This document shows positions 1-64,000 of a DNA stretch of 64,000 nt, piece by piece. The translations under genes and the position numbers were made by a program. Every line of letters starts with the position of its first letter. The first letter of the stretch is position 1. The notes under the pieces are model-generated. The model was not told the origin of the DNA, did not search any database, and saw nothing but the letters and a program-made list of their open reading frames with translations. Source of the DNA: Lepisosteus oculatus (Eukaryota; Chordata; Actinopteri; Semionotiformes; Lepisosteidae); the NCBI RefSeq assembly GCF_040954835.1, contig NC_090703.1, positions 10,039,001 through 10,103,000 on the forward strand, given 5' to 3'.

Positions 1-54
1 CACCCTGGCCCGGATGCCGGTCCCTCTCCGGACACACACACACACACAGGGGAT

Positions 55-218
55 ATTCCCGTTAGCCTGGGCAGCGTGTCTTTGGACTGTAGGAGGAAAA
101 CAGAGCAGTGAGAGGAAATCCACCCAGGCACGGGGAAACGTACTGTACAAACGCCATACGCCTGGAATCGAACCAGGAACCCAAGGCAGCTATGCCACTG
201 TGCCACTCCGGCACCTTA
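55..218 (-). repeat. tRNA-derived SINE, minus strand
   Basis: Read on the minus strand, this begins with a tRNA-like head. An RNA polymerase III A-box match (TGGCACAGTGG, positions 195-205) is followed about 20 bases later by a B-box match (GGTTCGATTCC, positions 164-174). After the head comes the body typical of a common fish repeat, including the phrase CCTACAGTCCAAAGACACG. Both promoter boxes fit the general tRNA consensus closely. The same family recurs at 7.0 kb and inside both 1-kb direct repeats at 50.8 and 56.6 kb. The ends are approximate. It is not a functional tRNA gene, because there is no cloverleaf beyond the head. Confidence 0.75.
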
Positions 219-2329
219 CGAGCGATTTTTACTTCTGCTGTTATCATCGTCGTTGTTAACGGTATGGTACGGTGCCACTGTAACACACTTTTATTTTTAA
301 GAAAGAAACTACTTGGGCTGCAGTGAGCGTTGAGGATGATCTCTCTCACACGAAATCCAGGCTGTAATGACAGTGGCGTGGACAGCGCCAGTGCATGGGA
401 AAGTAGCGTCTGAAAGGTAAGGCGACATGAGCCACCCTCTCAGGAAGCATTTTCGCCACCGCCCCCCTCCCTCTCGCTCTCCCTCTGTCACCCCATTTAA
501 AAAACTAATGGCAGGGCTTTTTAAAATCCACTAACTGCGCATTAAACAAGAATCACCACAACTAATGGGATCCACTCCATACAATATGGAACATTAATAT
601 AAATGTTAATGAGCGGAGGGACCAGCCAGCCAGCGGTGGAGAGCGCTCTGTGCCCGTCCCCTCCTCACACATGCCCACTCTCCTCAGGCAGTGCCCTCTG
701 CTCTCCATACCTGTTTCCCTGCCCGGTGCGCTCAATGCAGGGACCCCCTGTCCAGGGCAGTCATACCAACCCAGGCAAGGTTGCAAAGCAGTCACCCTCT
801 TTGGCTAGTGGGCTACACTTTTCTCTTTTCTTTTGGTATCGCCATGCATCTTCCTGTTTCCCAAACACCCTTAAATCCGGACTTGCCAGTTCATGATCAC
901 CTTGGCTTCCTTCTTTTCTCCCCGGACAGGCATTGCCACAGACACAGTGCCTTGCCGGAGATTTCTCATCCGCTCAAGGAGCAAAAACACTGCAGTCTCA
1001 CAGGCATCCAGCACATCCAAAGGGGGGCACTGTTGCGAGGTTAGCCAAGGACACCCTAGCAGAGTCAAAGACACCCGATCCCAGCTGTGTGCAGGGGCTT
1101 GGAGAATCCCGCTCACGGCCCTCCTGATGGTATTACCCAGACTCGAGCTGGCGGGCAGGCCCGCAGGGCTCAGCCTGCATGCTGAAATGTACAAATCCCA
1201 CCACTCTGGAGCCCCAGGCTGAAACATTCTTGCAGTGGGTGGTGTTCATTGTGCAGGGCAAAGAGCTGCTGTGTGTCCAATGAAAAATATGCCCTGTGCA
1301 CGTGTCCGGAAAATCCAGAACTGGGCAACCAATTTCCAGTTTTCCTCCACCTTTGTGGTGGAGCTGATGTCTGCCCACTGCAGGGTTTTAGAACAGTCCT
1401 GGCCAGTATTCTTGGAAGAGGTACCTACAGTAATTGTGCTGCACTTTTAAAGGGTGCTGTGTTTCCTGCCATGCACGCTGCTAAACTGGAGACTAGTGAT
1501 GGTTGAAATATTCTACATTGGCTCCCCTTGGACAAAGTCTTCCACCCAAGAAGAACTATCTGGAAACAGCGGAAAAGGAGCTGTGTGGGAAAGGGGTGTC
1601 AGGTGCAGTTCAAGGCAGGCCACAGGGGAGCAGCCGAGGGGAGACTGGGGTGATATGGGGGTTCGCAGGAGTAGGGGAGAGGAGGGGTGACATTGTGTGT
1701 GTGTTTGAGATGATGGGGGTGAGGGGCTGGAGAGGGCCCCTTCCCCCAGGGCAGAGGGGATGGCTGGGGGGGGCAGGGGGGTGCAGGTCGGCTGTTCAAA
1801 GGCAGGCCTGTGCATTGTTGGGCAGTAAGGGATTAGCACTCGCCAGGCTGCAGAATTTGCCTTCTAATTAAAAAGGATAAAGAACTAGGAAAATAGCGTG
1901 AGGCACAGGAGGGAGAGGGGAAAAAAGAAAGGGAGAAAAAAAGGGAGGAAAAAAAACAGTTTGCAGTGTCACTTCTCCGGGTCGATCACAAGACCTGGGC
2001 TCGCTGGCTGACTGCATTTCTGCTCCCTCTCCTTCTCTTCCTGCCCCACTCTTCCACTCTTGCTTTCTCCCGGTGTGTTACCTCATCTGGACATCTGGAA
2101 ATAAAGTGCCAGGAAAATGCACCCGAACAGCAAAGAGCTCACTCATGTCCACACAGAAACGCCGCTGACCCATTGTGGGGGATTGGAGACGTTCTATAGG
2201 AATCAAAAGTGTAGCATCTTATTTACCTGCTGCAGCTTTGCCCTTTGTGTTGTCCAATTAGCACAAACAATACCTTATTGCGTAGATTAACGCCCAGGTG
2301 CCATAATACTGTCAGCATTAAGAGATGAC
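219..2329. other. Non-coding stretch, no gene seen
   Basis: I see no supported gene here. The short open frames overlap on both strands and show no recognisable domain. Notable composition includes a nearly pure purine tract at about 1905-1960 and G-rich, CA/TG-rich sequence at 1600-1790. No clear interspersed repeat was recognised. Confidence 0.6.
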
Positions 2330-2624
2330 ATGTGGCCCAGCAGTCAGAGCTGAGATCATGAGAGAGGGAGGCAGTGTGGAACAGGGGTCAGAGCTGAGAG
2401 AATGAGAGAGGGAGGCAGTGTGGCCCAGCAGTCAGAGCTGAGAGAATGAGAGAGGGAGGCAGTGTGGCCCAGCAGTCAGAGCTGAGAGAATGAGAGAGGG
2501 AGGCAGTGTGGCCCAGCAGTCAGAGCTGAGAGAATGAGAGAGGGAGGCAGTGTGGCCCAGCAGTCAGAGCTGAGAGAATGAGAGAGGGAGGCAGTGTGGA
2601 ACAGTGGTCAGAGCTGAGAGAATG
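2330..2624. repeat. 44-bp minisatellite, left block
   Basis: About 6.5 tandem copies of a 44-base unit lie head to tail; the GCAGTG phrase recurs at 2415, 2459 and 2503. Copies differ mainly in a short variable segment (GGCCCAGCAG versus GGAACAGTGG). The GGCCCAGCAG version contains TGGCCCAGCAG, which fits the RNA polymerase III A-box consensus. The array resumes in the same orientation at 3406, after a LINE fragment. Confidence 0.9.
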
Positions 2625-3409
2625 ATCCTGAGATGGTCCTGAGGCTCACCGACCTGAGCCACACCAACACTAACCAGCCTCAGGACAGCACTGCTAGAGC
2701 ACCACAACCCAGACTCAACCACATCACAGCACAGATCAAACAGCAATATCTCACACACTGGGACACACACACACAAACACAACATAAACTGGAATGCTAC
2801 AGAACCTTAAACAGACAATACACACTAGCTGAATATTTGACCAAAATAAAAAATAACAAACAGAAACAGACCCTGACGAAGTACAGGCTCAGTGACCACA
2901 ACCTGGCCATAGAAACTGGGCGACACAGGCAGACCTGGCTGCCCAGAGAGGACAGGCTGTGCTCCCACTGCCAGCAGGGAGAAATAGAGACAGAGGTGCA
3001 CTTCCTACTGCACTGTGACAGATACTCTGGGATTAGAGAAACATTCTTCCCGAAATTCAGAAATCTAATCCCAGAGTTCCCACACCTGCCAAAACCACAA
3101 CAGGTCCCAATCCTACTGGGAGAGGGAGGAGGGAACTCAGTTGATCTGGCAGCCCAGTATGTGATCTCCTGTCACAGCCTGAGGAACAGTGAGTCCGTCT
3201 CCCAATAATGCTCCAGCCGCCTACAGTATATGTCGATATTATATAATATGTCTTTGTTGTAAATGTCTGTAACATGTCTGTAGATTTTATTTTACTTCTA
3301 TTTTTTGTTTTGTTCTATGTTAATTTTATTATTTTTATTTGCTTTGGCAACACTGATTGTACCCATCGGTCATGCTAATAAAGCACCTTGAATTGAATTG
3401 AATTGAATG
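2625..3409 (+). mobile_element. 5'-truncated LINE (non-LTR retrotransposon) 3' end
   Basis: An open frame at 2633-3208 (about 191 codons, stop TAA at 3206-3208) encodes what looks like the extreme C-terminus of a non-LTR retrotransposon ORF2 protein. It has a CCHC-type cluster with Cys110, Cys113, His123 and Cys128 (C-x2-C-x9-H-x4-C), which is common downstream of the reverse transcriptase in these elements. Neither reverse transcriptase nor endonuclease is present, so this is a dead 5'-truncated copy. Downstream are a short AT-rich 3' UTR, AATAAA at 3377-3382 and a (TTGAA)n tail at 3388-3408. The copy sits inside the 44-bp array, and a short AATGA repeat flanks both sides (2621-2625 and 3406-3410), consistent with a target-site duplication. 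The first methionine of the frame is incidental. I cannot assign the LINE clade by eye. Confidence 0.8.
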
Positions 3410-3570
3410 AGAGAGGGAGGCAGTGTGGAACAGTGGTCAGAGCTGAGAGAATGAGAGAGGGAGGCAGTGTGGAACAGTGGTCAGAGCTGAGACCATGAGA
3501 GAGGGAGGCAGTGTGGGTCAGGGGTCGGAGCTGAGAGAATGAGGCAGAAGGAGAGGCAGTATAGACTACT
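3406..3570. repeat. 44-bp minisatellite, right block
   Basis: About 3.5 further copies of the unit seen at 2330-2624 follow, in the same orientation and phase. The last copy is degenerate (GGAGAGGCAGTATAGACTAC). Together the two blocks look like one array split by the LINE insertion. Confidence 0.85.
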
Positions 3571-6500
3571 GGTCACATTGCAGAGACTGGGACAGCTGTT
3601 AATTGCACCTCATGCTTTTTTCCCATTTAATCTCCCCCTCCTCCTCCCCCCCCCCCCCCCAATTTCTAGCACATCATTGTTTTGTTACCCTCAGTCAGCA
3701 GGAGGTTGGCCTCTAACTGTGAGCCCCACAGGCCAGTGCTGGGTCTCAGTGGACACAGCAGCCTCAATTTCTCCAGAGCTGTGGGAGGTTAACGACTTGT
3801 CAGCAAGGACAACGGCCCTCCCCCTTCCACTGCCACTCCCAGCAGCCCCGCGAATAGGCCCAGCCAGGGCCTAGAGGAACCCTGCAGTCAGAGAGCTCTC
3901 AACTGGAGGCACATCCTTGAGCTATTCACAGGAAACCAAACGGGTTTCCAACTTCATTTTCTGCTGCTGCCTACTTGACTCCTAACCTCTGTCTCTTTCA
4001 TTCAGTGCGTTCCAGGACCGCCTTGGAAATGAGGCTGTAGCCTCAGTGGTGTAATCTATTGTCGACAACAGGGATGGAAGACTGGAATTCATGCCTCTTC
4101 TGTTAAAATCCTGGGAGAAGTGGTTCAGGAGCAACAGGGGAGTGTATCCCAGTGGCCTGGCCAGATTGATTGCGGTAAGTGTCAGCAACTCGTGCGCTAT
4201 CCGCACTCCCATGACTCGATGCCTTACTGGGTCTGCCCTGGCCTGCCCCCACCTCCTCCTCTGCCCTTTCCTCCCCATCAGCCTCACTCCCCAGAACTGC
4301 CCAATAGAAAATGCATCTTCTCTGGCACAGAGGCCTGTTTAAAGGGGAAGCCAAGCCCACACCTCCTCACTGGCCAGCGTCAGTACCCTCTCTCCTCATT
4401 GTGGCGCCTTTCCAAGGAGCCAAATTAATTTGTGCCCAGGCCACCGCATAAGCAGATTGGAGCATGTCGCTGTTTGATGAGAAAACGAGGCAGAGACGTG
4501 GAAGGGTAATCCTCTGCCACGTCTGTGTGTCCATATCTACCCCACATAACCCTGAACACGCACAGACCTCTGGGAAAGGACACATCTCCTACAGACTCCA
4601 CTAGAGGACCTTCTCTCTAGAACCGACAAAGCGACCTTCAAGCTGCACTGTATATATCACCATTGGAAAACATATTTTCAAAGGACATACTTCCTGTTTT
4701 TTTTTTTTTCTATGAAAGATATTTGTCCAGACAAACCCAACCCTGGGCTTGTTAGTCTGATCAACCCCTTTTCCTTGATACAGGCGTAAAAGTAATTGAC
4801 TGTCAGTTGTATGTGCATTCAACTTTTCATTTAGGCCCAGAGTTTTCCATATTCAGTTTTTTGGCCATCCAGTAGCCCATAACAGAAGAGAATCTATAGT
4901 TTGTGAACACATTTTTTGAATGTCCCCCCTATCCGCAACCAATAAATAAAGATTAAGGACATCTACAGCATAACATTCCTTTGGTATTCTGATGAATGAA
5001 TGGCAATGCGGAAGACTATTTAATGCAATTTGACACGCAATTGAAGTTCAGATTGAGAAGAAACAGAGACAGTTTATGCCTAATTACCGTTACTAAATAA
5101 TAAAACAACTTCCCTAATAATTATAGTATGTTCCCATTTTACTAGTGGTGCTCACAATTAACCTCTTTCAATTGACAATTTGCACTACCAGTAAATCCTG
5201 TTATCAGCAAATATGCCACATGGCAGAAAACTACCCCAAATACTGTCAAGGATATCTGTAGCTTGTTTACAGTAAAGAACAACAAAACACTGCCAAGGCC
5301 AATATCCAATCACATAAAAGCGAGTTTGCCCGTGAAATCTGCCTAGCGATACAAAGAGCTGGGGACAAACGTCAGGCAGTCTCCAGAAGACACAGCTAGA
5401 AAGTAGCATGCTGCTTCGCATTCCAGGCTATTGCAGTAATTTCGCATGTCTGCTGATTTCTATGCTTTATTATCTTCTGTTTAATAAATCCATATAAACT
5501 TAAAAAAATTTAAATTCTGATCCACTTTCTGACAGGTGCGAGAACTTCATTTCGATTTCTTTATAATTATTTATGCTGTTGGTGGCTAAAACATCTAACA
5601 AAAAAACAACATTTCACCATTTTTTAACTGTATAATCTGTTGTTTTTTAAATAAAAAAAACCGTATTAAAACTAAATTATTTGCTAGAAAAAAGCTTGCC
5701 AGCTTCTGGCTCCAGGCCTGTTTCACTTCTGAAAAAAATAACCTAATAATCTATAATCTAAACCTCAGCTGTCTGCCACACTTGCTTTCCAGTCACGAGA
5801 AAAGCAATAAAGAAAGAAACACGCAGGTAGAAAGGGGTATACAGAGACAATGTGTGGGAATTGTGGGAGCTCACAGAGCACTGACTGGAGGCTGTGCTCC
5901 AGTGATTAGTCAATGTGGACAGGGCCCAGCTCGTGGGGAGACAGAGCGTAGGCCTGGCAAAGCCTGGAGCTCTCCTGCTCTGTAGTGGCAAGCTGTGCAG
6001 AGCTTTTTCTGGGACAGTGAGGATTGGAGGTGACCAGTTCCATCTGGGCCCTCAAGTTTAGGAAGGGAGGGAGGGGCAGAGATCCCGGGAGGCCTGTTAT
6101 TGTCCTCGACTCCACACTCTGCTGGCACACAGCCCACTCACATTGTGTTGACTCAAACGGGCCTGCTGCTGTTGCCATGGAGACATGTACACTACCAAAT
6201 CCCCTGGAGGCTGGTGAGGCCTGGCTCAGGCGGGAGTGATGTAGCCCTGACGAGCACCAACACTGGCAGGTCATCTTTTTAAGCAAGTGTACAACGTGGA
6301 CACGAGATACTGATCGCTCGTGCTACTACATCTTTTCCACAGAGTCGGAGCACTCTCCGCCCAAGACCCTCTTTTGCTTCAGGAAAAAAAAGAAAAAATG
6401 TTTTCTTATAAAGGGCTCCATCTTTGCCTCTGTCATTTATTGGAGGCAAATATAGTTCTGAGAAGACGTGAGTGATATTGACACTTGCTACAGTCGCAGC

Positions 6501-7032
6501 ATGACAGCTTTTCCCAAGCAGTCACTCACATTGACCACTGTCCTTAAGCGAAGATCTGCCCTGCTGATTCCATGGAGAGCTGAGGCAGCTCTACAGTGCT
6601 TCCTAGTGTCCATTGGAGGCTGTGCTGATGAAGCCAGACTCAGATGTGAGGGAAACTGGATGAGTGCCCAGCACAGAAAGTGCCTGCCTGCTCAGACACT
6701 GTGACACACCACCTCCTCCCCTGCGCTGAACTCATCTGCAGTGCTTTCAGAGGACAGGAGCTCATTAAAGAGAGCCTTCTCTGACTGGGGTTCCCCCTTG
6801 CTCACTGTCTGATTCCCCTGGGCCTCTCTGCACTTCTCCTCTCTCCGCGGAGACCATGTCACGTCACCTGGGACACTTTTCATTTCAAAAAGAGTTCAAG
6901 ATGACTTAAGCACTCCCATCAGATTAGCTCGCCGTACAATTTGCTTCGTCTTGCTTTCCGATCTGTAGGAAGTTACTCTGTGTATTTTATGTATCATGTC
7001 AAGATGAACACCTAACTCACCTGAAATAAATG
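3571..7032. other. Non-coding stretch, no gene seen
   Basis: No supported gene. A poly-C run lies near 3647-3660. Sequence from about 4800 to 5760 is AT-rich with few CpGs. Short open frames on both strands lack domains and consistent codon bias. Confidence 0.55.
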
Positions 7033-7215
7033 TGGGCAGCACAGAGGAGCGATGGGTGAAGCTACTGCTTAACAGCTGCAGCACCTTCTGTGTGGAGCCT
7101 GCATGTTCTCTATGTGTTTATGTGGATTGTCCCCTGGTGTTCTGTTTTTTTTCACCCATCTCCCTGAGACATGCAGGTTGCCTGGCTATCTGTGCTAAAT
7201 TGCCCGTTCCTTGAG
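7033..7215 (+). repeat. Degenerate SINE copy
   Basis: This is an old copy of the SINE family seen at 55-218 and at 50.8 kb. Recognisable landmarks are GTGTGGAGCCTGCATGTTCT at about 7090, CTGAGACATGCAGGTTG at about 7164, and CTAAATTGCCCG at about 7195. The tRNA-like head is badly decayed, so the A and B boxes can no longer be read with confidence. The boundaries are approximate. Confidence 0.6.
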
Positions 7216-10200
7216 GAGCAGGAGTCCAGCCCCTTCCTCATTAACCCACAACGCCAACGCCAGCCCCAGTGCAGCTCAGGTAAAGTTCAGCTAACAAACG
7301 CCAAAAACCATTTGTACCACTAACATCATCTCCACACAACCAGGTTGCTACAGATTGCCGTAGTTGACTCGGCATGTGGGTATTTCTGCAGTATTTCTCT
7401 CAAATTTAAATCAGTTGTTAGATTTTTACTGTAGGTGTTTGGTTTTCTGTAATGAGTTGCTTATAGTGATAAGACTCCCAGACTAGCTTACCCTTCAGGG
7501 CTTAACACATGCCCAAGGTCTGGTGTAGGGCCTGGTATACAGATTACCATGGTAAATCTGCTTGGCCTTTTGACAGTTTACCATGTGATTCCCATGCCCA
7601 CCTCCATGCTATTCCAATTCCCTAACAGGCTTTGCCCAGTGTTCACCCCAGTGGTGCCCTTCTCTCCGCGCACTGCCAGCACGCAGGACTGGGCGCTGGG
7701 CACAGCAATCACTCAGCTGCCCACCGAAGTCATACATCTGCTCAGGGGAACCTTGGTTCCAGAGATGGAGGCAGAGAAGAGCCCATCAGGGGGCGGGGAG
7801 AGGGGGGGTGTGCCAAGACAAGAGAAATAAAGCCCTCTCCCTGAATTCGTTTCACAATCTTTCAAGCAAGGCGGCTGCTGGGGACTGGGGGCTGAACTCG
7901 GACGTTCGACAGAGTTCAGGCACTTTGACCACCAAAGGTTGCTGAACGTTAATCAAGATCCTTCACGTGGTTTTCTTTGACAGGGATATCAGTGCGTGGT
8001 ACAGCTACCATGCACTTATCGTGCTACCTTAGGGTGCTAGGATGCTGGGTTCCGTCGGTGTAGGCGATGGGGCATTTGAGGGAAGCAGATTGCGAGTGTC
8101 TCTTCCTGATCAGGTTGACTTCAAACCATCAGCAGATGTCAGAGGGCTCACACTGTGTAGGATGGAACTGTTACAGTGATGTCAGCTGCCCAGGGCTCAC
8201 AATAGCACTGGAGTCTCCCGTGCTGATTGGCTGGCCGTTAGCTGTGTGGCATATTTCAGTGCTGCTGGTGTGAGCTCAGAGTCCACAAGATGCTTCTGAG
8301 AGATGGCAAACAGATCCAGGCCAGGGATGAGCCTGTGATCAAGCCCTCTGGAATCCTAAAAAAAAGGCCTGCACATGAGGAAAAGAAAGACTAAACACAC
8401 TCAGCACTCCCCCCAGTACTTCCAGTACAGCTTCATCCGCCCCATCACAAGGCCGAACCTTGACTTTTTATAGGCCTGCAGTGATCTCTCGCTGCCCCAC
8501 ACAGCCCAACGGGAATGAAAAGAGAATTGGATTGCATCACAGTCACATGCTGTTTGCGAACTCAGCGGGCCAGGAGAGACTCAGGATGTCCAACCAATTT
8601 CAAGCCTAACCTCACACTAATGCCCACCTGGGTGCTGTCCACACAATGGAGGTCACAGGGCCACTCACTGCAGTGATCGCAACCTAGCGGCCAACTCTGA
8701 GAGGGCAGCGAACCCTTGCTTGGGAAAGGGAGGCTCCTGAACATGCAGCTTCGCTAGCAGGTAGCACTGGAGCGATAGGCGATCTGACAGATTGTGTTTT
8801 AATTGGCCACCTCTTCTACTTTTCCCCTCTCTCTCCCTCCCTCCCTCCCTGCTCTCTCCATCGCCCTTCACATGGCATTTCCCTGGCAGTCCCGCAAATT
8901 CCAGCTCCTCCCAGTCTCCACATTCCCCCAGCCAGCCTCCCTGCCTGGGCAGAGAGCGCGGGCCCGTCCCCCCGCCAGCCCCAGTCTGCGGCTCCAGCCG
9001 GCACGGCATTCCAGCGCTCCCCGCTCTGTCCCCACGGCAACCAGGGGAGAGGGGCGAGAGGTGTGTGGAGGAGGGGAGGGGGGCGATGGCACAGGCCGGG
9101 CCGCAGGCAGGGGGACGTGGGAAGAGCTGCACGAGGGGGCGGGAAACGAGGGCCGAAGGCTGGTTGCCCGGCCTGAGCTTCACTTTGCGAGCGCCTAGAG
9201 AGGGGCCACCTCGATCACAGCCGCCACCTACCCGAGAGCCCACCGTGCGCCTGGACGAGGAGGAAGGGGTGAAACCACACATCTCCGGACTTATTTTACC
9301 AGGCTTGAGGGCCTACGTTTCGACATGACAGGTTTCGACATGCTGAGACTCACCTTTGTGGCAGGAGACAAACAACAGCTCTTGCGCAGCCTGTAGGGAC
9401 GTGTCAACACGTATCCTGAACAAACAGTGTGGCACTTTGCTAGATGTATTGTCTTATAAGGGGGTGTGTTTTTTAAAGACTCTGTCCCTCCGAGTCAATT
9501 TCACCCGGACAGCGACAATCATTTGGCACTTTGCTGTTCACTGGGGGGGGGGCACATTAGGCACACATATAACTGCTACAGGGGGTCGACAATAGGCCTG
9601 TTTCATGCACACAGAAAAAGATTTGCAGACCCTAAAAATAATCTTGAAAACGCAGAATGAAGTGTGGCTGTCAGCTCCTTCCAAAGGCACTCAATGGCAG
9701 AGATTAACAAAAGACTTTCACTCCTCTGCGTCTCTGATGTCATTCTGAACGGCACAGAAACCCCCATTCACAGAAATGAAGAAACAGAAAGACGGAGCAG
9801 CTCCTTACGTGGCTGGGAAACGCGACAGGAGCGAGAATATAGGTGGAAATCTTGGAATACGGGTATTCATCGGTGTAATAGGGTTAAACATCAAGAAAAA
9901 GAAGAGTTTCAGATTTAAAATAAACCGAATTCTAAAATGACCAGCTCTCCAAAGTTGGGACAGATTTAAACCGAATGCGAATCTCTGCACCTAAAGTCCC
10001 CCCTCGCCCCCGGCTGTCTATACCTAATAACCTTTGCTCGACTGCGCCCCAGTCCTGATTTAACGCTCGTATAAAGATCATATGAAACTTGGCTTGAAGT
10101 CAGGCCGCGGGACCCAATAAATAGAGAGATGGAGAGATCGACATACCAGAAGAATGGGTTGATGTCTCTCTTTGTGTTTAATTTTGTGTTCCTCGCTGTT

Positions 10201-12029
10201 CGAGCTCCAGTTGCTGGTGTTGACAGCTCCAGTAACACCAGGAGTTGGCCGCCCCCTCCTCCCGCGCAGCCCATGTTTACTCTCCTAATTGGCGGGGAGG
10301 GGCCGTTTGACGGACGGGTCTTTGGGGATTCCCAGCCGCGCTATCTCGCCGGCCCGGGGCTGGGAACGATACACATACGGCCGCTGTCTCCGAATGCGGC
10401 TTGAACATCCAGTTGGCACAGGGCGCCTCTGACTGGCAAAACGTTGCGCAAGGAAAAAAAAAAACCCTCAGCAAAATTAAAGAATTGAGAGGGATTGGCA
10501 ATGTCACCTCTGACTGGGGCTATCTTTGAAATGTCGAAGCAGGGAACCGTGGGTATCGCCAAGATGTCACTCACTGCAGAGCAGCGTTTGGACCGGGCGC
10601 AAACACACACACTCACGTATCCTCACACGGTCGGGCTGTGCATCTTAAAAATTCCGCTACCCTTGCATCAGACAGGGAAGCTTTGCAGTTCTGTCGACTG
10701 TTAGTCCAAAGATTCCTACCAAAATGCGAAATCTGTCCTACGTTTTTCTTTCCCTGTCTACGGAACGTGGGCCAGTAACAGCAGTCACAATTCCGAAAAC
10801 ATCAAGGCAAAAACAACTGTGAGCATGAGGGCTGATTCCTTGATTCTTCCAGATTATTTTAAGGCGCTCAGTACACCCTTTGGTGAATCACTCAGCAGTC
10901 TCCTATCTCAAACTAGCTCGCATTAAATCGAACAGCCTGTGCGCACAGTTCCGTTGGAAATCTCTGTGCGTGAGGATGTAGTGGAGATGAAAGGGAAAAG
11001 CCCGAAAGTAGTATTCCACTCTGGGAGTCCTCTCTGCAAAGTCTCCCGACATATCACCTAGGCTTTAGGGGCAAGAGCTGCGACAAAACATTTAAGACCA
11101 GCTGATGAATAGTCAAGGCTGTACACGCGGTGCCCATTTCTAAAGTTATTACGGGGGGATTATATGCACAGCCGTAGTACAATGTAGCATTTCCAAAGGT
11201 GTTATGAATGCATCCCGCAATCCAATTCAAATCAGGCGTTACCTGAAAAGCCTTAACAAATCCTCCACAGTAAGTCCTCCCGACTTTGAACTCCTTCACA
11301 CAGACGGTCCATCTGCAGGGCAGGTTTATTCCGGCGAGGGAACACCTGACCTCAACGCGCACTCAGCCCTGACACAGAACGGTTCGCTGTGCCGTAAACA
11401 CGGGGCGATTGAGAAAGCGAAGAAAGGCTGACGACGGATGTGTGTCTTCTGAAACACGCTCAGAAAACTGATACTCTTGCCCGGGCTATTTTTCCCTCTC
11501 TCTTTCAGATCTCACATCTCTCACTTCGACATCTACCACTGGCGGTGAAAGGATTTCATTTTTTTTCTGTGATGCTTGCGGCCGTAACCTTCCCCGCCAA
11601 GATGATCTGCTTTCTTTGAAGCAAGAATTATTGCCTTTATTATGTCATGTGATGTCTGTTGACGCCCTTACACGTTTCCTGCAGGTTATGAGGAATTTGG
11701 GCAGCACACTGGCCATAGCAATAATGTACGTATGGCCTTCAGTTCCTCATGATGACCTTCCTTCTTCAAGAAAAGCAGGGCATGACGTTCTCTTTCTGTC
11801 TCCATTAAGTTAACTTTACAACCATCTCGGCCTTTTGTCATGAATCCGGCTTTACAGTGCCAGCCTGCCCTTGCCTGGACTCGGACTAATCATTGGTATT
11901 AGAATCTAGGAACCCCATCGCCCATCTGGGCTTGACCCCTGGGCATTTCCTCTGAAGACAACTCTGTCACCTCTCAACGTCTGTGTGCCCGCCCCCGTTC
12001 AGCAAGGTGGCATCGAGTTGAGGCAGCGT
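7216..12029. other. Non-coding stretch with a GC-rich segment
   Basis: No supported gene. From about 8790 to 9290 the sequence is GC- and CT-rich, which creates long but overlapping open frames on both strands (longest 8665-9282, minus strand) with low-complexity translations and no domain. CpG is comparatively well retained from about 9950 to 11620. That could mark a regulatory or unmethylated segment, but I can point to no specific element. Confidence 0.5.
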
Positions 12030-12260
12030 CAGATGCAATGAGTCCTGGTTGCACCAAGCTGCTCAACTTAATTGGAAAAAAAAAGGCAGAGTGAAAACCG
12101 GAGAGACAGGCTGGATTTGCATTTCAAGTAAATGATGGGCAAAGGTGCTGATTGCTCTGTGGCCCACAGGCGGTCTGATCAGGAGATTATGAACAAATGA
12201 ATAAAACCGCAAATGAAAGAATGCATCAAATCATTTGATTTATAATTGGGATTGTAAAAA
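12030..12260. promoter_or_regulatory. Candidate conserved enhancer with octamer site
   Basis: This stretch is dense in binding-site-like words: ATTTGCAT (a perfect POU octamer in reverse, 12115-12122), CTTAATTGG, GAATGCATCAAATCATTTG and ATAATTGGGATT near the right end. It has no repeats and no coding potential. The composition resembles vertebrate conserved non-coding elements near developmental genes. Conservation itself cannot be seen from one sequence. Inference only. Confidence 0.35.
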
Positions 12261-13794
12261 AAAAAACTTAAATATTGTGATTTGTATTTACATATGTGCA
12301 TACACAATTACAATGATTGAAAGCTAGCAGGTCACGCAGGCTCCTAAAGCACATTCTCATTCTCTCTCCGACTCTGTCATGTACACGAGTATTTATTTTA
12401 GTCACAAAGAGAGCAGTATCACTCTTTCTGCTATAGATGTTTACATGCTGTAGAATCTATGCATTTTCATACTGGTTATGCTTCAGCTAGCCTGTTTGTC
12501 ATCAAGGCTTTTTAACTCAGACTTTGTATTGAAGAAATAGACATCAGAAGCAGGAATTGCTGATTTGTTTGAATGGCTTTTTTTTTTCCGTGTTCAGCGT
12601 CTGCACGACTATAATCTGTAGATTTTACAGAAATGAGGGTCAAAACACAAGCCACGCACACGCCACGCACAGCCTGACCTCATCCAAGCCCCTGCTGGAA
12701 AGAATGTCATGCAAAAAAGAAAAATGAGAAAAATGGAAAAGTGGGAAAAACAGTTTGGCTAAACGAAGGAGGAAAAAATTCTCATCTACAGTTTTCATTA
12801 TTTCAAACTTTTATTGGCTCAAGAGTTTTTGGCAGCCCTAGTAGGGCGAGTATTGTGCCACTTTAGCTTGTGAGCGATGTGAGATGCAGACGCGTGTTTA
12901 ACCCTGTTGGCTGGGGGAACAGTCTGGCCAGGAGGACGAGACCATCGGAGTCCCACGCCAGGCCTAAGGAGAAAAGGAGCTGCTCCAGGAGGTGAAGGGA
13001 CAATGATGGGAATGCTGAAAAAGGCAAAGGGAAGGTTTTGTTACCTGTACCGATCCTTAGCTGGGCACGGAGGAGAGCTGGACCTATTCTAGGGTGAGAC
13101 TTTCATTGCCAAACACTGCCCTGTGTGTTCGGCAAACACACCACCTCCACTCCTAAGGCTCAGGCTTCACTCGATAGGGAAAAAAAACACACACGCACAC
13201 AGACATGAAAAATACGTTCCAATCCATTGTTTCTCCCAAATACTGCAGCTCAACAGAAGCTCAACCACTTATTTAAGTTCTAAAAGATGTGGCATTTTGT
13301 GATACAGCCCTTGCATTGAACTCTGAAAGTGTATGTGTTCTGCCGTTTCTTTGATATAGGCGATGGAAAAGAATGGATTATCCACTTCTCATTTTAATTA
13401 TACCATTGAAGCGTTTATTTTGTCCATTCAAATGTCACACACAGGAAATGGCATCTGTTTTTTTTAAGCTCTGCTTCTTTAAGAAAGATCAAATATTACG
13501 GGAAAAGAGCTGCAGTGTAGTAGTGTAAATTTTACTACGAGAACTCGAAATGATACTACAACAATATTAATTATACATTTTTACCACAGTTCAGGGCACA
13601 TGTAGCCAAAAGAACACACCATGCTAATTACTGGCATGGTACCACTATAAGCAGATTGCCACATTGAAACAGCTCTCAGCCACATCTTTGTTTCCTTAAA
13701 TTCACCTTCTGGATGTGTGGGGAGTGTTTCCTACAGCAGCGTTTGTCATTGTGAGATTCGCAAAGCCTTGTTTTCTGCTGGAGTTCACATATTG

Positions 13795-13930
13795 ATATTT
13801 AGAAGAGGGAAGAGAGATTTAATTGAATCCATTTGTTTGTAGCAAGGCCCCTGTGCAAACACAAAACAAACAATTACAATGCTGATTAATAACCATAAAA
13901 TATTAGTGGCAGGAAATTAATCCACAGCAC
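13795..13930. promoter_or_regulatory. Candidate homeodomain/forkhead-rich enhancer
   Basis: An AT-rich but structured stretch contains TTTAATTGAATCC, repeated forkhead-like AAACA words (CAAACACAAAACAAACA), CAATTACAATGCTGATTAAT and a K50 homeodomain site TAATCC at 13918-13923. No coding potential or repeat is seen. Enhancer function is inferred from motif content only. Confidence 0.3.
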
Positions 13931-14104
13931 AAATACATAAGCTAATACACAAACACCTTACTTAGGCCTTTAAAGTTCACTTTTAATTTCAGTGTTACAG
14001 TATGCACATATTTCAAGAAAGCAAAACAGATCTATGCCTTGTTTGGCCAGTTCCTTTATGTCGACTCTTTATTATTCCAAGGTTAGGAAATTAAAATACT
14101 TTGT

Positions 14105-15163
14105 TCACAATCTTGAATGTATTTTTCTGACTTTCTTAGCAAGTGGAAGAAGGATGGCAACGTTATTAACCTGGCAGCCAGTGTGTGAACTGTACGATAC
14201 AAAATAGACAGGTGGTATTGGTATAGTCCTAGTTTTCAACGACTCACAACAATGCAGTGTTAATGTTACAAACGTGAGTGCTTCAGCTTCATTTGAGTCA
14301 CCCTCCTCTTGCATTACGCTAGCACTTTTTCCAATGCCAATACTTTGTTGAGATCTGGTGGCTTCCCTCTTTTGAAATCCAAGGCAGAAAGCAGGTAATA
14401 GAGGCAACTGAACGAATGTGGCGAACTTAAAATCAGCAGACAAAAGATCTCCGACATTTGCAAGTGCAATGTAAACACCAGATGACAAGCCTTTGGTGTT
14501 GTCTACAAAATCTCCAAAAATATCAAAAAAGAGAATACAAACAATGGAATACATCAACACATATCCGTCTTGAACTGGGGCACAAAGGACATAACCTTTG
14601 TTTTTGCCGAAGGGAAGCATTTGGATTTAATTATGTGCTTGGGGTTGACAGTTTATCTCCACAAATTGAAATCCCTTTCGTAGGACCTCTTATGTCTAAA
14701 AGATGGCTTAATCTAGAAAGTGAAAGGCTCCCTGCTGTGTCTTATGTTGTGCTATAAAAAAGTTGCAGAAGCATTGTGTTAGCCATAGCCCTGGCTGTCT
14801 GAAGGATCACCAGTATTTTCCTTTGAGGTCTTGTGAACCTGCAACATTGTCACATGAGGGATCAGCTCCTTTCCCAGTGACCACCACATTATTGCATGCA
14901 GGGAGAGGTGTGTGCGGAATTCTGAGACTCTCCGTCTACAGTAAATGCTAAAAAATCAAGGCAGACCTGCCTGTGGTAAAAGCTAATCTGACTTTTGCAA
15001 AAGTCTGATCATAACGTTTTCCTCCTAGGAATCGAGAAATAATTGGAACGGAAACATCTGTCACTTTTTTTCCTTTTTGGGCTGCTTCCACTGATCTTGA
15101 ACAAGTCTGATTGCTGGACTGATTTGTTTCGTTTGCTGTTTTGATCTGGTGTGACTTTGCCAT
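14105..15163 (-). other. Unexplained open frames, possible decayed element
   Basis: Two minus-strand open frames, 14105-14620 (171 codons) and 14948-15163 (71 codons), sit in an otherwise gene-free stretch. They abut a repeat with a TATATAGCGC core on the right. The translations contain no domain I recognise, and a + strand frame overlaps part of the region. The local CpG content is low, like transposon-rich flanks elsewhere in the window. It could be a decayed transposon or retrotransposed fragment, or chance. I do not claim a gene. Confidence 0.2.
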
Positions 15164-15243
15164 TGTCTACTTTAAGCGCTTTGAGAAGCCACCTTTAAAG
15201 GCGCTATATAAAATAAAGTTTATTATTATTATTATTATTATTA
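15164..15243 (+). repeat. TATATAGCGC-core element with (ATT)n tail
   Basis: The segment reads AAGCGCTTTGAGAAGCC, then AAAGGCGCTATATAAAATAA, then an (ATT)n run at 15220-15243. On the opposite strand the order is ATT-run, TATATAGCGC, CAAAGCGCTTTA, which is the same order of motifs as in the copies at 43.56 and 58.1 kb. The upstream end of the element is not defined. Confidence 0.6.
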
Positions 15244-18200
15244 CTGCCGGTAACCTCCCTAGGTTGGCTTTGTAAATAACACCTTGTTCCTAAATGGTTA
15301 GTTCCAGGTTAATGAACATATAACTAACAGAGAACTGTGGTGAATTCATCGTGATCTTCAAGTTTCTGCACTGATTTGCGTCTTCCTGTCTGTGTTGTAA
15401 CTACCAGCTCATAGTCACCGTTTTTTTCAAGTATCAGATAGTGCTCTTGTTTCAGCACGTTTGTAAGCAATACAGCTCTCTAGTTTGACCCTCCATCATT
15501 CTGCCACCCAGCAGAAATATTCCGATTGCATCCCTGCTCCAGTTGAGAAGATGTGATCATGGAGATGGAGTGCACCAAAGAGACCTAACTCTCCCCATTC
15601 TGCTTTGGTATAAACATGGCTCCTATCTTGTTTTAAACCAAAAACATCAGACCAGGATGTCCTTCCATCTGTCAATATATTTGTCCAGGTGATGTTTGCA
15701 GCCTAACAAGGATGCTTAATGTACAACAACATTATCTCCCTTTTCCTGAATACTTAAACTCAGCCAGTCAGATATAACAGTGTCAACACATCAAGACACC
15801 ACACTGTTAATCTATTTTTTGGGCATGGAGCGGGCACTAAAATTGGATTCACCATTTATTTAGCAATATTCTTTTTTAAATGCATTAAATGGAAAAAAAA
15901 GTTGGCTGCAACTTTGAAAAAAATGCTCAATCGTCATTTATTTTGTTTCTTTCAATCAGGTAAATACAAGTATGATACAGCAGAAAGGAACTCTACCTAA
16001 CCTCAGATACCGAACAACGTTGAAAAACCAAGGAGAACAGACCGGTGGCTCAAAAGTTCTCTTCAAAGACCACGTCTCACCGTCTCCAGCGAGAACAGCA
16101 ACAGTGTCTCCGTGTTGCGGAAAACAGCTACGTGTGTTTCTATCGGTCTGGTTTGAAGGTGAAGGAAGACTGAATCAGGCTGCCCTCGGCCTCTCTCTCT
16201 CTCTCTCTCTCCGATTGTGTGCTTGGATTCGAGAGTGTTTAATCTTCTCTCAAAGAGCTATTGAAATACACTGCCCTTTCAATTAAGTGCTTTCTTGTTC
16301 TGGGCCCTACCTCGTGTTCTTAATGAAGACACGTTTCATTTTCAATATTTTTTCAATAACATTAATATTGCGCCGGACGGGAGACTGAGCACCGGCGGCG
16401 CGGTAATAAACTTGTGATGGGGAAATTGTTTAGGCATGTGTGTAGGGTGGTGGGGGGGATAAAGTTACTAATGGGAACTGTGGATGTCGCTTAAAACCGA
16501 TTGCATCACGCTAACCACAACTGGACAGAGGGTACCGGCTCCCTTTTTTTCAGTATTCGAGACTGTGATTTTATATTTATATCACAATTAAAATATAAAT
16601 GAACGTTACCATTTTAATCTTAATCTTTATACCAACCGGATTTTCTTGGAATTTGCTCAAAGACAGGAGACAAGACACAGAATGCAGAAATTAGTTTTCT
16701 TTCGAAAGAAAATGAAAAGTAAAGTTTGGAATGCAATATCGTATACTGTATGTGTCCATGTGATACGTAAATAACGTCTGAATCCATGGTGCTCGCCGGC
16801 ATCTCCACTCGGATTGAAACGGTATATTCGAGAGAGGGTCCTAAGGCTCTTTTTTAAAACGCAGGTCCCTGCAATCGCCATAACTTCATCCCAGTTAAAG
16901 TTATTTAAAAGGGTGTCCGCGTTCCCATAGACATCGCAGGGTATGTGTCTTAAACTAACACGTAAACCTAACAGATCAACGGTGTTTTCTTTCAAACAGG
17001 TAATTTGTACTGACGCTCTTTCCAAAATGAGTCCCGGAGCCCTCACTGAAGTCTCAGACAAAGAAGAAGAAAGGAGTTTTAAAAATCATCCTTATCCCGC
17101 AATCGTCAATTAGTCTCTAATTGATGTTAATCCCGCTACAATATTTATTAAATATTTTATTATGAATAGTAGTATTATCTGCATTGTCATGCTGACCCTG
17201 ATCTCTAGAACAGGGGTGCTGGAAGACGTTTATACTTCAAAGCATCCCTCACGGTCCTGTGTTTAACTCTTCAGGTGTACAGCTTGATACAGAGCTGTTC
17301 TCTGTAGCGCAATCAGAATTTATGTTTAATACGGAATCCCGGTAAACATTATGTGCACGCAAACCGTTCAGGAAACTCCAGTGAGATCATTTAATTTGAA
17401 ATAAAAAATACAATTGATGCGATGATAACAGCAGGGGCTGGTGGCGGGTGTTGTAGTGACGATGAAGAGAATTGTAATACTGTAGCTATCCTCGTTTTAA
17501 GATTCTTGGTATATTTACGTCATCGTTTTATATTTAAATACTAAACTGGAAAATAACCCATGGTATGTTGTTTGCCCAGAAAGCCCTACAAACAAACAAG
17601 AGCAATCAAGAGATGGGCTGCATTTAGAAACTAGCAGTTACTACTAATAAATCTGTCATATATATTTTTTTTTAAATACAATACTTCAGTTCAATTATAA
17701 AGTACGTTATTGACTTAAATGTTTCAAGTTGGAACATTTGTTTGACAAGTTCTATTCAGTTTTCAGGTGCTACTCGGGTGTTTTATATGAATAAACACAG
17801 CTGCCAACTTTCTGTTAAAGTTCACATTACACACAGTTCACAGACTGCGGGATTACAGATTGCAAAATGACTCCAATTTAAGAAAATCGTAACGTCAGCA
17901 CGAAGTTACCTTGACCTATACTATCGGCTCTGAAAAGGGATATATAATTTACATGTTAACGTTGCTTAAATAATATCAAGTTAATTTAGCTGACAGGAAT
18001 GAGTTAAAACATTTTGGATCTAGTTGAGAGTTTGATATCGATATTTCAAACTGGTTTATATATATCGACGAACGCTCGCACTAAACGTTATTTTTCCCTT
18101 TACGGTTTAAGGCGACGGCAACGTTGGAATAGCTCCGTATAGTGATATTGTAAACCTTGTTGTCGTCGCTCCAAAATGGAAAAGGCTTCCAAAAAAGAAG

Positions 18201-20200
18201 GCCTCGATTTTGAAATATTATTTTAAATGCTTTGTGTTGCTCGGGCGCGTGAAGAAAGGGGATAACTTTATGTGGGAACTCTTTACGTGAAGTGGGACAG
18301 GATTCCCAGGAGTCTTAACCCTACAATTCGTTTTCCATAAACCGGGATAAACAACGACTTCTTCAATTAGCCGCGAGGCAGCGGGGTTACTGATAGCCGC
18401 TGGCGTTAACACGAGGTGTGCGATTTCGTTTTCCCGTCGTTCTCCTTTTTAAATATAGAAATTCCCCGAGGCGGTGTGGTATTTAAAAATGAATAATTTA
18501 TCAATTTAGCTCTAAAGAGTCGGTGCGGGTTACATCCGAGCTATAATCTCGAGCTGCGTCAGGCGAACTGGACGCTGGATCCTGCAGTCCAAAACCGTTT
18601 AAGATTAAACCTCTCAGAATGTTTTAGTAGTCGACTAACAATAATCACAGGTTATCATTTTCATCTAGCGTTTGTAATGGAATATTCATGGAATTTCCTT
18701 ATGAGATGTAAATGCTAAAATTAGTAAATACGTAAATAGTAATAAATACATAGTAAAAAAAGAAAATATAATATGACAACTCAGTGAATTTAGGGGGAAA
18801 TGGTTTCATATAATGGTTGCATATAAAATTAATGATGTAAAGGTGTCATCGTATATGTATATAATTATTGCCTTTTCGGAAAAAAAAACGTTATTTTTAA
18901 AACGTTTTCAAGCTGATTCAAATAACAGCTCGTCGAAATCCAACTTCATGAACTCTCTGAATTGCGTCTTGTTTTCCATAAAGTAAATAATTGTGCCGTT
19001 CTTCGGACAGACGATCGAAAATTTAAGAAGAAGAAAAAAAACAGACGACTGTAAATGCATTTTAGATTCTGTGACAGGTTGGGTCCCTCTTTCTGTTCCC
19101 TGGCTGCCGGGGTGTGGAGAGTTTATTGGAAGACAGTCCTGAAAGAGTTTGCAGCAAACAAAGTTGCGAGGCTGTGAAAAGAGCAGCAATAACAATTAGC
19201 TTGTTCGCTAATCCCTAACAAAACGCGACCTGTCCCCGAGCGCTCCGAGAAACTGCGGGCACGCGGGGGGGGTTGGGGCTGAGGGAATCGGGGGAAACGG
19301 GGACAAAAGAGGCTGATCCGTGGGCCCCTGTAAGAGTGGGTGGGTGACACACAATGCAAATAATCCTGGTATAAAATTATATGGAGTTCCTCCTTTTGCT
19401 GTTTGCTTTTACGCAGCCGTTGTGTTTCGGTTCTAACCAAATGTTTTATTATTATTTACAAACTGGAGGTATGAGCAGGCAGACACGACTGATACGGAGA
19501 CGGACGTGATGGATTGATTTGATGAAGTACGTTAACAATGGACTGACATGTAAAATCATACCCTTTTCTCTCCCGTCCTCTTCTTCCACTGATGGTCTGA
19601 TAGTGACCGAACCTCTGAAGTTGCTAGCAGTGAGCCTCGACGTTCGCCGCCAAACTTTTGTTTCCATCGCAGAGGAAGATCAGTCCTCTTACGGAAAACT
19701 TAGCTCACGTCCTATCTGAGACCTTTTATTTCGTCCTGCCTCTGATTATTTCAACGGTGATGATTAAACCTCGCACCGCACGCATTTCAGAATGGCAAAC
19801 GGAGAGTTGAGAATGCGTGAATTTCCTGCTCAAACCGACCGGGGGTTTATGAAGCTGTGGATTCCGGCTTTGGGTTTAAAACCTAAATCTATATTCAAAT
19901 CTGACTGAGGTGTGTGTGAGTGAGAGAGTGAGGGAGAGAGAGAGGGGGGGGGAGCGGGGAAGATTGTGTGGGATGTGTGTCTGGATTTCTCAAAGCTTTC
20001 TAAAGAGGATACATATACCAAACAGTGACAAAATCCTCCCGATTTGTTTTTGTGGGGATGCACTCGTTTCACAGAGGACTGGAGGTTAAGTGGGGGTTCG
20101 AAGCAGTCGCTTCTCTCGTTCAAACCCTCGGCAGACAGTCATTTGATATCCCACCTGAAAATGCCATCACTTTAAATTATTATTATTAAAATTATTTAAA
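15244..20200. other. Gene-free, CpG-retaining upstream flank of otx2
   Basis: No gene or interspersed repeat recognised. The sequence is AT-rich yet keeps CpG: I hand-count 17 CpG in 18061-18300, compared with 4 in 13201-13440. Short CT/GA runs occur at about 16193-16210 and 19915-19955. The open frames on both strands are short and domain-free. Confidence 0.5.
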
Positions 20201-20207
20201 AATATTA

Positions 20208-20236
20208 TTGTTGTTGTTGTTGTTGTTGTTGTTGTT
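20208..20236. repeat. (TTG)n microsatellite
   Basis: A run of about nine TTG trinucleotides follows an AT-rich stretch. It produces a poly-leucine open frame that is not a gene. Confidence 0.9.
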
Positions 20237-20677
20237 AATATTATTCACTCGTTTGCTTATAGCGTTCGCTTTGCTTCATGTTGATACACTGATGGAAAGA
20301 TCGAAAAACTATTTTGGAATTTTTTCTCCTATACATTTTCCTCTTGGATTTTTTTTTCGTGGACACCAGACAGCTCAGAGTGACTCCGAGCGGGATGTCA
20401 AATTCCTCCCTTATCACGCCTACCTTTGGGAACTCATTTCTAGCTTTGAAATACACATACGCTCAGAAAGAGCACGTATAGATGAACTACCGTGTTTTAT
20501 GTAGGCCTAAATATGCTTAAATTGTAATATTATACAACGTAGTTGAAAAAAGTAGAAGTTCGGAAACTTGTTCTACTTTATTAAAGCACGTGTCAAATGC
20601 CAGAACATAAATTAACTATCCATTGGTTTTGGGTATTATTTCTTAGATATTGACAACTTCCGCAACCGTACTTTCTA

Positions 20678-20762
<85 letters not shown>
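20678..20762. repeat. Compound (ATT)n-(GTT)n microsatellite
   Basis: An uninterrupted ATT run of about 42 bases switches directly to a GTT run of about 42 bases. No coding content. Confidence 0.95.
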
Positions 20763-21929
20763 CCCTAATAAGAGTATATTTCCTCAAATTTCTAGCGATT
20801 AATCAAGTCATATTACCGTCTAAAAGGTGATTTATAAAATAATACAATACAAGTTAGACTGTTCCACTGTAAGCAGAATCTATATCCGACACAAAAAAAT
20901 CAAATCCATACATACCTGAAGTGTCCTTTGCAATTCCCCCAAAAAGACAGTGGTTGAAATTAAATCAGTAAATCATCGCCCATCTCTGCTGTTCCCATCA
21001 AAGAACTTCACAGGACCTTCTTAAACGTCCTTGTTCTTGTCTGAGAAGTGGGCACCTCCAGGTTTGTGTCGCCATGTATCTGTCGCAACAGAAATCCGTG
21101 GCAAGGTTTGTAATGTGCAAGTTTAGCGCTATTAAAAACTCTTCGGGCAGCCCCTAAACACGCACCGTCCGGAGTATATAACCTCAGCAACTACATAGTT
21201 GGGGTGTTTCAGGAAGTTTTCAGTCTTACCTGCACTAACTTCGCTTCCTTGGGAATTCCCAGTCTCTCTTCTGAAAACTTCAACTACAGTATTCCGTCGC
21301 TTACTCGCTTGTCATGGGGCAAAAGCAGTGTCGGGAGCAGGGCGTGACAGTATATGTTCTTCAGAGGGTCGCCGAGTCTCTAGATCTGTATGGTTGCTAT
21401 ATATATAAAAAAAAAGAAGAACAAATTCTACCGGTCTGTCTTTCCCCGTGGTGCACACTACGATGTCAGTGAAACCCTGGTTTAGGTATTTAGGGAAGCC
21501 GTCCGGTGAGCCGGTTGAGTCCTCGGGGCGCGAGTGGGGGGTGTTTACTGCTGTTTTTAATTAATCGTGGGGTTCAGGGGACGTCATGCTCACCTTTCTT
21601 CTCTAGAAAGTCCTACTATCTAGGACTGAAAACAATGCCCTCTGTTGTCCCTCAGAAGACGGTAGTAGCGGTTGTATTTATGGTGTGTGTGTCTGTGTGT
21701 GTGTGTGGGGGGGTGTTTATAGTAAAAGCAACATTTTAAAATGTGTAGATAATAAATCCATCAGGGGCTCCCATGTATCCGCCGCCTCTATCAACCCTGA
21801 CCCAGGAGGACTGGAGACGTTGGACGACAGCAAGACCGTTCTCTCCCCCCCGTAGCGCTATTGCGCTGTACACTGGCGTGTTATTATTATTTTCCCTTCT
21901 CTGACTCCGAACTGGGTACGTTGTCAATC

Positions 21930-22060
21930 AGGCTCTCGCTGCCATTGGCTGGGGAGTTTGCGTCAAAAAGTTGCTGGTGAGATTTGTCTCTCAGCAAATC
22001 TCCCTGAGAGAGAAACAGACCTCAACCTTCCAGCCTCTCTCATTGGACGGCGCGCTCTCT
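21930..22060 (+). promoter_or_regulatory. otx2: Putative distal otx2 promoter, CCAAT boxes
   Basis: Two inverted CCAAT boxes are present (ATTGG at 21944-21948 and 22042-22046), in a CpG-retaining stretch just upstream of a strong splice donor at 22315. There is no TATA box. This fits a CCAAT-dependent, TATA-less promoter for a non-coding first exon. Alternative 5' exons are known for vertebrate OTX2. The transcription start is not determined. Confidence 0.45.
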
Positions 22061-22314
22061 CCAAGCCCAACTCCGCAACTTCGACAGAAAGATCAACAAA
22101 TCGCTACCGTATGTATTTTCAATTCTTCCCCAGGATTTCGCCACCGCTTCGCAAAATGTCGCGCAAAATGTCCAGGCTTGAATTCGCCTGATTTTTCTCT
22201 TCTGCTGTTTTTTTTTTTCTCTCTTTCTTACAGGATTTCCTTACTTTCAAGTTTTTTTTCGGGGGGGTGGGGGCACAAATCGAATTTCGGCCGAACCCGC
22301 TCCCGGAAAATCAG
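22061..22314 (+). other. otx2: Putative otx2 non-coding 5' exon
   Basis: The right edge is a near-consensus donor (CAG at 22312-22314 followed by GTAAGA). The left edge is uncertain. The exon may begin at a transcription start near 22.0-22.1 kb. Alternatively, only 22234-22314 is exonic, because a very strong polypyrimidine tract and acceptor (TTTCTTACAG, ending 22233) lies inside the stretch, with a possible upstream donor (CTG followed by GTGAGA) near 21977. No long open frame starts here that would compete with the OTX2 start. The exon would splice over about 4.2 kb to the ATG exon. Confidence 0.45.
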
Positions 22315-24330
22315 GTAAGAGTCATTCCCGTGTGTTTTTGAGGACTGTGTTTCGAATCCCTTTTTTTTATTATTTACGGCGTAGAAGTGCAGCACTCCGT
22401 GGAGATTTTTTTTCGCAGGCGGTTGTTTTAGAAAGAAATTGGTGGGCGATAAAATAAGTTTTAGTCTATTAAACGAAGTCTGTCTTGAAAAAATACACGA
22501 TCGGGAATTAAAATGGCTATTTTGCTCTGCATAGTAATCAAATCAAATCTTTGTAATCCGAATTAGCTTGTAGAAAAACTAGATTTCACGGCGGTACATA
22601 AGGCAACCGAAAACTCAAGCCTACTGCACAACGTGTTACCTGTGAAACCGCTTGTGCTTTTAAGCCTGGAAATAAACATACAAGGATGTATCATGAACAA
22701 AACGGTTTACTGTGTTTTCGAATTTTGCTTCCACTAAACGGATTTATAAAAGCAAATAGTGTTGTAATAATCGTTTTACATTGTTAAGATATTCAGAAAC
22801 TCCTGGCGCAACTTTCGCCTGTTCGTATTTTCTTCCGAATTCCGCTGAATGTCCCCACTTGTAATGGAAATACAGGCGGACAAAGAGCGGTAATTGAGGA
22901 GGCGTGTATCGGAGTCTTTCTTCCCCGAGTAGTCCTGCTCTCTCCGCCCCCCGGCACCCCGATTTCCACTGCTGCTCGCCTGTCCCCCCTCTCCGGCAGA
23001 GCGCGGGCAGGCAGGAAACCGTGCAGGAATGGACCGGGTCAGACAGTCTGGGCTGCACGCCTCCGTTTGCGGTCCACTATTCCTTTAGATCCTTCAAACT
23101 GAGATATACTCCCCGGTCCCGAGAATCCCGTTTCCGCCCAGACACGGTGATCGATGCAGAAGACTGCAAACGAATAGTCTGTATTAACGCGGTGCTTTAG
23201 TCATCACGTAGTTCGGCTACTGTGGCCGCCGGTGGTATCCTGGCAGTCGTTAAATCGATCAAACGAGGTTTTTTGCTGTATGAACCGAAAGGATATTTTA
23301 ATTCTGGAATATCTAAACTGTTTCTGTGGTATTTCGTATGGCGTCGATATATAAAACGAACACATAAAACTGAGTTAGAAATTAACCCTTTTCTTTCGTT
23401 TAACTCGCCCTGAGAAATTTTGATTACTGCCCAGTCAAACGGGCTCTGTGCTTCTTGAAATTGCTCTTCCGCTGGAAATGCAACTTTCATGTAAACGAAT
23501 TAAATATTGGGTGTTTCTTTACACGAATCCCGCATGCCATTTGTATCAGTACAGTCTACACGCGCAAAATAGACTTTTTGCTCAGTATAAAAACGTATCT
23601 TATGAAAATTAGACATATGTACATGTAAAATTATACTATATAATTTTCATTTTGCTGATGTAAAAACATAAGATACGTACAGTATATATACATTTGGATG
23701 TAGCCTACAAGATTAGCATATATTTGAATTAAATATCGTACAATATATGCATCGAAGGGATTTTCAGTAATATGTGCTATTCGTTTTTTTAAAAGTCGGA
23801 ATAATTGTGTTGTTGTTGTTGTTGTTTTGTTTTAGAAATGTATGGAATTAAATTGACTTACCCGTAAACCAGTGGTGAATTTATATTCCCCGCTCTTGTC
23901 TGAGGGCTTGTACCTTAAGAATCTCCAGACACATTAACACATTTTCTAAATAAATATAGGAACGCTTGGGCTCTGACTGACTGACTACTCCCGCTCCAAT
24001 CTGGACATGGAAAAAAAAAACGTTTACAGAAATACAGGCCTTTAAAACAACTGCGGCCGACAATCGGCTAGGCTGCGTTTTTGATCAACAGAATGCCAGT
24101 CTATGGTTGTTGTTTTTTTTTTGTTTCATTTTCATCAAGCAGAAAATTAATCAGCCCAAATGCGCTGCAGAGTCGAGGTTAGCGTCCTGTAATTAGGGAG
24201 CGCGTGCCACCCGGATTATCTCGTTAATTTATCAAGAAAAAAACATTTATTATAATTAATTCTTGGACAGGGTAATTATTATTGAACGGGTGAGGAGCAA
24301 CTGGTAGACGAAGGTCTGTGCAAAATAAAG
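22315..24330 (+). other. otx2: Likely otx2 5' intron, first part
   Basis: Non-coding sequence between the putative distal exon and the candidate alternative promoter. It is CpG-retaining up to about 23500 and AT-rich after that, with a short GTT run at about 23809-23826. No repeat element or gene recognised. Confidence 0.45.
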
Positions 24331-24426
24331 TGACAGATTGGCCCGGTTAGCCGTTAGATATAAAACGTGCAATCGTGGCCTCTTGCACTCAGGCGATCTC
24401 CGCTCCTACCAGTTCCAGCTCTGCAG
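24331..24426 (+). promoter_or_regulatory. otx2: Candidate TATA promoter and short 5' exon of otx2
   Basis: A canonical TATAAAA lies at 24359-24365. An initiator-like CTCAGGC, with the A at 24391, lies about 32 bases downstream of the first T. A near-consensus donor then follows: CTGCAG ending at 24426, then GTATGA. The spacing of TATA, start and donor predicts a leader exon of about 36 nt (24391-24426) that could splice to the ATG exon. The flank upstream (24170-24300) contains homeodomain-like words (GTAATTAGGG, CGTTAATTTATC, TAATTATTATTG). This agrees with the known use of several promoters by OTX2, but it is a prediction from signals alone. Confidence 0.4.
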
Positions 24427-25950
24427 GTATGAACCTCCGATTTTTATTCACAAACTGGAACTGAATGGAATTGTGGGTGGGACAAAACTGGGGACTTTCG
24501 GAAATCTTAAAATTAATACTCCTGGGATGAAAAAAAAAGTGTTTCCTGTTTAATGTCGTATCTACCTGAACTGTAACTGAATACAGAACTAGTCTTATTG
24601 CTTGGCTTTAAATGTCCTGGGAGAAATAAGACAATCGTATGTATATTAATTATATAGTCGTATTTTTGCGTCATCTTTGTTCATATTTATTTTAGATTTC
24701 AATTATGTTTTGGCGTCTTCAATCCATTTGCCTTTTCGAATATTTTGACACCAAATCTATTTTTTTATAACGTGCGGGATAATTGCAAATTAAATTAACG
24801 ATTTCACGCACACATATACTTGTATGTTAGCACTAAGTGTTACTGACTTCTTAAGAAAAAGGGTTGTTCGTCCGAGGTGAGTAAAGGAGTTTAGTTTATC
24901 TGGACTTTTGTGGGCTGTATTCCTCTTACCTTTACAGTGTAGGTATGGTGTTGCATTCATGGAGTATACAAGAGGCCCAGAAAAAAAAAGGTTAATTATA
25001 TCCAAGGAAAAAAGGTTAATATTATTTTTAGTGTATTGTTTAACTGAACTTTGGGACAAGTTTCCTTTGAGGAAACGTGTGGTTTAAGATTTTATAGTCG
25101 CCATTTTGAAGATTCTCAGTGGCTCCGGGAAACTTGTAAAACACAAAAGTGATGATATCATGGGAGGGATCAGATAATATTATTACAAAAATCTGTCTTA
25201 GCAGCACTTGAGAAAGCTGATTGTTGCCGCGAGGGGTTGTTATCCAGTACGCCGTGGTTCCTGAAAAGTTCTAAAAAGTTGATAATTAATCTATTGCACT
25301 GGCATCGTGTACGGTGACAGTTATTCTGAGTTTTCTTAAAAGCTGAATTGTGTCAAGGGTTTTTTTTTCTGTGCAGCAGTTTTGTAATTATGTGGTGTAA
25401 TGTAATTATATATTATTTCAATGCGGGTATGATTCCTGGAATTCTTTTTTTGTAAAAAAAATCAATGTTATTTCTTGTTATCAACTAAGGTTATACAGCT
25501 CCCCATACAACCAAGGTAGATGTTAAGATTTTTCCAAAATCGTTACCCAGTTCGCAAGTTGTAGTCGGTTTTAACGCCGTAAATGAGCCAAGAGGTGCTG
25601 TGAAAGCGCGTAAAGAATGAGTTTGTAATTGAAAGTTGATTGTTTGTTTAACGCAAGTCTCTTTAAACACTTCTAATCAACACCTGTCGATTGCCTAATA
25701 AACTTCTTTTGAAATCTTCAAAATGAAATTACCGGAGGCGTTAATAGTTGGAAATGACGAAGAGTAAAAAAAAAAGACAGCAGCATGTCTAGTGGAACTG
25801 CAGAGTGAGAGAGTTGCTCAAGTTTCTGGTTATTTGCTGAAGTACTGGTGTTTCACATTTTAATGACATCCTATTTAAATTGACAGCGATTTCTATTATG
25901 TAGACAAAGCCCGCAGATATAATTAAAACGAAGAAGCGGTGCTAGCTTAA
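24427..25950 (+). other. otx2: Likely otx2 5' intron, second part
   Basis: AT-rich non-coding sequence with several poly-T and poly-A runs. No gene or interspersed repeat recognised. Confidence 0.45.
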
Positions 25951-25959
25951 TGGCTACAA

Positions 25960-26280
25960 AATGGGGAGCGAAGAGTTTTCTTCATTGTTTCTTTGTTTCT
26001 CGCCAACGGGGCTTTTGTTATCAGCATTATTTATCTGGCCAACACCGGCCTTTGTCTCTCCAAATGGCCCCCAATCAAGTCTACGTTGGAAACAATTAGC
26101 TGGTCCGAACCTATGGGTCCCTATGCAAATTGTGCTCCTTGTTGCTGCCCAGTGTGTCTGCATTTGAACGAATGTGTTTTGTTCTCCGAGAAGGCGTGCT
26201 GCAATTATGGGGTGTAGCTTGCTTTTTTTTTTTTTTGGGACACGTTTGTCAGGCAAGAGCATCACTCAGTTCACTGGGAC
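25960..26280 (+). promoter_or_regulatory. otx2: Candidate proximal promoter/enhancer with octamer
   Basis: This lies just 5' of the ATG exon. It contains a perfect POU octamer ATGCAAAT (26123-26130), AACAATTAGCTGG (about 26091) and TTCATTGTTTCTTTG, a SOX-like word near 25980. Complexity is high and CpG is moderate. A third OTX2 transcription start close to the ATG exon would lie here or just downstream. Conservation needs comparison with other species. Confidence 0.35.
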
Positions 26281-27455
<1,175 letters not shown>

Positions 27456-27607
27456 CAACGCCTCGGAAACAGAGACGGGAGCGGACTACTTTCACCCGCG
27501 CACAGCTCGACGTCTTGGAAGCCCTTTTCGCCAAGACTCGCTACCCGGATATATTCATGCGCGAGGAGGTGGCTCTGAAGATCAACCTGCCCGAGTCTCG
27601 TGTACAG
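27456..27607 (+). CDS. otx2: otx2 coding exon 2 (homeodomain, N-terminal three quarters)
   Basis: This 152-nt exon completes codon 33 (Ala) and encodes residues 33-83. It contains the homeodomain from its start at Gln38 through helices 1 and 2 and the beginning of helix 3. Key phrases are [19 protein letters not shown] and [18 protein letters not shown]. It ends after Val-Gln in phase 0 with donor GTGAGC. This places the intron between homeodomain positions 46 and 47, the classic paired-class location. The frame appears to continue to about 27793 in genomic DNA, but that extension is intronic. Confidence 0.97.
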
Positions 27608-28228
27608 GTGAGCAGGATCACCGCGAGAGCACAGGGGGGTGATCCCGCCACGGTCCGTGACAAACTCCCCCTCCCCTCCATTTTTCCCTTAGCAGCCTCT
27701 GGGGAGAATCTCAGAGAAGCTTTTAATATGAACCCTATATCCCCCTTCAGAATAAACCCAGTCTTGTACAGTGTGTGTGTGTTTTTCAATTGATTGCTCT
27801 AATCGCCGTGAACAGGGGCTCTCACACAAAATTTAATTTAAAAGCAGAGACGTGGCTTAAGAGGGTGATTTTAAAGTAGAACAGGGACACTCTCAAGTTG
27901 CGAGAGGTAGCTGAAGCAAACGAGTCATGAAACGTGTGATTATTGCTATTAGTAATACTTTATTGTTGTCCATAATATCTTAGTTCGTTTGTGATCTAGC
28001 ACACCTTGAGTTTAGCATTCAGGACGCACTCGATTTAACAGCGCTATATGAACAGGATTAGGATAATTATTAAGGGGGTCACAAGAAATGCCACTTATGT
28101 TTTAGACAGTTTAATAAATCGTGGCACCACTTCCTCTGTCATTATTTTGTATTTTCACTCTATTTGCGTGCACGTTGGTTCCCCTGTTCACTCGCCAGTT
28201 CTGTGACCGATGCGCTGCTGTGTCGTAG
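27608..28228 (+). other. otx2: otx2 intron between coding exons 2 and 3
   Basis: A 621-bp phase-0 intron with donor GTGAGC and acceptor GCTGCTGTGTCGTAG. It splits the recognition helix of the homeodomain. A short GT run lies near 27771-27782. No embedded gene is seen. Confidence 0.9.
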
Positions 28229-28849
<621 letters not shown>

Positions 28850-30085
28850 AAGAGAACGTTGAGGCTGGACAGTTCCAACAATAACACGTAACGATAATGA
28901 CCATCTAGTCCTGCCATCTTCCACTAGACATGCGAGTAAGAGACTGGACATTTCTGAGATGTTTCGGATTGAGGACGGGGTATTGATGGATCCCTTCACC
29001 GCCCTGCTCACTCTTTGACCATAACACGGAGAAAAACTCTGGCCATGAACTTTTTTTTTTCTATTCTTGTTAACCTCGCAGGGCGCAAACAGACGACCGT
29101 CTCCTTGTCCGCGTGTATGTGTGTGCGTGCGTCTGTCTGCGAAAGGGACACCTGTTGGTTCAGGCGAAGGAAAACGCTGAGCGAACTCTTCTTCTTCGCC
29201 ACCTTGATCAATGCCACGGAACAAATCGTTATCCCAGAGAGAAAAAAAAAACAGTAAGAAGAGCCAATCTTGGTTAAGTGCTTGGAATGGGCAGGCTTTC
29301 CTTAAGCTTCTTAAAACTTGCCGACCTGCTTCCCTGTTGGCAAGCCAGAGACCCTTTGATTCGGGGTGGTGTGTGGACTGCGCGCCCCCGCGGCGATCTG
29401 GATGCACTATTTTATTTAAGAAAAAAAAATAATGTTTATAAGGAATCAATATGTAGTTTTTAAGAGACAATCAGTGTGTGTCTTATATAAATGGTACATA
29501 TGTGTTTTTTATCTGTGCTAGCCTTCGAAACTGTGATCTGTTGTATTGTATGCAATTTGTGAGCGCCTTCGCACCAGCGAAACCGCTCTGCTGTGATTTG
29601 AATAGGTTTATAACTTTTTTTCTGAGCGAAAAAAGTATTAATAATGATAAAATAATAAAAAAAGATTAATTAAAGAAATCCCAGACTGCCCGAAACCTAA
29701 AACACGAGAGGGTCGGTGTTCGGGGAAAAAAATAAAAGGAAAACTTTCACCCATCTCCCTATTTCATCCCGCAATCTAACAACACCGTGAGCCCTAGGAT
29801 ACAGCTTGTGGGGTGTCGTGTGAGCCGTCAGTGCACCGAAACAGTGGACAGTAATTAAGGTCATGTCATCTGACCCCTCGTACAATAACTATTTAATTAA
29901 AACTGGAATTTTTTGTGTGTTTGCAAATGTTGATAGAATATTATATATAAGTATATATGCATAAACGTCAGCCTTGAATTTCGCACACATGTATGACTAC
30001 ATTAAAGTCGTTCTAGCACAAATCCAGTTGTCTTCCGCTCTTCCTGAGTTTAGCCCGCGGCGCTGAAAAGAAATAAAGATTCAAA
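28850..30085 (+). other. otx2: otx2 3' UTR and candidate polyadenylation sites
   Basis: Non-coding sequence follows the stop codon. Candidate signals are AATAAA at 29654-29659, AATAAA at 29731-29736, ATTAAA at 30001-30006 and AATAAA at 30072-30077. The transcript end cannot be chosen from sequence alone. A UTR of roughly 0.8-1.2 kb would fit the family. A minus-strand 249-codon open frame (28721-29470) overlaps the tail and UTR but has no domain and is treated as antisense noise. Confidence 0.6.
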
Positions 30086-32580
30086 GTGGAAAATAATTAT
30101 CTACAATTATCTGGTGTTTTGGGATGGAGTGTAACACGATTAAGTGGCCTGTACTATTAAAGATAGATCTTTATTACATTTTAAAAGGGTGCTTTCGCTG
30201 TTACAGTAATTTTTTGAGGTTTGCTGGTACTCGGAGGTCAGGGTAATTCCCATAACAGCAAAGAGGAAGGTGACAGCTTTTCCTGACCAAAAATAACAAT
30301 TTAATGAATAAATGAGGAAGAAAGGCACGATTTCCTGAAAGAAACCGTCCTTGGTCTGGTCACTTTATAGACTTCCACGATTTTTGTTAATGGTAAATAA
30401 ATGATTAGCTCTCCTCTGGGGCGCTTTCATAGTAGTTTCACCTGGTTTAACGCGACGACCAGATGAGTTTAGTTCTGGTTATATGTTCAATAATGATGAA
30501 AAAAAACATCGCTTTTCATAAAACTATAAAACAAATATTTGTAGTAAACAGACACCTTTTTATTTAGAAATTAAACGGACAATAGAGTCCTTGAAAGAAT
30601 TCGGATTGTTTTCTCAGTGGATAAGTTTTTAAAAAATAGAAGAGAGGCGAACATTAGAGAAATCGAGTTGGATCAGGTATCCGCTTTAGAGGAGGCGAGA
30701 AAGAAGCATTTGCTTTGTGTAGTTGTACACATCTGTGCTGCGCAGGGGCTGACAGTAAAATTGCACTGTGGGCGCCGGTCCTTTTCTTCACAACATGTCA
30801 AGTGCTCAGAACCTGCTTCGGCGGCATTTTTATTTAAGGAAAAGTAAAGGACATTCTTCTCTTCACTGGGCGGCTGCAGTGTAACCCGAATCTGTTGGGA
30901 ATCCGTGCAGAAATGCTCTATTCACAAAAGCCGGTCTTTGGAATTCCAAACCTGTAATTTGTACTTTTTTTTAAGGAAGAAAAACCATACAACTGTCCAC
31001 TAAGTTCGTTTTCTGAATGGAAAACTATGTTAATAGTGCAGCCCCGGAAGCCAGGGACGGGGAAGTTATCCCCGGGTTTTTTTGAGCTTAGTAATACAAA
31101 AAAAAACACCATCGACTATGAGGAAATGTAACACATAGGCGAGCCGAGCGAACCTCAGCTCAGAATTTTTCTTTTGCTTTCAAACTATGACTCTTCAGCC
31201 GAAAGAGCAGTTTTCCTCGCTAAAAAGTTATTTTGGTGACAGTAGTACAGCCTTCGCGCCTTGTCGCGCCGACCGCTTCGGCTCTTGTCCTTGGCGTCAA
31301 ATGAGTCCCGCTTGGATTTCCTTTCTGACGGTGTATTTTGTTTAATAAATACGAACGTGATTCATAAACATTTTTAATGTGCACCCTGGTTTTCGAGGTG
31401 AAACCTACCCATGAAAAACCGGTTGGCAAAGCTATTACATTTACACTGGTTTGCGCTCACGACTCGAGTTAAAAGAGTTAAGAACTGAAGAGCATGTCCC
31501 CTCCAGTACTTGGAAAGAAAGATCTTCAAATTCTATTATTATATTTTTGATAGTCGTATGATTGCTAATTTATTAGCTATTTTATTAGTAATAGCATCAT
31601 AGTGTTACCGGAGAGAAAAAAAAAACACATCCATCTAGCAGGCGCGTCAACGAGCACTCAGTCTTAACGTTGATCTGTTATTGACATTACTCTGTCATTA
31701 TTGCGGTAGTGACAACGCAACTTATGATGTGAAAAATAAATTGTTTCCAGTGTCTCTCTCTCTCCTGAAAGTTTCCCCAATAAGAATTGGAGGCATGGGA
31801 AAGCCGTGTTAATCCTCAAAGAAAAGATAATCCCGATATTTCACTGGCGGGGGTTTCTTCGGGGTACGGGGCAGTCGCTGTCCAATTCATACACCCCGCC
31901 GCCGTCCCTGAGGGCTCGGCAAGAAATCTTTCACAGGGCAAAATATTCTCTGCCCCCCGAATTTAATTACGCAGCGGGAACCTAACGTTTCTGTTCGCGA
32001 AATAATATAAACAACACCTTGCTTTCGATTTTCGTTCGTACACCATTCTTTCATAAAGACGACGATACAATTTCTCCGTCTGCGCGTTAGTGTTACAATT
32101 CTGCGGAGAGAAACTCGAATTCTTTAAAACACCTGTAAGAACTCCTCTCCGTCTACCGAGGGCTAATTCGTTTGCGTTAGCTTAACACGAACCCTGCGCC
32201 AGGAAGGAAAAACCTACATAATATCTTAGATCAGAAAACTTTTTTTCTTTAATCAGATCTCAGCCCCTACGGCTGCCTCTTTGTGCAACGAGGTTTTGCC
32301 AGGTCCTAAAAAGACGTGTTATAGTGCAAAGTTGGAAGCTGCTTTTAATGCTTTGGGATACAATCCGATTTGTAAGAGAGGCAGACCTACCATGTTAACG
32401 CGAACAATCGGTACCCCGGAGCCTTCTTCAACATAAAGCGGGAACTTAACAGAACTAAAATCGGATAAAGTAAATAGATGAGGACAGACAAAAAGGTTTA
32501 CTGTCGGCTCCTCGGGTTGAATCAAAAGGTTTGACTCTGAGTACGCGGCGTAATTGTGAGTCGTCTGAATGAAGTAAAGT
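30086..32580. other. Gene-free downstream flank of otx2
   Basis: No gene or interspersed repeat recognised. CpG is retained, for example around 31240-31300 and 31860-32110. The open frames are short and unconvincing. Confidence 0.5.
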
Positions 32581-32589
32581 CAGTGGCAG

Positions 32590-32800
32590 TCGGATCTTTA
32601 ATTAGTTTCCATGCTTCTCCTGTAATTGTTAGAAGTCGGACTTTCAATTAGCATCCTTGACATTGCCAGTAATCTTCCTTTCACTCGGTCCTTACTAAAG
32701 GAAACACACTAATTAAAACACTAGCTTGAAATAATCGAAACATTTAAAGAACTTGGCTAATGAGAATCTTTTTGATTTTTTTTCCTTGTGGCTGGCGGGG
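32590..32800. promoter_or_regulatory. Candidate enhancer: homeodomain-site cluster
   Basis: Within about 170 bases there are TAATTA (32599-32604), GTAATTG (about 32622), CAATTAG (32646-32652), AGTAATCTTCC (about 32669), TAATTA (32710-32715), ATAATCG (about 32731) and GGCTAATGAG (32756-32765). Such density in a repeat-free stretch 4 kb past otx2 suggests a regulatory element. Function is inferred. Confidence 0.35.
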
Positions 32801-33289
32801 TTTGTGAATTTTCCTTCACTGCGATGAGGACAATAGCTGTTAAGATTTCGTCTGACAAATCTTTTATATGTCTGTACGTGAATATCAGCTCACGTCTTTA
32901 ACCCATTCGCTACTTTCCTGAGGAAAGAATATTCACCATTTATTTTTTCCACTGATGCTCACCGAATGGTTTAATTGACCGTTTTCGTCAGCCTCCAAAA
33001 AAGTATTTCTACAAACAGAAGGCATGTTGTCACTATTAGCATATCCATGTTGTTTTGGATATATAATATATAATTCTTGTTTGTTGTTCGACGATAAAAC
33101 AAAGGTGTATTATAATGATGATTTTCTTCCTTACATGATTGATAATTACAATAAATTAAATAAAACCAATCACAACGACACAATTCAGTTTTATCAATCA
33201 AAAGAAAAACAATAATATTTAAATGTTCAAATGACTTTAAGAAGTATACTACACACTACTTTTATCTTCGATTATAAAGCGGCGCTTGT

Positions 33290-33475
33290 TGTTCCACAAC
33301 ACAAAAATCCGCTGCGGTTGAAGGGCTTCTGGGTGTTACCTGGACGAGACCTCACCTGTCAATGAAGTGTTGACAATTAATTTAATCAGACGGAGACCCT
33401 TCCTGTCCGTTGTCTGCGCGCTGCAGGGATTATACACTTGAGGACAAGGTCAGTTAAAACAGAGCAGTGTATCGA
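33290..33475. promoter_or_regulatory. Candidate enhancer with E-box and OTX site
   Basis: A mixed, higher-GC stretch contains CACCTGTCA (CACCTG E-box at 33353-33358), TGACAATTAATTTAATCAG (33371-33389) and a K50 homeodomain site GGATTA at 33427-33432. The flanks are AT-rich. Regulatory function is inferred from motif content. Confidence 0.35.
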
Positions 33476-35640
33476 TCTGCTGCGTGAACACGCACAGAGA
33501 CTCAAAGAGGGATTCATTTTTTTTTTTTTTTAACGGAACTCGTTTAACGAGTTCTGGAGAAGACCAAGCCAACTGGGAACTCTTTTCACTTCCAAAACTT
33601 CATTTTATATTATTCGATCTGGAGGGAATAAATACTCTCTCCTCATATGTATGTCTTGGCTGTGGAGAAATTTAGCCTTGGCCCATCGGCTTGTGTGATG
33701 TGCTCTGTACAGCAATAGTTTTCCTTAAAAAATGACCTCTAATTTACAGAATGGTGTGCTGTTATACGGATGTCTTACATTGCTTAACAACACATTCCCC
33801 GCGTTTTAATCCATCCCCTTACTTGATAGTTAATTTAAACTAAGTAGGTTCACGTTCGTAAGAAATAGCAGGTAGCACACTCTTCGAATGTATATCAACA
33901 AGAGCCCAAACATGTAGATACATGTAAAAAGTAAAATTATTCTTTGTCAAAAAAGGGGAAAGTTTGAATTGTTCCATAAAGACGCACCCTGAAGACAAAT
34001 TAAAATATTTTAATTATTGTCAGCATCTTGAGTACAGAGTACAAAAACTAACGGTTTTATTTAATCTCTCACAGAAGTTTTCCGCAAGCCTGCACTGTAT
34101 GAATTTATCATTTAAGTACGTCGATATATCACAATTTGCAACAGATTCTTGGGGGAAAATAAATATAAACATAGGATTATCACATGGAAAAAATGAATTA
34201 TTAATAATATTTTTTAGGACGATAATTATTGCACGCTCGAAAATATTTTTCACTTAATGGGGCGCCTCTTATTTTGGTAAACATGATTTTCCATCTTCCG
34301 ATATCTCCCTCACTGTTTGCTTCCAGAAAGAAAATGATCGCTTTGTTTACATTCAGTAAAACTCCACATTAGCCAAATTAAATGGGTTCAAAAATTCCCT
34401 GCTGTACGCAATGACGAGCAGATGAATTTCTCCACTGGTTACTCTACAGTTTAAACAGAGATAAGGAAGAGAGCGTCTCATTGGGAAAAAAAAAACTGTT
34501 AATCCACCGAAATTGAAATGCCTTTTCCCATTCCCTTCAATTTTTTTAACAAAAATAGTTTTGCATAACACGTCCACATAGTTACAGAGCGTGCTGGGTG
34601 AAAATCTAAGTTTTAATTGCGCATACCTAGGTGAGTGAATATGCCAGAATCGACGAAGCCCCGATAACCCCTTTTTTTCCTGCGCCCCCCAACAAGCCAT
34701 GATATACTGTAAACTCTAAAATAAAAAAAAAGCTAAGAGAGTCAGAAATATCGCTACAAGCTACAAAAAGAGCTGCGAGCAGGCTACACGAGCGATGCTT
34801 GTGGGTAACACATTAAACAACACCTCTTAATTGTTCATCATTGTCGTTTCCGTTTTTCGTTTCCGATTGAAAAGCATTCGGCAGAAACACTTGAACGCCG
34901 TTTCAAGTCCTTAAACAGAATGTGTGTTGAACTATTAAAAGTTTAGTTTCACCCCGTAGAAGGAACGAGAAACCACGACTGCCCTGCATATCAGCTTTGC
35001 GAAGTTCAATCTGCATTTCTTTGAGAGACCGTTGTTACAAACGCAGCAGGCAGCTTAGTTACTGAAGCGGAATACCCAGCCTTCTGACTTGCTGGTGGAT
35101 TTTTAAAAACTTTGTGTTTATTGTCAGGCGAAACTGGGCTCATTCATTAACTGATGATGCTTTGTTATTTGATAAATACATGACAGATAACTGCTCGATT
35201 GGTATTTATGCCTGATCGCGGCTAGCAGTGCCAGTTGAAGGTAGTTAAAGGTATTACATTTCCTAAATCATTTTAAAAATGATTTTAAAAGTGGGGTTAT
35301 AATAATAATAATAATCCATATTATTTGGAAAATATGTTTGAAAACGTAACATGCTGCAGAACTACAAACAGGCAAGAGTAACTTGGTGGAGTTATTAACA
35401 ATAATCATAACAACGCGTTCGGGTTCGTGTAATTTTGTACATGGTCATTTTAACGAGTAAACTGCGAAGAACTATAAGTTATAAAGATAGAATAGCTTTG
35501 CATTTTAAAACTGACTTGTTTTTTGTGACTATGTATTTTCGAAGTTCTTTTAATGAAAGGTGAATATCTAACCATTGCCTGCAATCACAGACAATTACAA
35601 AAAATATCATAACAATTTGAAATAATTACTCTTTCCCCAT
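33476..35640. other. Gene-free AT-rich stretch
   Basis: No gene or interspersed repeat recognised. A short (ATA)n run lies near 35301-35313. Confidence 0.5.
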
Positions 35641-35770
35641 TCTTCGCAGATGCTAGAGCAGAGGTGTGCCTCGCTGTCATGAAAGAGTTCATGATAAGGG
35701 TGACCATTCTCCTTGGTCAACATCATAACCACCTTTATCGTTGTATTACAGATCACGCCTAAAGAGTCAA
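35641..35770. promoter_or_regulatory. Candidate element with two inverted repeats
   Basis: A perfect inverted repeat TCATGAA-AGAG-TTCATGA lies at 35677-35694. It is followed at 35701-35719 by TGACCA-N7-TGGTCA, an everted pair of nuclear-receptor-like half-sites. The region is repeat-free and distinct in composition from its AT-rich surroundings. Confidence 0.3.
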
Positions 35771-38070
35771 ATAATAAAGAGGCCCAGGCCGAATCATGTT
35801 ATAATCCAAACAGAAATGTTGAAGTGTCTTATATTTAATAATTATTCCTACCAACTGTTGGTAGCCAGTGACTGACACATCACACGCATTAAAAGTCGTT
35901 TTTCTTGCGGAGGCGCCTGTAGTTAAGGTGGAACTCTAAAATCTGAGTTTTGCTTCTGGAGCCTACTGGACGTGTCACCCTGTCCGGTGGAATGCGAGTA
36001 CAGTGTGTTACCAGTATGTGTGTGTGTGTGTTACCAGTATTATCATTTCATTTCAAATTACTAGGTCCGTTCTCTTCCTTCCACCGAGTCGTCGCCCGTG
36101 GGTCTCCTTAAACACTAAAGCATTCGGCATAGTTTAAACGTCTCTCACTCCTTGTTCCTCAGCAAAATACAGATTTCAAAACGTAGAGCAACTCTCTTCC
36201 CTCCTCTGCGTACTTTTGGGTGTAAAAATCGTATTCTGTTTTTCGAAAGGCTAACAAGTGGCAAACTTGCCGCTGGAAACAGGAGGGAAACATTCTTCGA
36301 TTGGTGTTGTTTGTGCTGCTAAACCCCACACGGTACACGCATCTGTTTCTGTTGTTCCGAGACATTAATACCCACAAAGGGCTTAACAAGCTCGCTATTA
36401 GTGACACTTGCTAAAAGGAATAAAATACAAATCAAAGTTAAACGCAGCGAGTCGCAGCGCAAAGCGTTTGGGAACGTCTTTCTCCAGTAGTTCCGCAGCT
36501 TATTCGGGGGTTTCTAAACTTCACGATCAAAACTAACGCTGGTACCGAGTCTGTGGAAAACTCTTTACGTTCCTTGATGTGGGGAAAAGGTAGCGTCAGT
36601 CTTTAAATACTTTCGGCAAGTCACCACCTTTAATCGCCGTTGTTCAGATCACAGATTTACTCGACCTCGGTGCTCTGTCCCACCTCTCCCTAAACGCTCG
36701 ATACGCAAATACAAATCCAGCTTTCAGCCCTTGGGAGTCCGTGAAACGGTATTGGGAAGACAAATACGGTTAATGTATCATCGCTTGGTTAAACATTTAA
36801 CTTCACATTAAAATAAATATGCACTGACCGACTAATCTACTTGAATCTTCATAAAAGGGCCGAGGTTATCCTCGACACACAACGTCTTAAGGTCTCGCCC
36901 ACAGGTTACGCCGCTTTTGAATTGGATGTGATGTTTTTAACATACTCTAGTCTGCCTCCGGGTAATTCAAGGAGCTCATGTCCAGACCCAAAGAATCATT
37001 TCTACAGTGAGAATCTTTCCGTTTTAATTAAACGCCATGTAGCACCAAGGAACATATGGGAATAGCAGACGCTAAAATTAATCCTCTCTCCGCATTTGTC
37101 GATGTCAAACAATGGGCCCTGGAGTTAAAGTACTCCACGGTCCATCTCATGCTCTGAACTCGAGCCTGCCCGCGATTACACAAACCAGTCTGCCCCCAGC
37201 GCGCAAAAGGCCATGCACAACCAAAGCGCAGAACACAACACCAAAGGCAGCACAGTCGCGCAACGTTACAACCGCAGGACATGACGACCGTAACACAATG
37301 CACACTTGTGTTAAAACAAGCCATCCTGCGAAGAGTTTCACCGTGCCTCGTACCAACGATAGGTTCAGGCTATGGCGGGCGAATGGAATCAAATTCCCGA
37401 CACACAAACATTCTAGTTTTTCGTTATCGTTGACAACAATTCTGTTTGATTTAAAAGGAAGTTTTCAGAATTTCTCTTGGGAAAGTGGCAGTTTCACCTG
37501 CCTGTGCGCTTCCTAAACTGTCAAGTGTAAAAAATGCTGGATGAGACAGACAATACTGATGCCCACCTGCCACTGTGCCAGTAGTGACCTATTTATACCC
37601 ACAATGATTACAATCATTGATTACGATCTGCAAAGTTCCAAAGCGATTAGCCTCGGAGGTTTCCTACAGCTACCTTTATCAGACGACTATTAAATCGATC
37701 TTTTAGTCGAGCGTTCAGATGGGCTTTGCCCATTGTTGAAAAATACATTTCAAAGCTTCTTGCTTCAGAAAATGGTTAGCAATCGAGCTGGAGACGAGCA
37801 GCTGTGGAAAATAAAACGATTGACATGATTTTCACTCGGATGGTTTTTGGGAATCAAAGTTTCGCAGAAGCGAAGTCCGGTGAGCCAGCACGATTTGGCG
37901 AAGAAATGGAAACTCTTAAAAAAAACGGCACTTAATTGGGAAAAGCAACATCTTACAGTTTGTAAGACCGTATTCCTATCACTAATCCTTTTAATTGAAC
38001 TCACAGCAAATATCCAGGATGTACCATTTTAAAATTATTTGTATCTATTTATTCATAATAGGTGTGAACG
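35771..38070. other. Gene-free CpG-retaining stretch
   Basis: No gene or interspersed repeat recognised. CpG is dense (16 by hand count in 36421-36660). A short GT run lies at about 36018-36031. The longest frames (for example 37112-37516) have no domain. Confidence 0.5.
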
Positions 38071-38089
38071 AATAATAATAATAATAATA

Positions 38090-38160
<71 letters not shown>
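38071..38160. repeat. Palindromic (AAT)n/(ATT)n microsatellite
   Basis: About 20 bases of AAT repeats change directly into about 70 bases of ATT repeats at 38090/38091. The junction is therefore a self-complementary hairpin of at least 20 bp per arm. Confidence 0.95.
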
Positions 38161-38162
<2 letters not shown>

Positions 38163-39926
38163 CTACTGTAGTTGTAGCATGACTATCGCCTTAGCTGAAC
38201 CGTATTCACCACGGCAGATTTGAGATGCTCGGCTAATAATGGGGAGAAATTGCCTGAAAATATGCTTTACAAAACAGGAGGAAGAGCAGGCTTGGGCGAT
38301 GAAAGTGGATCCTAGGTAGCATTCGTCTGCCCCAGTTTTCTGAAAGGTTGGCGGGTGCCAGCTTAAAATAACAATACAACACAAATTGCGCAAAAAGCAA
38401 CTTAAAGAATAAATAAAGCTGCCTGCTTTATCTGTCTCGTAAGCCGCAATCTCTTCTTCGCTTTTTTTGTCCGTTTGTGCAGTTTTAGGCCACGGGGACA
38501 AATCCTTTAAGACGCTAAAATGTATATATACATATATGTAAATAAATACGGCTCTGGCTATTAACACCTACAGTGTCTCGTACTCTATCTCAAGACTTCT
38601 GAACTCCTACTTTCCCAAACGCGACGACAGCCTATGAATCCGCGGACGTTCTTTACGCTGTGTCACGTTTTTTTTCCCCCAAGGCTTGGTAACTGTGTAG
38701 GCCGCTCGCGTTTCTCATTAAAGCCCATTTACTCCAGTGCCGAGGGCTGAAGAGACTTTAAAGAATAATAAAGTATTCTCGCCATTTAGGGCAACTTTTC
38801 TCGGGATTTCCGCTCACGTGATTTCACACCACAGCCCAGGGTTTTTTTTTCTCAAACTCCAGGGGCTAAGTCCCTTGAACGTGCCGAGGAGGCGTTCATC
38901 GATGCTTCTAGGGCCCAGAAGACATGGGCCTGAAATGTGAAAGTGCCTACGATTGAGCTGAAAACGATTGATGAAAACACTGAGGTTTTTCGGTACCTTT
39001 TCTGTAACATTGTAACAATTGTGAGACACCAGGTTCCGTACTCAGTCCCTTTTCCGCAAATCCGGCGTTCGCGGGATTTTATGAAGGCTATAAACCTCCA
39101 CATAAGCTGATATCAAATTATTGTATCAACGATTTAGTAATAAATAGCATTGAAACAATAAACAAAATATAGGTAACGTATTACTCTCTTGCTTTACTTT
39201 ATGTCGTTGTAAGTATCGATAATATAATGTGTTACGCGCTTTAAGTATAGTACCCTCCACCTCTTCGACAAACACCCCAGCTACATTTCTCAAAGACTGA
39301 GCTCAGCCACTGTTATGTGATATTGTAACCCAGCCCTGCAGACAGTAGTTATCCAGACAGCTCTAACACAGACGCAGGTGCGATTTTCGCAATCTGCGAC
39401 ACCTGTTCGGTGTTGGGTGAGCAGTGACACCCGGGAATATCGTTTAAAAAGCTCGACACACTGAACCCACATTAGGAATGAGGAAGCACGATGCCACTAC
39501 AGGTGGAACAAATGGTAATTAAAACAAATCCCTAAGAATATAACAAGCATTTGTAGGATTCCCTTATTTGTATTTCGATGTCCTCCTGAAACGCACGATA
39601 AACGTTTAAGTGATGAATAAACCCTGTTTCACAAGATGGTTGCAGAATAGAGTGAGGTTTCAAATGCACTTCAACTATTTAGATGCTGATAAGGACGTTG
39701 AATGCGATTACAACCGAGAATAGTTGTTGGAGAGACTTGACTCGCGAAAAATGAATCAAAAGCGCTCCGACATATTAAGTGTTCCCCTCGTTCAATGATT
39801 AAAACTTAACTGAGGTACATATTTGACATCTGTGTGTGAAACGGAGCCATCACAATAGAAATGTGAAATATAATCGAACACATTAAATGCTCCTTGACCA
39901 TTTACGGTCAAATAAATAAACACCAA
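38161..39926. other. Gene-free stretch
   Basis: No gene or interspersed repeat recognised. CpG is still moderately retained. The short open frames are domain-free. Confidence 0.5.
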
Positions 39927-39927
39927 G

Positions 39928-40002
<75 letters not shown>
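39927..40002. repeat. Compound (ACT)n-(AAT)n microsatellite
   Basis: About 14 ACT units are followed directly by about 11 AAT units. On the minus strand they give a run of Ile and Val codons in an open frame that is not a gene. Confidence 0.95.
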
Positions 40003-41790
40003 TCTAGCCATACTCCACTCACTATACATCCAGCAATATCTCTTAGGCTCTGCTTATCGTGGCTTAGCCAACTCTATATTTTCTGCACTAGTTATTTAAG
40101 TTTGTGGCATCATCAATAGGAATGAATTTGATAATCTTGTCATAGATTAAATTAAAAGGGTTTTGTACCCATAATAACAGATTTAAATGTTTTAAAGACG
40201 AAGCCTAAAGGGATTGGGGTAAGCCCACTAAAAACATGTGATTTTCATTTCTCCGACTGCTCACACAAATCCTCGGATTTAGTGAGATTCGAAATTGATA
40301 ATAACGCCAACAGCTTTACAACTTCGAGGTCTGATGAAATAAAGGATAAATGAACATGCATATCGCGAAATGTGATTTTCTGCTTTGCTCGTTATTGTTA
40401 TATACCCGTCAAACTATGACCGGAAACCGGAAACCAAACGGGGTTACCGTTCAACCTGTTTTGTGTTGAATTCAAAGAAACTCGCGGGAGGATTCGTTTT
40501 CTTTGAATTGATTTCTCTGGACCCTACTGTTTTTGTTTTTATCTCCGCTTGCTTCTGTAGCCTATCACCAAAGCACATCATTATTTTAATTCATAAAATG
40601 GTAGACTTTCTTCTTGTACGACACATAAAAGCAGGGTAAGAACCCGATATCGACCACTTAGTAATTAGCGCTGATGAAGAGAAATGTAAACACGTGGTCT
40701 TATTAAGGTGTTCTTTGTTTCAAACTGCCCGGGGCAGTCCTATCTACTCACAAATCGGGTGTCTGGTAAATAAACTGAGCTCGGGGGGGGGTAATTTACT
40801 TTGATTGACAAACGGCGGCCCTGCGCAGAATCTTTAAGTGGTGGAGAGGGATTGTCATGCTTGATACCCGGCTTCCGGGAGAGCTCTGCCTCTGAAGGAA
40901 GTTTCTAGACCAATGGGGAATGAAAGCGCGCGCGTCGAAGAAACACCCGAGAGAAAGGTGGTAATATCGTGTAGGCAACTCTGAAATCTGTCTTATTCTA
41001 TGTAAAAATACTTCCAGGTTTCATCAAAGCTTTTCTGTACATCTGTTTTTTTTTATGCGTTAAGTTGAGGTCTTTAGGTACCGTCGGCGGATTTATTTTA
41101 ATTCAGTATAGAAAGGCAAAACCTCTCGGAATTGGTTTATTTGAGTCCAAATCGACTTTAAATCCCCGAATTGTGGCTTGCAGTACTTTGATCCTAACTT
41201 AAATGTATCGTGGCATGATGATTGGATAAATTGCTAAGAGTTTAACTGTGTTTATCTAAACAAATGATTTGCTGGCGTTTTCCTTATCCGATGGTTTATA
41301 AACGATTTATGATATTATTACCTAAGGGATTTATCCAACAGCGCTAACACAACATCAATTAATGGTTTGCCTGTTTTCCTAAGTAAGATACTTCATGGGT
41401 TGCAAGCACACCGCATGTAAGGCGGCCTTCGTATAATCTAAAATCAAGTGTACAGCGGTGTAAAATCACTCTAAAAAGATACTTTGTGCACAGATGTGCT
41501 TTTGCCTCTCTGTCTCTGTTGTATGTTCTTGCCTTCGCTTAGCAGGATATTTGGGGTCGCCTCTACAGACCGCTATCCATGTGCTGTGAGCAGGCGTGCT
41601 CGGAATGTTATCTCAAGTTACAAAAGACGGATGGAAAAAAAAGCCTTCCCATTTAGCTGAAAAATACTGATATTGTGTTATTCAGAAAGGAAGAACACAA
41701 AACTCTAAGCTGATTATCATTTTTTAACATATGTTAAAACAAAATGACATTTTAACGTTGCGTCTCTTCGGCAAGTTAATTCCTAGTTAG
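40003..41790. other. Gene-free stretch
   Basis: No gene or interspersed repeat recognised. Confidence 0.5.
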
Positions 41791-41794
41791 TTTA

Positions 41795-42110
41795 GCGGAG
41801 AGAGTCCATTTGCTCCCGGGACTGTTGAACTCCGGGATTATAGGGGCATCTCGCATGCGGACGAGCCGATATTTGAACCATCCTCGCCTTTAGGCTCATG
41901 GCCCATTAATAAAAAATCTCCTTAGAGTCAAATTGAAATACTTTGATAGCGGATTACAAGGCCCTAATGGCGATGCGATAAAATGTTCACAAGCAAGCAC
42001 GCTGCAGACTAAAATGTCAGAAAATGGGCACAGGCGAGTGATTATCGTCTGATCAAACGATGCTAAGAGCCGGATGCCCCTGGTGATCTCCGCGGTGCCC
42101 TTGAGCCTGG
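41795..42110. promoter_or_regulatory. Candidate OTX-responsive element
   Basis: Two K50 homeodomain sites GGATTA (41835-41840 and 41951-41956) occur with GCCCATTAATAAAAAATC and GTGATTATCG in a repeat-free, CpG-containing stretch 13 kb downstream of otx2. This is a candidate enhancer, possibly under OTX control. Conservation and activity are untested. Confidence 0.35.
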
Positions 42111-42539
42111 GCCTTCCCGCAGAAATAAACACACGGGCACAGCCTGTCCCCTCCCCCCAGGTTACACAGCCTCCCCGGAAAAACAAATAACAGAGGAGAC
42201 GTCGGGCGACGGGAAGACTCTAAACCAGTCACCGGAAAACCCACGTGCTTCGGCATAGGCACGACACAACAGACAACCTGTTCGAGTAACGCGTTTGGTA
42301 ACATGCGCGTACATCCTCGGGTTTCGATTCAAATTGTTTTTCATTTTTTAAATGAGATTTATTGGAACAGTAAGGGACTATCAGATCCGTGCATCTCAAG
42401 TGGAACAGACAGTAGCAATGATGACGGCTTTGCCGTACATTCAGCAGATGGTAGAGAAAACAACTTTCAATGGATGAGCTTGTATTACTTGTGCCGAATG
42501 GCGTTATTAAAGATATCTAATGTCCAGGTGCATCAGCAC

Positions 42540-42745
42540 AAGATACAGAACCCTGTGTCGACATGCGAGTTTACACAACGTTTCGGCTGTGGGGCCTTCT
42601 TCTTCCTCTGACACCCGAAGAAGGCTCCACAGCCGAAACGTTGTGTTTTTCGTCTCTTTCCAGCAGGGAATAAACCCGTTACCTGTTCCTTGGCAGCCTA
42701 CGCATGCTGACGCAGCCCCCTACTTGAACCTCTCTTGTAATCTAC
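42540..42745. repeat. Interspersed element with 30-bp hairpin
   Basis: The arms at 42573-42602 and 42617-42646 are reverse complements over 30 bases with a single mismatch and a 14-base loop. The core reads AACGTTTCGGCTGTGG in the left arm and CCACAGCCGAAACGTT in the right. The flank GGGAATAAACCCGTTACCTG and ACGCATGCTGACGCAGC looks like a repeat I recall as widespread in fish genomes, though I could not verify this. It is the first interspersed repeat after the repeat-free zone. Confidence 0.6.
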
Positions 42746-43555
42746 CTCTCCAGTGCAATAGGGCCAATACGAGTAGATATTAGTTCAATTACACACGTGC
42801 TACACTCATACAGCCTTCGTCGACATTCAGAGTGTGGATTACCTATGACGGACGCAACACAGGTGTTGTATATTTTCGCGTGTAAATCACGCACTCAGTC
42901 TCAGGTCCACCCACCCCCCTTCCCCCGCTGTAAATGAAGCGTCAGTTTACAGGTATTTCTCTTCTGGAATGAGAATCGCTCTTAATGGTCTGTTATATCT
43001 TATCTTCGATCTTCCTCCTGTGTTGGCTCAACGATTTAGCTTGTTTGTACACTAATTGCGGTTTTATTTTACTTAACTGGTTTATCAGCACTGAAATGGC
43101 TTCGGACTAGTTGACCATTCACCTTTTTCCAGGACCCACTCAATTAGAGGTGTGAACTCGGGTCAAATATCGACAGGTCTTAAGAACAATTAATAAACAG
43201 TGATCAAATATTTAGGGAAATATTGGTAATGGTTGGTTCTGTTTTTGTTCCAGTTACAGTATTTATAATACAGTGATGTAAAAAAAACAAAAAGGACTGT
43301 TGTTCAGGAAAACACATTATTGACGTTCATCATCTGCTGCATAAAAATATCTTCAGATTCATTAAACATGCATTTGCTTTCAGTTCGCAAGATAAAATAA
43401 GATAAAGCTTTTTAACCTCAATGGAAAAGCGAAAGCGCGATTAACGGACAACAAACGCTTATCACACACACAATGGATTATTGCTTAATGGTACCGGTAT
43501 GTTAAAAAGCCGTGACATACACATACACAGACGGCAGAAAACTCCACCATAATAA
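42746..43555. other. Gene-free stretch
   Basis: No gene seen. CpG is moderate. Nothing specific recognised. Confidence 0.45.
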
Positions 43556-43745
43556 TATAATAATAATTGCTTACACTTATATAGCGCTTTTTCTGGACAC
43601 TCCACTCAAAGCGCTTTACAGGTAATGGGGACTCCCCTCCACCACCACCAATGTGCAGCATAATAACCCGGAGAGACTATGTGAAGGGTCTACAATTCGA
43701 CCACAAGTACCATGGATCAACACTAAACTTCATTTTGCCCGGTGC
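43556..43745 (+). repeat. TATATAGCGC-core element, copy 2
   Basis: Starts with an (ATA)n-like run, then TTACACTTATATAGCGCTTT and CACTCAAAGCGCTTTACAGG, then the phrase CCACCACCACCAATGTGCAG. This matches the longer copy at 58.1 kb in the same orientation and the opposite strand of the short copy at 15.2 kb. The right boundary is approximate. Confidence 0.7.
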
Positions 43746-44510
43746 TCTACACCGGCGCGCAAGAAAATACAATACTCCGTAGGCGTTTGTGTTGTTGCGT
43801 ATTAAAGTGAATACGCGGTAGACCTCGTAATTTATGTCTTCAAAAAACAGCTAAAGATGCACCTCAATACCAATAATCTCTAAATCGCTTAATTTATCAC
43901 ATCACCTCGTAACTAGCAGTAACTACATTTACAACAGTTTAGAAATTCATATTTAATCAGCTTATCTACTACATCTGCTGAAACGGGGCTCTACACAAAC
44001 CGGTCTGGAGACTCCCCGTTTCAGACATGTCTTCTTTACCTTTTTAAAAAAAAAAACCCATGAAAGACCAGAAAATTCGCGTACATTTTGATTTTATTTT
44101 AATTTTTGCTTGGACGGGTGGTTTGGGGAGGGAGAAAGAAAGATTGTGCAACGACCCCCGAGACCTTTCCAGGCCGCGCTCCCCGCATCGCGTACCGAAC
44201 CTGCGTGACTGGACCAACGGACGAGGCGGGGAGCGGGTCGGCGGAACCCGGCTGGGTTTGTGTACTCTTCCCTCCCCCGCAGGAACACGTAGACAAACAG
44301 CTATCCTTTGTGCAAACAGGAAAATAAGCACTCCTTTAATCCCGGCTGTGTAAACAATAGGGGGTAGAGAGGAGAATGCGGGTAACCTATATTTCATTTC
44401 TCCCAGTATCGCAAGCGAGCTGCCTTCAGCCATCGCAGCGAAGAATGCAAAGGTTCTTCAGTTGTGCGCCGCGTATAGGAGCCAGATTGTTGAGCGTAAT
44501 GAAGAGAGGG
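43746..44510. other. Gene-free stretch, end of CpG-retaining zone
   Basis: No supported gene. The open frames at 44044-44433 overlap on both strands and have no domain. CpG is frequent at 44150-44290, then falls sharply beyond about 44.6 kb. Confidence 0.45.
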
Positions 44511-44519
44511 GGGAAAAAA

Positions 44520-44870
44520 AAACATTTCAAGAGGCTGTGAGCATTTGGATTTAATTACAGCTTCTACTCTTTTGCAGCCCAGCCTAAGTGGTGCGTTCGA
44601 ATAGCCTGGAGGGAGCTACGAGAATTGTCTCTCCAGCTTGAGCCCGCAGAGGCACTTCATTAGTCCAATTAAGCAGGTGCATGAAGAGGTCTCTCCGATA
44701 ATTTACACCTTTCTAATGAAGTGTGTGTGTCTCTTAATCTCCTGCAAACAAGATACACTCGTGAGAAAGTGGACCGGGAAACAGAAATTAATTAGGTGAG
44801 ACCGACAGATTATAGCCGAGAGACCCCCTAGATGGACAACAGTAACTCCCTCAGTTATTCTGGGAGAGTC
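44520..44870. promoter_or_regulatory. Candidate conserved enhancer with paired homeodomain sites
   Basis: Contains TTAATTACAG (44551-44560), GTCCAATTAAGCAGGTGC including the E-box CAGGTG (44674-44679), TCTTAATCTCC, AATTAATTAGG (about 44786-44796) and CAGATTATAG. An exact 11-base inverted repeat, CACTTCATTAG (44653-44663) and CTAATGAAGTG (44713-44723), carries homeodomain cores in opposite orientation. Dense sites, no repeats and no open frame suggest an enhancer. Confidence 0.45.
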
Positions 44871-45544
44871 AGACGTGCTCAACAAGTCAAAGACCCTGAT
44901 GAGTCAGCATTCTTCTGCTGTTACTGCTGCCAGACCTGCTTCTCTGCTGTTTTTTACCAAAAAGGCACTGAAGAAATAATGTATATGACATTATAGCTGC
45001 ATACAGTATCCATCAAAATAAATTAACCTGCAAAACCTTTTAATTGGTTGACCGAAATGTTCATTAATCTCCAAATAAAATATTTCCGCTTTAATATAAA
45101 ATCTTTTATTTCCGAATAGATCGTTGGGACTGTGTATTTCAAGCTGGGAAAGGCTTGTTGAGATGATCTGCTACTGAACTCTTACTCAAAGGGCTTTAAC
45201 TCAATACTTTGTACAGAACGCTTTGCCTTTTTTTATTCTGATACAAGACAAAAAAAAAAACAGCAGCCGGGTAGTCCTGAATACATTGACAATTGCTTAA
45301 TCTAAGCCTCCTGCAAAATCTCCAGAAGACAAGCCAGTTGTGAACGCACAGGGCAGAATTCAAGGAGCGCTCTTTGTAGAAATGGAAAGGGTAGAGGGAA
45401 TTTGAAGAGGATACAGGTTGAGTGCTCTTCAGGGGAGCTGCATTGTGAGTGTTGTGGGGGGTGACTGTATGAGCGCGTTCTGAGGGTGGGGGGGGCTGTC
45501 GATTACTGACCCACCCCAGCCTTCTCCCTTTTTATCTCATCCCC

Positions 45545-45700
45545 TGACTCTGACACTACACTGGAGCTCATAATTGGTGCTCAAAGACTGCTAATTGTTT
45601 GTAAATTATGGCAAGAGCGCACCCTGAGGAATACTTCATTATCTTGATCAAAGGCTTTAGAAATTAGATCCTTTATCAGAGTCTGCTGTCAGCAGCTAGC
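45545..45700. promoter_or_regulatory. Candidate enhancer with TCF/LEF and homeodomain sites
   Basis: Contains CTCATAATTGG, GCTAATTGTTTG, GTAAATTATGG, CTTCATTATC, an ideal TCF/LEF word ATCAAAG (45647-45653) and AAATTAGATCC. OTX2 boundaries are set partly by WNT signalling, so a TCF site here is of interest. Function is inferred. Confidence 0.4.
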
Positions 45701-47229
45701 TGGCTCCCAGCATTCACCAGGTCAATACAGGCACTACTGTGCAGTGCTTTGTCCCAGATCTCCCTTCACCTTGCAAACTAGCTGGTTTCGTGGGCACAGG
45801 GCAGATCCAGGATCCTGTCAGGATTCCACACATTTTCTGGCCAGCAGTGCCTTCAGAGCTCGAGAGATTTGTTTGTAACATTTAAGCCTGCACGTATCCA
45901 AATACCAGTGCAAAACTACCTTCTGAATGTCAAGAAACAAGTGAATCAGTTTTAAATGAATGTAAAACACACTTAGCAATACACACTCCAGCCCTCTGTC
46001 TCCCATCGCTGCCTCTCATTCTACAGGCTGACAAACAGTGATGGGAACCAAGTTCTTCAGCTGGGATTGGGGCCTTGCATCCTGCTAAAGATTGAACTCT
46101 AATTTGCAGCCCCAGAAGAGAAATTGCTCTTTTGTTCTGGCAAAGCAAGTCTAGCTATTTCAGTGTCTCTTCCCTTGCTCTTGTTGAGATGAAAGCTCCT
46201 GCCTCAGGAGCAGGGGACAGCACCTGAGAGCACTCATCAGGACGGGCAGCGGTGGGGGGGGGGCACTTGACACACGGGGGGCACCTGGGAGCACTCTGAA
46301 GTCCTGGCTGAGCAAAAAGAGAGAAGCCAGGGGCCGAGGACGCTGCCATAACCACAAACGTACGATCCAGCAGCCAGTTTAGCTTTTGAGAACACAAGAT
46401 TGCTTCCCTCCTCAGACGAGCTGCATCTGTTGCTCTTGTTTAACGCTCGAGAGATCCGGCCACATTTGGATAGACGTAACCTTTTCGCAAAACCCACAGC
46501 GAGGCATTCTGGGTAGGCAGTGGACAGCACGTGCAGGCCTCCGTGGCAGGAGAGACAGCGACACGGGGAGGGCTCCGAGAGCGGGAGAGGAGAGGCAGAG
46601 GGACGGGAATGAGGGAATGGAGCTTCCGAGAGAAGCGGCAAGGGCAGAGAGCATGCTGGGACAGGAACGAGAGCAGGAGCAGGGGGCGGCAGTGGCGACA
46701 AGGCGACAGGGAGAGCAGAGCCGGAGCTGGTGGGGTGCTGGGAGCGCTGGGAGCGAGAGAGGAGCTGGGAGCAGGGGGACCTCCGGCACCACAGCCAAGG
46801 CGTCAGCGAGAATACAGCATTGTTCCCACCTCCAGGAGGCCTCGACTAATTTCATTTTGGTTTTTAATTATTTTACAGTAAGAGACGGGAGGGGGGGGCA
46901 GCTCCAGCTGTCATGCCCTCATCAGCTGTCGCTCAGCCCCAGTCGCCGGCATGCTTAGCTGAGACAGGATTAGACAATGGACACTGTGCTCCAAATCATC
47001 TTACTGTACGCCCTCCCAGCCCCGGGACGGCACAGACAAGCCCCACGGAGAACTGCACACCCACCCTTCTGAGATCCTGCCTCCATTGTTGCGAATCCCA
47101 GAAAAACACTGCCGGAAAGATATGCACACGCAGCCCAATTAAAACAAATGCGCCCCACCAATTGTCAGCGAACTACATGGTGACAATGTCGTCTTAATCA
47201 CTCGACCGGTGCGTGCATGCAGGAATTCA
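45701..47229. other. Gene-free stretch with low-complexity GA-rich segment
   Basis: No supported gene. From about 46530 to 46800 the sequence is rich in GA and GCAG words, which opens long frames on both strands (for example 46386-46958 and 46237-46701) with low-complexity translations. I treat these as artefacts. Confidence 0.5.
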
Positions 47230-47254
47230 ACACCCCTAAACACACACCCGTTTC

Positions 47255-47310
47255 CTGGTGCTCTTCTAATCAAGCGATTAAACAGTCCAATGCAAATGTG
47301 CAGCAGACCA
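47255..47310. promoter_or_regulatory. Candidate OTX/POU composite site
   Basis: TAATC (47267-47271) and GATTA (47276-47280) face each other with a four-base gap. A perfect octamer ATGCAAAT (47290-47297) follows. OTX2 and POU factors co-operate on enhancers of early embryo and neural genes. This is a motif-based guess. Confidence 0.3.
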
Positions 47311-50300
47311 GTGGACTCAGAGGAGCCTGTGATTGCAGGCTCTACTGATCAGTATTCCTCTGTCCAATGCACAGTTTCACTGATCAGCTGTGTGTGTTAG
47401 GCGTAAAGCACGACGTGTCAGTCAGACCTGCCCAGTTAAACACTACGCTGGTCTGTGCTGATGTTCTGAATCAATTCAACCATTCATGGCAATGTGCCCG
47501 TTCCCCTGTGAGAGGCTGTAAATCGGGGCGTTTTGTTAAAGGGTGTTAACGTCGCTTCTCTTGCTATTGTATCTATCACTCTGTCCTGTTTTTCCACCCC
47601 TCTCCCATTGTTTCCCTCTCTTCTCCTCCACCCACCTGTATGCCATCCCCCTTTCCTAATCACTAGCAGGCCCTTCCCTGCCCCCCCCGCGCTCCCTCTC
47701 CTGAGAGCAGATGGGGCAGAGCGAGGAGCGGAGGGAGAGAGTCGCTGGGTACAGGGACAGATGCTGCGCCCCCTCCCCCGCGATGCCCACCTGTTTGGGA
47801 CGCAGACCAGGCTGACGGGGACTGCAGGCCGCACCAGCGTCACAGAGACTGGTCATTATCCCCAGACAAAGAGGGTATTTAGGAAGGGCAGGCCAGCCTC
47901 TGCTTCCAGGACACAATGAGAGGAAGAGGCTACACTCGCTTGCCCCGGGACCTGGTCGCGTGCCTTGTGTGAGCACACGTGTGCGTCTGCGCGTCTGTTT
48001 CCTCCTGCAAGCACGCGCCTTGGCTGGTGTCTGGTCACCCACAGACGCGCAGTGCGGTGCTGTGTGCGAGACAGCGAGGGAAGTAGCCAGGCTGAAAATC
48101 GTCATGCTTGGAGCTCTAGGAGAAAGCGCCTTCCAGTTGTTCTAGAAAACCTTTACAGTGCTGCTGTCGGTGGACTGCAGCAGGTTCTAGCAAGTGTGGG
48201 TAAAACTGGAACCTCTATTCGCAGTGCTGTCCTCCCTGAATGCTGGTGCATATAGAAGACAGTGAAGAGAGAATTGCCCATTCATTAAACACACTGATCA
48301 AATGCCTCTTAAGAGGAGGCATGGCCACATTATGACCCAGACAAGTCCAAAGTTCATCTCAGGTCTCCTGTAAGAGCCTGTTGTTCTGCTCAGTTCCACG
48401 CTGTGCTGTCAAAGAAATAGATTTGATAGACAGGGGTAACCAGGCTTTTGGGATGAGGTAAATGGGATCCTATGGTACAGGCCCTTGGATATATGCAGGG
48501 CCTACATACCGCACTCTGATCAAATGCATTGTCTTTGGTTTACAGCTTGGCCTTAGCCTATTGGCACTGTAAGAATACATTGTCTCAGATTCTTGACGGG
48601 ACTCTTCCACAACAGCAACAGGTCTACACCTCTGTCCCCAGGCTGTGTGAGCCAGCGCGGACTTCCTGCAGGAGTGCTGAACACCTCATTGACATTCAGC
48701 AGGGATTGAGCTCCTAATTGACTTTGAATAAGCACAGATTAAATCAGCAATGGGGATCTAGGAACAAACAGCCCCCAAGTTCATTGAGTCTTCCCCCTTG
48801 GGATGTCAGGCTCAAATCTACATGTCATCAAACAATTCGAACGATTCCACAATGCCAAAGCACAGGAGTGCCCGCGACTATGTGACATGATATGATTGGA
48901 GATCTTGGAAAGATGGAAAGCACTAACATCACTTGTAGAAAACCAGGTCAGCTCAACTGGGGAATGAATCAATGCCAGGAAGCCTCTGTATTGTTCCTGG
49001 GTATTCATTATTCCATTCAGATGACAAAGATGAAACCCATCTCCTTGAATTACTGCAGGAGAGTGTAATTAGCCCTCCTTATTAATAAAACGTGGAGGAT
49101 CCATTGAAGTAGTTTCCACACAATACCTTTTTCAAAAAATAGAGCTGTGTTCTTTATAGGCTTCATTTTTTCTGTCACATCACAGGAAAGACTTCTCATT
49201 TTGGGGGGAAACTGTAGCACAGGCTATACTCTCCTGTTTATGGAATTTCACCCACATTATTCTCTGAAAAATAACATTATAGGACATCCAAATATATTCT
49301 CATTGAATGATTTATAAAGGCCAGAAAATGGATAAAACCAAGTATTTAACACAGCTACAGATCCTGGAGGGGACAAGGCTGACAACATGCCCACTGACAG
49401 CCCCAGTTGTTTACCTGACAACTGGTCCACATCCTTCACAGAACAAAGCTAAAGGAGGAGAAGGGACTCAGAGCAGATTCTGAAATGCTGTCACTGCGCT
49501 GACTGGCTGTGATAACTTACAGGCTTTAATTGTTGCAAAGGTTGCCTTGTAGATCTCGCCGGCCGCGCATTACAGAGTTCAATATCGTCTGCGCTCCTCA
49601 CCACCTGCTCCGCAGATTAAGAACAATGAGGATTACCAAAATGTCAATGAAAATGCATGATCAGAAATACTCACAAGAACCAGTGCGGGGAAAGCTAGTT
49701 CTTGAAATATTTATTTTCTGCTCCCAGACAGGGATTCTAAAAGCTTCTTTTTTTCTGCTCATCATCAGCACTTCATAGTTTTTACAGATTAGACGCTGAC
49801 AAACATCCAATTTGAAAAAGTACAGGACATACCACAAACTGTCATTTTTAATGGGTAATTGACAAAAATGTTCTGTTGTTAGCAAAGCAAAATGAAATCA
49901 TGGAAAGGCATAATTTATTGAAGTGAAAGATTAACAAACTTTTTACTTCTGTTAGACTCATGTTCATTGTCTGTGGAAATGGCATCTTTTTAACTTTAAA
50001 AAATATAGACTGCTATATGTACTTTACTCCCATTATCTACATAATTCTAAAATCAGTTATTATATTTAAATATACTGGAATATACTATTTCAAAACATAT
50101 TTAGTTCATCCTGTTTTTCTTTGTGTGTCAATTTTGTTTCATTATAGTGCAGTACATCACTAAAACACACTTGCATCTCCTTGCGTTTGTTGTCCATATG
50201 GGGTATCCAGTTGGGCAGCATGTGTGTCTGTTTGGTTGGAGTTGTGTGTCACTTTCCATGTGCTTGTGTGTGTGTGTGGGGGGGGGTTCTCAGTTCGCTT

Positions 50301-50365
50301 GCATGTCTCTGAGCTACACCTCCCTTCTTGTTTGTCAGCCGATGTTTGGCCTACTTTCATAAACA
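47311..50365. other. Gene-free stretch
   Basis: No supported gene. GC-rich sequence at 47660-48110 opens overlapping frames on both strands without domains. 49780-50110 is AT-rich. A short GT run followed by poly-G lies near 50264-50287. Confidence 0.5.
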
Positions 50366-51325
50366 AAAACATAAGCATGTGTTCTGTCATTACCATCACA
50401 AAACAGACAGCGAGTGGGGAGGGGTCATGAATTGGGGGGGCAGGTGGAGATAGGGAACTTAACAACTACATCACCTCCACGTTCCAGCCCAGCATTCAGA
50501 TTTGCAGTATACTGGGGGGCATATGGAATTTACAAAGCATGACTTGAGGGAGAGAGGGAGAAAGAGAGGAAGACTTAGGTGCAATGATGAAAACTAGTGG
50601 CAGAGAAGAAATCTTTGAGATATATCAAGGGTAATGATAAAACTGTAGGAAAGCATAGGAAGAGCTTAAGAAACAGAAGGCGTGTGTATGAAACAGCCCA
50701 TGTCAAAGCAGGATAGCGCTCTCAGCCTGTACACTGCATGGTGCTGGAGTCTAGAAAGGACCTGTGAAGGTCATGACAACAACAAGCGCATCTGCAATTC
50801 CGAAACCTTTGAAGCTGGGGCGGCACGGTGGCCCCGTGGTTAGCATCGCTGTCTCGCAGTGCTGGGGCCCTGAGTTCCATTCTGGACTTGGGGCGCTATC
50901 TGCGTGGAGTTAGTATGTGCTCCCCGAATTCACATGAGCTTTCCTCCCACAGTCCAAAGACGTAGTGGCAGGTTAATTGGCTTTTGGAAAAACTGGCCCT
51001 GGTGTGAGGGTGCTTTTCTCCGTGTGTCTGCCCTGCAATGGACTGGTGTCCCATCCAGGGCGTATCCTGCCTTGCGCCTGGTGCCTGCCAGGATAGGCTC
51101 TGACTCCCTCATGACCTGAATTAGATAAAGCTGTTAGAAGATGGGAGGATGGATAGACGGATGGCTTGAATCAGCTGCTGCAGTGTCAGACGTGCAGCAT
51201 TTCAAAGTGAAATATTTTCCCGCTGCATGATGTGAAGAAGCAGGTGTGACGTCCACTAACTGAACAGTGGTTGAGCTTCATGAACGTGTGTCCAGAAGAC
51301 TAAGGAAACAATTGGGAGACACAGC
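50366..51325 (+). repeat. ~1-kb direct repeat, copy 1 (contains a SINE)
   Basis: Nearly identical to 56084-57057 from AAAACATAAGCATGTG to GGGAGACACAGC, in the same orientation. It carries a SINE (50817-51164) with the phrases GGGCGGCACGGTGG, CCCACAGTCCAAAGACG and a tail rich in GGATGGATAGACGG. Compared with copy 2 it lacks a roughly 40-base segment before TCATGACAAC and keeps a CCATCCAGGGCGTATCC segment that copy 2 lost. The ends are not TG...CA, so it is not an obvious LTR. Confidence 0.9.
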
Positions 51326-53130
51326 CACTTTCATCGCCTTGTTATCACTCAGTCCAAAAGCCTGCTCGCTCGGGACTGGCACGATGAGGACGAGACGTTT
51401 ATGGCGAGCAAGGGTGACTCCTTCAAGGGTGGAAGCAGAGCCAGGGCACTGGACAAGCAGGCCTTTTGGCGACACTGAAATGCCCGATGTCTTGTGGAAC
51501 ACAGACGGCCACGGCTGGGCCAGACCCCCCCCCGCGGGCGCTGCATTGTCCTCTCAGCTTGTGCGAGCAAGGCGCCGAGGTTGTGTAGGGGCTTGTGACG
51601 CGAGCGATGCGTGTCGAAACAAAGGCAACAGGCTGTTTCCTAATGAATCAGCTGTTCGGTGCTGTCCACCCCCCTCACCCACTCACCCCCTCATTGACAG
51701 GGAAGATGCACTCGTCGGCTAACGAGACCCAAGGCAGCGCTCATTAAGAGCCCGCTCTCTTAATTAGTGGCGCACTGACAGGGTATTGTGCGGAGATGAG
51801 CAGCCCCTGGGGGAAGAGAACAGGCAGGCCAGTGTTTGTCCGCAGGCCCAGCCTTGACCAGCCGCGCTCCGAGAGCACCGCGTGCTGCTGGCCGGCACCT
51901 CTTCCCAGCTCAGTCACGCACGGCATCCAGGTGCAAAGATTAGCAGCTCCACAACAAGCACCTCCTGATACCTGTTTTCCTTGGGTGTTAAAACAGGGGG
52001 AAAAACAACAAAAGTTAGCAGCTTCTTGATCTGAGGCTGTCGTGCAGCCCTTTTAAAGAAGCCAGGGTATCAGCTCATTAAGACCCCCCCACCTGCAGTA
52101 AACTTTAACTCTGCCCTGCTCCTCATTAATCCGTAACAGTTTCCTGCACTCATTTAGTTTTAGTTAGAAAATCTCCAAAAGCGCTTTACAGACCATATAT
52201 GAGGGGACTCTCGCAGCTCCCAGCTGGGTGACCGACACACGACAGCCATTCGACACAGAAGCTCAGGTGGAGAACTGCGACAGGGAGTGTCCCACAGTTC
52301 TATACCTCCACCGCCCCTGTGTTGTACAGGATACACAGGTCGAAATACAGTGTGGCTTAGCTTCAGATACAGAAGTGATGCATAGTTCTATAATAGTGGA
52401 ATTGTGTAACAAGACTGTCATACATATCAACATTGATCAATATAACCATAAATAGAATATGTTCCAGTAATAGAATAATCAATCTAGATTGACCATGCGA
52501 TCTAGAACTCTACAGCCAAATCCCACAAACCATATGGGAGAACCTTTGGTTCACTGAAAGTACCCTGGGGCCTGTTTCACACTGGTATCAGAGACCGCAC
52601 GTCCTTAAGGGTGTAGAGTGTTGGTGGCACGTGTCTGCTCGGTAGGGGCTCGTGTCTGAGTGGTGGGGCACGTCTGGAGAGGGAGACGGCCCCGCTGGAT
52701 GATGCAAGCCATGCGGGCTGCCCGGGCAGCAGCAGGTGTCCCAGGGGCGTGGCACGCTTCTCGCACAGTGCTGGGGGTCCCAGATGGGTTAATGGAAGGC
52801 TTAGCAATGAGATTACAAAGCAGCCGAGTCAGCCTAGGATTGAGCTGCAAATTACTCTGTGCACTGTCTGCCCCCGTCCACACTTGGTGGGGTGGTGGTG
52901 GGGGGGGGGGGGTTAGTACAGACCCTCTGTCGGCACACGCCAGCCCCCTCCCTTGCTCCCCCTTTACCAGCCAGACAATCTGCTGCATCCCTCCATCCTC
53001 CTCTCCGTCCACTTCTTCATCGCTCGATCCGTGCGCCCAAGCTGGTGCGTTAATCTGTCTCCCTCCGCCCCTCCCTCCTTCCCGCCGGCTCGTGACAGCC
53101 TGCTCGTCAGTGGCTAAGCAAGTCCGAGAC
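51326..53130. other. Gene-free stretch between direct repeats
   Basis: No supported gene. Short homeodomain words (CTTAATTAGTGG near 51758, CTCATTAATCCG near 52123) occur. A weak match to the TATATAGCGC-core element (AAAAGCGCTTTACAG) lies near 52178. A poly-G run lies at 52898-52911. Confidence 0.45.
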
Positions 53131-53139
53131 CGCGGCCAG

Positions 53140-53430
53140 CGAGATTGAATTGTTAAGGCCAGGGATGACAGCCTCTCTAATTAAATTCTCCAGGTTAATC
53201 CTGACAGAGCCTCTGATCTCAGTTTACAGGCCAGCCAGGAGGGAGAGGCAAGGGGAATAAATAATAAACGAGCCGGAGAACAACGGGCCCGAAAATTGCA
53301 AGAGAAGAAAATAACAATGAGGTGATTTGTCATGGACAACGTGGAGGAAGGTTTAAACAAAGGCAAACGAGGGAGGCTCCTGCTGTTGATTGCTCCCAGC
53401 GTAGATGACATCTTAATTATTTATCACACA
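53140..53430. promoter_or_regulatory. Candidate enhancer with OTX and SOX sites
   Basis: Contains CTAATTAAATT, GGTTAATCCTG with a K50 homeodomain site TAATCC (53196-53201), SOX-like AACAATG (53313-53319) and AACAAAGG (53356-53363), TTAATTATTTATC (53413-53425) and CAAATCAAAG. OTX2 and SOX2 act together on eye and forebrain enhancers. No repeats are seen. Overlapping open frames lack domains. Inference from motifs. Confidence 0.4.
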
Positions 53431-54920
53431 CCAAATCAAAGCCACACGAGAAGGAGGGAGGCTCAAAGGCCGTTCTCCAATGACCGCGCTGTGAGGAGTC
53501 CAGCAGGAAGAAAAATGGCTAAAAACGCCATCGGAGCTTCATTCCGAGCCAAGGAGAAAAAACCCAAACGGCAGCTGAGTGTGACCATACCTGAGTCCCT
53601 CGTGAGCAGGGCCAAGAGCAGAACTGAAAGTCCAAATAACCAAGTGTCCCGATATTCTGAACAGTCTGACTGCTGCTCTGCCCTCAGCTTTCTGACCCCC
53701 TAAAACGGCCCTGCCATATCATAAAAACACATCCAATGTGTCAGGCCATGTCTGCCCTGTAAGAGACCTTCTCTAGACCCCCTCTCTCCTCAGGAAGAAA
53801 CCCTCAGCACCACACTCAGTGCACTGCCCCGCTGTCTTTCCTGCTCGTCTCCAACGGGCTGGATCACCAGTGCCTACACTGAAGGACTGCGGCTGCAGAA
53901 GACGAGATCAGGTTCTTCATTTATAACTTTTAAATGAAGAAATGCATTTTTTTGTAGGTGCCTCTTGAGCATAAAACCTTCTGGAAGACCTGGAATCAAA
54001 CTTTTTTTTGTTTGTTGCAGAAATGAACTTGTCTGCACCAGACGGACTTCTACAAGTTGATGAAAGCAGCACTTTAATTTGGCAGGGCAGTAATAACGGG
54101 AGCAGGTCTCCAGTCATCGAGACCCATGGCTGACCTCCTGACCTTTGTGATGTCACACTGCAGGCTGCTGACAAGGTGAAGAATGGAGCTTTCGTGACCC
54201 CTGTGATCTTTTATAAGAGCCAACAGGGCGCTCTGATTGACACCAGTTCAGTCATTACCCGCAGTGCCTCAGCAGCCAGCCTCGCTGGCCCAGACTTATT
54301 CAAAGCATGCTGACCCCCAGGCTGGGAGGTAACAGGGACCAGGGATAATTAACACTTCTTTTTTGTATGTTTTGAGCATATTTCACTCAAGGCATGACAA
54401 CATGAATTCCATGATACTCATGGCCATGTCTTGACTCCCCATATACAAATGTTTGCCGCCATTGTGGGATAAAAAGCCTCAAGTTTCAGCTGGCTGAGTG
54501 CAGCCAAGGCCAGATTTGCACTTGCTCTGTTAGACTGGTAGTTGGTCTCCTTGTTGAACCTGTGCAGGGATTTTTGACTCCCTTTGAGGATCCATCCCAG
54601 TAAAGACAGTTGTGCAGAAACATGGTCCCCCGTTGTGGGGAAGACAGGAAGTAGGTCAGGTCAGGTGACATTCAACATATGACACAGAGGGAGGAGACAC
54701 AGGGCAGGCGAGGTATCAAGACCCTGAGGAGCCTTCCCTAAGCCTTCCCAGGGGGCCACGGGCAGGAGATAGAGGAAGAAAGGCTAATGCAATCCATCTG
54801 CGGTTACTAATGAGAAGAGGAGCCCTGTGCTGCAGGCAGGCAGGTAGTGGGGTGCTGAGGCAGAGGAGCCATCAGCGAGCGGGGAGCTGTCTGTCCGCCC
54901 CTCTGCTCGCAGCTGTGTGA
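53431..54920. other. Gene-free stretch
   Basis: No supported gene or recognised repeat. The overlapping open frame at 53332-53703 has no domain. Confidence 0.45.
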
Positions 54921-54929
54921 GCGCGGGCT

Positions 54930-55070
54930 CGCTCAGAGGTGTAATGCCTGATTAGAGGATTAGGAAGTCGCTTCTTTTCATTTCTGTAAGGAACAATTAT
55001 TATGAGTTTTGTGTCTCTAATCCGGGATAAACACAGCTTTTCAAGAACAACAGCCATTCTGTTCGGAGAA
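54930..55070. promoter_or_regulatory. Candidate OTX-site cluster
   Basis: CTGATTAGAGGATTAGG (54949-54965) holds GATTA and GGATTA side by side. TAATCC follows at 55018-55023, with AACAATTATTATG (SOX- and homeodomain-like) between. Three K50-type sites in 75 bases would suit an element bound by OTX proteins. Confidence 0.4.
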
Positions 55071-56083
55071 TTTTCTTTCCATTTGTTTGCCTTCCTAAAC
55101 CTGAAGTTCCTCGAACTTCAGAGCCCCACCCTGAGGCCTCAGCCCCGGCTTGCGAGTGGGATGGGGGGGGGTCCGGTAGGCTCCTGTGACGTTACAGCGC
55201 CCCACTGTCAGGTCTCTGTGGAGAGGGGAAGAAGAGCTGAACAAAGCAAAGGGCCAAGAAAAAGAAGCCCTGCTCCTCAGAGGCTTTTATGTCAACATAC
55301 ATGGAGGTGGCAATCTGTTTTGATTTGTTCCCATACTCTCCCCATACGATCTGCTGTCTTCTGGTACGGAGCAGGAATCCGAGCTACAGCTACAGTGTGT
55401 GGAGGCCTGTGCACAACCCTTCTGTTCTGTGAGATTCCTCTACTGTTTCCCCATCCATCCCTCAGGATAACACCAGAATAAGCTACCGTCCTGAAAGGGT
55501 GACTGCATCACACAAACTTCCGCCAGAGGAAAAACCTGCATTAAAAAGATTAATTGTAGCTCCCTTTGAAGAAGGCTGTGTTAATGCGACGTCACTGACA
55601 CATTCCTACATACAACCATTGAATCAGCATGCATCTCTCAATCCTGCCCCTGGCACTTTCGAAGATGACACCCCCCCCCTTCTGCTAGAGTCTTCAACCA
55701 CGTTTCCCGGAGCAAAAATGAAAATCAGATTTTGTTCTGTGCACTTCGACGGGGAAGCCTTCGTGAACCTCTTCCTCCATGCTCCTGTCAGAGACAGACG
55801 CTCCTGGAGACCGCAGAACAGTGGGAAACCTCAATATCAAGACACCCTCCAGATTCAAGTCAACATCGGCCTGTGAAGCAGCTCTCCTACAAACCCGCAA
55901 TGGACACCTGCCTTGCTTTCACAGGAGACTTCCCATGTACTTCACACTGGAAGGCCATCTGTCACCCCAAGGTGATATCCCTTCACCTTTAGGGACAGAC
56001 CACAAGGACTTCCAGTGCTGCTCAATGGGTATAAACCTCTAACTACCGTTTCGCCCATTCCCCTTTACTTTTTATTAACACAC
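55071..56083. other. Gene-free stretch
   Basis: No supported gene. The frame at 55002-55481 runs through mixed sequence with no domain. CpG is low. Confidence 0.45.
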
Positions 56084-57057
56084 AAAACATAAGCATGTGT
56101 TCTGTCATTTCCATTACAAAACAGACAGCGAGTGGGGAGGGGTCATGAATTGGGGGGGCAGGTGGAGATAGGGTACTTAACAACTACATCACCTCCACGT
56201 TCCAGCCCAGCATTCAGATTTGCAGTATACTGAGGGGCATATGGAATTTACAAAGCATGACTTGAGGGAGAAAGAGAGGAAGACTTAGGTGCAATGATGA
56301 AAACTAGTGGCAGAGAAGAAATCTTTGAGATATATCAAGGGTAATGATAAAACTGTAGGAAAGCATAGGAAGAGCTTAAGAAACAGAAGGCGTGTGTATG
56401 AAACAGCCCATGTCAAAGCAGGATAGTGCTCTCAGCCTGTACACTGCGTGGTGCTGGAGTCTGGAAAGGACCTGTGAAGGGACTTGTCTGAGCCACTCTT
56501 GCTGGGGTTGCGACCTAAGTCATGACAACAACCAGTGCATCTGCAATTCCGAAACCTTTGAAGCTGGGGCGGCACGGTGGCCCTGTGGTTAGCATCGCTG
56601 TCTCGCAGTGCTGGGGCACTAAGTTCCATTCTGGACTTGGGGCGCTATCTGCGTGGAGTTAGTATGTGCTCCCCGAATTCACATGAGCTTTCCTCCCACA
56701 GTCCAAAGACGTAGTGGCAGGTTAATTGGCTGGCTTTTGGAAAAACTGGCCCTGGGGTGAGGGTGCTTTTCTCCATGTGTCTGCCCTGCGATGGACTGGT
56801 GTCTTGCGCCTGGTGCCTGCCAGGATAGGCTCTGACTCCCTCATGACCTGAATTAGATAAAGCTGTTAGAAGATGGGAGGATGGATAGACGGATGGCTTG
56901 AATCAGCTGCTGCAGTGTCAGACGTGCAGCATTTCAAAGTGAAATATTTTCCCACTGCATGATGTGAAGAAGCAGGTGTGACGTCCACTAACTGAACAGT
57001 GGTTGAGCTTCATGAACGTGTGCCCAGAAGACTAAGGAAACAATTGGGAGACACAGC
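56084..57057 (+). repeat. ~1-kb direct repeat, copy 2 (contains a SINE)
   Basis: Second copy of the segment at 50366-51325, same orientation, separated by about 4.8 kb. Its SINE spans 56566-56896. Both copies share the same SINE at the same internal place, so the duplication followed the SINE insertion. Differences are scattered substitutions and a few short indels. Confidence 0.9.
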
Positions 57058-58089
57058 TCCAGTATGAGGGAGGGCGGTGGGGTATGAGCAGCTCTGCCTG
57101 CCATCAGTTGTGCTGAGCCCTGTCATCGCCCCTGGTCCTGCGTGTTGCTGGGAGAGCGTTGCCCATCTGCCAGGGTACGATTTACTCCCCCCCCCCCGTG
57201 CCCCCCAATCCTCCATCCCATTAGCAGGGGGCCACAGACTACTCCTGGCCAGCGCCCCCCCCACTAGACATGGACACAGAGGCCCTGACCAATCACCGTC
57301 CAGCTCGGGACACACGGACAGGGGACAGAGAGACAGCGCGCTGCTCTTAATCACTCTGTGCCAGCTCAACAATGCCCCTTATCCTTTAATCCTGTTTTTC
57401 TGTATTGCTTTGTTTTCCACCTCGTTATCGTGTTGTTGTATGTGCGTATAGAATACGGCTTTGGTTCCATATTGAACTTCCTGCACTACACTGTTGTGAA
57501 AAATTGTATAGATCACTCCGTGCGAGCAACGTGGAGATAGCGGAATGGTTCAAAGTGTTTTAGATACAGTTAATAAAGTATAAACAGCAAAACAAAAAGG
57601 CTGGGATGGTTTGTTTCTCATTCCAGTCTTGATAAAAAACACACAAATGTGACCTGGTTGTTTTCACTAGTTCTTCAGCCCAGGGACTTCCGCTGCGATG
57701 CCAAGCCATAGTTACAGTACTGAGACTCCAACGGTGAATTATAGCCGCTTTAGCCCGTATTACAAAATATCTCATTATCCCATTCAAGTCCTTATATTAG
57801 CTCAATTGGATACCGGGATTTTCATTTGTAAACCGGAAGGCTTTGTTTAGTCCTTGTGGTGATTCTGGTCTTAGTTGCTTATATAATATCATTGACACAT
57901 TGTGGACATGCATGGATAATGCTGCAGTGGGTTCTCCACAGACAGCGTCATGGGCTTATCACACCTCTCTGCTTTTCCTCACCTCTACAATGAGTTAAGT
58001 GTGTTATCCTACTGCTACTGCATACTTTACTCTGTTTTCACCATGATATACCAAAGAAAGCTTTTATTCAGGAAGCACACCGCGGTGTA
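57058..58089. other. Gene-free stretch
   Basis: No supported gene. A poly-C run lies near 57188-57197. Nothing else recognised. Confidence 0.45.
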
Positions 58090-58520
58090 ATAATTAATAA
58101 TTCATTACACTTACATAGCGTTCTTCTGGCCACTGCACACAAAGCGCTTTACAGGTCATGGGGAATCCCACTACCGCCACCAGTGTGCAGCCCCACCTGC
58201 ATGATGCGACAGCATCCATAGTGCACCAGAATGCTCCCCACACACCAGCTCTCAGTGTGGAGCAGAAGAGAGTGATGAAGCCAGTTCAGAGATGGGGGGT
58301 TTTTAGGAGGCCATGATTTGTAAAGTCCAATGGGAAATTTGGCCAGGACATCGGGGTAACACCCCTACTCTTTTCGAGAAACGCCCTGGGATTTTTAATG
58401 ACCACAGAGAGTCAGGACCTCGGTTTTACAGCTCATCCGAAGGACGGCACCTTTTTACAGTATAGTGTCCCCGTCACTATACTGGGGCATTAGGACCCAC
58501 ACAGACCGCAGAGTGTGGTC
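58090..58520 (+). repeat. TATATAGCGC-core element, long copy
   Basis: Begins AATAATTCATTACACTTACA, then TAGCG and CACAAAGCGCTTTACAGG, as in the 43.56-kb copy. It extends much further, with landmarks CACCAGTGTGCAGCCCCACC, GTTTTTAGGAGGCCATGATT and CGAGAAACGCCCTGGGATTT. I recall such sequences as abundant in fish genomes but cannot name the family. Confidence 0.65.
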
Positions 58521-61500
58521 GTGGGACTGAGGGCAAACTCATTCTCACCCTGGTCAGCATCTCCCAACTCCCTCCCTTCCACGAGCAAAGAGAGAGCGTG
58601 CCAGCTGAGAGGGAGTGAATTACGAAACAGCTCTGCGCAGCGGATAGAGGGCGAATTTAATGCAGCACAAAATTACTACCTGAGGGAGGGAGCATTCACC
58701 TTGATTGAAAAAACTGCCCAAAGCCTCTGTCTCCGTCTCATTACCCTGAAAGCCTGCACCACTCCTACAAAGGCATTATCCACAGCCTCACTGTGAGCTC
58801 TTGTGCACAGTGACAACCAGACCTGTGATGGCTGAGGGCTGTGTGCGAAACTGCATTAATGTTTTCATTTACCCCTCAATTATTTAAATGTCTTCACACA
58901 GAGAATCGAGAATCAGAGCTCCCTACTGCATGTGCAGGCAATTTTGCCTTCAGTTCCCGTCAATTTAGACACGGATGCTAACCGTCATGAATATTTTCAA
59001 AAGTAAAACACTGTACATTTGTGACAGAGACACCTGATATTTTTTTAAATAACTGCATTTTTCACACAGAGTGCAATTACGAACCGACGTTTATACACTT
59101 ATTGTTTGTAACACAACCTACTTTAATTCATGCAGGTACTATCAAAGCTTTCGAAAGGCAGATGGCTATATACTTGCTACATACAGTACGAAAATAATGC
59201 TCAGTATCTCGAATTTTCTATGATCTGTCTGTAGAAAAAGACAGTGCAGTATGTTTCTGCCCAATAGTGGCATTAAAAGATGCAGATGGCTAAACTCCTC
59301 CAGTTTACCCTACATATATATATTTGAGTTACGGTTATGAAAACCCAAAAACTACACTCCTGGAGGTCAGTAACCCACTGATGCACCCCATGCACTGAAA
59401 CCTGAATGAATTCAGGTGTCTATAATATACCGTATTAATAAAGCATGTTTTAGTAAATGCCTATCCGAATGATCTGAGCTCTTTTCAACAGTTTAAAGAA
59501 GATATGAAAAGTCCTGAAACGCACAAATAACAATCCTGCAGGAAAACTCTCTTTCTTTATGAGGCAGTAAGGTGCTGTGCTTTGTAAACGAGAGCAGCAC
59601 CAGCTCTGCAGAGCAGGCAGACACCAGGGGGTGAAGAGATTGAGGGGGGAAATTACTGAACGCCTTCCAGAAGGAGCTGCCTGTCGCTGCGGTACTGCGA
59701 GGCCGACTCTGGGCTCAAAGATAATGCAGCACACTCACAACAGGTGTGATAAACCCATTACGGCAATGCTCCACAGCTGGCATCCTCCTCGCGAAGAGCA
59801 ACCAGACAGCGCAGGCACCAGCTCCCTGCTGGGCGAGGGAGTCAGTGTGTGTCATGCTGAACCAGTGGGTAGGGGTGTGTGTGTGTGTGTGTGGTGGAAT
59901 TTGAGAGCGCAGCTAAAGACACCTGATTTCATGTACAAGCCCCATATTTTAACATGCTCACCGCATGATCTCCAAAGCCAAGGAGTAAGGAGATTGGGAG
60001 TTAATTCACTCCTTCTTAATGGTTTTCTGGTGGTGCAGTTTTTCTTTTGGTTAAGATATTGACAGATTTATTCGGAGGAATATTTTTATCCCATTTATGC
60101 TTTCTAGTTCGTATTAGCACTTTTCAGGGTGTCCTGCTACTACAGTGTATTTCCCCAAACCTGGATTTGAGGTTCTGCACAAAGTGAATGGGCTTTCCCT
60201 ATTTGTTAGCAAAAGCTTGACTAACTTTGGCGCACTAGGCTTCATTCATAAGAATGGGGGGAGCACCTACACAAACCCACCTTCGTCACCCACTCTAGAA
60301 CTGATGGCACCGTGATCTTTGTCAGGGCATCCTTCTGCATACCTGGCGAACACCTCAACCATTGACACTGTAATTAAGGCTTTGTGTGCATAGGAGGGAA
60401 CTGGACACGGACTAGTTGTGTTCTGGTACTGCTCTCTGAGCCCCTAGGTGCTCCTGTGATGCGTGGTGCCAGACTGCCTACCACATGGGTGAGTGTCATT
60501 TATTGTGTCATTCCTTTCTGTCCTGCAATGCTGTATTCTGGTAGATGTCGTTATGACATGTGTCGGTAATGGATACTTTGGTTTCTGTTTGTGTATTTAA
60601 GAAGGCCCAAGTTTGTGTCTCCTCTCCACCCCCCCCTCCAGAGCACAAAGCCTCTTCCTCCCTGAGTGAGGGATAAATACCGTCTTACTGTCAGGCAGCC
60701 ATAAGCACTGTATGAATCCACACAGCCAGCCAAGCAGCAGAGTCAGGCAATCCCCTCACCCTGTCAGTCCAGGGCTGGGAGGGCGATTAGCAGAAGGTTC
60801 GGGGTTAAGGATGGAAATGTAAACTGTACAACCCCACCCCCCCAAAAAAATCCTCCTTTTCCCATTGTATTGTATTGAATTGCATCGCTACAGAGAAACG
60901 TGATGATGATGATGATGATGATGATGGTTAACAGAGGTATTGAATGTATACACCCTGTCCTCTGTCTGTGCAGGGATTATCCAGGGAGGTTAATACAACT
61001 CTGTCTGTGAGTGGTCCTGAGAAAGAGACCTGGACAACTGATAGGAACTGGGGTCACCTTATCATTGCCCTGCATTTGCACAGGGCAGTCTAGGGGCGCA
61101 GATATCACTACAATAGAGCCCCACAGAACACCAGCACTCACTGGAGCACACAGGATCTCAGGTCCATACAGACATACAAGGAGCAAATGCAAATTGGTTT
61201 GGAAAGAACTACTGTATTTTACACTTGATGACCACGTTGTTAATTTAAGGTGTCTGGAAGAATAAGGAAAGTATCATGATATCTTGACCACTACCTCTTA
61301 TGACAAGTAGTTTTCTGTTCCTTGCTACACAGGGGGGTATCACAGTTATTATTATATATTATATATCTCATGAAAAAAAGGATTCCAGTACTGATCATCC
61401 TGTCTGACGTGGTGAGAAAGACATCCTTGGTTAGTCCCCTAATTTCTGAGTATTTAAAAAAGTAGTCGAACAGTGCAGTGTGCTATGACAAAATAAGCTG

Positions 61501-61749
61501 ATGCAAGTAACCTGTACTTGTTGGTGGATTTGCTTGCGATGCATCACTGATGGCAACAGCACTCCTGGCTGCTGTGTCAATTCAGACAGCCTGGAGCGTT
61601 TGCAGGCAGTGGATAGATGATAGGAAAAAGGGTATTGTACTGACATACCACACAGAACGGCATCAGCTGGTGTTGATTGAATGGTCCCTTATCTTTAAAG
61701 GCATCTATAAGCACCTAGAGGAATGAGAGCAGTGATGTGTGGCAGCTGT
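58521..61749. other. Gene-free stretch
   Basis: No supported gene. A GT run lies at about 59875-59893 and a (GAT)n run at 60902-60926. The open frames are short and lack domains. Confidence 0.45.
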
Positions 61750-61829
61750 AAAATCTGTTTTAGGTGGATTACATTACATTTTACATAAAACTAGAAGATT
61801 ATACAAAAGGTTACTCATTTATTTGTCAA

Positions 61830-62010
61830 ATATTTGCTTTTTTGGTGGTTAATAACTTGCTGATGTCAAGCTGCATCTTGAATGACCCTGGTGAATCAGA
61901 CTCCACAACAGGATTATGTAGTTTTGTTCATGCACTCACAACTCTTTCTGTTAAAAAGGAACTGCTCCCTATTGTCCTAAATGGACGTGCATATGATACG
62001 GTCAAGCCGC
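61830..62010 (+). repeat. Possible decayed interspersed repeat
   Basis: The phrases CATCTTGAATGACCCTGG, TGTTCATGCACTCACAACTC and CTGCTCCCTATTGTCCTAAA resemble a repeat family I recall from fish genomes, whose copies contain a similar order of words. This rests on memory and is uncertain. Confidence 0.3.
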
Positions 62011-62569
62011 TGTATGACATAGCTATACTTTTGCATGGCTATGGGTGCATCTAAGCTGTTTTACTGCTCGACAGACTTAAAACCATCCTGGATCCAGAGA
62101 CTATTGTATTTTCACATGGATTCAAAACCAGATGTTATAAGAGATAACCAGCTTTAACGTGCTGGCAAGACGTTAGCTGTATCAATGATCAAAGGAAAAG
62201 GTGCTCCAACAAATGCATGATTAGACACACACGAAACAGCAGCATGCTGGTGTGTGTGCTTGCTCCGGTGCTAAGCATCCCTGAAACATTTTCTGATGCT
62301 TTAGGAATGGTCTGTTTCGGAGTTTTTGAGAGCATAAGATAGTGCAACATTCACGGCCAGCTCCGTACATTATACTCCCCCCTCCCCTCTTTTTACATCA
62401 AGCCGCAGAGATAGACCCAGAAGCTAAAGCCGTCTTTTCAGCCCGTTTCTCGTTCTATCTGAGACGCGCAGCGAGCGGAGGTGTCACTTTCCTCTGGCAT
62501 TTCGGACAGTATCTACTTATAGAAAAGAGAAAGAGAAAAGAAAAACAGAAGGGGTATTATCAGGGAGGG

Positions 62570-62705
62570 ATGAGAGCAGCAAAGGCATTTTGTCTCTTTA
62601 TTCCCCTCCTAAGCCCTGGGCTTTGCTCCCAATCCGATTGGACGATACGGCCAGGCATGTAAATGAAATGCAAAGACGAATAAGGCAGGCTTCCCATCTC
62701 CATCC
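62570..62705. promoter_or_regulatory. Weak candidate regulatory element
   Basis: Contains CCAATCCGATTGG (62630-62642), a near-palindrome with CCAAT and ATTGG in opposite orientation, followed by ATGTAAATGAAATGCAAAG with octamer-like words. No repeat or coding potential. Confidence 0.25.
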
Positions 62706-63009
62706 CTCTCCCCCGTCTTTCCCTCTCCCCTCCTTACTGCTTTCCATCTCCAGCCTTTTCTGCGCTGCTATTCTCTCTCTCTTCTTCCGGCTGTTTATAG
62801 TGCCGTGTCTCTCCACTCCCCATTCATACCTCTGTATCTCTCTCCCCCGCGCGCTCTGGCTGGGCTCACAGCCCTTATCAGCTCAGACGCCCCACATTCC
62901 TGTGTTGCTGTGGCTGCCTGCCTACATCCCCGGTCACGGCAATTCCACGGGTTCCCACAATCCCACAGTAATCCCAGCAGCACCTCGCTGACTCGTGGTG
63001 GGCAAGTGA

Positions 63010-63350
63010 CACTCAAGAAGGAGAGAGAGGGACAGGGAGAGAGAGGGACAGGAGGACAGGGACAGAGGGAGAGGAAGGAGAGAGAGGGACTGGGAGAGAG
63101 GAGGACAGGGACAGAGGGAGAGAAGGAGAGAGAGGGACAGGAGGACAGGGACAGAGGGAGAGAAGGAGAGAGAGGGACAGAGGGAGAGGGAGGAGAGAGG
63201 GACAGGAGGACGGGGACAGAGGGAGAGAAGGAGAGAGAGGGACAAGAGGACAGGGACAGAGGGAGAGAAGGAGAGAGGGGGACAGGGAGAGAGAGGGACA
63301 GGAGGACAGGGACAGAGGGAGAGAGGGGGACAGGGAGAGAGTGGGGTTGA
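63010..63350. repeat. Purine-rich minisatellite
   Basis: Roughly 330 bases of tandem, imperfect units built from GGACAGGAGGACAGGGACAG and GAGAGAAGGAGAGAGAG. One strand is almost entirely G, A and the C of GGACAG. Long open frames on both strands (for example 62795-63559 minus, Pro/Ser/Leu repeats) come from this array and are not genes. Confidence 0.9.
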
Positions 63351-64000
63351 AGGGGAAATGGATAAAGCAGGGAGTAAAACAGAAAAGACAAGGGAGACAA
63401 AGAGGGAAGCTGTGTCTGAACATCCTGAAGCTGGAAATACAGACGACACGGGTCTGAGAAGGTCGAGAAGGAACAAAAACAAGAGCTGGATCCTGGAAAA
63501 AGATAAAAAAAAGGCTGAGAAAGAGAAGCATCAACTGACATTTTTAAAAGTGTTATCATGCCGTTTGTGATCTTTCAGTCGCTCTTCCCCCCCCCCACAG
63601 TGACAGCCGACAGAAAAGACCCCCCAGGACTGTCCGACCACTGGAAGCGGTCTGGCTTGGCCTCTTGGTGGACGTTTTTAGGCTTAAATCCTTATCTAAA
63701 AGTGTCATTCTGGTAACCCAATGGTCTTTTATCACAAACTGGCCACAAAAAAAAGAGATGTCAAAAGCCTTATTATAAAACCACAATAAAAACACTGTCA
63801 ATCGCTGGACAGGGCAAGGCCATGAGAGAATCTGCCCACATGCATCGTACCACTCATCAATGGCAAGTACACCTTCGGCACTCTGTTACAGCTGGTAAAA
63901 ACCATAAAACCTCAAACTAATTCATCAACTTAGCTGACCTCTCAGCACTAATGTCCTCCTGCACGGACACAGACTGTCATTTCTGTTTACCTCTGATTTT
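63351..64000. other. Gene-free stretch at the right end
   Basis: No supported gene. Purine-rich at first, with a poly-C run near 63587-63596. Nothing else recognised. Confidence 0.45.

Follow-up and report, generated by a model that had tools for sequence, protein, structure and literature searches.

The window analysed here, a stretch of 64,000 nucleotides from Lepisosteus oculatus (C8:10,039,001-10,103,000 in a genome of 1.20 Gb), contains no N and carries otx2, which is identified by Pfam matches to Homeodomain and TF_Otx on two exons (Table 1). Eight of the ten window frames searched against Pfam gave no match over the cut-off. Past the window end, a Pellino-domain gene lies near 116.5-120 kb (counted in window coordinates), which fits the neighborhood of otx2 in other vertebrates. 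Two of three pieces from this region beyond the window had no Pfam match over the cut-off, and by eye we took them tentatively for naa30 and ap5m1. We rejected the idea that an RNA gene underlies any feature of the window, as Rfam returned none at the gathering score and ARAGORN (bacterial code) returned none. Homeobox exons paralogous to that of otx2 are present on C3 (84%) and C17 (80%), with a more distant one on C32 (75% over 80 bases); going by the match alone, the C3 paralogue is taken as a probable otx1. Four dense homeobox clusters on C1, C10, C12, and C31 look like four Hox clusters; taken together with repeats of fish-like appearance, they would point to a ray-finned lineage that did not share the genome duplication of teleosts.

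Table 1. Position of otx2 exons, CpG domain, and repeats in window coordinates
Feature	Position	Strand	Evidence
CpG-saturated domain, 28.5 kb, G+C 0.412, CpG observed/expected 0.96	16011..44495		Maximal-scoring CpG versus TpG+CpA segment in 264 kb
otx2 first coding exon	26567..26663	+	Translation and splice signals read by eye; 70% match to C17 paralogue at 26,560-26,667
otx2 homeobox exon	27456..27607	+	Pfam Homeodomain 1.8e-13; bounds read by eye from translation and splice signals
otx2 last coding exon, including stop codon	28229..28849	+	Pfam TF_Otx 7.2e-32; bounds read by eye from translation and splice signals
Stretch without dispersed repeat, 27.3 kb	15236..42572		Local-library blastn; two-part whole-genome DNA search (15,244-42,560)
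Last dispersed repeat on left, outside CpG domain	15174..15235		Two local matches at 89-93%
Dispersed repeat with inverted ends, within CpG domain	42573..42729		Local copies 77-87%; one copy 96% on C8
High-copy dispersed repeat within CpG domain	43548..43659		12 other local copies; 97-99% match in 38 of 39 scored genome candidates
TAT/TTG microsatellite	20678..20762		Tandem Repeats Finder
ATT microsatellite	38090..38160		Tandem Repeats Finder
ACT/AAT microsatellite	39928..40002		Tandem Repeats Finder

Nearly all CpG has been kept in a 28-kb stretch at otx2, while more than half has been lost in the surroundings. To delimit this domain, the window and 100 kb on either side (264 kb) were searched for segments in which CpG was scored against TpG plus CpA. 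The otx2 segment scored 187 against 69.8 for the runner-up (2.7 kb), although this score is descriptive because the scoring fractions were derived from the same data; the second-longest of the 15 segments listed was 5.2 kb. The contrast in the observed/expected ratio of CpG (o/e), which corrects for base composition, is independent of the score. This ratio was 0.43 to the left of 15,244-42,570, 0.95 within it, and 0.47 to the right, with a G+C content of 0.48, 0.41, and 0.48, respectively. The original prediction had proposed such a step at both ends on the basis of hand counts of CpG (17 and 16 inside, 4 and 5 outside), which proved exact on recount, and had described the zone as longer and more AT-rich than a CpG island, in agreement with the length and G+C content of the domain. 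No other 28.5-kb window of the 264 kb (716 overlapping windows compared) exceeded an o/e of 0.578, versus 0.964 for the domain. When blocks of 500 bases were shuffled (60 times each), the best score reached 65 with the outside blocks and 66 with all blocks, and the longest best segment measured 7.0 kb and 16.7 kb, respectively. The CpG domain is therefore real and strong and stands far above the local background, and its length is notable within this neighborhood, the 264 kb compared.

Retention is also uniform along the domain. The o/e exceeded 0.6 in all 55 half-kilobase windows, the most AT-rich ones included, and CpG stayed near chance level throughout and in each G+C class. Outside the domain, values above 0.6 were found in none of 13 half-kilobase windows with a G+C content of 0.25-0.35, in 13% of 47 windows at 0.35-0.40, and in 12% of 122 windows at 0.40-0.45. 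At a G+C content of 0.25-0.35, o/e was 1.00 in the domain versus 0.28 outside. Deamination turns methylated CpG into TpG and CpA, and the domain carries no excess of these products (TpG 1.04 and CpA 0.99, versus 1.22-1.27 outside). Since CpG is at chance level without an excess of TpG or CpA, the region is most simply regarded as unmethylated in the germline.

The stretch is also free of dispersed repeats over much of its length. Within the sensitivity of a whole-genome DNA search (1.2 Gb), whose tool skips very common words, 15,244-42,560 contains no dispersed repeat. This call relies on similarity search and not on a curated repeat library. The piece 15,244-30,243 gave seven matches, namely five otx exon pieces (C3 and C17), one homeobox piece (C32), and one GA-rich stretch of 46 bases, and 30,244-42,560 gave one match of 47 bases. 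Within 15,244-42,570, Tandem Repeats Finder reported six rows, each with a period of 3. Both the absence of interspersed repeats and the presence of microsatellites only, as anticipated from reading the sequence, are thus borne out at this sensitivity. The same search of 1-15,000 yielded 3748 first-look candidates, of which 39 were scored; the resulting 55 matches all fall within 2,631-3,556. They represent a single dispersed element, which is thus all that sets the left flank apart in this search.

The borders of the CpG domain and of the repeat-free stretch were then compared. On the left, the step in CpG content at 16.0 kb takes some 250 bases and lies 0.8 kb inside the repeat edge at 15,235. 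On the right, o/e falls below 0.45 from 44.5 kb on, except for a single bin (250 bases) at 45.0 kb with 0.73, and the domain ends 1.9 kb past the repeat edge at 42,573; two dispersed repeats are therefore located within it. The zone of about 27 kb originally delimited (15244..42570) fits the repeat-free stretch (15,236-42,572) and not the CpG domain (16,011-44,495), and the claim that coincident edges mark one domain of repeats and CpG together was rejected in view of these offsets and the two included repeats. The chief departure from the original prediction is that retained CpG and the lack of repeats have different borders.

It is possible that the repeat-free stretch, considered apart from the CpG domain, is a chance gap at modest repeat density with a cause of its own. 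A local library (the 264 kb and 40 kb around the C3 paralogue), which is of limited size and bound to overlook old repeats outside, placed 31 repeat intervals in the 264 kb, with the longest gap of 27.3 kb at otx2 and the second of 25.9 kb. When 31 points were placed at random in 20,000 trials, a gap as long occurred somewhere in 70%. The repeat-free stretch is accepted as real, but by this small library it does not by itself appear statistically remarkable locally, and the offset edges and the two repeats within the CpG domain also favor a chance gap. Against this, a fixed 26.6-kb interval at otx2 was empty in just 3.5% of the same trials, the small library overlooks old repeats outside, and developmental genes of zebrafish and mammals repeatedly carry transposon-free regions (PMC2241635). 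For the repeat part only, we regard chance as a tentative explanation that is somewhat less probable than its opposite; it is compatible with an unmethylated valley as the explanation of the CpG part.

The domain is very probably the footprint of a region that has for a long time been kept free of germline methylation. Covering otx2 and nearby regulatory DNA, it would be a DNA methylation valley or broad non-methylated island. In the best reading of these data, it would be a valley over a Polycomb-target gene that overlaps a transposon-free region. The chromatin interpretation offered at the outset is thus supported for CpG, which a germline-unmethylated valley explains best, but not as a single domain for repeats and CpG. 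In the germline and early embryo, otx2 would be silent but poised under H3K27me3; its unmethylated CpGs may bind CxxC-domain proteins and attract Polycomb complexes, and TET activity may keep the region free of methylation. Without methylation, CpGs would escape loss by deamination. Insertions into the core would be selected against, giving rise to the repeat-free stretch, and two appear to have been tolerated near the right border. In favor of the valley we weighed the paralogue segments on C17 and C3, the o/e of homeobox flanks, the published fish islands, and the mouse Otx2 valley; against it we counted that the CpG ratio is an indirect measure, that half of the homeobox flanks sampled fall below 0.7, and that the repeat-free part may be due to chance.

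A variant of the valley, which we consider unlikely, is a very old unit with borders set by sequence, in which one fixed 28.5-kb span would have been unmethylated in the germline for so long that CpG remained at chance level in its AT-rich DNA, and repeat exclusion would be a separate property of the inner part only. The inserted repeats allow individual CpG sites to be compared between copies. A copy of the 42,573-42,729 repeat is also found within the CpG domain of the C17 paralogue, and at one site CG is present in the copies of the otx2 and C17 domains and in none of the other six that can be read there, although either state could be ancestral. At other sites of the inserted repeats, CG is kept in most copies, inside and outside the domain alike, and at two sites it is absent from the domain copy and present in three other copies.

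Purifying selection on dense conserved regulatory sequence could in principle keep CpGs regardless of methylation. Developmental regulator genes have conserved regulatory elements close by, and otx2 is such a gene. Scattered elements should nevertheless leave gaps in CpG retention, whereas o/e exceeds 0.6 in every half-kilobase window, AT-rich ones too, and the genome search gave no non-exonic match of the zone to the paralogues. We therefore hold selection of this kind to be improbable as the cause. A gain of CpG through base composition, for example by G+C-biased gene conversion instead of a lack of methylation, deserves next to no credence and was rejected by the low G+C of the domain (0.41 vs 0.48 in the flanks) and by a ratio that already corrects for composition; no support for it was found, although G+C-rich places outside have a somewhat higher o/e (0.63 at a G+C content of 0.6-0.8).

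The valley reading can be compared with other homeobox loci in the same genome. In the 40 kb analysed around each of the two otx paralogues on C3 and C17, CpG segments were found that are shorter than the 28.5 kb of otx2. The C17 segment (9,470,394-9,484,152; 13.8 kb, G+C 0.385, o/e 0.95) spans the exons of its gene and, being AT-rich and gene-covering, matches the otx2 domain in kind. The C3 segment (6,577,846-6,585,714; 7.9 kb, G+C 0.486, o/e 1.01) is located upstream of the homeobox exon, which itself lies in CpG-depleted DNA. In addition, non-Hox places were listed by hand from among the 150 matches listed, leaving out the otx genes, the Hox clusters, genes with several homeoboxes, and some neighbors in clusters. 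Ten pieces of 350 bases, each at 2 kb from a homeobox, were then picked from this list at random. Pooled o/e was 0.73 in these flanks versus 0.36 at ten random places (rank test on rounded values, p 0.0014). Five of the ten flanks had values below 0.7, and not every homeobox flank is thus CpG-rich at 2 kb.

Work by Nakamura in 2014 is said to have described large hypomethylated H3K27me3 domains of medaka. Broad non-methylated islands over developmental genes are reported in PMC3583005, with sp9 shown in human, mouse, frog, and fish; H3K27me3 was examined there in two of these species, mouse and frog. According to this paper, the islands of zebrafish combine a high CpG o/e with a G+C content almost as in their surroundings. 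The otx2 domain resembles such islands and methylation valleys in its multi-kilobase length over a developmental transcription-factor gene, here recognized by Pfam Homeodomain and TF_Otx, and it resembles the zebrafish islands in its high o/e at a G+C content like or below that of the surroundings. For cold-blooded vertebrates, PMC5161304 finds that islands have AT-rich sequence features; it refers to fish islands as GC-poor and cautions that the CpG ratio alone yields many false-positive islands in these animals. Valleys are described in human, mouse, and zebrafish in PMC5806489, which also finds that Polycomb and TET play a role in mouse cells. In mouse photoreceptors, PMC4798964 names a valley that overlaps Otx2, and it uses a lower bound of 5 kb for valleys; the otx2 domain differs in measuring 28.5 kb, far more than this bound, and in being known here from sequence only.

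PMC2241635 lists 470 transposon-free regions of at least 10 kb in zebrafish, many over transcription-factor genes, and argues for selection against insertions; in mouse cells such regions overlap with Lys27 domains, yet are not congruent with them. Unique regions in mammals are treated in PMC11708210. Like the regions of PMC2241635, the otx2 gap exceeds 10 kb without a dispersed repeat, lies over a homeobox gene, and reaches upstream. By similarity search it holds at least 10 kb without transposon or assembly gap, and other repeats, which are only short trinucleotide arrays (six rows), stay within 20%. Its 27.3 kb would place it among the fifteen longest transposon-free regions of zebrafish (21-67 kb, according to that paper), although repeat density and masking differ. 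The otx2 gap differs in having been called without a curated library, and its borders are not those of the CpG domain. In the open-licence literature searched, no paper on this otx2 domain in fish was found. The domain shares an o/e above 0.6 with the classical CpG island, but its G+C content of 0.41 lies below the required minimum of at least 0.5, and classical island criteria cover 30.6% of the domain, a share about equal to that in the 45.5 kb on its left (30.3%). Judged by its sequence, the otx2 domain probably belongs to a known kind, with the AT-rich make-up reported for fish.

A long and probably germline-unmethylated valley can thus be read from raw sequence by the CpG ratio where classical CpG-island rules fail to single it out. 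The offset of the edges and the two insertions within the domain provide a handle on what excludes transposons, be it the unmethylated state or the regulatory content. The otx2 domain of L. oculatus looks like a long example of a type of domain that other developmental genes are known to have around them.

In the whole-genome DNA search for dispersed repeats, the right-hand piece of the repeat-free stretch around otx2 (window 30,244-42,560) matched only one place elsewhere in the genome, through 47 bases at 30302-30348 that are 87% identical to another contig (C10:13,181,893-13,181,938). One repeat family is common to the CpG-saturated otx2 domain (window 42573-42729) and the AT-rich CpG segment over the exons of the otx paralogue on contig C17 (G000:C17:9472162).

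Repeated elements were also located on either side of the domain (see table). The dispersed element on the left, which is flanked by 44-base tandem repeats, exhibits 94-100% identity at its 40 best-scoring genome places, and its open frame (2618-3208) matched nothing above the Pfam cut-off. The two copies on the right share 96-99% identity within the aligned blocks.

Repeated elements in the window
Element	Window positions	Remarks
Dispersed element	2631-3463	many near-identical copies across the genome
~1-kb element, two copies	50355-51325 and 56070-57057	spacing 5.7 kb

A further, smaller CpG-retaining segment of 2.6 kb lies left of the domain at 8957-11595 (G+C 0.516, CpG observed/expected 0.77), and a Pfam search of two frames within it returned no match. 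Pellino FHA and RING domains are encoded by a gene that lies downstream of otx2 on the same contig (C8), beyond the window (window coordinates 116500-120000).

The otx paralogue on contig C3 is arranged differently from both otx2 and the C17 paralogue, as its CpG-saturated segment (G000:C3:6577846-6585714) lies upstream while its homeobox exon sits in CpG-depleted DNA.
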